NCBI GenBank assembly: GCA_033032865.1 | Contig: JAWHQI010000306.1 | Location: 1,550,001-1,614,000 of the forward strand | Length of the DNA stretch: 64,000 nucleotides | From: Dactylorhiza incarnata | Lineage: Eukaryota > Streptophyta > Magnoliopsida > Asparagales > Orchidaceae | Direction: 5' to 3' | Part shown: one piece after another, positions 1-64,000 of the stretch | Position numbering within the stretch: the first letter of the stretch is position 1 | How the letters are laid out: every line of letters starts with the position of its first letter | Made by a program: the position numbers and the translations under genes | Notes under the pieces: model-generated | What the model saw: only the letters and a program-made list of their open reading frames with translations | Told to the model about the DNA's origin: nothing | Database searches by the model: none

Positions 1-223
1 TCGTCAAATTCGAAGGTGCGTCGAGTTCTAATCGACGCAACTTCAGCATGACAAGCGCACGCAGTTTCACTTCTAGAAGCTGCTTCGACACATTCTGGTG
101 TGCTGACTATTAATCTTTGTCGGCGGTGCTTCGAATAAAACCCTAAATTGCGACGAATCGTCTTCTTTTAAGCAACATAGGCGTCGAATTCATTACGCTT
201 TCGAATTCTCTCTTTCTTGCTGT
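1..223 (+). other. Non-coding leader of accessory ORF with CG palindromes
   Basis: No credible ORF. Near the start GCGTCGA and TCGACGC face each other about 10 bases apart, and further CGTCGA, TTCGA and GACGAATCGTC motifs follow. It ends in a CT-rich run leading into the accessory ORF. The arrangement matches the spacer before the homologous ORF at 45700 and looks like a U3 or promoter module; that function is inferred. Confidence 0.45.
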
Positions 224-266
224 CGTGCTCTCCTTCTCTCCATCTCTCTCTCATATTCTTGTTTTC

Positions 267-311
<45 letters not shown>

Positions 312-315
312 TCTC
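224..315 (+). repeat. CT-rich microsatellite with splice-acceptor-like end
   Basis: An impure (TC)n/(CTGT)n tract runs directly into TTCTCTTTGCAG, a good plant 3' splice site, about 20 bases before the ATG at 342. The accessory ORF could therefore sit on a spliced RNA. The long low-complexity N-termini read through this tract in two frames are artefacts. Confidence 0.6.
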
Positions 316-341
316 TTTGCAGGTACATCACTACAGAATCA

Positions 342-1347
342 ATGGCTCCTCCTAAGATCAACTCTGGCTTCGATGTTGACGTGGACTCCTTCAATGCAGC
401 CTCTGATAACTTCAAAGCCATTCTCGGCTTATTTCATGATGCTGGATTGACAAAGCTGATCTCAACAAGGTGCAAAATCTATGATGTTGAGTTGACAGAG
501 CTGAAGGACAAAATTATCCTAGGAGATGATGGATCCCTCAATGGGAGAATCTCAGGAACTGATATCAATATTACAGAGGAAATGTTATCTCACACCTTTG
601 ATTTGCCAACAGGTGATGAGTCTGATGAACTGACAAGGGAAGAGACTAGTAAGGCATTACAGATAATGCAGTTCAAAAAGGAAAAGCCCATAAACCTGAA
701 GAAGAATGATGTGGCAGAGGAGTACAAATTCTTGACAGATATAGTAGGGAAGGTGCTCATGTGCAAGATTTTAGCTCATGATGTTATTCCCAAGCAGCAA
801 CTCCAGATCATGGGAATTCTTGTTCTGAACAAAAAGATCAACTGGGGGAGGTCCCTCCTGAAGATGACAAGTCATAAGTATGCACATAAGGAAAATGCAT
901 ATATGAGAATGATGAGTCAGGTGCTGCTCCATCATTACCTCATGGTATGCAAATCAAAAGGGGTGCCAATTCCACCTGGCAAGAGAATAAACATTGGAAT
1001 TTTCTCCAAGTGGACCAGGCAGATCCTAAAGCCTGGTCAATCTGCACCTTCACCTCCTCCTTCCCCAACTCCACAGGATACAGAGACAACTCTTCCAGAT
1101 CCTCAAAGAGATAACAATTCAGCACATGACACTCCAGCAACCCAGCAAAACATTACTCCAAATGTTGATCCAGTTCAGTTCAATCAGTCTATTCCATCCA
1201 CTCCAGCCCCAGAACCTACACCATAGATTTCTCTCCAACCACAACAACAACCATCCATCACCACTCCTACAGAAAATCCTCCAGACATCCACTTTCTTGA
1301 TGATAGATCACCCCTACCTCAATCTGACATAACTCCAGAGGATGATT
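342..1347 (+). pseudogene. Retrotransposon accessory ORF, N-terminal part (interrupted)
   Basis: From the ATG at 342 (preferred over 225, which only adds translated microsatellite) a frame of 294 codons runs to TAG at 1224-1226. It stays open after that stop to 1347. Residues 1 to about 230 form a globular mixed domain with a start like that of the ORF at 45700 (FDVDVDSF there FEVDFTSF). I take this as the putative plant transposon protein domain found in accessory ORFs of plant retroelements. The rest is a Pro/Ser/Thr-rich linker. At 1348 the frame is cut by a TGTAA...TTACA unit, and similar Pro-rich coding text resumes at 29785. No nucleic-acid enzyme motif is visible, so the function is unknown. 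Calling it envelope-like would be speculation. Confidence 0.6.
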
Positions 1348-1454
1348 TGTAATATCTCATTTCCTACTAGACCCCTTAACTTCAACTAAGGTGAGACAAG
1401 TGGTGAGTGATGTGAGTTTTGGCTAGGTAGTGACCTTAGGACACATTGAGTTTG

Positions 1455-2010
1455 AACTGAAACACGCCATTCGTCGAACCCAGGAAGGAGTTCGTCGAAC
1501 GCAGGCTCGTCGAGCTGAGAAGGGAAACACGCCGTTCGTCGAACCCAGGAAAGAGTTCATCGAACACAGACTGGTCGAGCTGAGAAGGGAGTTTGTGGAA
1601 CTAAAACACGCCGTTCGTCGAACCCATGAAGGAGTTCGTCGAATGCAGACTGGTCGAGCTGAGAAGGGAGTTTGTCGAACTGAAACACGTTGTTCGTCGA
1701 ACCCAGGAAGGAGTTCGTCGAACGCAGACTGGTCGAGCTGAGAACGTTGAGTTAGTCGAACTGAAACACGCCGTTCGTCGAACCCAGGAAGGAGTTCGTT
1801 GAACGCAGCCTGGTCGAGCTGAGAAGGGAGTTCACCGAACTGAAACACGCCGTTCGTAGAACCCAGGAAGGCGTTCGTCGAACGCAGACTGGTCGAGCTG
1901 AGAAGGGATTTCGTCGAACTGAAACACGCAGTTCGTCGAACCCAGGAAAGAGTTTGTCGAACACAGACTGGAGTTCGCAGAAGGAGTTCGTCGAACCTAA
2001 TGACCAGCCT
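1455..2010 (+). repeat. ~79-bp tandem repeat rich in GTTCGTCGAAC palindromes
   Basis: Starts of the unit at about 1469, 1534, 1613, 1692, 1773, 1852 and 1931 give a period of 79-81 bp after a short first unit. Each unit carries two or three TTCGTCGAAC palindromes plus GGTCGAGC. Open frames through the array on both strands only reflect periodicity. The array lies 5' of the possible promoter near 2250-2290. Confidence 0.85.
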
Positions 2011-3808
2011 TGCCCCCTATTCCCAACATGCAATGACATGCAAAGGGGTAAAAGGGTCTTTTTCCCACTTTTCCATTAAGGACAAGGAAGAAAATGGGGA
2101 GGGCTTGCCATATGGCCCTCCTCTCCTCTGCCCAAGGAATTCCCTGAGCCCCACATCAACTCCCAGCCAAATTCTTGCTGAAACAGTGCCATGTGGTGGT
2201 TGAGAGGAGCATCCAAGGGAGAGGCCGAAAACCAACCAGTCCAAACTCCTATAACAGCCCTCCTCACTTCATTTAAAGCTTTCCATCAGCTTCAGAGAGG
2301 TCCAAGTAGACGAGCTAGTGTATTGGAGCAGAGGAAAGGGTGTCGGATCGAGGAATTGAGCAGGATCGTCGGAGCTCGCCGCCACCATGCCGCACCACCA
2401 CAACACTCACCGTCAGCCCTACTTCAGGTCCGGTTTCTCCCCCTCTCCCTCTATGCTAGTATCTAGGTCCATTTAGGAGAGAAATCGGGTTCAATTGAGC
2501 CCGATCCCATGTGAGCTTGAGGGAGAAATTCTGAGTTTTCTCTTCCGCTCGGGATCGCCGGAGAGGCTGTCTCCGGCGGCCGTGTCGCCGCCTGGCGTTA
2601 GCCACCACCTCAACGGAGGTGGTGGAGGCGGTGGCCGGCGGTGGTGGGCCGTGGATGGCCAGGAAATGGAGGTGGAAGGTGGTCCAGGTCGGGCAGATCA
2701 CAGTCGTTGGCTAGAGGTAGAAGATGAAGGAGGGCCATCGGATTTGGGCTGATCTGCTATATGCAGACCACATTAATTCAATTAAATGATTTTGTCACAC
2801 TTTCATATGAATATGCATGCTGGAATTTGAGGCCCTTAGAGGCCTTTTTAGGAAAAGTTGTCTGGGATAACTATTGTAGGCCTTGATGTCTACTTTCATT
2901 TGAAAGTTAAATCAGACCATTTGGATCACTGAAGGACCCACATCACTCACTTTAATGAGGCTGGTCAAAATAGAAATCAGAAATTAGTTTGTGTATATAT
3001 TCTAAAATATAGATCTGATGGACTTGAAATTTTGGTCATGCATGCATGCATGAGCCCTGCATCTAACCTGCACCCAAAAATCAGATTTTTAGGAAATCAT
3101 TTTCCTAAGGTTTTATTCTAAATATGTAAATTCAAATAAATGACATATATGGAAGAATATAGCTCCAACTGAACCCAAATTTGGGTGTCACCCTTATCTA
3201 GCCAATTGTAAGCTGTGGTTAAAATTTGAGACCCAATGGATCTCTGTAGGTAAGGTAAATTTCCATTGCATGTCTCTACCTAAAAGAGAATAGGCGTGTC
3301 AATAGCAAAAATGATATTTTGTGTATTTAGCCTAAATGGCTTAGAGTTAGTCTCTGAAATTTTGCACACACCCTAATTATGGTATAATGCATCACCCTAG
3401 AAAATCTTAGGACTTCTAGCATCAAGAATATCATGATTTTGATTATTTTGCCCTATGTCACACTTGTGTATTTATAAAATTTTCATGATTAGAACTTGGA
3501 AATAAATTATGAAACTCTGGAGGTTCACTTGTTATGTCATTTCAAATCTCTGTAAATTTTGGTAGAAAATTCCAAGGATTATTTCTCAAGGAATTATCAA
3601 AATTACATTATGTCTCAAATCTAAATAATGAAAAATTTACTAGGCAAACTATTTGAGGAAGTGCTGAAATCCTGGATTATGTTTAGAAACTCAATTATGA
3701 AACTCTGTGAATTTTGTTAGAATTTTGGAGATAGTATTTATAGAAGAAATTTCATTTATTCAGTTTATCACCCTTTTTAAATTGTGAGATATTTATGGTG
3801 ATTTATTC
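2011..3808. other. Non-coding body of the putative solo LTR
   Basis: About 2011-2750 is GC-rich and includes CTATAACAG and CATTTAAAG near 2250-2275, possible core-promoter elements followed by a leader. After 2760 the sequence turns AT-rich without ORFs. Short frames at 2191-2466 and 2495-2752 have no recognisable domain and are not called as genes. Confidence 0.5.
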
Positions 3809-4275
3809 CTGGAAAATCATGATCTTCTGGATTTAGTGTTTTCATATCATTATAATGACACTGTATTTTTCTCAGAATTTTTGGAAGTCAAAATATAGTA
3901 CTTGTAGTGTAAAGTCATTTTGTCGCCCTTTTTATGATAAATAGAAATTAAGGGTTTTAATCTGCTGGAAAATTATGGAACTCTGGAACTAGTGTTTTCA
4001 TATCATTATAATGACTCTGTATTTTTCCCAAAAAAATTGGAAGTCAAAATCTAGTACTTGTAGCGTAAAATCATTTTGTCACCCTTTTCATGATAAATAG
4101 AAATTAAGGGTTTTAATCTGCTGGAAAATTTTGGAACTTTGAAATTAGTGTTTTTATATCATGATAATGTCACTGTATTCTTCCCAGAATTGTTGGAAGT
4201 TAAAATCTAGTACATCATGTGTAAAGTCATCATGTCACCTTTTTATGATAATAGAAATTGAGGTCAAACCAATAT
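3809..4275. repeat. 156-bp tandem repeat, three copies
   Basis: The phrase CTGGAAAAT recurs at about 3809, 3965 and 4121, with closely similar text between, giving three units of about 156 bp. AT-rich and non-coding, it sits just upstream of the gypsy insertion point. Confidence 0.8.
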
Positions 4276-4289
4276 GGAATATATCAATA

Positions 4290-4294
4290 TTATG
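4290..4294. repeat. Target-site duplication TTATG (left copy)
   Basis: TTATG lies immediately before the LTR start TGTACAACCC and is repeated at 27607-27611 immediately after the 3' LTR end. This defines the exact ends of the Tat gypsy insertion. Confidence 0.9.
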
Positions 4295-4384
4295 TGTACA
4301 ACCCATATTCTCCAAGGGTAGGACCCACTCAAAGCCACGCAGGCAAAAGTCAAGGTCAAAAGGTCAACACAGAAGTCTTCCAGA

Positions 4385-4491
4385 GTTCGTCGAACGCAGT
4401 CTTCTAGAGTTCGTCGAACGCAGTCTTCCAGAGTTCGTCGAACGCAGCCTTTCAGAGTTCGTCGAACGCAGCCTTCCAGAGTTCGTCGAAC
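4385..4491 (+). repeat. 24-bp U3 repeat with GTTCGTCGAAC palindrome, five copies
   Basis: GTTCGTCGAAC starts at 4385, 4409, 4433, 4457 and 4481, an exact 24-bp period. The spacer CAGTCTTCCAGA varies slightly. The same array in the 3' LTR begins at 26891, with the fourth copy decayed at its CpGs (GTTTGTCGAAT). Confidence 0.92.
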
Positions 4492-4507
4492 ACAAGACAC
4501 TCGCCTA

Positions 4508-4570
4508 CCTGGCCAAGCGAGAAGGAACCTGGCCAAGCGAGAAGGAACCTGGCCGAGCGAGAAGGAAAGG
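4508..4570 (+). repeat. 20-bp U3 repeat, three copies
   Basis: Units of CTGGCCAAGCGAGAAGGAAC follow each other, with CCGAGCGAG in the last. The 3' LTR has one more copy (27016-27095). Confidence 0.85.
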
Positions 4571-4765
4571 CACACCTGGAGCTCGCACCCGGCCGAGCAG
4601 GGAGGGCGTAGGAATGGACATTCTTGCCTATAGGCGACTTGCACCAACCAACTCGCCAGTTTAGGCTGAGGTCCTCACCTAGTCACCTACCTATGCTTTG
4701 CCAAAAAAACCAATTCCAGGGGGATCAGGGATAGTCGCTTGCTTCCTCTCTCTCTCAAGATTTGT

Positions 4766-4775
4766 CTATAAATAG
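4766..4775 (+). promoter_or_regulatory. TATA box of 5' LTR
   Basis: CTATAAATAG is a strong plant TATA element, conserved in the 3' LTR at 27290. Transcription would start roughly 30 bp downstream and run through gag-pol. The palindrome array lies upstream of it, in U3. Confidence 0.75.
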
Positions 4776-5082
4776 ACCCCCAGGGGTACCAGGATTGGCA
4801 CTTGTCAAAAATCAGAGCTGCACCCCCCTTATAGGCGAGAATCCTCCCTAGCCAGTGTCTTCCTAGTACCAAGCTCGGTCATTCGTGGTTTTGGAGGAGA
4901 AGACTCCTTTGAGCTTCTAGGTACGTTGTGGGACCTCCCTGTCGCAGCACCTGGGGTTGTGTTCTTTATCTCCCTGTTTCGCTCGTCGTGGCTAACCAAA
5001 TCTTCTCGTTGAACCGCTGGGCAAGTAGCCTCCGGCTGCATTGATCCGAATTTTGGAACCGGGATTTTCCAGGCTTCAACAC

Positions 5083-5101
5083 TTTGGTGCGGTGAGCGTG
5101 G
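5083..5101 (+). other. Candidate primer-binding site
   Basis: TTGGTGCGGTGAGCGTGG begins one or two bases after the LTR end, the position and TGG start expected of a PBS. It is not the tRNA-iMet type used by the copia elements here, and I cannot name the tRNA with confidence. Confidence 0.4.
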
Positions 5102-5140
5102 ATCGTAGCCAGAGGAAGAAAGTCTGGTTGAGAAGGCGAG

Positions 5141-6751
5141 ATGGTCATAGTTAGCGACCACGAGGAGGTGGTAGGTAACCCGGCCAGAGGTAGCGAGTTC
5201 GTAACTTTAGCTGTTTTCGAGGAATTCGCGCGGCGGATAGAAGGCTTCATGCGAGCAGCTCTTCAACCTCGCATGGAAGGAACGGCGACCTCGCCTCATC
5301 GCCCGGGTCCATCCGTGGAAGGTGCTCACCCTCAGTGAGCAGGGAAAGAGCATGTCGAGGAGTTCGAGCGACCAAGGAGGTCGCAGTTTGGTCTGCAGGC
5401 ATCGCAAGGAGCTGACGGAACTCGGTTCCGCGAGGAGGAGGAGCAGGCGAGATACTTCAATACTCGCCAGGCTAGCGAGTATGGAGGAGATACTCGCCAA
5501 GATAATGGTCACCGCCAGATTGGGGGGAGGAGCCCATTCTGTGAGGAGGTCATCGACGCGCCAGTACCGGAGGGGTTCAGGGATCCCGCGATGAATTACT
5601 ACTCGGGGAGGGATGACCCCCTCCGACACATCCAGTGGTTCAAGGATGTCGCCTCCATCCGGACCATGTCTGACGCCTTCAAGTGTAGGTTGTTCGCAAT
5701 CTCCCTCCGAGGGAAGGCAAGGGACTGGTTCCACCAGTTGCTAGCAGGTTCCATCTACTGCTTTGAAGACCTTTGTCGGGGGCTGACCATGCGGTTCGCC
5801 ACGGCAAAGAAGCTGAAGAAGGAAGCAACGACCCTCTTCCACCTGGTGCAGGGGGCGAAGGAAATGTTGGGAGATTACATCGATCGCTTCCAGGAGGAGG
5901 TGTTGGACATCCAGGAGGTGGATGGTCACACCTTGCAGCTGACCCTGACTTTTGGCCTTCGTGAAGGCCTCTTTAAGTTAGAGATCGGTAGGAACCCTCC
6001 ATACTCCTACGACAATCTCATCGAGAGGGCCAATCAGTTTGTACAGGGAGAGGCTTCCAACCGCGGCTTCCTATCCAGGCTCACCCGAGTGACCAAGGAA
6101 GATGAGGAAGAGGAGAAGATCCCCGAGAGGAGAAAGAAGGAAGAGCCCAGGAGGGCAGAGAAGCGGAAGCCGGAAGGAAGAGGCAGGGAAGAGAGAAGAG
6201 AAAGAGAGCCCAGGAGGGAAGAGCCAAGAAGGAACGATGAGAGGAGGCTCATCGTAGCCCCGGAGCGTCGGGAAGAAGAGAGGCGCTACCAAGTCCCCAC
6301 TAACCGACCACCTTGGAAGCCGGCCAGGGAACCTCAGTGTCAGGAACGGGGAAGGAGATCCCCGGAGAGAAGACGCTTCGACAAACCGGAGGGCGCCAAA
6401 AGAGAAGAAGGGAAGAAGCAATGGAGGTTGCCCGACGCGGCAATCGGCAAGGCCGGAAGAACCGGAAGCAGAAGAGGCCACAGGTAGAGGAGGTTCCCCT
6501 CTATTGTGACCTCCATCAGGTGGAGGGGCACGACACGATGGCCTGCCCAGACTTTTGGGAGGCCAGGAGAAGGCTGGCAGCAGGGGAAGCAGGAGGGGAG
6601 CTTCCGAGGATTGAAGCCCTTGTCGAGCCGCCGACAGTTCAAGCCGTCGGCCGAAGGAGGAATGAAGATCGCGTCGACCACGGAGGTCGAGGGGACCTCG
6701 TCCAGGGAGGCAGAGGAGTCGGTGTGATCCACGGGGGAGTGGGGATAGGAG
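5141..6751 (+). pseudogene. Tat gypsy gag (stop codon, frameshift, then split by copia)
   Basis: ATG at 5141 opens a frame interrupted by TGA at 5336-5338 and resuming in the same frame to 6487. Around 5591-6060 is a Retrotrans_gag capsid domain (DDPLRHIQWF, then ARDWFHQL). It is followed by a very charged Glu/Arg-rich stretch. Coding then shifts to the +1-related frame between about 6400 and 6480 and continues with the knuckle YCDLHQVEGHDTMAC at about 6501-6545, typical of Tat gag. At 6751 the frame is broken by the copia element and carries on at 16842 without a phase change once the insertion is discounted. The protein would form virus-like particles and package RNA. Confidence 0.85.
6748..6751. 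repeat. Target-site duplication GGAG (left copy) of copia-1
   Basis: GGAG precedes the left LTR and recurs at 16842-16845 after the right LTR. AGGAG would be five bases if the last A of the LTR is counted as target, so copia-type 5-bp duplication with one ambiguous base is likely. Confidence 0.7.
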
Positions 6752-6984
6752 TGAAAGAATATAGGTATGCTAACTAATTCACCTAGAGGGGGGGTGAATA
6801 GGTCTTTTGAATTTTACTTGATTATTATGGACTGTTAGAACTATTCTAAGCAGAAAATCAAGCAACACAGAAAACACTAATGCATGTATAGAGGTTCTTC
6901 AAGACAGGGTGTCTTGAGTAGTCCTCTTTCCCCCTTCACCTTTCTAACAATGTGTTAGACAAGGTCAACTCCTCCAAACTCGGC

Positions 6985-7335
6985 TCAAAGAGCTTACAAC
7001 TCAGATCCCTCAGGATCTCTCAGGTTTTTCCAAACTCTACCTCAGGCTCAGCAGCCCTACAACTCAGATCAGCTCCTGATCCTACAGCTCAGACCTCAGC
7101 AGGTCCTACAACTCAGACCACAACAGGTCCTACCTCAGGCTAAACAGCCCTACCTCAGATCAGCTCCTGATCCAACAGCTCAGACCTCAGCAGGTCCTAC
7201 AACTCAGAGAATTCCTCCTCCTACAGCTCAGGCAATGAATCCCTACAACTCAGATCAGCTCCTGATCCTACACTCAGGCCTTCAGCCCTACAACTCAGAA
7301 CCCTCAGGTTCCTACAAACTCAGACCAAAAGGTCT
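6985..7335 (-). repeat. Degenerate CTACAACTCAG(A) repeat in copia-1 LTR
   Basis: CCTACAACTCAG, CCTACCTCAGG and CAGCTCCTGATCC are shuffled many times. The matching zone in the other LTR is about 15470-15715 and shorter, showing repeat loss or gain. It lies downstream of the TATA box in the transcribed LTR. Confidence 0.7.
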
Positions 7336-7644
7336 TACAACTCAGGAAAAATGCCGTACAGAAAAATGGTTTAGAAATATTCTACAGCAGAGGTACTCTC
7401 CTGTAGATCCTGCACAGCTTGTGCTTCCTGTAGCTGAAGATGTTGATTACAACCACAACTTGATCTTCCTCTTCAATAGAGTGATGGAAGATCACCTTGC
7501 CCCTTCTGGTGGAGGAGCTATCTTCTTCTCTCTTATTCTTCTTCTCTTTCAGTGGCAGGAAGAAAGTCGAGAGCAGCAGCCGTTAATGGCGAATCGAGAT
7601 TTTGCACGCAATCGGTCGGGGCTTTGAAAAAGCCCTAACACTTT

Positions 7645-7653
7645 CTTTTATAC
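7645..7653 (-). promoter_or_regulatory. TATA box in copia-1 LTR
   Basis: The minus strand reads GTATAAAAG here, and the same at 16005-16013 in the 5' LTR. It separates palindrome-rich U3 from the transcribed R/U5. Confidence 0.6.
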
Positions 7654-7782
7654 TTCTTTTATCTTCAACGGATCTAATTTGATCTCCCAAGAAGTATGGG
7701 AGAGATCGGTGGTCCCCTGTAGTTTTTCTACAACTTGCCCTAGCCGCAGGTCCCACCGCCCTACTTGTCTGTAGAGAAGGTC

Positions 7783-8310
7783 TGCGTTCGACGAACCCGC
7801 TTCACTCTGCGTTCAACGAACCCGCTGCATCCTGCGTTCGACGAACTTGCCAAGCCTACGTTCGACGAACTTGCCTTGTCTCTGCGTTCGACGAACGGCA
7901 CTCTGCGTTCGACGAACAGGCCAAGCTCTCAGTTGTTTCTTCCTTTCTGTCTGCGTTCGACGAACTGCCTTCTGAGTTCGACGAACATGCCAGAACTCAT
8001 CTGATTCTTCTATCTCGTCTCAGCGGTCGACGAACTGTATTCTGCGTTCGACGAACGACACTCTGCGTTCGATGAACACGCTTTTTTTCTTTCTCAGCGG
8101 CTCCTTCCCTGATCTCGTCTCAGCGGTCGACGAACTTTGTTCTGCGTTCGACGAACGACACTCTGCATTCGACGAACATGCCTTTTGTGTCTTCTCAGCG
8201 GCTCCTTCTCTGGTCTCGTCTCAGCGGTCGACGAACTGAGCCCTGAGTTCGACAAACGACACTCTGCGTTCGACGAACACGCTGATTCTCAGCGTTTGAT
8301 GAACTTATCA
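7783..8310 (-). repeat. CG-palindrome array in copia-1 U3
   Basis: CTGCGTTCGACGAAC and variants (CAGCGGTCGACGAAC, CTGAGTTCGACGAAC) recur some eighteen times with irregular spacers. The reverse complement, GTTCGTCGAACGCAG, is the motif found in the Tat LTR and at 1455-2010. Short ORFs through the array are periodicity artefacts. Confidence 0.88.
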
Positions 8311-8578
8311 GATGAGACACCTTCTTCTCAGCAGATCCGCTGAGACGGCTCCTCGTCTCAGCGGTTTTGACCCTTCGTCTCAGCGGTTCTGCTGAGACAA
8401 ATCTTCATCTCCTTGTAGATGATTTCTCCACATCTAAGGGCATGTTTGGCCCTTGCTTTTGAGTCACCTGTACCTGTATATACTACACAAGTATAGTTTT
8501 ATCAAATACAATATGTCCTTAGTATTGAGAGTGATGCCTCTTCAAATCAAGGTAATATTGAGGGCAATATTCCCAACA

Positions 8579-9446
8579 ATCTCCCCATATTTGAAGAAGG
8601 CAGAACATCCTCAATGCTAAGGTACATAGCCAACAAAAACATATCATGATAGCACATGAAGGACATATTATTTAAATGTTCTATAATATAATCATGATAA
8701 CCTGGAATAACAACTACATGATACAACATTGTTGGACAGTGACCCTGCCGATGAGACAGCAACCATAGGTCGACGCTTTTTGCTCACAGGCGTCGAGCGA
8801 TGTGTGGTGGCTCGACGTTTGGTCGACTTACAGGCGTCGAGTGATGTGTGGTGGCTCGACGCTTGGAGCTAGATGAACTCATCTCCCCCTTTCTAGTTGA
8901 GATAGAGTAGCATATCATGATAACTAACTTAGAGGGCTAACACAACTTTGGTCTTAGCAGCTAGCATTCCATCTCCTATTTGCACTTATCAAGACCAAAT
9001 TTGGTCTTAGCATTGGCATTCTCCCCCTTTCTGGATTCTTCAATCTCTTTCCCATTAGGGAATAAGATACTTCAGCCTCTTACTCTTTTCAGGATAACCT
9101 ACATCTTATCTGACCTACTGAGCATTAGCTATCTCCCCCTCAACTTGATCAGGAGCTTGCTCCCCTTTAATTGGAGCACCTGTATTGACCCAGATAAATC
9201 CCTTCTGATTAAAAGAAAAAAAAAAACTGGAATTACAGCTGATCATGATGTTTCAGATCCAGCTGATCACTTTAATCTATTCTATAGTTAACAACTTAGG
9301 GAGATTATCTACCCTATTAGTGGATTATGCCTATTGAAGGAAGATCAATTCATATATTAATATATCATATCAACATTTTATGATAGATTTAACAGAAAAC
9401 AACATAAGCAATTTAACACATAATATATATATGTTCAGAAATGACT
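8579..9446 (-). other. 3' untranslated region and PPT of copia-1
   Basis: Next to the LTR the minus strand reads ATATGGGGAGAT, a good polypurine tract for plus-strand priming. The rest is AT-rich and non-coding. At 8766-8866 a ~57-bp unit with GGCGTCGAG...GGCTCGACG inverted repeats and GTCGAC occurs twice. Confidence 0.75.
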
Positions 9447-10889
9447 TCATTCTAAATTCAACATGCCTAAGTCAATTTTAAAATAATTAAACTTGGCCTC
9501 ATCTAGTGGCTTAGTGAAGATGTCGGCTACTTGATTGTCTGTAGGGACATATTCAAGTTTGATATATTCACACTCTATATGCTCTCTAATAAAATGATAC
9601 CTAATTTCTATATGCTTGGTCCTGCTATGGGAGACAGGATTTTTAGCAATAGAAATTGCACTGGATGAGTCACACAGCATGGGAGATTGTCTTACCTTGA
9701 TGTTGTAATCTTCCAACTGATGTTGTATCCACAGAATTTGAGCACAACAGCTACCTGCTGCAATGTACTCTGACTCAGCTGTGGACATTGTCACACTGGT
9801 TTGCTTTTTGCTGCTCCATGAGACCAGCCTCCTCCTTAGGAATTGACAGGTGCCACTTGTGCTTTTCCTGTCCTCTTTGCATCCTGCAAAATCTGCATCT
9901 GAGTAGCCTATCAGTTCAAAATCATTGTTCATAGGGTACCAAAGGCCAAGATTCAGGCTTCCCTTGAGGTATCTCAAGATCCTCTTAACAGAGGTGTAGT
10001 GAGATTTCTTAGGACAGACTTGATACCTAGCACAAACACATGTAGAATACATAATGTCTGGCCTACTAGCAGTTAAGTACAACATGGATCCAATGATACA
10101 CTTGTACATGGATTCATCAAAGGCCTTCCCCTTTTCATCATTGTCTAATGATACATTAGATCTCATTGGTGTTCTCATGGTGGAGGCAGACTCCATCCCA
10201 AATTTCTTGATGAGCTCCTTGATGTACTTGGTCTGGGAGATGAAAATTCCATCATCAGTCTGTTTCACCTGGAGCCCAAGGAAATATTTGAGCTCACTCA
10301 TACTGCTCATCTCAAACTCCCCCTGCATTAGATTAGCAAATCTCTTGCAGAGGTTGTCATCAGTAGACCCAAAAATTATGTCATCAACATAAATTTGGAC
10401 TAAGAGACACTTACCCCTTGTTTCCCTAAGAAACAATGTGTTATCAATCTTTCCCCTCATGAACTTGTTCTTGAGGAGAAAGTTGGACAAAGTCTCATAC
10501 CAAGCTCTTGGAGCTTGCTTAAGACCATACAGGGCTTTCCTAAGAAAATAGACATGAGATTTAAGAGTAGGATGTACAAAACCTGATGGCTGCTCTACAT
10601 ATACTTCCTCTTTTAGATTTCCATTCAGGAATGCTGATTTGACTTCCATCTGGTAGACTTTGAAGCCCTTGTGAGCAGCATATGCTAGGAATAGTCTTAT
10701 GGCCTCCAACCTTGCAACTGGGGCAAAAGTTTGGTCAAAGCCTATTCCTTCCTCTTGCCTATATCCTTTTGCAACCAGCCTTGCTTTGTTTTTGATGATT
10801 GTCCCATTCTCATCTAACTTATTTCTGAATATCCATTTGGTGCCAATGATGTTGTGTCCTTCTGGTCTTGGCACCAACTTCCATACTTT
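9447..10889 (-). CDS. Copia-1 pol, reverse transcriptase-RNase H part
   Basis: RVT_2-type reverse transcriptase followed by copia RNase H and a conventional pol C-terminus ([10 protein letters not shown]). The active-site box is YVDD at about residues 163-166 counted from 10877. The other catalytic aspartate motif reads [10 protein letters not shown], with Glu where copia RTs have Asp, so the enzyme is probably inactive. RNase H shows YSDAD and STAESEY. It is in the same frame as the upstream protease-integrase part, separated only by TGA at 10890-10892. Product role: cDNA synthesis in virus-like particles. Confidence 0.92.
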
Positions 10890-12596
10890 TCATCTTTTGA
10901 ATTGCAAAAGCTCTTCCTGCATAGCCTGAATCCAGAATGGATCCATGTTAGCCTCTTCAAACCTTTTAGGCTCTACCTGTGATAGAAAACTGAGGAACCA
11001 GGCCTCATTGTGAGCCCTGCTCCTTGTTGTCACACCTTGCTGAACATTCCCTATTATCTGCTCTATGGGATGATCCCTTAGATGTCGGGTAGCTGCAGTC
11101 ATTCTGTTATCATGTTGCTGTGCTGTTTCTGCAGGTTCAGCAGCTTCTTCATCAAGGTTAACTTCTTCCTCTTCTGGGTTGGCAGCATCATAATTTGTTT
11201 TGCTACAGCTGGGAGTGTCTTGTATAGACATCCTTTCCAATTCCTGTTCATTTCCTGTCAAAACAGAAGATCTAGACCAGTCTTTATATATTATGCTGGT
11301 CTCATCAAAAACTACATGCATAGACTCCTCTACAACATGAGTTTTCTTGTTGTATACTCTATAAGCTCTACTATGAGAGTTATAGCCAACAAGAACACCT
11401 ACATTGCATTTCTCTGCAAACTTTGTTAATTGGGATTTACCATTATTTAGAATGTAGCATTTGGAGCCAAAGATCCTAAAACATGAAATTGTAGGTTGTT
11501 TGCCTTTCAGAATTTTATAGGGGGTTATCCCATGAACCTTATTGATAGAGGCTCTATTGAGAACATAACAAGCTGTATTGACTGCCTCAGCCCAGAAATA
11601 TTCTGGGAGTGAGGAATCACTAAGCAGTGTTCTCCCAACTTCCATCAAGGTCCTATTCCTCCTCTCAGCCACACCATTTTGTTGTAGAGTCCTTGGGGAG
11701 AAAAACTCTTGTGTGATACCAAATTCTTGACAAAATCTTGTCATTGCATCATATTGAAATTCTGTGTCATGGTCAGTCCTAGTCCTGACCACAGCACATT
11801 GTAGATCATTCTGAATTGCCTTGACATGATTGATAAAGACATCTAAAGTATCAGATTTCTTCTTAAGGAAGAATACCCATCTATATTTTGAGTGATCATC
11901 AACAATCACCAAAGTATACAACTTCCCACCTAGGCTCTGAATTGGCAAAGGACCAAACAAGTCCATATGCAAGAGATAAAGACATCTTTCAGTGTCTTTG
12001 GAGCCAATACTTTTAAAGGTGGCCCTAGTTTGCTTACCCATTTGGCATGCATGACAGGGACCATCTTTAATACATTTTAAGTTTGGACTATTCCTAACAA
12101 AATTTTTAGATAAAAGTCTATACATTGTCTTGTAGTTAATATGAGCAAGTCTCTTGTGCCATTGAACACAAAGAGACTCATTCTCATTAGCTACAAGACA
12201 CACAGAAGTAAAATAATTACTGCAAATGAAATCTAAGCAATAAACATTTCCACTCCTAGTGCCTGAGAGAATAGTCTCTAAGTCATTTGACTTTTTGATC
12301 AAGCACTTGTCATTGTGGAATTCAATGACATAGCCTAAGTCACATAGTTGACTTATGCTTACTAGGTTGTGCTGCAACCCTTCAACATAAGCTACCCTTG
12401 TGATTGTAACTATGTCATTGGAGATCATACCATAGCCTTTGGTGACTCCTGTTTCACCTCCCCCAAATATAACTTTGGGTCCATTCTTCACAGGCTTGTA
12501 ATCCTGTAGAAGACTCCTAGTTCCTGTCATGTGCCTTGAGCACCCACTGTCCAAGTACCATATTTTGTTGAGACTGGCACTTGAACTTCCCTGCAA
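10890..12596 (-). CDS. Copia-1 pol, protease-integrase part
   Basis: Aspartic protease site LDSGCSRHMTG near the start, GAG-pre-integrase/HHCC zinc finger (H...H then CHACQMGKQ) around residues 155-200, and the integrase core with D in HMDLFGPLP, D in TDHDTEFQ and E in NGVAERRNRT. There is no ATG: the frame opens at TTG directly after TTTCTTTGCAGGG. That string follows the gag stop at 12605 in another frame, so expression may use frameshifting or splicing. Ends at in-frame TGA 10890-10892. Confidence 0.92.
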   Translation of the reverse strand: MQGSSSASLNKIWYLDSGCSRHMTGTRSLLQDYKPVKNGPKVIFGGGETGVTKGYGMISNDIVTITRVAYVEGLQHNLVSISQLCDLGYVIEFHNDKCLIKKSNDLETILSGTRSGNVYCLDFICSNYFTSVCLVANENESLCVQWHKRLAHINYKTMYRLLSKNFVRNSPNLKCIKDGPCHACQMGKQTRATFKSIGSKDTERCLYLLHMDLFGPLPIQSLGGKLYTLVIVDDHSKYRWVFFLKKKSDTLDVFINHVKAIQNDLQCAVVRTRTDHDTEFQYDAMTRFCQEFGITQEFFSPRTLQQNGVAERRNRTLMEVGRTLLSDSSLPEYFWAEAVNTACYVLNRASINKVHGITPYKILKGKQPTISCFRIFGSKCYILNNGKSQLTKFAEKCNVGVLVGYNSHSRAYRVYNKKTHVVEESMHVVFDETSIIYKDWSRSSVLTGNEQELERMSIQDTPSCSKTNYDAANPEEEEVNLDEEAAEPAETAQQHDNRMTAATRHLRDHPIEQIIGNVQQGVTTRSRAHNEAWFLSFLSQVEPKRFEEANMDPFWIQAMQEELLQFKR

Positions 12597-12604
12597 AGAA
12601 AGAT

Positions 12605-14037
12605 TTAGTTATCCTTAGGATCCCAAAAAGCTTTGGGTCCTAAGTGCCTGTTAGTTTGATGAGATACTCTCACACTAGCTACACTCCTAGCAGGAAAGCT
12701 CTTCTTTGCATTAGGTACATTGGGGTTGTACCAACAATCTATGACAAAGTGTCCCACCTTGCCACAGCACCAACAATCATGAATATTGTATCTCCTTTTC
12801 TGAACAGTTTTTTGAATTGGTACAGCACTGTGCACATGTTCAGCAGAAGAGACTGCAGCATTCTTCCTGTCTCTTTCAGCAATAATCTGACTGAAGGATA
12901 ATCTGTGAACAGTCTTGCTGCTCTTTATCCTGATAGCCTCAGCTTGCTTTGGCTTGGCAGCCATACAAGATCTGATGGAATCAGACACTGGGCAGCAGGC
13001 CTTGTCAACAGATTTGACAGCAGTCTTGCTTTTTGCTGAAGCTGATTTGGAAGAGCATGCTTTCATGTTCTTGACTGGAGGTGCTGAGACACCAAACACA
13101 AATGGTCCAGATTGGGTCATTTGTATTTCCTCATGGGGAGCTTTCATTGCACTCAATTCCATGCCTTTTCTATCACTATGGGAAGGAGTATTTTCCTTCC
13201 TATAGGATCTCCCATTCTTCCAGTGACCATAAATGCTTTCATGGTCATACCTGTTGGATGGAAGAAGCACTTTTTGAAAGGTGGTTTGAGGCTTAGCCTT
13301 CTTCTTGCTCTTTACTCCACTCCCTTCTCCTACTTCCATCTTATTGAATCCAAGTCCTCTCCTATTGGTTTGAGAGGAGAAGGTGTCAATAATGGGAAGC
13401 ACGGATTTGGGCTTGGAGAATTGAGCCACCAGGCTCTTCTCTTTCACCAGCTTCTCCTCAAGGTCCTTGATGACCTTGTTCTTCAGGGAAATAGTGCTCA
13501 ATTGAACACTTGTCATACCCTTTAAATGACTTATTTGTCTACTCATCTGGGCCACTAGGGAGGTAGGTCCAGTGTAGTCACATTCAGTCTTCTTAAGGGA
13601 GGCAATTTCCTGGGCTTGCCTCTTGGAAAGCTTCTTGCTATCTTTCAGAGAAATCACAAGAGCATCATACTTGTCAATCAATTGATTGACATCTACCTCA
13701 GCTTCTGAAACACTTCCATCATGTGATGGTTGAGCCTCAGATTCTGGACATGCACCATGATCAGGAAAAGAAGTGGAATGGATTGATACCTGATCATTGT
13801 CAGAACAGTTCTGACAGTCTTCCTCATCAGTGAAGGCCATAAGGCCTATCTGAACACAGTCTTCTTCATCCTCCTCTTCATCACTATCAGAGTGTGAAAG
13901 AGGGGCCCTGATTCCTATCCTATCAGCAGGATAGTTTTCATCCTCCTGAGCAGCAAACAGCCCAATGTAGGCTTTCTCTTCTTCATCTGAATCTGAAGAT
14001 GAAGATGAAGATTCACTCCAGCTCTTGCTTTTCTTGG
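12605..14037 (-). CDS. Copia-1 gag, C-terminal part with coiled coil and second zinc knuckle
   Basis: ATG at 13840 gives 411 codons, but the frame is open upstream to about 14037 with Ser/Asp/Glu-rich text that continues the gag of the preceding frame. Hence a frameshift near 14040 rather than a new gene. It contains a coiled coil (about residues 50-150), a basic Ser/Lys-rich stretch and the knuckle CWCCGKVGHFVIDC near the C-terminus. A second coil-plus-knuckle module is seen in SIRE/Maximus-like gag and also in the element at 40438-41520. Confidence 0.85.
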
Positions 14038-15148
14038 CTAGAAAGGATTTTCTCCCTTCCTCTCCTTCTTGTGATGAGGCTTCTTTTCACCTCTCTCTTT
14101 CCTTTTGACTGGGCAGTCAGCAATGACATGCCCAGGCTTGCTGCAGCAATAGCAAACAATATTATCTGAAGCATGTTTACTAGTTTTAGAGTCATACCTG
14201 TCCCCTTTGGGGTGCTGCGTTTCAGATCTAGAGTGATCCTTCTTGGAGTGTGATGAGGAGGAGGGCTTGCTCTTCCAATGATTCCTCCTCATCATCTTCT
14301 TGAACTGCCTAGAGAAGGCAGCAAATTCTTCATCAGAAGAAGAGCAGTCTGGAGAGCAGCTCTCAGACTTCTCAGATTCAGCAATCCTTCTTGGAGGTGA
14401 CTGCAACCTGCTCTTGCTCTTCTTTGAGCTATCATCTTTTAGAGCAATAGTTCTCTCCTTTGTGTGAGCCTTGGAGGAAATATCCTCCTTCTTTCTTGCA
14501 GTCAATTGCATCTCATATGAGAGCAATTTCCCAAACAGTGTGTGAGTGGGGGTTTCTCCAAGTCTTGCCCCTTCCCTGATTGCACAGATTTTTGTGTCCC
14601 AATCCCTAGTTAGAGATCTAAGGAACTTGTCATTCAGCTCATAATCAGTGAATGCTCTCTCATAGGTTCTTAGTTCATTTACTATCCTAAAGAACCTCTC
14701 ATAGCACAGGGATATGCTTTCCTGGGGCAGCTGCCTAAAGGCTTCATATTCTTGGTTAAGGAGTGATTTTCTATCATCCCTTACTTCAGCTGTCCCTTCC
14801 ATGTATACAACCAATGTGTCCCACATTTCCTTGGCAGTTGTGCAGTGTAAAGTTCTGAAATGTAGTGTCATCAATTGCATTAACAATTATATTCTTGGCC
14901 CTTTTGTCCATAGTGTATAAAGCCATTTCATCATTGGACAGATCAGCAAGTACCTTGAGTACTTTTCTAGTAGGGTCAATAGTGGAGGCTTTCTCAAAGG
15001 TATAAGGTCCATTCTTGATTGTTACATATATCCTTGGGTTTGAGGCTTCCATGAACAGCCTCACCCTTTGCTTCCATATTCCAAAGTTTTCTTTGGAGCA
15101 TATGGGCAACTTCATTGACCCCAACTCCTTCACTCCACTGGAGGCCAT
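14038..15148 (-). pseudogene. Copia-1 gag, N-terminal part (frameshifted)
   Basis: ATG at 15148 begins the gag: MASSGVKELGSMKLP, then FGIWKQRVRLFME, the capsid N-terminus of plant copia gag. A frameshift between about 14886 and 14786 moves coding to the frame that runs to 14038. That frame has the UBN2-like capsid core (ERFFRIVNELRTYERAF) and the knuckle CYCCSKPGHVIADC. The first ATG lies about 65 bp downstream of the PBS. Confidence 0.88.
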
Positions 15149-15212
15149 CTGATTTGAATCAGCAATACCTAATTATGAACTGGTCAGACTGTTAAGTCCT
15201 TCTTGACCAACC

Positions 15213-15226
15213 TCCCTCTGATACCA
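15213..15226 (-). other. Primer-binding site of copia-1 (tRNA-iMet type)
   Basis: The minus strand reads TGGTATCAGAGGGA two bases after the LTR end, matching the 3' end complement of plant initiator tRNA-Met over its first 11 bases. Confidence 0.9.
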
Positions 15227-16004
15227 CTTGAAAGAATATAGGTATGCTAACTAATTCACCTAGAGGGGGATTGAATATGTCTTTTGAATTTTACTTGATT
15301 ATTATGGACGGTTAGAACTATTCTAAGCAGAAAATCAAGCAACACAGAAAACACTCATGCATGTATAGAGGTTCCTCAAGACAGGGTGTCTTGAGTAGTC
15401 CTCTTTCCCCCTTCACCTTTCTAACAATGTGTTAGACAAGGCCAACTCCTCCAAACTCGGCTCAAAGAGCTTACAACTCAAATCCTCAGGATCTCTCAGG
15501 TTTTCCAAACCCTACCTCAGGCTCAGCAACCCTACAACTCAGATCAGCTCCTGATCCTACAGCTCAGACCTCAGCAGGTCCTACAACTCAGACCACAACA
15601 GGTCCTACCTCAGGCTAAATATCCCTACCTCAGATCAGCTCCTGATCCAACAGCTCAGACCTCAGCAGGTCCTACAACTCAGAGAATTCCTCCTCCTACA
15701 GCTCAAGCAAAATGCCCTACAGAAAAATGGTTTAGAAATATTCTACAGCAGAGGTACTCTCATGTAGATCCTGCACAGCTTGTGCTTCCTGTAGCTGAAG
15801 ATGTTGATTACAGCCACAACTTGATCTTCCTCTTCAATAGAGTGATGGAAGATCACCTTGACCCTTCTGGTGGAGGAGCTATCTTCTTCTCTCTTATTCT
15901 TCTTCTCTTTCAGTGGCAGGAAGAAAGTCGAGAGCAGCAGTCGTTAATGGCGAATCGAGATTTTGCACGCAATCGGTCGGGGCTTTGAAAAGCCCTAACA
16001 CTTT

Positions 16005-16013
16005 CTTTTATAC
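16005..16013 (-). promoter_or_regulatory. TATA box of copia-1 5' LTR
   Basis: GTATAAAAG on the minus strand. The palindrome array lies directly upstream, at 16139-16560, in U3. Confidence 0.6.
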
Positions 16014-16138
16014 TTCTTTTATCTTCACCGGCTCTAATTTGATCTCCCAAGAAGTATGGGAGAGATCGGTGGTCCCCTGTAGCTTTTCTGCAACTTGCCC
16101 TAGCCGCAGGTCCCGCCGCCCTACTTGTCTGTAGAGAA

Positions 16139-16560
16139 GGTCTGCGTTCGACGAACCCGCTTCACTCTGCGTTCGACGAACGACACTCTGCGTTCGACGA
16201 ACAGGCCAAGCTCTCAGCTGCTTCTTCCTTTCTGTCTGCGTTCGACGAACTGCCTTCTGAGTTCGACGAACATGCCAGAACTCATCTGATTCTTCTATCT
16301 CATCTCAGCGGTCGACGAACTGTATTCTGCGTTCGACGAACACGCTCTTTGCTTTCTCAGCGGCTCCTTCCCTTGTCTCATCTCAGCGGTCGACGAACTT
16401 TGTTCTGCGTTCGACGAACGGCACTCTGCATTCGACGAACACGTCTTTTGTGTCTTCTCAGCGGCTCCTTCTCTGGTCTCGTCTCAGCGGTCGACGAACT
16501 GAGCCCTGAGTTCGACGAACGGCACTCTGCGTTCGACGAACACGCTGATTCTCAGCGTTT
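16139..16560 (-). repeat. CG-palindrome array in U3 of copia-1 5' LTR
   Basis: Same CTGCGTTCGACGAAC family as 7783-8310 but with several copies fewer, so copy number has changed since insertion. Confidence 0.85.
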
Positions 16561-16841
16561 GATGAACTTATCAGCTGAGACACCTTCTTCTCAGCGGATC
16601 TGCTGAGACGGCTCCTCGTCTCAGCGGTTTTGACCCTTCGTCTCAGCGGTTCTGCTGAGACAAATCTTCATCTCCTTGTAGATGATTTCTCCACATCTAA
16701 GGGCATGTTTGGCCCTTTCTTTTGAGTCACCTGTACCTGTATATACTACACAAGTATAGCTTTATCAAATACAATATGTCCTTAGTATTGAGAGTGGTGC
16801 CTCTTCAAATCAAGGTAATATTGAGGGCAATATTCCCAACA

Positions 16842-17594
16842 GGAGCTTCCCGCAAGGGGAGCCTCCATCAGATCTATCGAAGGAGCGTCGCTTCGACCTC
16901 GCAGGCACCGCCCCCGCTGGAGGAGATCACCTTCTCCGAAGAAGACATGCTGGGGAATGAGAATCCCTTTCATGATGCCCTCGTAATCCAAGCCGTCGTT
17001 GAAGACTTTACCGTTGATCGAATTCTGATCGATAACGGTAGTTCCGTAAACGTCATCTTCAAGGAGACGTTTGACGGGCTGGGCGTCGGCGCAGAAAGAG
17101 TCCGGGCGCCGGATGGTCCCCTCTTTGGCTTCTCTGGAGAGAAGAAAGAGGTAGAGGGAGGCGTAGATCTCCTTGTAACACTCGGTGGCACCCCTCTCCA
17201 GTGCCATTTCGTCATCGTTGACGCCCCGAGTTGCTACAAGGCCATCTTCGGGAGGCCACTTCTCAACACCTTCAAGGCCGTCCCATCCTCCTACCATCAA
17301 TGCCTCAAGTACTGCCAAGGGGACGTCCAGGTGAGGATCAGGAGCGATCCAAGAGCCTCCCGCGAGTGCTACCTTAGCTCGGTTAGCACCATCAGCTGGA
17401 TGGCTGACGCGGAGGAGTTCGAAAGGGTAACAGGAGGTACGGCCCGGCTGGAGGCGTCAGAGGAGGTAGAAGAAATCGAGGTACTCTCCGCGGCAGGAGT
17501 ACCTGGGTTGCTGAAGATAGGAGGATCGCTGAAGGTCAACGAGAAGATGGAGATGGCGACGTGCCTACAGGAAAACGTCGACATCTTTGCCTAG
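16842..17594 (+). pseudogene. Tat gypsy gag end and aspartic protease
   Basis: Directly after the copia LTR the gypsy reading frame resumes in the phase left at 6751. The protease has the DNGSSVNVI site (Tat elements commonly show DNG where other gypsy proteases have DTG) at about 17032-17058, followed by FGRPLLNTFKA. The frame ends at TAG 17592-17594, where IFA is expected to be followed by Trp, so TGG to TAG is a likely nonsense change. The open frame extending back to 16722 is copia LTR, not gene. Confidence 0.88.
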
Positions 17595-17606
17595 AGTGCT
17601 GCTGAG

Positions 17607-18164
17607 ATGCCCGGGATCGACCCAGAGGTTGCTTGTCACCACCTCAATCTCGACCCCGCGGTGAAGCCCGTCCGCCAGAAGAAGAGGTCAAGTGCCACCG
17701 TGTTGGCCGGACCTATCCGTGAAGAGGTGAAGAAGCTGCTGGATGCGGGTTTTGTGTCAGAGATCCAGTACCCAGGCTGGGTCTCAAATGTTGTAATGGT
17801 AAAGAAAGCTGTGGGCAGCTGGAGGATGTGTGTAGACTTCTCGTTATTAAATAAAAGCTGCCCGAAGGATTGTTATCCCTTGCCTCGAATCGACGCACTG
17901 GTTGATTCAGCCGTCGGTTTCCCTGTGATGAGCTTCCTTGACGCGTTTTCAGGATACCACCAGATACGGATGTATCCCCCCGATTGCCGCGATGTTTCCT
18001 TCATCACTGGAGATGGCTGCTATAGCTACAAAATGATGCCCTTCGGGCTAAAAAATGCAGGAGCAACCTACCAGCGGATGATGGACCTCGTCTTCAAAGA
18101 ACAGAAAGGGAGGAACCTGGAGGTATACGTGGACGACCTCTTGATCAAAAGCAAGAGCGTCTGA
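17607..18164 (+). CDS. Tat gypsy reverse transcriptase, fingers-palm
   Basis: RVT_1 domain: PGIDPEVACHHL at the start, FLDAFSGYHQI (catalytic Asp), MPFGLKNAGATYQR and YVDDLLIKSK. Same frame as the protease, joined across the TAG at 17592. TGA at 18162-18164 interrupts it just after YVDD. Confidence 0.92.
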   Translation: MPGIDPEVACHHLNLDPAVKPVRQKKRSSATVLAGPIREEVKKLLDAGFVSEIQYPGWVSNVVMVKKAVGSWRMCVDFSLLNKSCPKDCYPLPRIDALVDSAVGFPVMSFLDAFSGYHQIRMYPPDCRDVSFITGDGCYSYKMMPFGLKNAGATYQRMMDLVFKEQKGRNLEVYVDDLLIKSKSV

Positions 18165-18938
18165 GAGCATATAGCGAATTTGGTGGAGACCTTTGCAACG
18201 CTAAGGAAGTTCAAGATGAGGTTCAATCTGGCAAAATGCGTGTTCGGAGCCGGAAGAGGAAAGTTTTTGGGGCATCTCATCACTCCGGGAGGAGTTGAGC
18301 CGAATCCTGACAAGGTCAAGGCAATCCTAGAGATGGCCTCGCCGAAGACCATGAAAGAAGTCCAAAGGCTGACAGGAAGGTTGACAGGTCTTAGCCGCTT
18401 CCTGTCCAAGGCAGGAGAGAAGTGCTCTCCCTTTTTCAAGACGCTCCGCAAGAGCGAGAACTTCGCATGGACCGACGAGTGCGAGAAGGCGATCGGTAGG
18501 CTGAAGGAGCAGTTGACTCAGACACCTCTCCTTCAGAGCCCGAAAGAAGGCGAAGACCTACTCATCTACTTGGGAGTAGGGGTGGAAGCAGTAAGTTCCG
18601 TGCTGGTCCGTGAAGAAGGAAGGATGCATCTCCCCATTTATTATGTTAGCCAGGTGCTCAAGAAGGCGGAGTTGAAGTATCCAATCTTAGAGAAGCTTGC
18701 CTTCGCCTTGGTGGTGTCGGCGCGAAAGCTCCGACCTTATTTTCAAGCTCACTCCATCCGAGTCGTGACTGACCATCCTCTCCGAAATATCCTGGAAGGG
18801 GTGGAGCATTCCGGGAGGCTGGCGAAGTGGTCGGTAGAACTCAGCGAGTTCGATATTTCCTTCTCACCCCGGGTGGCGATCAAAACACAGGCGGTAGCGG
18901 ATTTTTTAGCCGACTTCTCAGTAGAGGCGGAGCCATGA
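18165..18938 (+). CDS. Tat gypsy RT thumb/connection and RNase H
   Basis: Continues the same frame after TGA 18162. FNLAKCVFG and FLGHLITPGGVE mark the RT end; then the gypsy RNase H (LLIYLGVGVEAVSSVL, YYVSQVL, VVTDHPL). An in-frame TGA at 18936-18938 ends this segment. The ATG track start at 18228 or nearby is not biologically meaningful; this is part of a polyprotein. Confidence 0.9.
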   Translation, partial: EHIANLVETFATLRKFKMRFNLAKCVFGAGRGKFLGHLITPGGVEPNPDKVKAILEMASPKTMKEVQRLTGRLTGLSRFLSKAGEKCSPFFKTLRKSENFAWTDECEKAIGRLKEQLTQTPLLQSPKEGEDLLIYLGVGVEAVSSVLVREEGRMHLPIYYVSQVLKKAELKYPILEKLAFALVVSARKLRPYFQAHSIRVVTDHPLRNILEGVEHSGRLAKWSVELSEFDISFSPRVAIKTQAVADFLADFSVEAEP

Positions 18939-20672
18939 GAGGAGGCTTCTACTCCCATCCCCTGGAAGATGTTCGTGGACGGAGCCTCAGGCAAGAGCTC
19001 TGTGGGGGTGGGCATCGTTCTTGTCAGCCCATAGGGAACTAGGATCGAGCAAGCCGTCGAGATCCTCTTCCCCGTCACGAACAATCAGGCGGAATACGAG
19101 GCCATCGTAGCAGGCTTGCGCCTCGCAAAGGAGCTGGGCATCCAAGACGCCATGGCTTTCACCGATTCATTGGTGGTCGCGTCTCAGATTCGGGGAGAGT
19201 TCGAAGTACGCGACACCATTCTACAAAAGTACCTCGTAAAGGTGAAAATATTGATTGGAGGCTTCCAATCCTTCTTCGCCGAGCACGTACCGAGAGAGGA
19301 GAACTCAGCTGCGTATCGTCTGGCCAAATACGGGCCAAGAGCAGGAGGGACCATCACGGAGCTATTTCGACCATCCATTGCGGAAGGAGAGATGATGGAG
19401 ATCGATCAACGCCCCTCGTGGAGGGATCCATTCGTGGCGTTTCTGAACACCGGGCAGCTTCCTGCGGAGGAAGGGGACCAAAGAAAGTTTCGGTACAAGG
19501 CGACATACTACTTATTGCAAGATGGGGAGCTCTATCGCAAGACCATCTCGGGCCCTCTGGCTAGACGTGTCTCTGAAAATGAAGTACCTCGAGTGTTGGA
19601 GGAAATCCACTCGGGAGAGTGCGGAAGCCATTCTGGGACTCGCACTTTGGAACAAAGGATCTTGAGGCACGGCTACTTCTGGCCCACTATCCGCAAGGAT
19701 GCGGAGGCCTTCTCAAAAAAGTGCCAGAAGTGTCAGCTGTTCGCCCTCCTTCGATTGCAGCCGGCCCAGCAACTTCGTTCGATCACCGCCCCGAGGCCGT
19801 TCGCTATCTGGGGAATGGATTTGATAGGCCCCTTTCCTTCGGCTAGCGGCCAGAGAAAGTTCATTCTCGTCATGATCGACTATTTCTCCAAGTGGATTGA
19901 GGCCAAAGCTCTGGCCAAGACCACCTCTCAAGTCGTGAAGAACTTCATCTGGGGAGAAATCGTCTGCAGATTCGGAATTCCTCTCGCCATCATCACAGAC
20001 AACGGTCCTCAGTTCGCGAGTTTGGAGCTGGAGGATTTTTGCAGACAGCTCGGAACTGATCTCCGGTTCGCGTCGGTACATCATCCCAGGAGCAATGGAC
20101 AAGTGGAGGCCGCCAACAAGCTGATCAGCAACTTACTCAAGAAGAAAGTCGAGAACCTAAGAGGTAATTGGGCGGAGCAGCTCCCCTCGGTATTGTGGGC
20201 TTTGAGTACCACTCCTAGCTCAGTCACAGGGGAAACCCCGTTCAAACTCTCTCACGGGTCCGAAGCTCTCATTCCAGTAGAGTTCGAGGTCAGAAGTCCT
20301 AGGGTGATTGCAGCAGAAGATGGAGACGAAGAATGGAGACTGGAGAATGAGGAAGCCCAGAAGCTGTCCCTCAACGACATTGAAGAGCTCCGAGATCTAG
20401 CCTCGGCTCGGCAAGAGGAGATCAAGCGTCGCATGGCGAGACACTTCGACAAGCACGTTCGTCTCAAGCACTTCCAAGCAGGTGATCTAGTCCTGAAGAA
20501 AGTGGACGCAGCCGGGAGATCGGTAGTCTTTGGTCAGCTCAACCCTAATTGGGAGGGACCTTTCATCATCCACGAATCACTAGCAACAGGAGGATATCGC
20601 TTACAGAATCACGAAGGGGAGCTATTGGGGAATACATGGAGCGGCGATGACCTGAAAAGGTTTTATCCCTAG
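18939..20672 (+). CDS. Tat gypsy archaeal-type RNase H and integrase
   Basis: The first part (WKMFVDGASGKSSVGVG, then NNQAEYEAIVAGL, AFTDSLVVASQ) is a second RNase H of archaeal type, as in the Tat clade. TAG at 19032-19034 breaks it in frame. From about 19560: HHCC zinc finger (HSGTRT...CQKCQ), integrase core with D (WGMDLIGPF), D (ITDNGPQF) and E (NGQVEAANK). A C-terminal domain ends DDLKRFYP with a stop at 20670-20672. There is no chromodomain, consistent with a non-chromovirus. Confidence 0.93.
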
Positions 20673-20689
20673 GCAGGGACGTATACCTA

Positions 20690-21900
20690 TTGTATATCGA
20701 CCTCTAAACGAGCTTGAATGGGTTAAAATTGTTCTCCATTGGATTTCGGGCTCCTATCTCATTATGAAAAGGTATTGTGGGTGAAAATCTGACAACCGGA
20801 TCAAAAGTTACAAATGTTTGAAGTTTAGGTCTCCTTTCGAGCTAAATACCTAATTAACAACCCGGCTGTATATTGACAACTAAACAAACTAGAATGGATA
20901 AAATTTGTTCTCCATTGGATGTAGGGCTCCGAGCTCATTCCAAAAAGGTGTTGTGCGCAAAAATCGGACAACCAGATCAAAAGTTATGGCTGTTACAGTT
21001 TATGTGTCAAGAGGAGCAAAATTCCTCATTACCATTGCAACCGGCTGTATATTGACCTCTAAAATGAGCTGGAATGGTTTAAAATTGTGCTCCATTGGAT
21101 GTATGCCTCCGAGCATATTCCGTAAAGGTTTTGTGGGCAACAATCAAACATACAAATCAAAAGTTATGACTGTTAGAAGTTTAGATGTAATTTGGAGATA
21201 AATTTCGCATTACCGCTGCAACCGCCTATATATCGACAACTAAATCAACTGGAATGGGTAAATCTTGTGCTCCAATGAATGTAGTGCTCCGAGCTCATTC
21301 CAAAAAGGTGTTGTGGGGTAAAATCAGACAACCAGATCAAAAGTTATTGCTGTTTAAAGTTTGAGTGTCATTTGATGCTAAATCTCTCACTTTCGCTACA
21401 AACCGCATCTAAAATTCTTTCATTTTGAAATTTATGTGTCATTTCGATCTAAATCTCGTATTACCAGTATAACCCATTGTATATCGACCTCTAAATGAGG
21501 TTGAATGGGTTAAAATGGTTCTCCATTGGATTTCAGGCTCCTATCTCATTATGAAAAGGTGTAATTTGGAGCTAAATTTCGCATTAACGCTGCAACCGGC
21601 TATATTTCGACAACTAAAGAACTGGAATAGGTAAAACTTGTGCTCCAATGAATGTAGTGCTCCAACCTCATTCTGAAAAGGTGTTGTGGGGTAAAATCAG
21701 ACAACCGGATCAAAAGTTATTGCTGTTTAAAGTTTAAGTGTCATTTGGAGCTAAATCTCTCACTTTCGCTACAAACCGCATCTAAAATTCTTTTATTTTG
21801 AAATTTATGTGTCATTTAGAGCAAAATCTCGCATTAACAGTAGAACCCACTGTATATCGACCTCTAAACGAGCTTGAATGAGTTTAAATCGATCTCCATT
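20690..21900 (+). repeat. Divergent ~177-bp tandem repeat in Tat 3' region
   Basis: Seven landmarks of the type GTATATCGACCTCTAAA...GGAATGGGTTAAA begin at about 20691, 20867, 21044, 21225, 21477, 21600 and 21849. The first three spacings are 176-181 bp; later units have rearranged (252, 123, 249). Non-coding, directly after integrase. Tandem repeats in the 3' region are a known trait of Tat/Ogre elements and can seed satellites. Confidence 0.85.
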
Positions 21901-22375
21901 ATTTCTATCGCAATAGCAAGCCTTTAAAAAGAAAGAGAGCAGAAAAAGCCGACCTCCGAGTCAGGTTGGGAAACGGGCCTCCGACTTGATTCTCGTAAAA
22001 CCCAGAACGGATGATGGGACGGTGCCTCGGTAGTGCGTTCCCCTAAGACCAAGCCTCTGCATTGATGGTCGAGATCAGCTCCCCCCTTGCATGTTGGCCG
22101 CGGTTCCCTCCGACCGCATCTCTCATCCGACTGGAGAGATTATCAGGAAAAAGTCTGGACGCCGACCTCCCAATTCAACGAAGAGATGATCGACTTAACT
22201 GATCAGGAGACCCTTGAATAAAGGTGTTATGTACCCTTGAGGGCTAAAAGCCCGTAATAAAGCGATTCGTTTCTGATTATTTCCTCCGATCGTGTGAGTT
22301 AATGTGCTTAAGTGTGCTTAACTTCCCGTTTAATTATGGAGTAACAGGAAATAGGTTGGGTCGGCATTCAGCATC
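21901..22375 (+). other. Non-coding spacer, Tat 3' region
   Basis: Between two repeat blocks; no ORF of note and no recognised signal. Confidence 0.5.
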
Positions 22376-22680
22376 CAAGTAGGATGAAGACCTCAGGAAG
22401 GTGTGTTCCTTCGGAACCTCCCCGACTGTCAGTCCCTACTTGACGTCATCCTTCAACAACACCCCAGTAGGATGGATACCTCGGGATGGTGTGTTCCTTT
22501 GGAACCTCCCCGACAGTCAATCCCTACTAGAAGATCTCTTCAACCGCCTCAACACCCCAGTAGGATGGAGACCTCGGGATGATGTGTCTACGGACCTCCC
22601 TGATGGTCAGTCCCTGCTCGAAGATCTCTTCATCAGCATCAACATCACAATAGGATGGAGACTATCGGGAATTCAGGAGG
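22376..22680 (+). repeat. ~91-bp tandem repeat, about 3.5 copies
   Basis: AGTAGGATGGAGACCTCGGG-type starts at 22376, 22466, 22558 and 22649. Each is followed by AACCTCCCCGAC and CAGTCCCTACT. Second, unrelated tandem repeat of the Tat 3' region. Confidence 0.82.
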
Positions 22681-22943
22681 CGGGTAGGAAACTTACTCGA
22701 AAGGTTAAGCGCGAGGAACCCTAATGGCGAGCATCTATGAACAGAAAAGAATAAAGAAGCCTGAATTGGAATTACAGGTAAGCGTATGCGAGCGAGCCTA
22801 CGAGCCTATCGACATCACAACAGTACAAGAAAGATTCACAAAGGAAATAAATATCACTATCAAAAAAAAGTTTATCTACCAAAAATATATTTATGCTCAC
22901 AGAGCCGCGAGAAGCATCAAAATTGTTAAAAGAATACGAAAGT

Positions 22944-24851
22944 TCATATGGACGATGGGGCATAGTCTGATGAATCCGACTCACTCCCCTCCTCGTCATC
23001 TTCCTCCTTTCTCGCGTCGAGAATGTCGGAGAGGATCCCCTCCGTTGTCAATTTCTCCGCCCCCGGAACCAGCAAGCCCGCCACAGAGAGCTTCGCGAAG
23101 ACCAAGTCACCGGCGGCGAGGGCTATCTCGCGCCGGAGAGACGAGAGCTCCTTCGAAGTCATGAAAGATCCTTGCGGCCGACGGGAAGGTCAGGCTTCCA
23201 AGGAGGTATGGGCGACCATCCTCGATTCCAGCTCGGCATTACGAATCTGCGTCGCCTCCAGCAAGACCTGGCTCGCCCGCAAATCGCACTCGAGCTTGGA
23301 GATCGTCTCAGCCGCCACCAACTGCTCTTCCTGCAGATGCGAGAAGGATGGGTTACAAGGTGTGGAAGAAAAAGAGTAGGTCTTAATCCTAGCTCGCGTG
23401 AAATACCAAGATCACCTCGAAACCTCGGCTGGATTCGGCCTTGTCCTCAGCGGCCTTGGCACGCTTTAAGGCCTCCTCCTCACGCTTCTCAGCATCCATG
23501 GTAAGCTTCCGATGTAGGGCGAGCTCCACTTCAGCGCCGAGGAGGTTCCGCGCGGTTTGGTGAAAGAGCTCCGAGGCGCGCAGCATTGCTCGCGATCCTT
23601 GATCGACAAGAAAGCGAGGGGAAGCCTCCTGTAGCACCTTCGCATCATCGCGCCCGTACAGTCCGAACAGGACGCAAAAAGCATCGTCGTTCGGGACCTC
23701 GTCCTCGCTCCACGACGGCAGGCGAGTGCTCAGGGACACTTCGATGTGCTCCCTGCTCCAGGTGATCAGCGGCTCGCCATCCAAGCCCTTGTTCAACGAA
23801 CCCTGCCCAAAGTTTGGGTGGTTCTCGGGGACGCTGTCTTCCTCTTCGCGTGCCCGCTCCGCCGCCACACGTCGGGCGACTTACTTCCTCTTCCTCTTCT
23901 TCGTCGCTGGTGGTTCGCCTTCGGCCGGCCATCCTGTAGCGCGAAGGATCTCGGCCGTGTCGCCGACCCCAGGAGGAATTCCTGACAGAGGAGACTCCTG
24001 CTCACCTTCTTCTTCCTCGCCTTGTTGCATCGTCGCCGAATCGACCACAGGAGATAAAGGAGGCGGGGTCTGGCCCCCCACAGGAAGAGGCGCGAATGGT
24101 AGATGTCGGCAGCCTAGAAGAAAGGCGTTAGACAAAGAAGCCAAGATAGAACCAATGTAAGTGGCGACTAAGAAGAGTTACCCTCGCCAGGAAGCACATA
24201 GGCGAGATGGTCGACGTTCTTACGCCAGAACTCGATGTCGAGTTTTTTGTTCTTCAAGGCGAGGAAGAGTTCCTCGCGATGACCTCTGAGCGAGGGAGTG
24301 GCGAGCGCCGCGGATGGTCTTTGCTGAGGGTGATTCGGTATATGGGAGAAGTCGCCGGTGACGAAGATGAACTTCTCATTCCACCGATGGACCTTGCTCG
24401 ATGTCCCTGTCACCTTGCAGTGATGGCTGCCGAAGAAGATCACCCCGTCCTTGGTCGCTCCCATGTAGAAGATCTTCCGGAAGACGTCAAGGTCAAATGT
24501 GATCTTCTCGCTGCGAAGAAAGCATAGGTAGCCGATGATGATCGCTACCCCATTCGTGTTAATCTGGGCGGGGACCCAGCCGTACTACCTCAGGATCTGG
24601 CAGAATTCAGACCAGAGAGGAAGGCGCAGGCCGACCTCGAAGTGCGAGAGGGGAAAGGCGAGCTTCCCCTCCGAGAAAGTGTTGACCCGCTCGCCGGAAG
24701 CGGGAAGGCCAACGCGGAAGCCTTGCGCGAGGTACTGATGGACGAATCTCTCCAGGTCGTCCGAGCGAGTAACAGATTTCTTGAACTTATGCGCGACGAA
24801 GTTTTCAGCATAAGCCAAGCGGCGAGCTTCAGCATCTAACGAAGGCGTCAT
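22944..24851 (-). pseudogene. Tat antisense ORF A: putative gypsy-type transposon (PF04195-like) protein
   Basis: Encoded opposite to gag-pol. ATG at 24851; exon 1 (to 24182) carries PLSHFEVGLRLPLWSEF and later FVTGDFSHIP, the pattern of the plant 'putative gypsy type transposon' family. A 68-bp GT-AG intron (24181-24114) keeps the frame into a Pro/acidic segment ending KKRKRK. The frame goes on through 23389 to an acidic/basic Ala/Glu coiled coil. A second GT-AG intron (about 23415-23331) again keeps frame into EEQLVAAETISKLE and the acidic end DSSDYAPSSI at 22944. In-frame stops TAG 24587-24585, TAA 23883-23881 and TGA 23192-23190 make it a pseudogene. Antisense accessory ORFs are known in some Tat elements such as maize Grande; function unknown. 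Confidence 0.72.
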
Positions 24852-24935
24852 TGTAACGAGTAGGAAGAAGGAAGCGAGCTAGTACTGCAATTAAAGAACT
24901 CCGAGAAAGCGCGTCGATTTTGGACCCCTACCCCC

Positions 24936-24945
24936 CTATTTATAG
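24936..24945 (-). promoter_or_regulatory. TATA box of antisense ORF A
   Basis: CTATAAATAG on the minus strand, about 85 bp upstream of the ATG at 24851. It is the same decamer as in the LTR and before ORF B, with matching flanks (AAATC before it in ORF B, GAAATC-like here; G-run after). Confidence 0.65.
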
Positions 24946-24951
24946 AAATCG

Positions 24952-25220
24952 GGTGGGGGGTCGCAACGTAAGTTCGTGCGAGGTGTCTACCTACTCGCCT
25001 ATACCGATGTCGCGCATACTACAACATATGCGAGGTGTTAACCACCCTTTTCGCATCTAAGCGATGATCTACAAAAAAACACGAGAAACCCCTGCAGAAG
25101 ACAAAGGAAACACGAATGCGATCAAGCAACATAGTTCGAAATTACAGCAAGCAAGCAATTCGAGATTATTACAGATACTCGCAGAATAATGTTCTTAAGA
25201 ATACAAGTTAGAAAGCGATG
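24952..25220. other. Spacer between antisense ORFs A and B
   Basis: Non-coding; contains upstream promoter DNA of ORF A and the 3' end of ORF B. No other signal seen. Confidence 0.5.
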
Positions 25221-26608
25221 CTAATTAACAGGAGGGTCGCCGCGCCTATCCGAGGTAGTACCAAACCGCCCGTTAAAACCCAGTTGACGCGCGAAGGCCA
25301 TCTGCTCATTCGCTCTCGCCAAGTATTCCTCGCTGAGCCGAATGTGCTCCTCCATGCGATTCAATGTCCCGAGGGACCCAATACTCGCTCGTAGGCCGCG
25401 CACGTCCGTCCTCAGCGACTCGTAGCGCTGTTCTATGCCCGCCATCCGGCACTCCAACTCGGTGACGAGATAATGCTTTCCTTCTGCAACCTCAAGCCGG
25501 TGCTCGAATCCATCAATATTCGAGACACGCCCTTCAAGCGAAGTTATTCGTCGATGAACCTCATAGGCCAACAACCTTTCTACCTTTATCTCCAGATCGA
25601 GATAGGCCAAAGCCATCTTTGTCCTATACTCGCGAGTAGGAAGCCCGAGCGCCTCAATAAAAGCTGACCCCGGAGACATCACACGAGCTGGAAGGTGGCG
25701 AGTTAGAAAAAGAACCACGTAAAGACAACACGATGCAATGATCATACCTGCCCGCACAGGCGCCGCCCTCGGTTGACGAGGAGGAGAAGGTGACCGCCGA
25801 GGAGCGTCCCGGCGAGGTGGAGAGACAACCCGACGAGGAGACAGAGTTCGCCGAGGACTTAGCCTCCGCCGAAGAGATCTGCGAGGGGAAGGTGAGCGCC
25901 GAGGAGTATGTCGGCCCCCTGAGCGACCGCCCCGTCCATTATGAGACGACGGCGCAGCATTAGGGCGCCGAGGAAGATGAGCCGAAGGCACTACCGAGGA
26001 AGATCCTCCTCCTCCCCTTCCTCCATAATTTTGGCCACTTGTTCGAAGGGTCTCAGGTGAAGGTGATCTCCGCGAGATGGTAACCCTAGAGTTTTTGAGC
26101 AACATTCGGGTTCCGCATGTCACGCGCTCGGGAATGGAGGATGACGGGCGAAGAGGTTCCCGCTCGGGGACGATCCCTGCGGGAAGGATCTGTGGAGGCG
26201 GTAGGTGTTCGGCACCTACGCGCTCTTCCAGCGGCGACGTCTGTGTATTCACTTTCGAAGGAGGTCCACCTACAGAACAACGTCGGCATCAGCGAAAAGT
26301 TCGCGCAAGAATCACGATATCCCGAGAAGTTGATTACCTTCTCGGAGAGAATCCGGATGGACGTTCAGCGGTTCATCCTCGGCAGTCGACCGAAGACCTT
26401 CGTCCCCCAACCCCCCATCGTTCGACAGCAGGGGAGAGGGCTCGGGCGCAGAGGTCGTCAGATTGACCGGAGGCACCTCCTCGCCCGATGGGTCAGGGCG
26501 AAGATCGGAGGACCCCCTCTTCCTCTTGCGAGTATCAGAACCCTTGGTTTTCTTCATCAGCTTCATCAGAAGCTCGACCTTAGCAATTACCTCCTCGGTA
26601 GACAACAT
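25221..26608 (-). CDS. Tat antisense ORF B: SR-like, coiled-coil protein
   Basis: ATG at 26608. Exon 1 to 26338 (MLSTEEVIAKVELLMKLMKK, then charged, low-complexity). A 68-bp GT-AG intron (26337-26270) preserves frame into the long open segment ending at 25221. That segment has many RRSPSP/SPRR repeats (about 25790-26060), like SR-type RNA-binding tails. Its C-terminal part is a helical coiled coil (LEIKVERLL, LEGRVSNIDGFEHRLEVAEG). A 60-bp in-frame piece at 25747-25688 has GT-AG ends and could be an optional intron. No stop interrupts it, unlike ORF A. No family recognised; RNA binding is inferred from composition only. Confidence 0.6.
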
Positions 26609-26655
26609 CTCGTCGAATGTGAAAAAGTGGCATGCCAGGGAAGGACCATCCCCCT

Positions 26656-26665
26656 CTATTTATAG
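26656..26665 (-). promoter_or_regulatory. TATA box of antisense ORF B
   Basis: CTATAAATAG on the minus strand about 48 bp upstream of the ATG at 26608, followed by AGGGGG as in ORF A's box. Confidence 0.65.
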
Positions 26666-26677
26666 ATTTCTAGGGAC

Positions 26678-26701
26678 CCCCCCCCCCCCCCTCTCTCTCT
26701 A
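26678..26701 (+). repeat. Poly-C and (CT)n tract
   Basis: A long C homopolymer followed by CT dinucleotides just upstream of the PPT; length may be uncertain in the assembly. Confidence 0.7.
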
Positions 26702-26784
26702 CCTGCCGAGTAAGTTATTTTCCCGCCGAAAATAATTCGTCGAATACGGGTTGGATGATTCTTTCCGATCAACTATGTCGCTCA

Positions 26785-26800
26785 CAAAGAGCGGGGATTG
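26785..26800 (+). other. Polypurine tract of Tat gypsy
   Basis: AAAGAGCGGGGATTG lies directly before the 3' LTR start TGTACAACCC; expected primer of plus-strand DNA. Confidence 0.75.
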
Positions 26801-27606
26801 TGTACAACCCATATTCTCCAAGGGTAGGGCCCACTCAAAGCCACGTAGGCAAAAGTCAAGGTCAAAAGGTCAACACAGAAGTCTTCCAGAGTTCGTCGAA
26901 CGCAGTCTTCCAGAGTTCGTCGAACGCAGCCTTCCAGAGTTCGTCGAACGCAGCCTTCCAGAGTTTGTCGAATGCAGCCTTCCAGAGTTCGTCGAACACA
27001 AGACACTCGCCTACCTGGCCAAGCGAGAAGGAACCTGGCCAAGCGAGAAGGAACCTGGCCAAGTGAGAAGGAACCTGGCCGAGCAAGAAGGAAAGGCACA
27101 CCCGGAGCTCGCACCCGGCCGAGCAGGGAGGGCGTAGGAATGGACATTCTCGCCTATATGCGACTTGCACCAACCAACTCGCCAGTTTAGGCCGAGGCCC
27201 TCACCTAGTCTCCTACCTATGCCTTTGCCAAAAAACCAATTCCAGGGGGATCAGGGATAGTCTCCTGCTTCCTCTCTCTCAAGATTTGTCTATAAATAGA
27301 CCCACAGTGGTACCAGGAATGACACTTGTCAAAAATCAGAGATGCACCCCCCCTTATAGGCGAGAATCCTCCCTAGCCAGTGCCTTCCTAGTACCAAGCT
27401 CGGCCATTCGTGGTTTTGGAGGAGAAGACTCCTTTGAGCTTCTGGGTACGTGGTGGGACCTCCCTGTCGCAGCACCTGGGGTTGTGTTCTTTATCTCTCT
27501 GTTTCGCTCGTCGTGGCTAACCAAATCTTCTCGTTGAACCGCTGGGCAAGTAGCCTCCGGCTGCATTGATCCGAATTTTGGAGCCGGGATTTTCCAGGCT
27601 TCAACA
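26801..27606 (+). repeat. 3' LTR of Tat gypsy element
   Basis: Matches 4295-5081 with scattered substitutions and one extra 20-bp unit. Palindromes at 26891, 26915, 26939, 26963 (decayed) and 26987; TATA CTATAAATAG at 27290-27299. TSD TTATG follows at 27607-27611. Confidence 0.92.
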
Positions 27607-27611
27607 TTATG
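27607..27611. repeat. Target-site duplication TTATG (right copy)
   Basis: Identical to 4290-4294; the solo-LTR sequence resumes at 27612. Confidence 0.9.
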
Positions 27612-29784
27612 GTCAAACCCTAAATTCTCCGTTGTGAACCTAGGGTAAAAGTTAGAACTCACATGGACATGGTATTGATAGGAGAACATCATCGGGATCA
27701 AACCTAGTTCAATTTCATCATGGTCTGCGGATAGTAAAAGCTTAATATGATGATTTGACCAACAAGATCACATAGAAAATCAGTAAGATTTGGATTATAA
27801 CAGTAACATATCATTTACATCAGCCCTAGAAGCTATAGAACCTTTGGAGTGCATTCATACTATGGTTTTGGGAATTATTAAGAATCATGTCGCACTATAC
27901 ATAAAAGGGACAGTTATCAACTTAGGAGATCATGAAGATTATTCAGCATGATAAAGTGTCCATGATGTATCACTAGGGTGTGATTAGAGACATTTGAGAA
28001 TCATTTAAGATTTACACCACTTAGAGTATTGGAAATCTTAAGTGTTGAGCATCGTTCAAGAGAACGTTAGCTTAAGGGTAGAATTGGTGATAATTTATAA
28101 AGCGTCAAGTAATAAAGAGCAATAAGTAGAGTGGGTCTTAGAATGGGGTAGCCACCAATAAAAGTAATTGTCTTGGAATGGGGGATTTGGGTTTCAGCCC
28201 ATTGCATTCCCTAGTACCGCTGCGAGCCCTTCACCGGGTAAACCTCGGGAAGTCCAGGATTCACCCTAAACTTCTAAGTATACAATAATTAGACAAGATT
28301 AGTCTAACTAAAGGAATAAGAGATATGGTAAACTTCATCCCGAGTTAAGGGATGGGAAGTTGTATATCAGGACGGGTTAGTCCTGCGAGCTGGAGGCTCG
28401 GGAAATAGTATATCAGGACGAGATGGTCCTACGAGCTGGAGGCTCGGGAGGTTGTATATCAGGACGGGTTAGTCCTGCGAGCTGGAGGCTCGGGTGGTGA
28501 TAAATTGCATGTGCATAAGAACAAATTAGTGGCGGGTCTTCGGTACTGGACCGGTCGTCACACTGACGGCAGTACGTTGACTTAGGTGGGTGTGAGGGTT
28601 TGAGGGGCCAGTAGGTTGTTTATACTGCGGTCTGGAGAACGATCCCCGAAAACGCACACTTGACCTCAAAGACTGATGATTATCAGCAAAGAGTACGCAA
28701 GACTCTAGAGTGCACCTAGGACGTGTACAGAGGCGTACGAGGGGTCTAGGCCTGGTAGTGTGTATACCCGCCTAGGAAGTGGAGTTGTCCGCTCCCCTGC
28801 TGTCGTAGCCACAACGGTGGTACCAGAGAGTGAAGCTAGCTCCAAAAATTGGGAACTAAAGGTCTGTGATCACAGAGTCGTGTGGGTGAGTTGCACTTGT
28901 ATGAATCATATCATAGCATGCATATCATATCATATGTAAACCTAGAACATAATTTGCAGACCCTTATCATATAAATTAGTATGGGCTCTTTTATATGATA
29001 AGTTACAATTCCGGAAATCTTAACTTATAAGTTTGTATGGGCATTCATATAAGTTAAGGTACTCATGTGATGGTAGTGTAGAATTATTTACTTGTTTGCT
29101 ATACTTGCGCGCACTGTTTACTACTTACTTCTTTTACTGCTCTTTACTGCTTACTTGTTTATACTGCTAGAGTAGTGCTTGCCTATATATATATACTTGC
29201 TAGCATAGATTTCCCTGTCACCTGCTTTTGTTTACTCCACTTTGTTGTCCTCCGCTTCTTCCTCCCGCTCGGTGCCTAGGAGTCGCGGGGGGAGGCGGGG
29301 ACAAAATCGGCTTAGTCTTTATGACTAACGGTCGGTCGTGACCGTAGGAGTTCGAGGAGCTGGAGCACCAGCACGACCAGTCAGGACATGATGGCAAGAC
29401 TTGAAGAGCAGAAGCCGCGCAGTACTTCTACTACAAGACAGGTGTTTGAAGATTTGAGAGTTTGTTTAGCTTCTGCATAGATGTAGAGTGAGAGAGTGAG
29501 ATTTTGTTCTACTTTGGATATGTACCGGGCATAAGCCATTTTACTCTTTCATTTATTGTACTCATTGATGTACAGGTTACATTTGGATATATTTATATCA
29601 GATGCGTGTGATTGTGGACTTGTTTACTTATTTTCTTCTTATTCTTGTTGGCATAGTTGATTGTTCTTGCCGGCAGGATCGGGGTCTTGCGGAGGCGGCT
29701 AATTCGTGTGTTAGCGTCAATGTAAGGCGGCGGTTCTGGGCATAAGATTCGGGAACTCTCCTGGTGTGGGAGGGGGGTCTTACA
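27612..29784. other. Second part of the putative solo LTR
   Basis: Non-coding continuation of 1348-4289, ending GGTCTTACA. It includes a 46-bp tandem repeat (28362-28499) and GC-richer text after 29220 that looks like a transcribed R/U5. No ORF with a recognisable domain. Confidence 0.5.
28362..28499. repeat. 46-bp tandem repeat, three copies
   Basis: GTATATCAGGACG at 28362, 28408 and 28454, each followed by CGAGCTGGAGGCTCGGG. The end part CGAGC...GCTCG is itself a small inverted repeat. Confidence 0.88.
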
Positions 29785-30085
29785 TAATCAACCACTATCA
29801 CCTATCCACCAAGATCCTCCAGACTTCAATGAGAACTTCACAGCAATCCCTCCAGTTATATTATCCACACCTACTCTTACCACACCTCCTGTCTCTACCA
29901 CAAATCCTACTCCTTCTTTTGACAGAGCGCATGAGTTGGACTTTGACCCCACTAACTCTCCCCGCGATGCGCCTGGCGTTGATAGAGTGCATCCTACTCT
30001 CCTGGTGCGTCTGGCGTTGATAGAGCGCATGGGTTGGACTTTGACCCCACTAACTCTACATCTCCTTAGTGGAGGCTCCTCTAAA
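29785..30085 (+). pseudogene. Accessory ORF, Pro-rich continuation
   Basis: After the LTR end the sequence returns to Pro/Thr/Ser-rich coding text (PPVILSTPTLTTPPVSTTNP in one frame), like the linker at 1020-1347. A ~99-bp segment with GCGCATG(A/G)GTTGGACTTTG is duplicated (about 29927 and 30026). This supports one old ORF cut by the LTR. Confidence 0.5.
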
Positions 30086-30453
30086 AGCACCCCGGAAGTG
30101 CCTATAAATCCACGGGTGCACATCATAAGCCCCCCAAACCTTCGGATTCCGGATTACTGCTCGGAGGAGTTCGGAGGTTTTGATTTTTCTGCGGCAATTC
30201 CGATCATCGCCATCTTCGTGATGTCATGGGTCAGAGTCGTTGCCGAAGGACGAATGCGAGGTTGCTTTCACTTCATATTATGCAGTCTCTTCTCGATACG
30301 TACAACATTGCGTTGGCGCTTTTGCGTCTTGTGGCTTTATTTTCCTGATTATATTTGAAGTATCGTCTTGTTATGCAAAACAGTGTAGTGATGACCTGGT
30401 GTCTTGTGACTCCATTACTCCATATGGCGTTTCTTCCGGCGCATTCGGTTAAA
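30086..30453. other. Unassigned DNA
   Basis: No domain or repeat recognised; short frames only. Confidence 0.4.
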
Positions 30454-30630
30454 GGGGGAACAGGCCCCGAAGTCAACAGTGAAGAGTGTTAGTCTTCAAA
30501 CCGAGAATAACCGTACGAGGGATAGGCCCTTACGACTATGGGGGAACGGGCCCCGGAGTCGATGGTGAAGAGCGTTAGTCTTCAAACCGAGGATGACCGC
30601 ACGAGGGACAAGCTCTTACGGTTCTAAGTC
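30454..30630. repeat. 86-bp direct repeat, two copies
   Basis: GGGGGAACAGGCCCCG at about 30454 and GGGGGAACGGGCCCCG at about 30540, each followed by GTTAGTCTTCAAACCGAG. The style resembles gypsy LTR or 3' region repeats next to the minus-strand gag at 31594. Confidence 0.78.
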
Positions 30631-30649
30631 TTATTATGATGGTCCGAAC

Positions 30650-31212
30650 ACACGGTGGCGAGTAGCCCAAGCAGCGCGGTGGCGAGTAGCCCAAGCAGCG
30701 CGGAGGCGAGGTGCCCAAGCAGCGCGATGGAGAGGGGCCTAAGCTGCGCGGAGGCGAGGTGCCCAAGCAGCGCGGTGGCGAGGTGCCCAAGCAGCGCTGC
30801 GGCAAGGTGCTCAAGCAGCGTGGTGGTGAGGCGCCCAAGCAGCGGGGAGGCAAGGTGCCCAGCAGCGCGAAGGCAACGTGCCCAAGCAGCGCTGAGGAAA
30901 GGTGCCCAAGCAGCGCTGAGGCAAGGTGTCCAAGCAGCGCGGTGGTGAGGCGCCCAAGCAGCACGGAGGCGAGGTGCCCAAGCAACGTGGTTGCGAGGTG
31001 CCCATGCAGCGCTGAGGCAAGGTGCCCAAGCAGTGCGGTGGCGAGATGCCCAAGCAGCGCGGAGGCGAGATGCCCAAGCAGCGCGGTGGCGAGATGCCCA
31101 AGCAACGCGGTGGTGAGGTGCCCAAGCAGCGCGGTGGCGAGATGCCCAAGCAACGCGGTGGCGAGATGCCCAAGCAACGCGGTGGTGAGGTGCCCAAGCA
31201 GCGCGGTGGCAA
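30650..31212. repeat. 24-bp minisatellite, about 23 copies
   Basis: A unit like GGCGAGGTGCCCAAGCAGCG plus four bases repeats. A period of exactly eight codons leaves frames open on both strands (PKQRGGEM and LLGHLATA type repeats). Most variation is G/A or C/T in the first half. Not coding in my view. Confidence 0.88.
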
Positions 31213-31593
31213 GATTGTCTTTTGGGTAGACTTTGTTAAGATTGTCGTATTCGACGCTTATCCTCCACTCGCGAGAGGCCTCTTCTCTTCACCACGTTGG
31301 CGAGTTTGCTGCTAGGTGTTAGTACCGAAGGTCCTGACCTTAATTTTTGTAGCCTCACTTTACATTGTTCGTATCGCTAATAGAGCCAGAAAGTAGCTGT
31401 AGTAATTTTGAATACACAATGGGTACATGCACACAAGTACAATCATGCGGCTTACTGTTTTAAAAGCGAAAAACTGGGAGAAACAGAAAATAGAAATTTA
31501 TGATAGATGAAACGCGGGATGTATGCATTCTACTAGGGGAAAGTTCCCCTGCCCGGTACCTCTGGCTCATCCGCGGCGGGGTACGGCGTTGTC
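31213..31593. other. Unassigned DNA
   Basis: Between the minisatellite and the gag fragment; no feature supported. Confidence 0.4.
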
Positions 31594-32736
31594 CTATACT
31601 GGATTGTCAGGCTGAGGTATGTGCTTATTCGGGACTTGGTTTAGCAAAAACCTTCCGAGGAGGCCTTGCCGGACAAGACGCTTGATTTCCTCCTTCAATC
31701 GGTTGCAACCTTCAGTATTGTGTCCATGCCCACGATGGAAGTCGCAATATTGCGATTGGTTTCCTCTATTCGGCGCAAGCTGCTCAGGCCTGCGAAGTGC
31801 ATTGCTATCACAAATGACAAAAAGAACGTTAGTTCTGGTAGTGTTCAGGGGAGTGTAGTCCTGATGTTGGAGAGATCCTCGGTCTCGGCTGTGGTTGTCG
31901 TGATGCTTGTTGTTCTTATTGGGAACAGTCTGCGGCAGCGGCTCCTCTCTCTTCCTCTTCGAGCTCCCCTCGAACTGCTGGCGGTGCGCTTCAATTGCCT
32001 CATCAGCTACTATCTGGGCCTCGACTCGGTGAACGAGGTCTGGATAGCTGGGTACAGTTTCCCGCATAGTGCGGAGTAGAAGCCACCGGGGCGGAGCCCT
32101 CCAAGAAAAAATTCTCGTAGAAGCTCGGGGTCCACCCCTGGAATTTGGCGCGCCTTAGTAGTGAAGCGGCGGAATAAATCCTTGAGGGTCTCTCCCTCGC
32201 TCTGGTGTATTCCTGAAAGGTGAATCGTTGAGTTAGTTCCGCAAAATTGTTGATGACTCCTTCTCTTAGAGAGTGGAACCAAGTGCGTGCTTGTCCCTTT
32301 AGTGTTGTCGGGAATACTTGGCACAACAGTTGGTCAGTGGCGTTGTAAATCCTCATGATGGTGGCGAAGTGGTAGCTCCAGCGGATCGTCTGTTCTGTCG
32401 ATCGTCTCGATGTTTGGGAGCTTGAAGCCATGCGGTACCGGATGCGCCAGAACCTCGGGTGCTAATGGCGAGTCGTGGTGAAGTGGGCGGTGGACAAAGG
32501 TGGTCCATCGTCCGATTTGTCTGTATTCTTTGGCGATTACGTCGTGAATTTCTTCGCGAGTGATTCTTCCAATAACTTGCCCGGGGCCAATTCTTTTTTG
32601 GCGTTGGTGATGGGGGTCATCTTCTGATCCCCTGGTTGGACGAGCGGGATGAGCAGAGCTTGCTGCATCTGACAGTTCTTTTGAGACTGTTGGAGCCTAT
32701 GTTCCGCATCTCTTGGTTTGAGAATAACAAATACCA
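31594..32736 (-). pseudogene. Second Tat-type gypsy gag fragment, minus strand
   Basis: Runs leftwards through several frames. Capsid text TIMRIYNATDQLLCQVFP and ARTWFHSL (about 32375-32270), then EGETLKDLFRRFTTKARQIP and LREFFLGGLRPGG, then YCDFHRGHGHNTEGC with EEIKRLVRQG at about 31680-31720. The knuckle type C-x2-H-x4-GH-x4-C places it in the Tat clade, distinct in sequence from the gag at 5141. At least two frameshifts. Its N-terminus is cut at 32737 by a copia LTR and nothing of its pol remains. Confidence 0.8.
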
Positions 32737-32867
32737 TGTTGTATTTGATCTTGTATTTTGTGTGTTTATAGTGTGCAGGTTGTACAGGAATTATAGATAC
32801 ACATCCCTATGAGTAGTATGCTGATTGGAGATGATTCTCTGGAAAGAGAGCTAACGCCCCGCGTTAG

Positions 32868-33077
32868 TTGTTAACGCTCCGCGTTAACTTCCGTCGAGAA
32901 GAAATGTCGTCGAGAACGAGTCCATCGAGAAGCCATAGACAACGCCAGCGTTGACTCTTAATGCCTGCGTTGAGTCCACGAATCTGCCACGATCCCGACA
33001 GTTGCACAATCTCAGCCACGACAGTGCACGTTCACTAACGCAGGCGTTAACTCTTAACGCCAGGCGTTAGCTCCCGT
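32868..33077 (+). repeat. AACGC...GCGTT palindrome cluster in copia-4 U3
   Basis: CTAACGCCCCGCGTTAG, GTTAACGCTCCGCGTTAAC, CAACGCCAGCGTTG, TAACGCAGGCGTTA and TAACGCCAGGCGTTAG. They end a few bases before the TATA-like element. Another pair lies at about 33888-33925 in the transcribed part. Confidence 0.88.
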
Positions 33078-33079
33078 GC

Positions 33080-33089
33080 CTATTTAAAG
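33080..33089 (+). promoter_or_regulatory. TATA-like box of copia-4 LTR
   Basis: CTATTTAAAG immediately 3' of the palindrome cluster. Confidence 0.5.
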
Positions 33090-34136
33090 AGCAGCCCCTC
33101 TCATTCTATGTGAGAAGATTCCAGAATTCTAATAATTTTAAGAGAGACTCGTGTACAACATTTGAGAGATCTCCCTTGGGCTATCATGAAGATCTAAAGA
33201 GGATTTTGAAGGAGAAGGTCTACAACGCATATCCCATATGAAGGACGATCGTTTCAAGAACGCCAACATCTACATCGCCTTCGTCTTCACCTTCAGAATT
33301 TCTTGGGGAGTTTCTCTTTACTTTATCTTGTAATCTTTTATTTTATTTTCTTTGTATTTTGGTGTGGAGAAATCGTTCGGGGAGAACGTCGGATTCTGGG
33401 AGGAATCCGTGGGTAATTCGCCTTGTGTTTGCGACTAGGTCATTGTGCGGCTTAGGGGGGTAATTCGCCGCCTTGTGCGTGACGATTAGGTCGAGGGTAG
33501 ATCTAGAGTGTGGCTAGAGGCCTTATCTGGGGTTAGATATGCTATAGCCAACCGGTCCTTGGGAGGAGGACCGGTGAAACAACAAAAACTGTTTTACATA
33601 TTCTCGCCTTGATTTCTAGCGTTATAGAAATCAAACATTTGTGTATTCAATTTATTATGAAATAAAATCATGTCTTTTAATGTTCTATTCAATTGATTTT
33701 ATTTTCTCTTCAAGAATGTTTTAATTTATATTTCATTAAAGTATTAAAATTAACATTTGTGTAATTATCTTTGAAATACAATAATCGTTTTCATTATCTC
33801 TGATTTTCTGGAATTGTATTTCATTTAAGATTTCATAAGTAAAATCATTGTGACAATCTTTTTGTTCCAAGGAATATTTTCTGGAGAGCTAACGCCCAGC
33901 GTTAACACTTAACGCAAGACGTTAACAATAGTTAACAAAAAGTTGTGTTTCTCTTGTTTAAAAAGGAATCTTCAATACAATCTTTTCTGAGATATCAAAA
34001 TATATTTTCTTATAAAATATTCCTAAACTTTGGTCACAAACTTTGATAAATTTAATTAACATTTAAAATTCCATAAAACCCTTATTCACCCCCCCCCCCC
34101 CCCCCCCCCTCTAAGGGCGCCGTAAGATCCAACACG

Positions 34137-34148
34137 TGGTATCAGAGC
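34137..34148 (+). other. Primer-binding site of copia-4
   Basis: TGGTATCAGAGC, full match to the tRNA-iMet-type PBS, two bases after the LTR. Confidence 0.9.
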
Positions 34149-34193
34149 GTAGGTTATTCCAATACGGCTTCACAACCCGGAATAATCGTGCGT

Positions 34194-34290
34194 CATGATC
34201 TCGCATCTTCTAGAGGGGATATGTTTTATGAAAATGAAAAATCATTATCACCGCATTTATTTATGGGTGAAAATTTTAATGGGTGGAAAA
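34194..34290 (+). pseudogene. Copia-4 gag N-terminal remnant
   Basis: ATG at about 34194 is followed by a frame with FMGENFNGWKTLM-like text, the F-x-G-x-N-x-x-x-W start of copia gag. It breaks off near 34290. Confidence 0.55.
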
Positions 34291-35035
34291 CACTTATGCC
34301 TGGTAATTTTGCCGTCGTAACCATCATAACCACCTGACGGGCGAATCACGCTGGTCGATTTGGAGCACACTGATCGCCATTTTTCGTAAATGACCGTTTC
34401 GCCCTTCGGGCAGTTCGGGCAGGTCGGACAACTTCGTTGAAGGTGATGAAGGCGACGAACGAGACCTGCAATATGAGAAATTAAGAAAGGTTAACTACGC
34501 GCGTGTCGGGAACGTGGAAGCGTTCTGAGCTCGCAACGAACGCCGGAGTGTTCTGAGCGCGCAACGAGCATGTGAGCGCTCTGAGCGCGCAACGAACACG
34601 GGAGCGTTCTGAGCGCGCAACGAGCACAGGAGCTCTCTGAGCGCGCAACGAACACATGAACGTTTTGAGCGAACGGAGATTGGAAGGCAGTTGTTATGAA
34701 AGCGAGAACGCGCCCTCCGAAAGTCGCGTCATTCGAGAGACAGGTAAACACGCACCATGCAGAAAAAGGGGGCTTCGACTGCACCTCGCAAAATGGGGTG
34801 TGTTTTTACTGCTGCCCGAACCTAAATATCTTTGAAAATTCGGCTAGAGAGTTCAAAGCGCTAGAAATCTGAAATGGGGGGAGGGGGTGCAAAATGCGAA
34901 TTTTAAAAATTCAATATGCAAATTGCCAAAACCCCATATTTCAGGATGCAAAGTGGGAAAAAGCCATAATTACATAAAAGCCCAACTACGTCCGATCCTG
35001 TGTGTATTGCCGAACGCCTTCCTTTTGCTCTACTG
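34291..35035. other. Gene-flanking DNA with 28-bp tandem repeat
   Basis: GAGC(G/T)CGCAACGA recurs at 34527, 34555, 34583, 34611 and 34639, an exact 28-bp period. The remainder is presumably 5' flank of the exon at 35036. No clear TATA box. Confidence 0.6.
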
Positions 35036-35331
35036 ATGGAACCACCGGAGTCTGTGGTTTTCGACGACGAAGAGGATTGGGAAGAAACCCTAGACGATGA
35101 TGTTGAGATGGTCGATGCGGTTCACGTGGACACACACCGTAGTTTTCCCTCCGGGGAAGCCGATTTGCTCGCTGGAAACCCCCTGGGCGTCGGCGGCGAT
35201 GGTGAAGAAGCTCGTAACAACGGAGGCGGCGCGGATGCGCTAGATAGTGTGGTGCGGGAACCAAGGAGAAAGAGGAACAAAAAGAAGAAGAGGAAGGGCG
35301 GCTCGGCTACAAATATCCCCGACATTAATCG
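35036..35331 (+). CDS. First exon of a PHAX-like RNA export adaptor gene
   Basis: An ATG at 35036 (in-frame ATG at 35000 also exists but gives an unlikely leader) encodes an acidic start (VVFDDEEDWEE, DDDVEMVD). A Gly-rich spacer and a strongly basic tract (RRKRNKKKKRKGG) follow, then NIPDINR. In plants this arrangement immediately precedes the PHAX RNA-binding domain of snRNA export adaptor-like proteins; the domain itself is not in this exon. The exon seems to end at 35331 before GCAAGT, a GC-type splice donor, after which the frame soon stops (35351). The PHAX domain exons were not found downstream, so they lie beyond the window or are lost. Codon use and GC content differ from the neighbouring transposons. 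Confidence 0.55.
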
Positions 35332-36572
35332 GCAAGTTTCTTCTACTTTCTAGTAAATGCTGCTGTTGCTTTTACTATGGTGATAGACGGTTATAGTCGG
35401 TATTGTGAAGACCTTGCTATATTCTCTTTAGCTCATAAGATTCTGTACTCTCTAGGGTGAGATCATCTGCATTCAGCATCTATCCTGCTAAAAGAAGCAT
35501 GTATCTTGTCCACATACGCGAGTATACACCACTGGTAGGCCTTATGTTACCTGGTAATTCAAAGTTAGGGGGAAAAACTACCTATATTAGTAATACTTGA
35601 TATACAGTGACAATATGCTCACTGTGTTGGTAGCACAAGGCAAATCCCATTAGGTCATAATCATCTTTCATACTACTACTGAGAGCTTACTGTACCAGTT
35701 GTTTATAATTTTTCTTTGTTCGGCTTCCATTCTATTTTGATTCTAGAAATCCTAGTGATTATGGTTTTGTAGATTCTTTATGTAGTAAATCGTAATTTGG
35801 TTTTTGAATAAAACCTCATGAATATTGTATTAGGAATACTCTTCTGAATGGGTTGAAATTCCTTTAACAGAGTTTTATACCTTATACTAGACAAGAACAT
35901 AACAAAATATTTTTTTCCTCCGATTAGAAGAGTTGTTATTTCATTTTAAAAAAAAAAACACTTTATACCTATTCCCATCTTTTGATTCGAACCTAATATC
36001 CCAGTGATCATTGTCAAATGTTGTATAGAAACTATGTTTAGATTGAGTTTCATTAATATTTTAGTAGAACGAAAAAAGCTTTTTGAAGTAAGAGAAATTA
36101 TAAAATTTGGTGTCAATTAGCGTGAAAAGTAAATAAGTAATATATCAACCTCATTTACAATACAAAATGCATATGTTGTTTAAATATTACCTTACATTTG
36201 TCGGTTTAGGATCAATATTTTACATAGAACCAATGTTAAGTGTCACCTGACATGCCATGCTTGAGAGTAAAATGCTATTTTTCATGTATATATCGGTTCT
36301 GGAATTTGTTAAAATACGGGCAAATATATCAGATTTCACATATATATTGAACGGTACGTTCTAACAAAGTATAACATAACACTTCGTTAAAACCACCGGT
36401 TAAAGTTGTTTTCTTATTACGTGAGTTGACTCGAAACCAAAATAAAATGACGCAACTTCTTTATTCCATCCAGATCTCGACATCTGGTTTTGTTATTTAG
36501 CAAGCCGACCTGGTGTTACTGCTTTGCACAACCGACGGTAACATGCCTTCTACAAGATTGTTACATGGAAAT

Positions 36573-37015
36573 CTTAGTTATTAAAGGCGCAAGACGTACC
36601 AATGCGCAAAGGGGTCTTGGAGCCTAAGCGCAAGACTCAAGGCGCAGGCGCACGTCTGACGAAGGCAAGACGCAACCATATCCATTTTAAATAATCAACA
36701 TCAAACATCATTTCATCTTCTCGATTAGATTCTTCATCTATTCTACTAATTAATTATTCATTGCTATCATTTATATCTCTTAAAAAATAGAATCAATGTA
36801 AGCACTTGCATCATATCTAAGTCCCAAAACACAATTATCTTTCATAAACACTAAATCAATCAAAAATTATTGAGTTCTTATATTATTTCTTTCTTTATTT
36901 TTGAAAAAAAAATTACAACAAAAATCTCACTCAGCCGTGCCTTTTATGTTCCAAAGGCGCAAATAAGGCGCAAACTTCTGAGCCTTGAGCCTTAGGCGCG
37001 CCTTTAACAACATAG
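36573..37015. mobile_element. hAT-like MITE with 8-bp TSD
   Basis: Flanked by ATGGAAAT at 36565-36572 and 37016-37023. Termini CTTAGTTATTAAAGGCGC and, inverted, CTATGTTGTTAAAGGCGC match at 15 of 18 positions. 443 bp, AT-rich centre, GC-rich subterminal parts with GGCGCAAG motifs; no transposase. Confidence 0.8.
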
Positions 37016-37582
37016 ATGGAAATATTTCAGAGGTTAAGGGAGAAGTTGCTATTGATTTCAATTAGAATGATAGTAGATATTTTGTATGTATAAGTTTGTT
37101 GATAATGAATGAGAGAGCAAGTTGAGTACTCCTTGTGAAGTGCATGGATATAGATTCAGAGCCAAGAAAAGTTCTCGACAACCTTAAACTTTAAAAAAGT
37201 TGGAACGTCAATAGGAAAAAAATCAACATTTTAGTTGAGCAGGAGGAACCTAGGTCTTTATTTTCATAAGAGGAGGAAGATCATGAAGATATTTTGCAGG
37301 AAAGATCAAAAGAATGATAAAGATGAATATAAATCAATATGTTCGGGAAGTGAAGATGTTGATTGATTAAAAATATTTAATTGTACATGTTTTTGATATT
37401 TGTTAGTAGTAGCCATATTGTGTCAAATAGTTTGTTAGGATACTTCTTGACTATGGGATAAATAGAAGTTATATATTGTCTACTTGTTATGCTAGTAGTT
37501 AATTCTAGAAAATACAAGTATAAATATAGATATGACATATATTGTTATGTCATAACATATATATATACACACGAGCAGCTCC

Positions 37583-37740
37583 GCACGGGCTTCGCCCGTG
37601 CTCGCTGACTCTTAGCGGGCTTCGCCCGCATTAGAGCGGGTTGTGCCTGCATACGACAGTGCCCGACCGGCGACGACGGGCTTCCCCCGCAACTTATACA
37701 TATGAGTAGGCTTCCCCCACAACTTATACATATGAGTACT
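37583..37740 (+). repeat. GC-rich hairpin patch and 31-bp direct repeat
   Basis: GCACGGGCTTCGCCCGTGC is a perfect 8-bp stem with a TTC loop; GCGGGCTTCGCCCGC follows. Then GGCTTCCCCC(G/A)CAACTTATAC occurs twice about 31 bp apart. It could be a Helitron or other element end, but no CTRR-ending terminus is clear. Confidence 0.55.
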
Positions 37741-39057
37741 CAAAATGACCGTAAAAAAATATACATCAATATTAAATTTGTTTTTCAAAAATATTTATAT
37801 TTTAACAAAAAAACATTTTAAAGTAAGCCATTATATTTCGAAATTAGTTTTTGGAGGCATAATGATTACCTACCATAGTAGGTGTAGGAGGTCTACTAAA
37901 AAGTTTTTGGATTTTATGAATTTCCATCATTATTTTTATTATAGGGATATTGTGTAATTACACAAATAGCCATTATATTTTATGAATTTCCATTTTTTTA
38001 TAATATATGTTAACTCATTGGAGTAAAAGAATGAGGCTATATTTGGCACTTTTGAATGTTGCACCAAAGGCAACTTCTTGTATATAGTAGTTAAAGATAT
38101 ATATATATATATTTTGTTAGTTATAGGATATGAAAATTTGATATCTGGCATACGACATTCAAAACTCAATTTATCATGTTGCCGACATGTATCTTGGTAG
38201 AAGCCATACATGGTCACTTTTCAAAACCTAAAAAACACATTTATACTTACCAATAAAGAGCAACAAACTATAACACAAGGGCTGCCTGGAGCCGTGGCAC
38301 ATGATGCACATAGTGACACACAATTTTATAAATGTAGTGCAAATCATAAATAATATTCAAACATAATGTAGTAATGTACATTATTTGGCGCAATTGACTT
38401 GATATTATTTGTCTGCTTGTCGTTAATTTGAAAACCCTCATGTTCTTTTATTTTCATGCATGTAAAATGTTATTATGGGTTTATTTATCGCTCGGATGTT
38501 AGTTCCTTTAAGAGCGTCATACAAAACCTAGGTCGGTTGTCTCAGTTTATTATCCACATAGTCTAATTCGCACAACATAGCTTAATTTGATCACAAAATT
38601 AATCTAATATTAAAATCCCCATTTCCAGCCTACATCAAGAATGATTCATAAAGAACGACAAAAATGAATGGAGAAGAAGCATTCATAAAGTCCGACCTTA
38701 AATAGTTTGTACCAGCTGATGAAGGTGACAATAATGCTCTCTAAATAGGTGCCACATCACAACATATATTCAAATCAAAGAGAAGTAAAAAATATTTTAT
38801 TTTAACACATTCAAACCGTTGATTATTAAAGTCTAAGAAAAAAACAATTATGCTAAAACATTTCGATGATTCATACTTCTCCACTTTTCAGCTTTATCAC
38901 CATGTTGCTCCGATAGGAGTCCTTGGGTGCTTCATAACTTTGTGCTCTTCAGTTTGTTTAGCTTGTCCTTATTTTTCATCTGTGATGTCAAAGGGAACAC
39001 GATTAGTTTCGCTGCCACATTATCCTATCCATCTCAGTATGCCATCTCAATATATGA

Positions 39058-40200
39058 ATCTATTCTTTCAGGTTTTTTCATTCCCAAGAAGGTAACCATC
39101 ACAGGTGATTGAGAAGTTCTTAAGCCAAGAGAATAGTGGTTTGAGGAAGACAAGAAGATGAGATCTTACAACAGGAAGACCATGAACATCCTTGTCAATA
39201 CATTGTCTGATGACTTATACCAGACAATCATCAATTGTGTCTCTGCTAAAGAAATTTGAGATACCCTCACAATCATGGCTGAAGGAAGTGAAGATGTGAG
39301 GAAGGATAAGAAGGCTGACCTAATCAGTCAATATAAAAATTTCAAGATGAAGGCTGAAGAATCTGTGGAATGGTGGTCTAAAGGTAATCGGTCGAAGATC
39401 TTGGACAAGAATGAGCTCTGCTAAGCTAGGTTCGGGAGATGCCAAAGAACTTTGTCAGAAGCAGTCCGTTACAGGCGTAGATCTCAGGCTTTCATCCGAT
39501 TTGTTGTGGGCGGTTGAAAATGCGAAATTGATGATCGTTAGAGTTTCTTCTTCGTTTCGATTCATTGGTTCTAGTGATTCTGGTTGGTCATATATGATTG
39601 ACTTTCTTTCTATCACTAATAGATTCTTTGACCCAGGGGTCGAGCATACACTGAATGAATGTGATTGGACGAGGTTGCATTATCCCCGTTTTGAAATTGA
39701 TAACGTCCATAAGAGATATACTACCATCATAAATGGTCTTAAGACATATGAAAGAGAGATCTCTGATGAGGAGCAAAATGATAAGCTTCTCAAGAGTCTC
39801 ACCAAGGAATATTTTCCATACTTTTGGGTCATCAAGGATACCATAAATCTTAGGGAAATAACTCCTAAAGCTTTGTATGGAAGACTACAATCTTTTGAGC
39901 TGACCACTTCTCAAAAAAGGTTGAGCAAGAGCCGACCACCCTCCCGAAGCACACTCTAGAGAAGACAGTGGCTCTAGTTGCCACTGAATCAAGAAGGACT
40001 CTTCTCTCTCCTTCTCTGAAGAAGAACTCAACTTCCTGACAAGGAAGTTGTATACCTGGAAGAAGGAGAATACTCCTTCTAAATATAAGGAAAGGAGCAA
40101 GGATAGGAGCTTCAAGAATATCAGGTATGAGCCCGAGCCATCTGATGAAGTTATTTGCTATTATTGCAGGAAAGGATAACATATCTCCACTGATTCCAAA
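39058..40200 (+). pseudogene. Copia-2 gag, first part
   Basis: The frame with GFFIPKKVTITGD, KMRSYNRKTMNIL and LSDDLYQTIINCVSAKE is the copia gag capsid, with several in-frame stops. About 39380-39695 is unlike gag and may be an insertion. Then YTTIINGLKTYEREISDEEQ to SFELTTSQK resumes, and CYYCRKG followed by a stop marks the first knuckle near 40150. The start is missing. Confidence 0.72.
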
Positions 40201-40437
40201 AAGAAGCTGAAGGATCAATAAAGATCCAAGGGAAATGAAGAAGAAAAGAAGAGAACGACCCTTAAGAAAGAGAAGAGGATGATTGCTCAGAGCTGGAGCG
40301 AATCATCCTCCTCATCTAAAGAAAACTCAGATTCTGAAGCTGATGAAGAATTTGAAGTTAAGTGTCTTATGATACATGAACATGAAGAAGCCTCCACTTC
40401 TGATGAGGTATTCAATTTCATTCTTTAGACTTTAGCT

Positions 40438-41049
40438 CACCTGATTTTAAAAATATCTTTGATAATCTCTGTAAAGAGAACATAATGTTTGAAAGGAAAA
40501 TAAATTCCATAACTAAAATAAACAATGAACTCACCCAGTGCAATCAAGCATTGCATGAGAAGCTAGAACTGCAAGCTTCAACAGAAGTCACTAGAACTGA
40601 CTCCTGGGCTGAGGAAAGGAAGACTCTTGAGGAAGAGCTTAGGGAGTCTCTTGAAGAAAACAGGAGATTAAACTCTGAATTAATCAAAACTCACAGTGAG
40701 CTCAACAACCTAAATTGTAGGAGTAATAAGCCCCAAACATCATTAAGAACCTTCAAGCAAGGTTCAATTAGTGAGGTGTTGGAGTTGATCCTACAAGGGT
40801 TACTGAGCAAACCATTGCATCCTCAAGCAAGACACCTCCAATCTTTGTCTTGAAGGTATGTGGACTGACTGCTCCACAGTCCAGGAAATATTTATAGGTT
40901 TGTAAGGAATTTTAAGCCACAAAACACTTTAGGAAGACACAACCTCTATGTTTCTATGAAACTAATCTCCCTCCTATCTCTATAACTAAAGCCAAATCTC
41001 TAAACAACCTGAATAAAAGAAAGGAAAAGATAGCAGAATACTGCTTGGC
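40438..41049 (+). pseudogene. Copia-2 gag coiled-coil part
   Basis: Frame 40485-40853 has heptad-like text (INNELTQCNQALHEKLEL, then EERKTLEEELRESLEENRRL), corresponding to the coil in copia-1 gag. Downstream coding text is broken by stops. Confidence 0.6.
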
Positions 41050-41330
41050 CAAGGAATGGGTCAACGATCGTAGATTGCTCGGTCGATGATCGTTGACTAC
41101 CCAATTCGTTGAACGCCGACCAGTCGGTCAACGATCACAGATTGCTTCCCAACCTCAAGCAGTTGGTCGATTCCCAATCGTTTATCGTCAACTTCCCTTG
41201 CTCTCAGCGATCGCCGATCGCTGACCGCCCCCTCGATCAACGATTGGTGACTGCAGACCTCTGCACCGATCAACGATCGTTGACAGCTAGTCTCTTCAGC
41301 GATCAATGATCGCATATCACAAACAATATC
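41050..41330 (+). repeat. CGATCG palindrome cluster inside the gag region
   Basis: GTCAACGATCG, CGATGATCGTTGAC, GGTCAACGATC, GCGATCGCCGATCGC and TCAACGATCGTTGA occur densely where copia-1 gag has coding linker between coil and second knuckle. Same family as the array in this element's LTR (62701-63075). Confidence 0.85.
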
Positions 41331-41399
41331 TTAGGTATGCCTGAACTCATACAGAGCAGATCCCTATCTCCCTCTCTCCCATTTCTCCAACCCTCCTAA

Positions 41400-42075
41400 G
41401 AGGTCAAGCAGTTACAACATATACCCTTGCTTCTGTTGTGGCAAGGTAGACCACTTTATAGTTGATTGTTGGCATAACAACACAAACACCCTCACAAGGA
41501 GCTATCCAATGAGAGGACGAGTTTGTGCTTCTCATCTAACTTTTGGTAAGGGTCCCAAATCTATGTTGAGTCCTTATCCCGCCTGATTGCAGATTTTGGT
41601 TGGTCTAAGCTCAACAAAAATGCACACTTGGTACTTGGACAATGGTTGATCCAGACATATGACTGGAGATAGAAACTTTCTAACAAGCTATTGTGCAAGG
41701 AAAAGACCAAAAATCATCTTTGGAGATTCAGGTCATGGCTTCACCAGAGGTTATAATAACTTTTACTTAGGGAAGATAACCTTCACTGATGTGACTTATG
41801 TGGAAGGATTGCAACACAATCTGATAAGCATGAGTCATTTATGTGATAAGGGTTATTTGGTTTATTTTCTTAATAATAAATGCATTGTAAAGGAGAGTAG
41901 GACAAACTCAGTGGTTTTCACTGGAACTAGAGTTGACAAGATTTATCTTGTTAATTTTAGTCGGATTGAAACCCATGTGTGCCTTATGGCCTACTCTCCA
42001 AATCTAAGACAACTTTGGCATAAGAGATTAGCTCGCATATATTTCAAAACTTTAGGTAAGTTGTCTAAGACCTAG
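41400..42075 (+). pseudogene. Copia-2 second gag knuckle and protease
   Basis: CFCCGKVDHFIVDCW (knuckle) then WYLDNG followed by a stop and SRHMTG: the protease motif DSGCSRHMTG has lost Ser (to Asn) and Cys (to TGA). After ATG 41659 a 138-codon frame covers the rest of the protease and pre-integrase region (VEGLQHNLISMSHLCDKGY, WHKRLARI). Confidence 0.8.
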
Positions 42076-43400
42076 TTAGAGGTTTACCTAAATCAAAATA
42101 TGTTAAGGATAGACCTTATAGTGCTTGTCAACTTGGAAAACAAATCAAGGTCTTTCTTAAGAGCAAAGCAATCTATGATACTCCTAGGTATCTCTACCTT
42201 ATCCATATGGATTTGCTTGGCTCTATTTTCATCACTAGTGTACGAGGAAAAAGATATTCCCTAGTAATTGTTGATAACTTCTCTAAGTTCGCTTGTGTTC
42301 TTTCTTAGAAGCATGTCTGATAACTATGACATTCTCACTAACTTCCTCAAGCAAATTCAAAATGAGATGACTACTTCAGTTGTCATGATCAGAAGTGATC
42401 ATGGGACTAATTTGAGTTTCATAGAATGAGGCAATTTTGTGAGTCCATGGGTATCAAACAGTGCTTCTCTTTTCCTAGAAATCTATAATAAAATGGGCTG
42501 AGAGAAAGAATAGAACACTCATTAAGGCAGGTAGACCATTACTTGGCAAAGCTAATGCACCTATGTACTTTTGAGGTGAAGCTGTAAATACTGCTTGTCA
42601 TGTATTGAACAAGTTACTCATCAATAAATTACAAAGGAAGACTCCTTATAAACTATTAAAGGGAAGCATCTCAAACACTACACACTTTAGGGTATTTGTG
42701 TGCATTTGTTTTATTTTGAATAATGTAAAGTCAAGTTTGACTAAGTTTGAAGCCAAAGTTGATGAAAAAAAATGTTTTTTTGTTATTCCTCCACCAGGCA
42801 TACATGTGTTACAATAGGAGAACTCTGTGTATAAGAGTCAATCCATGTAACATTTGATGAGTTTAACATTCTCTATGAGGAGAAAAATCCCTATGATCTA
42901 GTTTTGTAGATGGAGATAATCTCCCCAGTTAAGAAAGTTGAAGGTAAGGTTATTAAAGAACATTGTCCAACTAAGGAAGAGAGTGATGAAGAGGAAACAT
43001 CAACCCATGTAGCAAAGGAAGATGAAGCTACTCAAGAAGGTGTTGTATAAGTTACATCAGTGCAAGGAGCTGATGAAGGAAGTTGATGACACTATAGATG
43101 ATGATGATGAAGGTAATCAAGAAATCCTCCCAGCACAGCTCCCCAGAGCATACAGATACATCAATGACCACCTTCTACATTAGGTGATTGGGAACCTGCT
43201 GGATTCAGTGAAGACCAATGCATGTACACCAAATTAAATATTTTTCTTTAGTTTCATTTCACAGGTAGAACCCAAAACCTTTGAGGAAGCAAACATTGAT
43301 CATCGATGGATCATTGCTATGCAAGAAGAGTTGGAGCAATTTGAGAGAACATGCATGAAGGCTAGTAGAGAGGCCAAGAAGCCATCCTGTCATAGGTATC
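42076..43400 (+). pseudogene. Copia-2 integrase and linker
   Basis: Integrase fragments in changing frames: CQLGKQIKVFLKSKAI, MDLLGSI, then NTACHVLNKLLINKLQRK near 42600. The QQNGVAERKNR motif is damaged (about 42485-42510). Downstream is the acidic linker, with many stops. Confidence 0.7.
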
Positions 43401-44090
43401 AAGTGGGTCTATAAAAATAAGCTAGACCCCAATGGCGTGGTCATAAGGAACAAGGATAGACTTTTGGCTCAATACTATACGCAAGAGGAAGAGATTGACT
43501 ATGATCAAACTTTTGCTTCTGTTGCTATACTTGAAGCCATAAGATTTCTTTTGGCTTATGCGGCACACCATGATATCAAGGTATATCAGATGGATGTCAA
43601 GATTACATTCTTGAATGGTAAGCTCCAAAAGGATGTGTGTGTTGCACAACCCCTGGGTTTTGTCTCTTGCTCTCACACTTATTTTGTCTATAGGCTAGAT
43701 AATGCTCTATATGGTCTCAAACAAGCACTTAGAGCTTGGTATGACCATATGCGACCCTATCCAATGTTATCCCAGAGAACCACTTCATTAGAGAATAAGT
43801 GGAGAAGACTCTTTTCACTAAGAAGCATAAGGACAAGCTTCTAATTGTCCAAATCTATGTAGATGACATTATATTTGATAGTTCAGATGACAAATTTTGC
43901 ACTAGGTTTGCTAAGCTAATGCAAAAGAAGTTTGAAATGAGCAACATGGGAGAATTGACGTTGTTCTTAGATCTTCAGGTTAAGCAATCTAATAAAGGTA
44001 TCTTCATTGACCAATCCAAATACACTAGGGATATCTTAAAAAAAGTGGAATGGAGACTGCTTCTCCTCTTAAGACCCCATGACAACTAAT
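43401..44090 (+). pseudogene. Copia-2 reverse transcriptase
   Basis: Frame 43437-43844 (FASVAILEAIRFLLAYAAHH, YQMDVKITFLNGKL, YGLKQALRAWYDH) shifts to 43799-44089 (YVDDIIFDSSDDKFC). Both catalytic Asp motifs are kept although the gene is frameshifted. Confidence 0.82.
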
Positions 44091-44796
44091 ATTGTTATAA
44101 ATAATGATGAAAATGGTAAACATATAGACTTCAAACTCTATAGGGGTATTATTGACTCATTGATTTATCTAACAAGTAGGCCAGATATAATGTTCTTTAT
44201 ATGTGTGCGTGCTAGATTCCAAGTCTCTCATACGGAGTCTCATCTCATTCATGTAAAGATAATTCTAAGGTACTTGAAGGGCACACCTGGACTTGACTTA
44301 TGATATCCTATGGAGTCAGGGTTTACTCTTATAGGCTATTCAGATGCAGATTATGCAGATTGCAGAATAAATAGGAAGAGCACATCAGGAACATGTCAAT
44401 TCCTAGGCTCAAGAGTGGTGACATGGAGTAGCAAGAAGCAAAACACAGTATCAACCTCCACTGCCGATCCTGAGTACATTATTGTAAGAAGCTGTTGTGC
44501 AAAACTCGCGTGGATCAAGAACCAGATGCAGTACTATGAGTATAATTTTTCCAATACCCCCATATATTGTGACAGCACTAGTGTTATCTCTATTTCTTTT
44601 AATCATGTACTCCACAGTAGGACAACATATTGAAATAAGACATAATTTCATTAGGGTTCATGTGAAAAATGACAGCATCACTATGAAATTTATTCCAATA
44701 GAGAAGCAGATTGCTGACATTCTCACTAAACCCTTGGATAAAATGAAGCTAAGTTATTTCATTAACCTGCTTGACATGCTTGACAGTATGAACTAG
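44079..44796 (+). pseudogene. Copia-2 RNase H and pol C-terminus
   Basis: [20 protein letters not shown] and STADPEY (canonical STAESEY has lost its first Glu) mark RNase H. The tail IEKQIADILTKPLDKMKL ends at 44796. Three short frames are needed to read it. Confidence 0.82.
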
Positions 44797-45699
44797 TTGA
44801 ATAATAGACTTAGTCTTTCCCTTTGTCACCCTACTTCTCTATTTGCTAGGTAGAAAACTCTCTCTGTTTTCAATTGTTGTATATTGATATTTTCAATTCT
44901 CTGTTCTGATTAAATTAGTATAGATGAAATCCATTAATCTAATCAATCACTGGTAGCTCACATGCTAGAAAGAGGAACCTAAAATGATCTCTTAACGAAG
45001 TAACTGTCTTCTTGGATGAACCCTTTAGAAAAACTCATCTCATTCTCCTGAAAATTCTCTCTGTAAAATCAATCTACGATTGCTGATCGTCAATCGACAA
45101 TTATTAAGCGATGATCGATGAACGAGCCGTCGATCACCAATTGATTCTCTTCTCCCCAAGCGCAAATGTTGAGCACTAATCGTCGACCATAGTCAACCGA
45201 TCGATGCCTGTTGATCGTTGACTGTCGATCGACTACCATCATCTATTTCCTCTCTTTCCTCTCAGGCATGGTGATCGACGATCGCTGATCATCGACCAAG
45301 CGCCCAACGATCGCTGACCTACTTTCAGTCTTCGATCACTGACCGACTTTCAGTTTTCGATCGTTGCCCGCTGACCGGCTCTCTGAAAATTTTGACTATT
45401 TAATTTGCCGTCTCTTAGAATGAAACTATAAGGAAAGATATGATGTACTTAGGTATTAGTGAGGCTATGATTAAAGATAGGGCGCAATGGCGACAAAGGA
45501 TCCATATAGCCGACCCCACTATTGTGGGATAAAGGCTTGAGTGTTGTTGTTGAATTTCCCGTCTCTTGCATTGATCGCTGACCGCCGATCAACGATCTCG
45601 TGGATGTCGATCAACGATCCACCTGGTCTATTACCAAAATGACCCCTAAATTTCATCTCCTACTTAAAGCACAAGTTCTCTCTCTCTCACTCCTTCTCA
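44797..45699 (+). other. Promoter-like spacer before the accessory ORF
   Basis: After the pol stop comes AT-rich DNA, then a cluster of CGATCG/GTTGATCG palindromes (45060-45400 and 45570-45620), an L1 tail insertion, and a CT-rich tract before the ATG at 45700. The layout resembles the U3 of this element's LTR and 1-341. TACTTAAAGC at about 45660 is the nearest TATA-like string. Confidence 0.5.
45417..45552 (+). mobile_element. 5'-truncated L1 LINE tail
   Basis: GCGCAATGGCGACAAAGG and GCCGACCCCACTATTGTGGG followed by a (GTT)n-type end are the familiar 3' end of plant L1 elements. Flanking 15-bp duplications AATTTGCCGTCTCTT (45402-45416) and AATTTCCCGTCTCTT (45553-45567) differ at one base. 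Only the last 136 bp inserted. Confidence 0.85.
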
Positions 45700-47220
45700 A
45701 TGGAGGTGATCAACACGGGTTTTGAGGTTGATTTCACTTCATTTTTTGGCGCTGAGACCATGTTTGTTGTCGTCATTGAGATGGTGAAGGCGGCTGGCCT
45801 GGAGTTCCTACTCCAGAAGAGGGTCAATCTCTACTCTCCTGAGCTGACTCAATTCTACTTCTCTGTTGTAGTCGTGGAAGAATCCATCAGATGCTCCATT
45901 TCTGCCATGGAGATAATCATCACCCCCTCCTCTATCAGGCAGACCTTCCAATTGTGTGATGGTGCTACTGTCTTTAATGCTGTGAGTGATGAGGAAATCA
46001 CTGTTGGGATAAGATCCATGGGCTATGCTGGAGACAAGCCCTCAAACCTCAGGACAATGCACTTCCCTCAGAAAGTTAAGTTGTTGGTCGACATCTTAGG
46101 AAAGGGATTCTTAAGCAAGAAGCCTGCTTACGAAAGTATCAACAAGGAATTGATAAGGCTGATGACTGGAGTCTGGATGAGGAATAAGCTCAAATGACAG
46201 GTATCTTATTCTCTTTTCTCTGTGATAAGCTCAAAGAGAAAAGCTTTGACATACTTCTTTCACTCTACCTATTCACTGCCCATCTAACTGTCATCATCTC
46301 TCCTAACATGTCCCTCAACAGTGGAAAGGTCCTCTCTATTATGATGTCTTTGATGCTGTGAGTGATGAGGAAATTGATAAGATCCATGGGCTATGCTGGA
46401 GACAAGCCCTCAAACCTCAGGCCAATGCACTTCCCTTAGGAAGTTAAGTTGCTGGTCGACATCTTAGGAAAGGGATTCTTAAGCAAGAAGTCTGCTTATG
46501 AAAGTATCAACAAGGAATTGATAAGGCTGATTAATGGAGTTGGACACAAAGAGAAAATCTTTGACATACTTCTTTCACTCTACCTATTCAATGCCCATCT
46601 AGCTGTCACCATCTCTCCTAACATGACCCTCAACAGTGGAAAGGTCCTCTCTATTATGACCCTCCAACTATGGCAGAAGACTATCCCCAAGTCTTCTGCA
46701 GCCAGGATAGTATCCCAACCATCTTCCTCCCAAGCTCCTACATCTTCCCCACCACCTTCTCCGGTCAGGTAATCCATACCTGACATAGCTGCCCCTTCCT
46801 TCAATCTGTTAACTTCCACTCCTCCACTATCTCCAGCTCACACAATTCTCTTACCACCACATCATGAGTCTCCCACACCTCCTCCAATTCATAGACAACC
46901 ATCTCCACCACAACAAACCACATCCTCCACCTCCATGTCTGATGACTCTTTCAAGACCTGCATAGTCTCAAGAGTTCATTTCCTTGAGGCTCAGGTCTCG
47001 GAGGTGCTCTCTCCCAACCAGGCCTTCTGCAAAAGGGGGAGAGTGCAATACCTGATGCCCTCCCTCCTATTTCTAAGCCATCCCATATCCCTTCTCATAC
47101 TGAACCATCTCTCATGAATGTTGATGGACAAGATTCCTCTCCAACACATTCCCCTCTCCAATTCATTCCCCTACATCCTCACCTTCTTACTCTCCCGAGC
47201 CTATACCATATACTCCTCAC
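45700..47220 (+). pseudogene. Copia-2 accessory ORF, first part
   Basis: ATG 45700 gives 165 codons with an N-terminus like the ORF at 342 (GFEVDFTSF, AAGLEFLLQKRVNLY). The frame is then broken. About 45979-46712 contains a tandem duplication of roughly 366 bp, with LVDILGKGFLSKK at about 46082 and 46449. A Pro-rich linker follows up to 47220, where a DNA element interrupts it. Function unknown; homologous to the accessory ORF of the left-hand outermost element. Confidence 0.65.
45979..46712 (+). repeat. ~366-bp tandem duplication in the accessory ORF
   Basis: The two halves match closely, from AATGCTGTGAGTGATGAGGA to the GGAAAGGTCCTCTCTATTAT phrase, with a ~12-bp deletion in the second copy. 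Confidence 0.8.
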
Positions 47221-47339
47221 CTAGGAAGTACCGGTACGAGTACGAGTACCGGGTACGATACGTATCCGGTACAGCAGTACAACAAAATTTTAAAAACAAG
47301 GATACGAGTACGACGAGATAAGTTCTATTAAATCATATA

Positions 47340-47790
47340 TATAATAGCAATTCTGTATATTACAAGATTTCTATACAGATTTCTGTATATTACAGAAATT
47401 TGCATATTACAAGATCTCTGATTCTTGTATATACAGAAATCTGTGTATACAGAAATTTCTGTATATACAGAAATTTGTATATACAAAAATTTCTGTGTAC
47501 CCATAAATTTCTATTTATACGAAAATTTCTGTATATACAGATTTCTGTGTATACAGAAATTTCTGTATATACAGATTTCTTTATACAAATTTCTATATAC
47601 ATATTTCTGTATATACAAAAATTTATGTATATACAGATTTTTCTGTATATACAGATATTTCTGTATATACAGAAATATCTGTATATACAGAAATTTCTGT
47701 ATATACAGAAAAATACAAAAATATACAGAAAAATACAGAAATCTGTGTATACAAAAAATTCTGTATATACAGAAATCTGTATATAAAGAA
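47340..47790. repeat. Palindromic ATATACAGAAATTTCTGT-type microsatellite
   Basis: ACAGAAATTTCTGT, a perfect palindrome, alternates with TATATAC many times, so frames are open on both strands (YIQKFLYIQ-like). Non-coding. Confidence 0.88.
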
Positions 47791-47799
47791 GAAGTTTGG

Positions 47800-49150
47800 T
47801 TGCAGCGACAGCGGCATCTGGTTGCGGAAATCAGCGACGTCTGGTTGTGGAAATCAGCGGCGTCTTGTTGCGGAGAAGTCTGGTTGCAAAGAAGTCTGGT
47901 TGCGGAAATCAGCGACGTCTGGTTGCGGAAATCAGCGGCGTCTAGTTGCGGAAATCAGTGGCGTCTGGTTGCGGAAATCAGCGACGCCTAGTTGCGGAAA
48001 TCAGCGGCGCCTGGTTGCGGAAATCAGCGGCGCCTGGTTGCGGAAATCAGCGGCGCCTGGTTGCGGAAATCAGCGACGCCTGGTTGCGGAAATCAGCGGC
48101 GCCTGGTTGCGGAAATCAGCGGCGCCTGGTTGCGGAAATCAGCGGCGCCTGGTTGCGGAAATCAGCGGCGCCTGGTTGCGGAAATCAGCGGCGCCTGGTT
48201 GCGGAAATCAGCGGCGCCTGGTTGCGGAAATCAGCGGCGCCTGGTTACGGAAATCAGCGGCGAAGAAGTCTGGTTGCGGAAATCAGCGGCGTCTGGTTGA
48301 GGGAATCAACGACGTCTGTTTGCGAGAATCAACGACGTTTGTTTGCAAGAATCAGCAACGTCTGTTTACGGGAATCAGCGACGTCTGGTTGCGGGAATCA
48401 GCGGCGTCTGGTTGCGGGAATCAGCGGCGTCTGGTTGCGGGAATCAGCGGCGTCTGGTTGCGGGAATCAGCGGCGTCTGGTTGCGGGAATCAGCGGCGTC
48501 TGGTTGCGGGAATCAACGACATCTGGTTACGGGAATTAGCGGCATCTGGTTGCGGGAATCAGCGGCGTCTGGTTGCGGGAATCAGCGATGTCTGGTTGCG
48601 GTAATCAGCGGCGTCTGGTTGCCGGAATCAGCGGCGTCTGGTTGCGGAATCAGCGGCGTCTGGTTGCGGGAATCAGCGACGTATGGTTGCGGGAATCAGC
48701 GGCGTCTGGTTGCGGGAATTAGCGGCGTCTGGTTGCGGGAATCAGCGGCGTCTGGTTGCGGGAATCAGTGGCGTCTGGTTGCGGGAATCAGCGGCGTATG
48801 GCTGGGGGAATCATGACGTCTGGTTGCGGGAATCAGCGGCGTCTGGTTGCGAGAATCAGCGGCATCTGGTTGCTGGAATCAGCGGCATCTGGTTGCGGGA
48901 ATCAGCGGCGTCTGGTTGCTGGAATCAGCGGCGTCTAGTTGCGGGAATCTGCAGCGTCTGTTTGCGGGAATCAGCGACGCCTGGTTGCTGAAATCAGCGA
49001 CGTCTGGTTGCGGGAATCATCGGCGTCTGGTTGCGGGAATCAGCAGCGCCTGGTTGCGGGAATCAGCGGCGTCTGTGGAAATCAGCGGCGTCTGGCTGCG
49101 GAAGTCAGCGACATCTGGTTGCGGAAATCAGTGGCATCTGGTAGCAGAAA
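47800..49150. repeat. 23-bp minisatellite, about 55-60 copies
   Basis: Units with CTGGTTGCGG(A/G)AATCAGCG plus five bases. 23 bp is one less than a multiple of three, so one 69-bp triple unit is read as LRKSAAPG-CGNQRRLV-AEISGAW and all three forward frames stay open. GGAAATC units dominate the first third and GGGAATC units the remainder. Confidence 0.92.
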
Positions 49151-49249
49151 TCAACCTGTATTCACGCGTGCGGTACTCATACCCGTACCTGAAACACACC
49201 CGGTATGGGTATGAGCCTCTTTTTGGCGTATTCGTGCTTCGTAGCTCAC

Positions 49250-50445
49250 TCTCCAGAGAAAATCCCTACTCCTGTTGACTCAGCTCTATCCACATGAGAA
49301 GGTGTCTCTGAGGATATCATTATCCATGAGGCTGCTGCTCCCTCTCCTTCTCCAGCTCCCCAACCTTATTGACCTATTCCAAGAGGTCAAGGCGGGGGGG
49401 GGGGGGGGTCCCTTGGCTGAGCCAGCAATCACCTCAGAGCCCTTGGAAGTTGCCATCTAAGAGGCTTCAGTTCCTCCTCCTGCTGAAGAGCTCAAAAATC
49501 GGCCTACTGATCCTACTCCCCCACAACAGTCTCCTATGCCCCCTCCTACTGAGGACATATCGACAGTTTTCCAGAGGAAAGAGCCTCTTCCTCCCGTGGA
49601 ATCCCTTACTCTTCTAGGTTCCAGGAAGGACCTAGCTCTTATTCCCATCCCCCTATCCCCAGCCAAGCTAAAGTACCCTCCTGCTCAAAATCCCAAGTGT
49701 CCTTAGGAAGGCCAAACTTCTGCATAGAGGAAATAGTATAAGCAAATGAAGAAGTTTAGGGAGGTTGACAGAGAGGAAGCAAGGCAGAGGAGAATAGATG
49801 AGCAAAGAAAAGCTAGGGGTGAAGAAACATGGGCTGAAAGAAGTGCCAAATTAGCCACAAAAAATTGAGGAAGAAATGAGGGTGAAGAAAGTCAAAGAGC
49901 AAGAAGAGGAAAAGAATATGAAAAGAAGGAAGAAGAAAGAAGCCTTGAAGGCAGCTACTAAGGCAGCACCAGTCCATGTTGTGCCTTCCCTATCTGGAGG
50001 ACTCTTCTCTTCCAAGGCAGTTACTGGTTTTGACATGGATGCTTACATCAAAAAGTATGAATTTTCTTCAACTCCCTAATTTCATACAAGAGGGTCATGA
50101 TCTAAAGCCCCAGTCATCACCCTAGGAGCTCCCAAAGTGCCATTTTCTGAGACACATGAAGTTGTTGTTCTCCCCCAAGACAAGTGGGAGTAAATCCAGG
50201 CTGACCTCAGACCTATCCAGGATTTTGAGTCAGAGGAGGAGCTATCAGGGGAAGAAGAGCTAGAAGAGCTTCTTGAGAGGGTCAAGCACATGGAGCTTAA
50301 CATGATCAATATATTCAAACTCATAGCTAAGGATGAGCCTGCTCTTGCCCAAGCTGACGCAGTTAAGGGGGAATCCAAAAAGAAGAAGACTGCTTATTTA
50401 AATATTAAGAAATCTGTAATTCAAAAGAAGATTGTTATCTGTAAA
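49250..50445 (+). pseudogene. Copia-2 accessory ORF, second part
   Basis: Pro-rich text resumes (EKIPTPVDSALST), a G homopolymer sits at about 49395. A highly charged Lys/Glu/Arg-rich region follows (49740-49950), then SLSGGLFSSKAVTGFDMDAY and an acidic stretch (EEELSGEEELEELLERVKH) to about 50400. Many stops and frameshifts. The protein would have exceeded 1000 residues. Confidence 0.5.
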
Positions 50446-50449
50446 AAGC

Positions 50450-51045
50450 ATTTGTATTCCATGAGTATCAAACCAAGGTTTCTCTTAAGAGCAAAACAAT
50501 CTATGATACCCCTAGGTGTCTTTACCTTCTCCATATAGATTTGTTTGGCCCTATTTCCGTTACTAGTTTAGAGGAAAAATATATTCCCTAGTAATTATTG
50601 ATGACTTCTCTAAGTTCGTTTGCGTATTCTTTCTTAGAAGCAAGTCTGATAACTATGTCATTCTCACTAACTTCCTCAAGCAAATTCAAAATGAGATAAC
50701 TACTTCAGTTGTCATGATCAGAAGTGATCATGAGACTAATTTGAGTCTCATAGAATGAAAGAATTTTGTGAGTTCATGAGTATCAAACAGTGCTTCTCTT
50801 CTTCTAAAACTCCACAACAAAATGAAGTTGCTGAGAGAAAGAATAAAACAATCATTGAGGCACGCAAAACATTACTTGTTGAAGCTAAGATACATATGTA
50901 CTTTTGGGCTGAAACTGTAAATACTGCTTGTCATGTATTGAACAGGTTACTAATCAACAAATTACAAAGGAAGTCTCCTTTTGAACTATTAAAGGGAATG
51001 ACTCCAAACACTACACACTTTAGGGTATTTGGGTGTAGGAACTGA
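50450..51045 (+). pseudogene. Second integrase fragment of the copia-2 family
   Basis: Closely similar to 42145-42720 in the same orientation. It includes the intact core motif PQQNEVAERKNKTI and ends at FRVFGC. Broken by stops before 50755. It may come from a second copy or a rearrangement of the host element. Confidence 0.78.
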
Positions 51046-51181
51046 CTTCTCTGTGTTCTGATTATTGTCTTTGTTGAATGCTTTCTATCCGTGTATATGT
51101 AATTTGTTTGGATGAATATAATTCTTATCCTTATGTAAACTCTTCTCTATAATTTTTATTTGTCATTAAATAGAGGGAGAT
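51046..51181 (+). other. Copia-2 3' untranslated region and PPT
   Basis: AT-rich, with TTCTCTGTGTTCTGATTA as after the pol end at 44890. Ends with AGAGGGAGAT, the purine tract before TGTTAG. Confidence 0.7.
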
Positions 51182-51238
51182 TGTTAGAAAAAATCTCTTA
51201 GGATTTAATGAAATAAAGATAAGTAAAAATAAATAAAG
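51182..51238 (+). repeat. Copia-2 3' LTR, first piece
   Basis: Starts TGTTAGAAAAAATCTC after the PPT; interrupted at 51239 by copia-3, resumes at 56350. Confidence 0.7.
51234..51238. repeat. Target-site duplication TAAAG of copia-3 (left)
   Basis: Identical to 56345-56349 right after the second LTR. Confidence 0.9.
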
Positions 51239-51353
51239 TGTTGGAGAAGCTCAAAACAAAATTAGATTAGAGTAAAGAGGCACTCTCCTATATATAGGAG
51301 AGAGATACAAGGCTAAATAATAAAGCAACATAAAAACTCCTATAATTCCAACA
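51239..51353 (-). repeat. 3' LTR of copia-3
   Basis: 115 bp; plus strand TGTTGGAGAAGCTC to AATTCCAACA. Contains the TATATATAGGAGAG core. The minus-strand PPT CTTGAGGGGGAG abuts it at 51354-51365. Differs from the other LTR by only a few substitutions. Confidence 0.94.
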
Positions 51354-52643
51354 CTCCCCCTCAAGTTGGGCGTGTGATATCTTGCTGCCCAACTTGCACA
51401 TAATTTTTCCAAACACGTTCTGACTCAAACCCTTGGTGAGAGCATTCGCTAACTGTTGATCTGAAGGGACAAAAGGTGTGCTCACAACTCCTCGTTCTAT
51501 ATTCTCTTTGATGAAGTGACGGTCAACCTCCACATGCTTTGTGCGGTCATGTTGGACAGGATTGTGAGCAATGCTAATGGCGGCTTTGCTATCACAGTAA
51601 AGCCTCACGGGATCTTTGTTTTCCATGCCAAGATCTTTTAGAAGAAATTTAATCCACAGTCCCTCGCAAATCCCATGAGTCATGGCTCTGAATTCTGCCT
51701 CAGCACTAGACCTGGCAACCACATGTTGTTTTTTACTCCTCCACGTTATCAAATTACCACCAACTAAAGAACAATAACCAGAGGTGGACCTCCTGTCGTC
51801 AACTGAACCGGCCCAATCAGCATCAGTATAGACTTCAACGGTCAGCTCTTTGCCCGGGGAGAATATGATACCCTTTCCAGGAGAGGACTTGAGATACCGA
51901 AGGATTCGATGAGCAATTTCTAAGTGACGGGCTCGTGGTGAGTCCATGAACTGACTAATAACACCAACTGCATATGAAATATCCGGACGAGTATGAGATA
52001 GATAGATAAGAAGACCTTCCAATCGTTGAAATCCAGTGATATCATCTACTACTTCCCCATCATCTCTACCCAATCCGTGGTTAACTTCAATTGGGGTATC
52101 AGCAGGTCTACACCCACTCATCCCACATGATTGGAGCAAGTCAAGAATGTACTTTCTCTGAGATATAAATATGCCATGATTTGATCGAGCGACCTCAATT
52201 CCCAGGAAGTATTTGAGATTTCTCAGGTCTTTTACTTCAAACTCCTTTGTCAGTCTTTGTTTTAGAGTTTGAATCTCTTCAGTGTCATCGCCCGTGATAA
52301 TGATATCATCCGCATAAACAATAAGAGCAGTGAGTCTCCCATGTTTGTGCCGTACAAATAAAGTATGATCGACATTGCTCTGGGAATATCCAAATGCAAC
52401 CATAGCTCTGTGAAATCTCCCAAACCATGCCCGAGGAGACTGTTTTAATCCATATAAGGCTTTCTTCAACCTACATACCTTTCCCCCAGATCCGGCTAGG
52501 GTAAGACCAGGCGGTAACGACATGTAGACCTCTTCTTCCAAGTCCCCATGAAGAAAGGCATTTTTCACATCTAACTGAGTCAAAGTCCACCCTTTGCAGG
52601 CAGCACACGAGAGCAAAACTCTTATAGAATTCATCTTCGCCAC
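51288..52643 (-). CDS. Copia-3 reverse transcriptase-RNase H
   Basis: Frame of 451 codons: WTLTQLDVKNAFLHGDL (catalytic Asp), YADDIIITGDD, LKYFLGIEVARS, then RNase H (YTDADWAGSVDDRRSTSGYC, SSAEAEFRAM, LYCDSKAAISIA). The frame continues through the PPT into the LTR and stops at 51288-51290 in the LTR. Joined to the upstream pol segment by a frameshift near 52635. Confidence 0.95.
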   Translation of the reverse strand: MAKMNSIRVLLSCAACKGWTLTQLDVKNAFLHGDLEEEVYMSLPPGLTLAGSGGKVCRLKKALYGLKQSPRAWFGRFHRAMVAFGYSQSNVDHTLFVRHKHGRLTALIVYADDIIITGDDTEEIQTLKQRLTKEFEVKDLRNLKYFLGIEVARSNHGIFISQRKYILDLLQSCGMSGCRPADTPIEVNHGLGRDDGEVVDDITGFQRLEGLLIYLSHTRPDISYAVGVISQFMDSPRARHLEIAHRILRYLKSSPGKGIIFSPGKELTVEVYTDADWAGSVDDRRSTSGYCSLVGGNLITWRSKKQHVVARSSAEAEFRAMTHGICEGLWIKFLLKDLGMENKDPVRLYCDSKAAISIAHNPVQHDRTKHVEVDRHFIKENIERGVVSTPFVPSDQQLANALTKGLSQNVFGKIMCKLGSKISHAQLEGECWNYRSFYVALLFSLVSLSYI

Positions 52644-53131
52644 AGGACAAAGGTTTCTTGGTAGTCAATCCCCATGGTCTGAGTATAGCCCCTAGCCACC
52701 AAGCGAGCCTTGTATTGCTTAATAACACCTTGAGAGTTCTGTTTGATGGAGAACACCCACTTACACCCTACCACAGTCTTGCCAGGTGGCAGCGAGACCA
52801 AGTCCCATGTGCAATTCTTCTCTAGGGCCACCATCTCCTCAAGCATAGCATCTTGCCACTTTCGGTTAGCGATAGCATCCTGCCAAGTTGAGGGAATAGA
52901 AATGGAGGAGGGAGAGACAATAAAGAGTTTATGTGAAGGGGATAATGAGTTATAGAACACAAAGTGAGACATCGGATGTTGGGTAGAGATGCAGTTACCT
53001 TGAGTTTCCAAAGAAGGATCAGATGTTGGAGCGGGTAGCCTGAGAGATGTCGATGTACCTTGACCCCTTTTTCGCCGAGTATACACCTGTAAAGGAGGAG
53101 CGGTCACATGAGTCGGAACAGGAGTAGGCAA
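52631..53131 (-). CDS. Copia-3 pol linker and start of reverse transcriptase
   Basis: Ser/Thr/Pro-rich linker then WQDAMLEEMVALEKNCTWDL and VGCKWVFSIK, the entry into RVT_2, up to QETFVLWRR where a frameshift separates it from 52643. The start at 53131 is internal to the polyprotein. Confidence 0.85.
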   Translation of the reverse strand: MPTPVPTHVTAPPLQVYTRRKRGQGTSTSLRLPAPTSDPSLETQGNCISTQHPMSHFVFYNSLSPSHKLFIVSPSSISIPSTWQDAIANRKWQDAMLEEMVALEKNCTWDLVSLPPGKTVVGCKWVFSIKQNSQGVIKQYKARLVARGYTQTMGIDYQETFVLWRR

Positions 53132-53201
53132 GGATGTAGCATAGCAGACATAGGCACAAGAGTAGGAAGATATGAGGGAGGAATAGGTAGGGGAAGAGAG
53201 C

Positions 53202-54959
53202 TCACTTCCGTTGGGTAAGTCTCGCCCTAAAGTGAGGGCTCGTAGAAGGACTCAGACTCCCGAAACGTGACGTCCATAGTAACGAATATCTTTCGGGAAG
53301 CCGAATGGAAGCATTTATATCCTTTCTGGGTAGGCGAATACCCAATAAAGATACACTTGAGGGCACGAGGGTCAAGTTTGGACGTGCGGTGAACATGGAC
53401 AAAACACACCCAAAAATACGAGGAAGGAGATGTGTGGGAGAGACAGAAAAAGCCGCAAGAGTGGATTTGTAACCAAGGACACGAGTCGGCAAGTGGTTAA
53501 TAAGATACGTCGCAGTAAGAACAGCATCCCCCAAAAAATGCTTCGGGAGGTGCATCTTCAGGAGGAGGCATCGAGCAACCTCCAGAAGGTGGCGATTCTT
53601 ACGCTCGGCGACCCCATTCTGAGCTGGGGTGTAGACATAAGATGTCTGATGTATAATGCCCTGATCACTAAGATAACGCTCAAAGGAAGAGTCAACGTAC
53701 TCACGACCATTATCACTGCGCAAAACTTTAATGACATCATTGAATTGAGTGGCCACCATCTTATGAAAACGTTGAAATAAGGGAAAGACATCATTCTTGT
53801 TTTTCATTAAGTAGACCCACGTACAACGAGAAAAACAATCGATAAACGTAACAAACCAGTAAAAACCTGAAATAGAGGCAACAAGGCAAGGACCCCAAAC
53901 ATCAGTATGAACCACAACAAAAGGAGAAGAACTAGGAGTGGACACATGATTAAGAGAAGCACGATGATGTTTACCAAGAGCACACACATCACATTTAAAA
54001 GTATTCAAAGATACATTTGACATATTCGGAAATAAAAGATGCATAGTAGATAAAGAAGGATGGCCCAGGCGGCAGTGCCAGGAGTCCACAGAGATCTGAG
54101 CAGCAGATAGAGCCTTCGGAGGTGAAGCAGAACTAGAAGGGTCGAATAGGTAGAGGCCATCCCACAGGCTACCAGAGCTAATCACCGTCCTCGTCTTCAG
54201 GTCCTGAAAGACACCGGAGGATGGAAAAAAGGTTACAGAGTAATTCATGGAATTAGTAAGGTGATTAATAAAAAGCAGGTTGCGGGTAAACTTAGGAACA
54301 TGAAGCACCGAAGAGAGGGTGAGGGAGGAGCAAGGAATGGACCCTTTCCCGGAAATGGGAGACAAGGAATCATCAACAATGCTCACTTTGTCCCTGCCAG
54401 ACAAAGGGATATAAGATACAAAACCTGTAGCCGAGCCAGTCATATGGTCTGTGGCGCCAGAATCAATTATCCACTGGGTGGGAGAGAAAGCGGAGGCAGA
54501 GTGAGCACCTGGAGTCCCCTGGTGGGCATATGAAGAGCTAGCAGACTCAGATGAGTGGCCAAGCATGAAGCGACAGAAGGCTTGAATCTCCTCAGTAGAA
54601 AGGGCAGAAGGAACCGCAGGGGCATCAGATCCTTCATAAGAAGCAGGATCATCAACATCATCAGAGAGATGAGCCGAGCGAGACGGAGTAGACCGACCCA
54701 GAGTGCGACCAAATCCACAGCCACCACGAGGGGCTGGTCCACCACGAGGAGGAGGAAAGCCATGAAGCTTGAAGCAAGTGTCCCGAGTATGACGTGCTTT
54801 CCCACAATAATCGCACGTCAAATGGTCCTTGTCCATAGGTTTAGACCTTGTGTCCCAGATAGAGCGACCAGCATGATTGAACCGAGCAGCAAGAGCAGAG
54901 CCCTCAACAACAGTATCTGGTAAACGAATCTGTCGGCGATCATATTCTTGTTGAACCAA
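53202..54959 (-). CDS. Copia-3 gag end, protease and integrase
   Basis: Continues the gag frame of 55628. Zinc knuckle CDYCGKARHTRDTC, protease IDSGATDHMTG, HHCC (WHCRLGHPSLSTM...CDVCALGKH), integrase core with D (HTDVWGPC), D (LRSDNGREY), E (NGVAERKNRH). Around 53400 a frameshift moves the integrase C-terminus (LDPRALKCIFIGYSPTQKGY) to another frame; the last 60 codons here are out of frame. Confidence 0.93.
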   Translation of the reverse strand: MVQQEYDRRQIRLPDTVVEGSALAARFNHAGRSIWDTRSKPMDKDHLTCDYCGKARHTRDTCFKLHGFPPPRGGPAPRGGCGFGRTLGRSTPSRSAHLSDDVDDPASYEGSDAPAVPSALSTEEIQAFCRFMLGHSSESASSSYAHQGTPGAHSASAFSPTQWIIDSGATDHMTGSATGFVSYIPLSGRDKVSIVDDSLSPISGKGSIPCSSLTLSSVLHVPKFTRNLLFINHLTNSMNYSVTFFPSSGVFQDLKTRTVISSGSLWDGLYLFDPSSSASPPKALSAAQISVDSWHCRLGHPSLSTMHLLFPNMSNVSLNTFKCDVCALGKHHRASLNHVSTPSSSPFVVVHTDVWGPCLVASISGFYWFVTFIDCFSRCTWVYLMKNKNDVFPLFQRFHKMVATQFNDVIKVLRSDNGREYVDSSFERYLSDQGIIHQTSYVYTPAQNGVAERKNRHLLEVARCLLLKMHLPKHFLGDAVLTATYLINHLPTRVLGYKSTLAAFSVSPTHLLPRIFGCVLSMFTARPNLTLVPSSVSLLGIRLPRKDINASIRLPERYSLLWTSRFGSLSPSTSPHFRARLTQRK

Positions 54960-55073
54960 GTTGTATACCCCAGGTAAGGAAGGCAGAGGAGAACGACCAA
55001 GAATCTGAACACTGATGGGATCGAGGTCACGATGGAAACCATGAAGAAACTCGAAGATCCGATTGCGTTCCTC

Positions 55074-55628
55074 TCAGGCATGGACCAACACTTCATCCTC
55101 AGGGGACACAAGAGTAAGCGCGTCGAAGTGGTCATACTCCTGGTAAAGCTGGGTAAACTCCAGGTAATAAGCAGCAGGAGGTCGATCCCCTTGGCGTAAA
55201 AGGAAGATCCATCGCCGCAATTGGAAGATCTGAGCGGCATTCCCACGACAGGAGTAGGTAATCTCGGCTCGTTTCCAAATGTCGGCCGCCGTATCCAGAA
55301 ATAGATAATTGTGGGCAATAAACTCCAGCATAGAATTGGTCAGCCAAGACATCACCAAGGAGTTCTCAGATTCCCATTGGGGCCAATCCGGAGAGGTAGC
55401 AGTGGGAGCCCTAGTAGTGCCATTGATGTAGCCAAATAGACGGCGACTCTTGAGGGCCAGAGTAACGGAGCGAGCCCAGGGAAGATAATTAGTGTCATCC
55501 AACTTAATAGTAGTAATCTGAGGAGTCCCGTGATCATGGTTGGCTCGAAGAGATCCAGTAGATGGCAGAGGATCATGAGGGGCACTCCCACCGGAGGAGA
55601 CATCCGGATTCTCACAACTTCCTAACAT
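55074..55628 (-). CDS. Copia-3 gag, N-terminal part
   Basis: Start set at ATG 55628 (MLGSCENPDVSSGG); the frame is open from 55682. IKLDDTNYLPWARSVTLALKS is the usual gag entry motif and later text is UBN2-type capsid. TGA at 55074-55076 interrupts the frame, which then continues to 54959 and beyond; CGA to TGA is likely. Confidence 0.9.
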   Translation of the reverse strand: MLGSCENPDVSSGGSAPHDPLPSTGSLRANHDHGTPQITTIKLDDTNYLPWARSVTLALKSRRLFGYINGTTRAPTATSPDWPQWESENSLVMSWLTNSMLEFIAHNYLFLDTAADIWKRAEITYSCRGNAAQIFQLRRWIFLLRQGDRPPAAYYLEFTQLYQEYDHFDALTLVSPEDEVLVHA

Positions 55629-55682
55629 AGCAAGCGAGGGAAAAAAACACAAATCCGGTTGTCTAGAGACGAGAAATCTCAC

Positions 55683-56217
55683 TCATAGAAAGAGGAGATG
55701 CGTCGGGGGGACGCAATACGCAATAAGAGACAGATACATTCCCACAAGAAGGGAGAACGGGCCCCGGAAGAGCAATCACGGACTCAAGCCTGCATAGATC
55801 CGGCACCAAGAAAAGGCTCAAACAGCCATGCGAATAGGACTGTGCCGACGGGGGCTGGAGGAAGGCGACGGGGCTGGAGGAAGGCGACGAGACCGGTGTT
55901 GAAGCTGGCCGACTAGGTCTGGCTGACTAGGTCTGGCCGACTAGGTCTGGCTGGCTAGAGGAAGGCGACGGGATGGAGACGCGGAATACGCTGACGCTGG
56001 ATGCCTAACGCTGATGCTGGAAGGCGACGGGACGCTAGATGCACTCGACGACGAAGCCGGATCGGGTCTTGGAAGATGGCGACGGGACGCTGGATGCGCT
56101 CGACGACGGGAGAGATGCGGGATCTGGATGCTGGTGGAGGATGCGCTGTCGGGAGAAACTAGACGCGCACGCCAACGCGGAAAGGAGAATGCAGACGGGA
56201 GGATTAGGTCAAACCTA
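55683..56217 (-). other. Copia-3 leader
   Basis: Untranslated region between PBS and gag. Contains short repeats of GACTAGGTCTGGC and GGAAGGCGACGG on the plus strand. No gene supported. Confidence 0.7.
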
Positions 56218-56229
56218 GCTCTGATACCA
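56218..56229 (-). other. Primer-binding site of copia-3
   Basis: Minus strand TGGTATCAGAGC, directly adjacent to the LTR end; tRNA-iMet type. Confidence 0.94.
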
Positions 56230-56344
56230 TGTTTGAGAAGCTCAAAACAAAATTAGATTTGAGTAAAGAGACACTCTCCTATATATAGGAGAGAGATACA
56301 AGACTAAATAATAAAGCAACATAAAAACTCCTATAATTCCAACA
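56230..56344 (-). repeat. 5' LTR of copia-3
   Basis: 115 bp; differs from 51239-51353 at a handful of positions. TAAAG follows at 56345-56349. Confidence 0.94.
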
Positions 56345-56518
56345 TAAAGATATATAAGGAAGCTATGTGTTAATGACTTAGAGCTCCTCAAAATATTAGG
56401 AGAAGGCATTTGTAAATACTAGTCAAAAGGAATCCTTGAAGACAGACAAAACTAAGGAAAAGAATTCTTAAAGGAAGCTCTGCAGTCTACGATCGTTGAC
56501 CGACATTCGTTGATCGGT
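56345..56518 (+). repeat. Copia-2 3' LTR, second piece
   Basis: Begins with the TAAAG duplicate, then AT-rich LTR text reaching TACGATCGTTGACC and CGTTGATCGG palindromes before being cut by the gypsy LTR at 56519. Confidence 0.68.
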
Positions 56519-56679
56519 TGATGGGGATCGACCGCATGATCGTGTTCGATGGAGGAGACCGGGTCACCACTCGGCGGGACCCATTTTTGCATATTTGTCG
56601 GAGATGCATTGATCGGATCGATGATCCGAGACCGCGAGCGCGTCCAGAGCGTCGTTGTACATTTTATATATATTTTATG

Positions 56680-57119
56680 TGTTGGGTCCAACGTTCTTTC
56701 ACTTGACCTGTGACGTTTTACTATTTCCTTAAGGGAAAAAGTAGCGCCTTTTCCACAAGTCTGGGCTTTTGGAACAGTTGGGTAAGTGTTTTATCCTACA
56801 AGTGGTATCGGAGGGAGGTTACGAGTTTGAGGGGGGGGGGGGGGCGCTAATAAATCCCGAAATTGCTCTCTACCTGTGTGGGTCCGGCGGGTCACGCGGC
56901 CGCAACCATGTGGCAACCCCACCTCTGAGCCATGTGGTGCGCCACCTCTGAGCCATGTGGGGCCCATCTCTGAGCTGGCGGGTCGTGTTGGACGCTGGGG
57001 GCGGGGATTGTTGGGTCCAGCGTTCCTTCACTTGACCCGTGGCGCTTTGCTACTTCCTTAAGGGAAAGAAGCAGCGCCCTTTCCACAAGTCCGGGTTTTT
57101 GGAACAGTTGGATCCTACA
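56680..57119 (+). mobile_element. TRIM (miniature LTR retrotransposon), 440 bp
   Basis: LTRs 56680-56800 (121 bp) and 57009-57119 (111 bp), both TGTTGGGTCCA...GATCCTACA-like. A PBS-like TGGTATCGGAGGG follows the first LTR, a purine tract GGGGGCGGGGAT precedes the second. TSD TTATG at 56675-56679 and 57120-57124. No coding capacity. Absent from the matching position of the other gypsy-3 LTR, proving a later insertion. Confidence 0.92.
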
Positions 57120-57217
57120 TTATGTTATTTTTTTGGGGCTTATATTTAGTGTTTTAGGACACCGGGCGTAACGGACGATCATAGCCTTTCACGCCAGGTG
57201 CCCAACTGCCCTTCTCG

Positions 57218-57227
57218 TTATAAATAG
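57218..57227 (+). promoter_or_regulatory. TATA box in gypsy-3 5' LTR
   Basis: TTATAAATAG, conserved at 61531-61540 in the 3' LTR. Confidence 0.7.
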
Positions 57228-58400
57228 GGGTGGGTGTTCTCATTTTCGGGCATTGTTGAATTTGTGAGCGAATCCAGATCCGGCAATCATTCGTGGTGCG
57301 ACGCCGCGAGCCCCGGGGTGCGAAGCCTCGGCTAATTTCAGATTTTCCTTTTCATTTTTCGGTTTCTTTCACTGTTATCATGTTGTACCCGTGATGTATC
57401 CCACGTTCCCCTTCCCTCTGAAGGAGAAAACCGCCGAACTTCTACTGTTCAACTACTTCTCCCTCGACGAAAGAGAATAAACTCGTCACTCCCCTCCTGT
57501 TCATCTCCTTTCCTAGCGACGGAAGGGATGAAGCCTCTTGTACCGATGCATGCTTCATTCTCACCATTAATGGACACATTCCCTTCCTCCTAACTGATCG
57601 TGAGCCACCAGTTTCAGCCCGAGAAACCTCTTTCCTCCCCGTCGGAAGGATCAAAACCTCCAATCGCAAGCCACAAACTTCCACTTCAACGCCAGGTTGT
57701 GAAACCTTGCCGCTGTCGGTGTGTGCAACACAGAGATCGGTACCCCCTCCTGTTTCTTTGTCACAAACATGTCCAGATCCCTTTCTTTCATTCCTCCACC
57801 CAAGTTTTCTTCTCCCGCCACCAACCCTAGTCGTCTCCCCCCCTAACTTCCAGCCAAGCCGAAATTATATTTGCTCTTCCCGTAATTCCTGCCGCAAGCT
57901 TTCTACTATCTCTGTTGTAACCTTCCAGTTAAGTCTTCCCTGCCAGTAGAAACTCCCACATTCCAACACATCAGCCCATTCTGTGGTCGCTTCCCAACCC
58001 GCAGATATTCGCCGCATTCCGCCTCCGCCGGATCTCTTTGCTATGTGAATAATTGTACTGTGTTTATTTTTGTTTGCATTAAATATTTGGAAAATATTTC
58101 ATATTTTTAGTGAAGATCCAATCTTGATTTCGCATTGTTTCATTTTCATAATATTCTATATAATTTATTTGCAAAATTTGTAGTTGAAAGCCTCGGCTTA
58201 CGCGCGCGAGAATTATTTGTGAACCACTGTGTTGATTTGCCAGCCGCTTAAACTTATTGCTAACGTTTAATTTCGGATTAATTGAAAACTTGCATGCATC
58301 ATTTAGATTGGGCTTGATCGCATTCATTGCGCACATTCACGTAGGTTTGCATTAGCATGTCGACACAACCTTTTTCACATAGGCCCGTCCTGCGTTAGTT

Positions 58401-58414
58401 TGGTATCAGAGCCC
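58401..58414 (+). other. Primer-binding site of gypsy-3
   Basis: TGGTATCAGAGCCC three bases after the LTR end; tRNA-iMet type. Confidence 0.9.
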
Positions 58415-58639
58415 AGGTTAGGGCTTACTTTAAAATACGCGGGACTACATGTTATGCCACCCATAGTCTTATCATAGTGGTCGTTACTACATTGATCCTC
58501 TATTTGAGGAACCACCATCCGTCTGCGCTCTTTCCCATAGAGGTCAAAGAGATCATCACATTATTATGATGATTACTGTCGTCCCTATCCCCGCACGTGA
58601 GCGGATCGTGTTGATCCTTCAACACGACTTGATTATCGT

Positions 58640-59200
58640 ATGGATGATTATTATGAGGATCATCGTTTTGAGAGAGATCTCGAGTGTCAGTTTCGTATTG
58701 CTGCCCCATCTTTTGACGGGTCTTCGAGTTCTGAGTCCTTTAGTTATTGGCTAGGGGACATGGAATATTACCTCAGTCCTTTTAGTTATTCGATGAGCGT
58801 CGCATAAAATTTGCGAAACTTAGATTGCTAGGTCATGCGAGGGAATATTGGCTTAGCATTGAGAGGACCCATGAGCGAGAACGTCTTCACCGCATCACTA
58901 GTTGGGTGGAGATGAAGCATATTTTATGTCAGAGATATTTACCTACTTCCTATCGAAGTTTCCTACTCCAACATTTATTCCCCCTTCAGCAAGAATCCAC
59001 TTCTGTCACTGAGTATAAGGATCATTTTGATGAATTAGGAGTGAAGAGCGATATTCGAAAGGAGCCAGCTATAACTGCTTCCTGATTTTGGTCTGGGCTT
59101 AGATCCGAGATATGTGCTAAGTTGACTTATCACTACTCTGAGTCTCTCTAGCAGACATTCCAGCTCGCGCTTCAATATGAACAGTTTTTGAAATCCACTA
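58640..59200 (+). pseudogene. Gypsy-3 gag
   Basis: APSFDGSSSSESFSYWLGDM then, after a frameshift near 58795, HAREYWLSIERTHERERLHR, WVEMKHILCQRYLPTSYR and STSVTEYKDHFDELGV: Retrotrans_gag. Broken again near 59083; FWSGLRSEICAKL continues in another frame. The knuckle was not found. Confidence 0.75.
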
Positions 59201-60124
59201 GAGGCCACCTTGACCTCTCCGGTATGAGTCCCTTCCATTATGAGGCCACCGCTTTGGTTACTCTTGACCCGTCAGACACGATAAAAATAGTGCCCAAGAC
59301 TGATTTATCTCATCCCAGTGAGATACTAAGTCCGATGAATGATTCATCCTTTGATTTTTGACTCATCCCCTAGGACCCCTACTGAGAGCGAGCTTGAGCG
59401 ACTTAGTGAACCTATCGTGGTGTGTTCTTTCCCTACCCTTGCTATGATCATTGACTCGCCCTTGCATGCATGTTCACCTGAACCTCCCTATATTGTCGTG
59501 GCGAGTCATATCCCGGGTGAGGGTCGAGAGCATAGTTTCGACTTTGTAGTAGCTGTCTCTTCCCATCTTGAGGATGAGGACATTACTATTATCGATGACA
59601 TGCATCTCAAGGATCATCCAGCTATGAATAAACTCTTTGATGAACCCCCGTTGAGACTTTTGGAGAGCCACTTGAGGAGTTCTTTCTTTTTGGAGACGTT
59701 CAGTTGACCTCATTGATACATTCTTGTGTCCTTGTCCCACACGTCCCTTTAGATCATCATATTCACGATGAATTTACATACGTACCTCCTAGTGAGCCCT
59801 CTGATGCGTCACATTCACTTAGCAGACATGTGACATTTGATGCGCTTCATTTGCATCATCATTGGGATGAGTACGCCATATACTTTTGGAACCTGCGTTA
59901 GTACTCGTCGCATTTGCGACGTATATTATTATACTCCTCCCGGTGAACCCCCATGAGCCATATGTTGGACCACTACTCATCTGTGATGTATCTATCATTT
60001 GTAGGACAGTCGAGTTTGAGGGTACACTCAATGACTCGTTGATCTTATGTCTTACTACCCGCACTTGTAGAAACAGTTTGCACACTACATTGACACATCT
60101 TATTACTATGTCTATGATGTTCAT
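59201..60124 (+). other. Decayed internal gypsy-3 DNA
   Basis: Frame 59339-59707 (122 codons) and others show no recognisable domain. May be degenerate gag linker or unrelated filler replacing pol. Confidence 0.4.
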
Positions 60125-60819
60125 TTGAGTGTTCATCGCGCCTGCGTCGAATTCTTTTATACCTCACCTTCTGAGCCTCCTGATCATGTACCAATTTTAA
60201 GAGTTTCTTATAGTACCCAAAACCCCCGGTTTACTTAGTTGGTCGTGTTAGTAGTTCATCTTTTGCATTTGTTGTCTGTTCATTTACATTTAGTACATGG
60301 TTCATTTGTGTTGCATGATATATATATGTTGTGTATTTTGCATTATTTGCATGAAATACATAAATTAATCCGGAAGAAGACTACTAACAATAATGAATTA
60401 GATAAGATATGGGCAGATATGCACAGACGTGAGCAACATTTTTGGGTGTGCGAGCATGCCATGGTCGGACTTTGAGTGTTCATCGCGCCCGCGACGAATT
60501 CTTTTATACCTCACATTCTGAGCCTCCTGATCATGTACCAATTTTAGGAGTTTCTTATAGTACCTAAAACCCCTGGTTTACTTAGTTGGTCGTGTTAGTA
60601 GTTCATCTTTTGCATTTGTTGTCTGTTCACTTACATTTAGTACATGGTTCATCTGTGTTGCCTGATATACATATGTTGTGTGTTTTGCATTATTTGCATG
60701 AAATACATAAATTAATCCGGAAGGAGACTACTAACAATATTGAATTATATAAGATATGGACAGATATGCACAGACGTGAGCCACATTTTTGGGTGTGCGA
60801 GCATGCCATGGTCAGACTT
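60125..60819 (+). repeat. ~347-bp tandem duplication in gypsy-3
   Basis: TTTGAGTGTTCATCGCGCC begins at about 60125 and again at about 60471. The two units are nearly the same up to GCGAGCATGCCATGGTC. The second leads into the integrase end. Confidence 0.9.
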
Positions 60820-61170
60820 TGCAATGAGGGACTCCTAAAAAGAGTCGCTACTAAACTACAACTTAAGCGAATGAGTCCTTATAGGGTTATAAAAAAAGTT
60901 GGGGCAAATGCCTACGAGATCGATTTCCCTGCAAATATGGGTATTTATCCCGTATTTAATATGAAAGATTTGACACATTACTTTGAGCCTCTCGAGCACA
61001 GGGACCCATACCTTGAGCCTCTTAAGCCACCCTCCCAGTTTCAGCTTGACACTTCTCCTAAGCACCTTGGAAAGCAATATTGGTATTGTGATGGACGAGC
61101 GCACCACCACTACACATGGTCATTCTTGCCATTACTTGGTGCACTGGATTGGACGTCCCACTTTTGTTGA
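60755..61170 (+). pseudogene. Gypsy-3 integrase C-terminal remnant
   Basis: RVATKLQLKRMSPYRVIKKV and ANAYEIDFPANMGIYPVFNM are the C-terminal domain typical of plant gypsy integrases. The upstream core is deleted. The tail reaching 61225 may be a decayed chromodomain-like part; not certain. Confidence 0.7.
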
Positions 61171-61262
61171 TACTTGGATACCGACGATGGAGCTTGATAG
61201 ACTTACCCCCAATCTTCGACTATAGCGTCAGTCATCTTCATTCCTCGGAGATGAATGTTTTT

Positions 61263-61276
61263 CAGTCAGGGGGAAT
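61263..61276 (+). other. Polypurine tract of gypsy-3
   Basis: CAGTCAGGGGGAAT immediately before the 3' LTR start TGATGGGG. Confidence 0.75.
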
Positions 61277-62700
61277 TGATGGGGATCGGCCGCATGATCG
61301 TGTTCGATTGAGGAGATCGGGCCACCACTTGGCGGGACTCATTTTTGCATATTTGTCAGAGATGCATTGATCGGATCGATGATCCGTGATCGCGAGTGCG
61401 TCTGGAGCGTCGTTTTACATTTTATATGTATATTATATTATTTTGTTGGGCTTGTATTTAGTGTTTCAGGACACCGGGCGTACCGGATGATCATAGTCGT
61501 TCACGCCGGGTGCCCAACCGCCCCTCTCATTATAAATAGGGGCGAGTGTTCTCATTTTCGAGCATTGTTGAATTTTTGAGCGAATCCAGATCCGACAATC
61601 ATTCGTGGTGCGCCGCCGCGAGCCCCGTGGTGCAAAGCCTCGGCTAATTTCAGTTTTTCCTTTTCAATTTTTGGTTTCTTTCACTGTTATCATGTTATTC
61701 CCGTGCTGTATCCCATGTTCCCCTTCTGAAGGAGAAAACCGCCTAACTTCTACTGTTCAACTACTTCTCCCTCGACGGAAGAGAACAAACCCGCCACTCC
61801 CCTCCTATTCATCTCCTTTCTCAGTAACAGAAGGGACGAAGCCTCTTGTACCGATGTACGCTTCATTCTCACCATTGATAGACACATTCCCTTCCTCCCG
61901 ACTGATCGCAAGCCACTAGTTTCAGCCCGAGAAACCTCTTTCCTCCCCGTTGGAAGGATTGAAAGCTCTGATCGCAAGCCACGAACTTCCACATCAACGC
62001 CTGGTTGTGAAACCTTGCCGCTGCCGGTGTGTACAACACAGAGATCGGTACCCCCTCATGTTTCTTTGTCGCAAACATGTCCAGATCCCTTTCCTTCATT
62101 CCTCCACCCAAGTTTTCTTCTCCTACCACCAGCTCTAGTTCTCTCCTCCCCTAACTTCCAGCCGAAAATATATTTACTCTTCCCATAATTCCTGCCGCAA
62201 GCTTTCTACTATCTCTGTTGTAACCTTCCAGTTAAGTCTTCCTTGTTAACAGAAACTCCCACATTCCAACACCTCAACCCGTAGATATTCGCCGCATTCC
62301 GCCTCCGCCGGATCTCTTTGCTATGTGAGTAATTGTACTGTGTTTATTTTTGTTTGCATAAAATATTTGGAGAATATTTCATATTTTCAGCGAAGATCCA
62401 GTGTTGATTGCACATTGTTTCATTTTCATAATATTCTATAAATTTATTTGCAAAATTTGTAGTTGAATGCACCACTTGTGAAAAGAACGTGATTGTTTGC
62501 TTACGCGCGCAAAAATTATTGTGAACACTGAGTTGATTTGCTAGCCGCTTATAAACTTATTGCTAACATTTAATTCCGGATTAATTGAAAACTTACATGC
62601 ATCATTTAGATTGGGCTTGATCACATTTATTCCGCACATTCACGTAGGTTTGCATTAGCGTGTCGGCACAGCCCTTTTCACATAGGCCTGTCCTGCGTCA
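61277..62700 (+). repeat. 3' LTR of gypsy-3
   Basis: 1424 bp without TRIM; ends GTCCTGCGTCA. TATA at 61531-61540. Confidence 0.86.
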
Positions 62701-63075
62701 CCAGTGATCGAATCGCTCAACGATCCTTGATCTCAAGGATAGCTCAACGATTAACGATCGTTGCCCGCCGACCGTTGTTCGGCGACCAGGAAACTCACAG
62801 ATCTCGGTCTGAAGAAGCAAGCTCAACGATCAGCGATCGTTGACCGCCGACCGTTGATCGCCGACCGTCTCTCTCAACTCCTGAAGATCGGCAACTCAAC
62901 GATCAACGATCGTTGACCGACGACCGCAAGCATCGCTCGGCGATCGTCGATCGTCGATCGGTGACCCCAGACCAAATTGAAGGCCGATCACAGTTTGTTG
63001 ACCATCTACCTCTCCTTGGAAGAATTCCCCTCGGTGATCGTTGACCGACCCAATCTACGATCGTTGACCAAAGTT
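62701..63075 (+). repeat. TCAACGATCGTTGA palindrome array in copia-2 U3
   Basis: Roughly a dozen motifs such as CTCAACGATCAGCGATCGTTGACC, read in parts, and CGATCGTCGATCGTCGATCG. CGATCG or GTTGACC occurs about every 20-30 bp. Same motif family at 41050-41330, 45060-45620 and 56480-56518. Confidence 0.88.
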
Positions 63076-63198
63076 AAAGTTTCTGTCAAGCCAAAATAGA
63101 GTCGTTTCTGCTTCAAGAATGGAAGACGTCAGTCCTTGTTGCCGCTAATACGCGCCTTTCATATTGAAACTTTTGCAGAAAATGGAAAGAAAAGGGGA

Positions 63199-63207
63199 TA
63201 TATATAA
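63199..63207 (+). promoter_or_regulatory. TATA-like box of copia-2 LTR
   Basis: TATATATAA about 120 bp downstream of the palindrome array. Confidence 0.5.
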
Positions 63208-63837
63208 TCTCTTTTTTAATTAGATGCCTTAGCTCTCACACAACTCAGCTCTAGCCAAGAAGCAGAAAGCTCGTAGCCTAGAAACGAAAAAGCTCACGCA
63301 GTCTATCTCCCTCCTCATTATACCTTTCTGTAAACTGAGTCTTCTTCTTTTGAGATTCAGCTAGTCTCTCTTCTCTAAAAACAACTCTGCCTGTGCTACA
63401 ACATTCGATTTCAAACATTCTCACTGTAAAGGGTTATCAGACTCTCCCTTCAAAAGAATTGCTTGGGTTCGTGGATCTCCAGTGAAAAAGATCCTACTTA
63501 GGTTCTTGGATCTCCAGTGGAAAAGATCTTATTGGGTTGGAGTCTCCAGAAGGAAAATACTCGTCGTCTCGGTCGAGAGACAGTGGATGCCCACTCATTG
63601 TGGAAGAGAAAACGTACCCAGTTGATTGGGAAACCTCTATAAAACCCTTTGTATCGTCTGGATGTTCTTTGCTTTTCTGTTTGTTTTTCTTATCTGTCTA
63701 TCTAAACCTAATTGAACTCATTAACTTTAAGGAAGAAATAAAAAAAGATTTCAAAACACCATATAAGTGGGTGTCTTCTCTATTCACCACCCCCTCCCCT
63801 CTAAAGAAGTATTCATATACTTCATTCCGCTCTTTCA

Positions 63838-64000
63838 TGCATGATTAATTGGCCAAACTTTTCGTTAAAATTGGGCCACCACTAATAATTCAGTTAACAT
63901 TGCCTAAACTTTATTCAGCTCAGTCTTTTAGTAATACTTTGGGTTATTTTCATGTGCATAGAAAGACTGTACTTTGGTTTTGTTTCCATTCAACTCAATA
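63838..64000. other. Flanking DNA after copia-2
   Basis: AT-rich, no ORF. Could be more intron of the PHAX-like gene. Confidence 0.35.

Follow-up and report, generated by a model that had tools for sequence, protein, structure and literature searches.

How the same CpG-rich box came to be repeated in the LTRs of different retrotransposon families, and what it might do there, is the question raised by this locus. In the window (the whole 64-kb stretch of DNA that was analysed), the 15-mer GTTCGTCGAACGCAG has 54 matches at up to 2 mismatches, 25 of them exact, whereas 0.07 are expected (mean of 100 dinucleotide shuffles; largest count, 1), and chance is excluded as the source of the sharing. 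As proposed in the first-pass annotation, several LTRs carry the box: all matches lie in the LTRs of three nested elements, denoted A, B, and C, with none elsewhere in the window. Solo LTR A holds 14 matches and the 5' and 3' LTRs of B hold 5 each, all on the forward strand, while the left and right LTRs of C hold 17 and 13 on the reverse strand. The shorter TTCGNCGAA occurs 43 times, 42 times within the five arrays and once outside them at 26736.

The elements and their arrays

The features of the nest are as follows.

1348..4294, forward (strand inferred): left part of solo LTR A (TGTAAT...), cut by B; placed by terminal sequence and flanking duplication
1469..1996, forward: box array of A, with 21 units resembling the 11-mer at up to 2 mismatches, in a 79-bp higher-order unit
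4295..5081, forward: 5' LTR of B, paired with 26801-27606; TTATG flanks the element on both sides
4385..4495, forward: box array of the B 5' LTR, 5 units, period 24 bp; TATA box at LTR position 473
5339..6487, forward: gag frame of B (Pfam Retrotrans_gag, E 2.3e-12); B is interrupted by C further on
6752..8578, reverse: 3' (left) LTR of C, 1,827 bp; GGAG flanks the element on both sides
7782..8278, reverse: box array of the C 3' LTR, 17 units; TATA box 134 bp downstream
8883..9140, reverse: three exact AGGGGGAG polypurine octamers (8883, 9021, 9133) near the C 3' LTR
9450..14886, reverse: gag-pol frames of C, with gag, integrase, and copia-type RT (Pfam Retrotran_gag_2, rve, RVT_2)
15229..16841, reverse: 5' (right) LTR of C, 1,613 bp, identified as one of the LTR pair
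16142..16541, reverse: box array of the C 5' LTR, 13 units
17595..20672, forward: pol frames of B, with RT, RNase H, a second RNase H (RVT_3), and integrase (Pfam RVT_1, RT_RNaseH_2/RT_RNaseH, RVT_3, Integrase_H2C2, rve)
26801..27606, forward: 3' LTR of B, paired with 4295-5081
26891..27001, forward: box array of the B 3' LTR, 5 units, period 24 bp
27612..29784, forward: right part of solo LTR A (...CTTACA), after the second TTATG copy of B's duplication

Tat gypsy elements combine the gypsy-type domain order with an additional RNase H that follows the first and precedes integrase, and B, read here as Tat-type, has this order (RVT_1, RT_RNaseH, RVT_3, Integrase_H2C2, rve). Additional antisense frames, several broken by stops, lie between pol and the 3' LTR of B. 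Element C is a copia element that appears Sirevirus-like from its sequence features. Three exact copies of AGGGGGAG cluster within about 0.56 kb of its LTR, with one more in pol at 10317; the terminal octamer, ATGGGGAG, is one base off AGGGGGAG, and an AT/TG attachment site is present. The primer binding site TATCAGAGG matches the Sirevirus site TATCAGAGC at 8 of 9 bases, and CCCCCTCTAGGTG was seen by eye near the end of the 5' LTR. An inverted repeat, also located by eye, borders the terminal polypurine tract; one arm, CTTCAAAT, immediately precedes it and the other, ATTTGAAG, lies 31 bp into the LTR. In Sireviruses, the right arm of this repeat lies on average 28 bp inside the LTR, and the 8-bp arm in C is shorter than the 28-bp average given in the available part of PMC2829016. 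One frame of C (12608-14086) has no Pfam match.

The sharing of the box between gypsy element B and copia element C is real. The first-pass annotation spoke of three unrelated retroelements; this is certain for two, because the class and orientation of A are unproven, and so two, probably three, unrelated retrotransposon families here carry arrays of the same box in their LTRs. The solo LTR had been placed at 1455-2010 and in fact spans about 1348-4294 plus 27612-29784, giving 5,120 bp when B and its 5-bp duplication are removed. It begins TGTAAT and ends CTTACA, and its flanks, TGATT and TAATC, are read as a 5-bp duplication with two differences. By eye, its left end (TGTAATATCT) matches the Del/Tekay U3 end TGTAACACCC at 7 of 10 bases and the reverse complement of its right end (TGTAAGACCC) matches at 9 of 10, the latter of which would mean the opposite orientation of A. 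Del gypsy elements have variable 5' CpG islands in their LTRs (PMC4029996), and A likewise has a CpG-rich, length-variable block near one LTR end. A is not proven to be Del. At 5,120 bp it is longer than the longest LTR in PMC4029996 (4,831 bp), the available text of which describes no box common to other families. As a solo LTR, A retains no internal region in which chromovirus coding domains could be sought. A proline-rich frame resembling, by eye, the end of an ENV-like gene begins at 29786, adjoining A.

The arrays had also been described as lying upstream of the TATA box or promoter in all three elements. This holds for B and C, where the TATA box is clear (276 or 294 bp past the array end in B; 134 bp past it in C, at position 830 of 1613 and 927 of 1827 in the two LTRs), but in A the nearest candidate, 254 bp beyond the array, is only TATA-like.

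Sequence of the box and its conservation

Although the 15-mer is shared as described, the conserved unit is GTTCGTCGAACnCAG, in which position 12 is free. The palindromic core was misdrawn at first and is GTTCG-T-CGAAC, two 5-base arms flanking one base. The heat-shock element is TTCnnGAA, with two-base spacing, and was rejected as an identity for the box, in which the spacing is three bases (TTCGTCGAA). The box is asymmetric, with nCAG after 40 of 53 units and CTGn before none of the 53, which is not explained by a simple symmetric dimer. Spacing is 21, 22, and 36 bp within the 79-bp unit of A, 24 bp in B, and mainly 21 bp in C, where intervals of 24-26 and 48-59 bp also occur.

Between families, the 11-mer is 90-96% identical, a value inflated by the selection of units at up to 2 mismatches, and CAG is 71-85% identical. 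Over the six bases on either side of the 15-mer, identity is 17-33%, approximately the chance level. Among the 17 units of the C 3' LTR, between-unit identity is 93% for the 11-mer, 84% for nCAG, and 35-39% for the spacers. The contrast between nCAG and spacers is free of search-selection bias because nCAG was not used in picking units, and conserved box positions among unconserved spacers look like a protein footprint. In A, where units were aligned by an anchor outside the box, substitutions at non-CpG sites number 2/126 in the box vs 19/276 in the spacer (Fisher p 0.029), and with CpG sites included the two do not differ (13/220 vs 24/317, p 0.49). Divergence between the two C LTRs is lower in the box (1/154) than elsewhere (17/268, p 0.0046), which is not counted as evidence because array copy numbers differ and misaligned spacers may inflate the contrast.

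CpG observed/expected is 1.46-1.80 in the arrays vs 0.32-0.70 in the remainder of the same LTRs (B 3' LTR left aside). CpG protection within arrays was considered and rejected, as post-insertion decay is equally frequent in arrays (7/61) and elsewhere (7/52, p 0.78). RNA structure as a shared function was likewise rejected: folding z-scores of the arrays (A, -1.21; B 5' LTR, -1.53; C 5' LTR, -1.10) are unexceptional beside that of one neighbouring non-array stretch (-1.47).

Known systems and searches beyond the window

The closest known thing to the box is the palindromic repeated motif of Sireviruses, which is arranged in CpG-rich arrays that precede the TATA box (Bousios et al. 2010, PMC2829016). 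As described in the available part of that paper, the motif has at least 8 copies per element, 3-14 of them in the 3' LTR, reaches CpG-island density, occupies the upper LTR before a mid-LTR TATA box, and is family-specific in sequence; the other copia elements studied are without it. Element C shows the palindrome, the copy number (13 + 17 units), the position upstream of TATA, and CpG enrichment (observed/expected 1.57 and 1.64, as a ratio alone rather than from a CpG-island program). The box departs from the Sirevirus motif in its core, TTCGnCGAA, whereas 12 of the 13 Sirevirus motifs listed in PMC2829016 contain CGG-CCG, Tnd-1 being the published exception. It departs also in its occurrence in gypsy B and solo LTR A, outside the Sirevirus confinement described in PMC2829016, for which copia elements alone were compared. 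Two other Sirevirus-like families in the window bear palindromes of their own, different from the box, and the box is thus not imposed on every LTR in the window.

A partial precedent comes from maize, where the Sirevirus palindrome CACCGGACNNNGTCCGGTG is also the commonest in structured Helitron regions (PMC10760457), so that, as here, one palindrome is abundant in two TE superfamilies of one genome. The maize case joins copia to Helitrons, Ty3 elements there having in general no structure peak (PMC10760457), whereas the pair here is copia and gypsy LTRs; what is new is the same box in a gypsy element. Both precedents, the Sirevirus arrays (PMC2829016) and the maize Helitrons (PMC10760457), had been overlooked in the first-pass annotation.

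A literature search by the letters of the box recovered no factor or motif. A viral contig collection gave one match, a contig of 59% GC that holds a few copies resembling the box, which we read as chance; a search of the same collection with a single pol frame from C and another from B confirmed no relatives. A genome contig collection also gave one match, a Spartobacteria MAG with a 21-bp tandem array of GAGTTCGTCGAACACAGCCCG (13.8 copies), which we read as a probable heptapeptide-coding repeat of coincidental likeness. The GC content of the MAG contig is 65%, and by eye its frames resemble bacterial ones. When the frame that runs through the array of the C 5' LTR served as a protein query, none of 1131 candidates matched at E up to 1.

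A proposed common binding factor and its alternatives

The explanation that we favour, at somewhat better than even confidence, is that several LTR retrotransposon families use one sequence-specific DNA-binding factor via the box. GTTCGTCGAACnCAG would be repeated as a cis-regulatory array of the enhancer type in the upstream LTR, and one protein would bind it and promote element transcription, as proposed for Sirevirus palindromic motifs; for these, the 2010 description (PMC2829016) could not name a common binding factor. Unrelated families in this plant would use the same factor, and each would retain the same footprint even as its array period and spacers drift and tandem duplication alters the box copy number. 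Binding to the box, transcriptional activation, and the identity of the factor across families are each inferred from sequence, and in each family the box could stem from its own evolution or from a seed copy of another element. In favour of this reading are the footprint-like conservation within C, the lower non-CpG substitution of the box in A, the position of the arrays before the TATA box in B and C, their CpG enrichment, the different palindromes of the two other Sirevirus-like families, and the parallel with Sirevirus repeated motifs. Several observations count against a single factor. Fourteen specified bases are a long footprint for a typical plant transcription factor, box and spacer substitutions in A do not differ when CpG sites are included, and B has just 5 units per LTR with a well-conserved upstream spacer as well (87%). 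The asymmetry of the box, the lack of any factor or motif from the literature search by its letters, and the inflation of the 11-mer identities by unit selection weigh on the same side.

Transfer of a short array between retroelement families, by chimeric cDNA, gene conversion, or recombination in nests elsewhere, with flanks that have diverged since, would account for the sharing with no need for selection, and seems a somewhat unlikely alternative. A and C share a 39-bp stretch at 89.7% identity covering two boxes 21 bp apart, 21 bp is the commonest box spacing in both, and GCTGAG repeats occur in each (left part of A, 6; C LTRs, 13 and 12). The non-palindromic nCAG flank is shared as well, and B and C have it on the same side with respect to their coding direction. 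However, B differs in period and has a single GCTGAG, the flanks of different families are about as alike as chance would give, and no significant LTR similarity remains once the boxes are masked (best BLAST match over five LTR pairs, E 0.24); the longer common U3 block that would have undercut the first-pass reading is thus absent. Direct copying within this nest, which had been named as a possible refutation, is excluded for B and C unless two separate conversions took place later: in B as in C the array is present in both LTRs, and it therefore predates the insertion of each.

An origin of the arrays as captured satellite DNA of the host, or as neutral minisatellite DNA, with no regulatory role is improbable. 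Tandem repeats are common in the window (61 overlapping rows), array RNA folding is unremarkable, and array CpG sites have decayed as often as those elsewhere; but under neutral tandem duplication spacers should stay as similar to one another as boxes do, which is not so in C, and it would be unlikely for independent captures to have placed an array ahead of the promoter in B and again in C. Still less probable is that a trans-acting protein encoded by a retroelement targets the box and is hijacked by other families. VANC proteins target short motifs in non-coding tandem repeats of VANDAL transposons, and these motifs vary between related elements (available text of PMC5735166). The box resembles such targets as a short motif multiplied by tandem repeats in non-coding TE DNA, and the antisense frames of B could offer a coding source. 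VANDALs, in contrast, are DNA transposons with an element-encoded binding protein (PMC5735166), and no such family appears here: neither DUF1985 nor DUF287 was found in 10 frames of the nest, a subset of its frames, or in five antisense frames of B (Pfam, E up to 0.001). Those five antisense frames match no Pfam family, and stops break several of the antisense frames.

Under the favoured reading of one common factor, a box common to unrelated families narrows the search for that factor, which must recognise GTTCGTCGAACnCAG and need not be element-specific. Such a box would also provide a natural way to ask if transposons arrive at one host regulator by convergence or swap parts of their promoters. 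A broader proposal, put forward only tentatively, is that one trans-acting factor, host- or element-encoded, drives a cross-superfamily retrotransposon regulon, in which copia and gypsy elements that converged on or traded the 14-base box may be switched on together. If this is true, transposition in this genome would to a large extent be under the control of one protein.

The nested elements and their classes

The DNA of the window is that of a plant and consists largely of nested retroelements. The elements that concern the shared array are as follows.

ATG at 342: ENV-like gene, interrupted by solo LTR A
1348 (TGTAAT start) to 29784 (CTTACA end): solo LTR A, with flanks TGATT and TAATC
4295-27606: Tat-type gypsy element B, within A; TTATG on both sides; RT, RNase H, second RNase H and integrase
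6752-16841, minus strand: copia element C, within B; GGAG on both sides

The interrupted ENV-like gene matches the ENV-like frame at 45700 (31% identity over 161 residues, pairwise E 7e-22), and beyond A a proline-rich frame that by eye resembles the end of this gene continues. B also has antisense frames in the stretch from pol to the 3′ LTR (22947-26659, minus strand), and a Pfam scan of five of them returned no matches. The protein nearest to the integrase frame of C, among the best 120 of 5190 matches, is from the orchid Platanthera zijinensis (60% identity, 95% query cover). The host is thus likely to be a monocot and may be an orchid. Close to its 3′ LTR, C has three exact AGGGGGAG octamers. 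It also has an AT/TG junction flanked by a short inverted repeat, a C-rich signal by the end of the LTR and a TATA box midway along the LTR, and all of these are among the Sirevirus marks described in PMC2829016. The terminal octamer and the PBS of C are each one base off. By these marks C appears to be Sirevirus-like.

Occurrence of the box and of other palindromes

The shared box is a CpG-rich palindromic 11-mer that, with a following nCAG (position 12 free), forms a 15-mer; all readings of its frequency, origin and function are drawn from this one window. Allowing up to two mismatches, the 15-mer has 54 matches versus 0.07 expected (A 14; B 5 and 5; C 17 and 13), 25 of them exact, and none lies beyond the LTRs of A, B and C. 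Similarly, 42 of the 43 TTCGNCGAA sites fall within the five arrays. The sharing noticed in the first-pass annotation is real in the window. The sole TTCGNCGAA site elsewhere is at position 26736, 65 bp ahead of the B 3′ LTR, and a box-like word with three mismatches, seen by eye, lies in a separate element at 41104-41118, amid clusters of a second palindrome.

Two further families, called Sirevirus-like by eye from an ENV-like gene, a PBS-like site or a C-rich run, have palindromes of their own.

About 41059-41315, 45060-45610 and 62700-63060: clusters of palindrome CAACGATCGTTG, ENV-bearing Sirevirus-like element
32850-33070 and 33890-33915: palindrome TAACGCC-GGCGTTA, LTR-like stretch

These family-specific palindromes agree with the variation of Sirevirus motifs by family in PMC2829016, and they show that the shared box is no general demand of the genome. 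The second palindrome (CAACGATCGTTGACCG; 41059-41315, 45060-45610, 56490, 62700-63060) occurs between gag and pol, directly ahead of the ENV-like gene (the 45060-45610 cluster) and in LTR-like DNA. Downstream of the ENV-like frame of this second Sirevirus-like element, 47426-49153 holds a 23-bp minisatellite of about 55 copies and an adjoining AT-rich palindromic 18-bp array. The TAACGCC-GGCGTTA stretch also features a long tract of C residues around 34092 and, around 34139, a PBS-like TGGTATCAGAGCG. C itself also contains CTCAGCGG/CCGCTGAG repeats (8281-8400 and 16550-16665), which resemble the published CGG-CCG signature more closely; in the same intervals, units GTTCGTCGACCGCTGAG join both box types.

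Searches of viral and prokaryote sequence collections gave no match judged to be plant DNA. A 21-bp tandem array in a Spartobacteria MAG (GAGTTCGTCGAACACAGCCCG, 4644-4932, 13.8 copies) resembles the plant box with its 21-bp spacing and is perhaps a heptapeptide-coding repeat.

Judged by title and abstract, a literature search with the box letters returned only papers on unrelated subjects, and no Sirevirus-type palindrome in gypsy LTRs was named in the titles and opening lines of the abstracts listed, an absence that is weak evidence. Published work describes 13 Sireviruses with palindromic repeated motifs that were lacking in the other copia elements compared and for which no common binding factor was identified (PMC2829016); a maize Sirevirus palindrome that is also the commonest motif of structured Helitron regions, with Ty3 elements generally lacking a peak (PMC10760457); CpG islands in Del LTRs (PMC4029996); and VANC target arrays (PMC5735166).

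Age and history of the arrays

The two LTRs of one insertion are copies of one template. Since both LTRs of B and both LTRs of C carry the array, the arrays predate these insertions, and the box was not copied within the nest for B and C, barring two separate later conversions. CpG observed/expected is 1.46-1.80 in the arrays versus 0.32-0.70 in the remaining LTR, and CpG decay after insertion is equally frequent in arrays (7/61) and at other sites (7/52; p 0.78). Array CpG density is therefore probably maintained in active source copies and not via protection of the window copies, although the counts are small.

A rival, less probable reading of the sharing is movement of a short array between retroelement families. 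With boxes masked, the LTRs of A, B and C (five pairs) give a best match of only E 0.24. The chief support for such transfer is an unmasked stretch of 39 bp at 89.7% between A and C, spanning two boxes 21 bp apart, together with GCTGAG repeats among the boxes of both, which hints that A and C may have some common history.

A footprint shared between families

Binding of the arrays by one factor, as proposed for Sirevirus repeated motifs, is the best reading so far. Units were defined as 11-mers with up to two mismatches (A 21, B 5′ LTR 5, C 3′ LTR 17; C 5′ LTR 13 as a check), a selection that raises the 11-mer identities and leaves those of nCAG unaffected. Across A, B and the C 3′ LTR, identity is 90-96% for the 11-mer and 71-85% for CAG, and falls to 17-33% in the six bases either side of the 15-mer; position 12 is 21-24% identical across families but 71% for B versus C. 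nCAG follows the box in 40 of 53 units and CTGn precedes it in none (11-mer with up to one mismatch: A 18, B 5′ LTR 5, C 13 and 17; B 3′ LTR left out), and its side relative to coding direction is the same in B and C. The orientation of A is tentatively inferred from array position and a TATA-like site, and attachment-site comparison points the opposite way; by eye, its left end matches the Del consensus TGTAACACCC (PMC4029996) at 7/10 positions and its reversed right end at 9/10.

Within A, nCAG identity is only 56%, owing to a third unit type of the 79-bp repeat that lacks nCAG. When seven A units were aligned via an anchor outside the box, non-CpG substitutions were fewer in boxes (2/126) than in spacers (19/276; p 0.029), with no difference once CpG sites were counted (13/220 versus 24/317; p 0.49). 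Within C, the 11-mer, nCAG and spacers are 93%, 84% and 35-39% identical in the 3′ LTR array and 95%, 83% and 32-42% in the 5′ LTR array. The footprint found between families is thus the one kept within C, which suggests that the box is a binding site.
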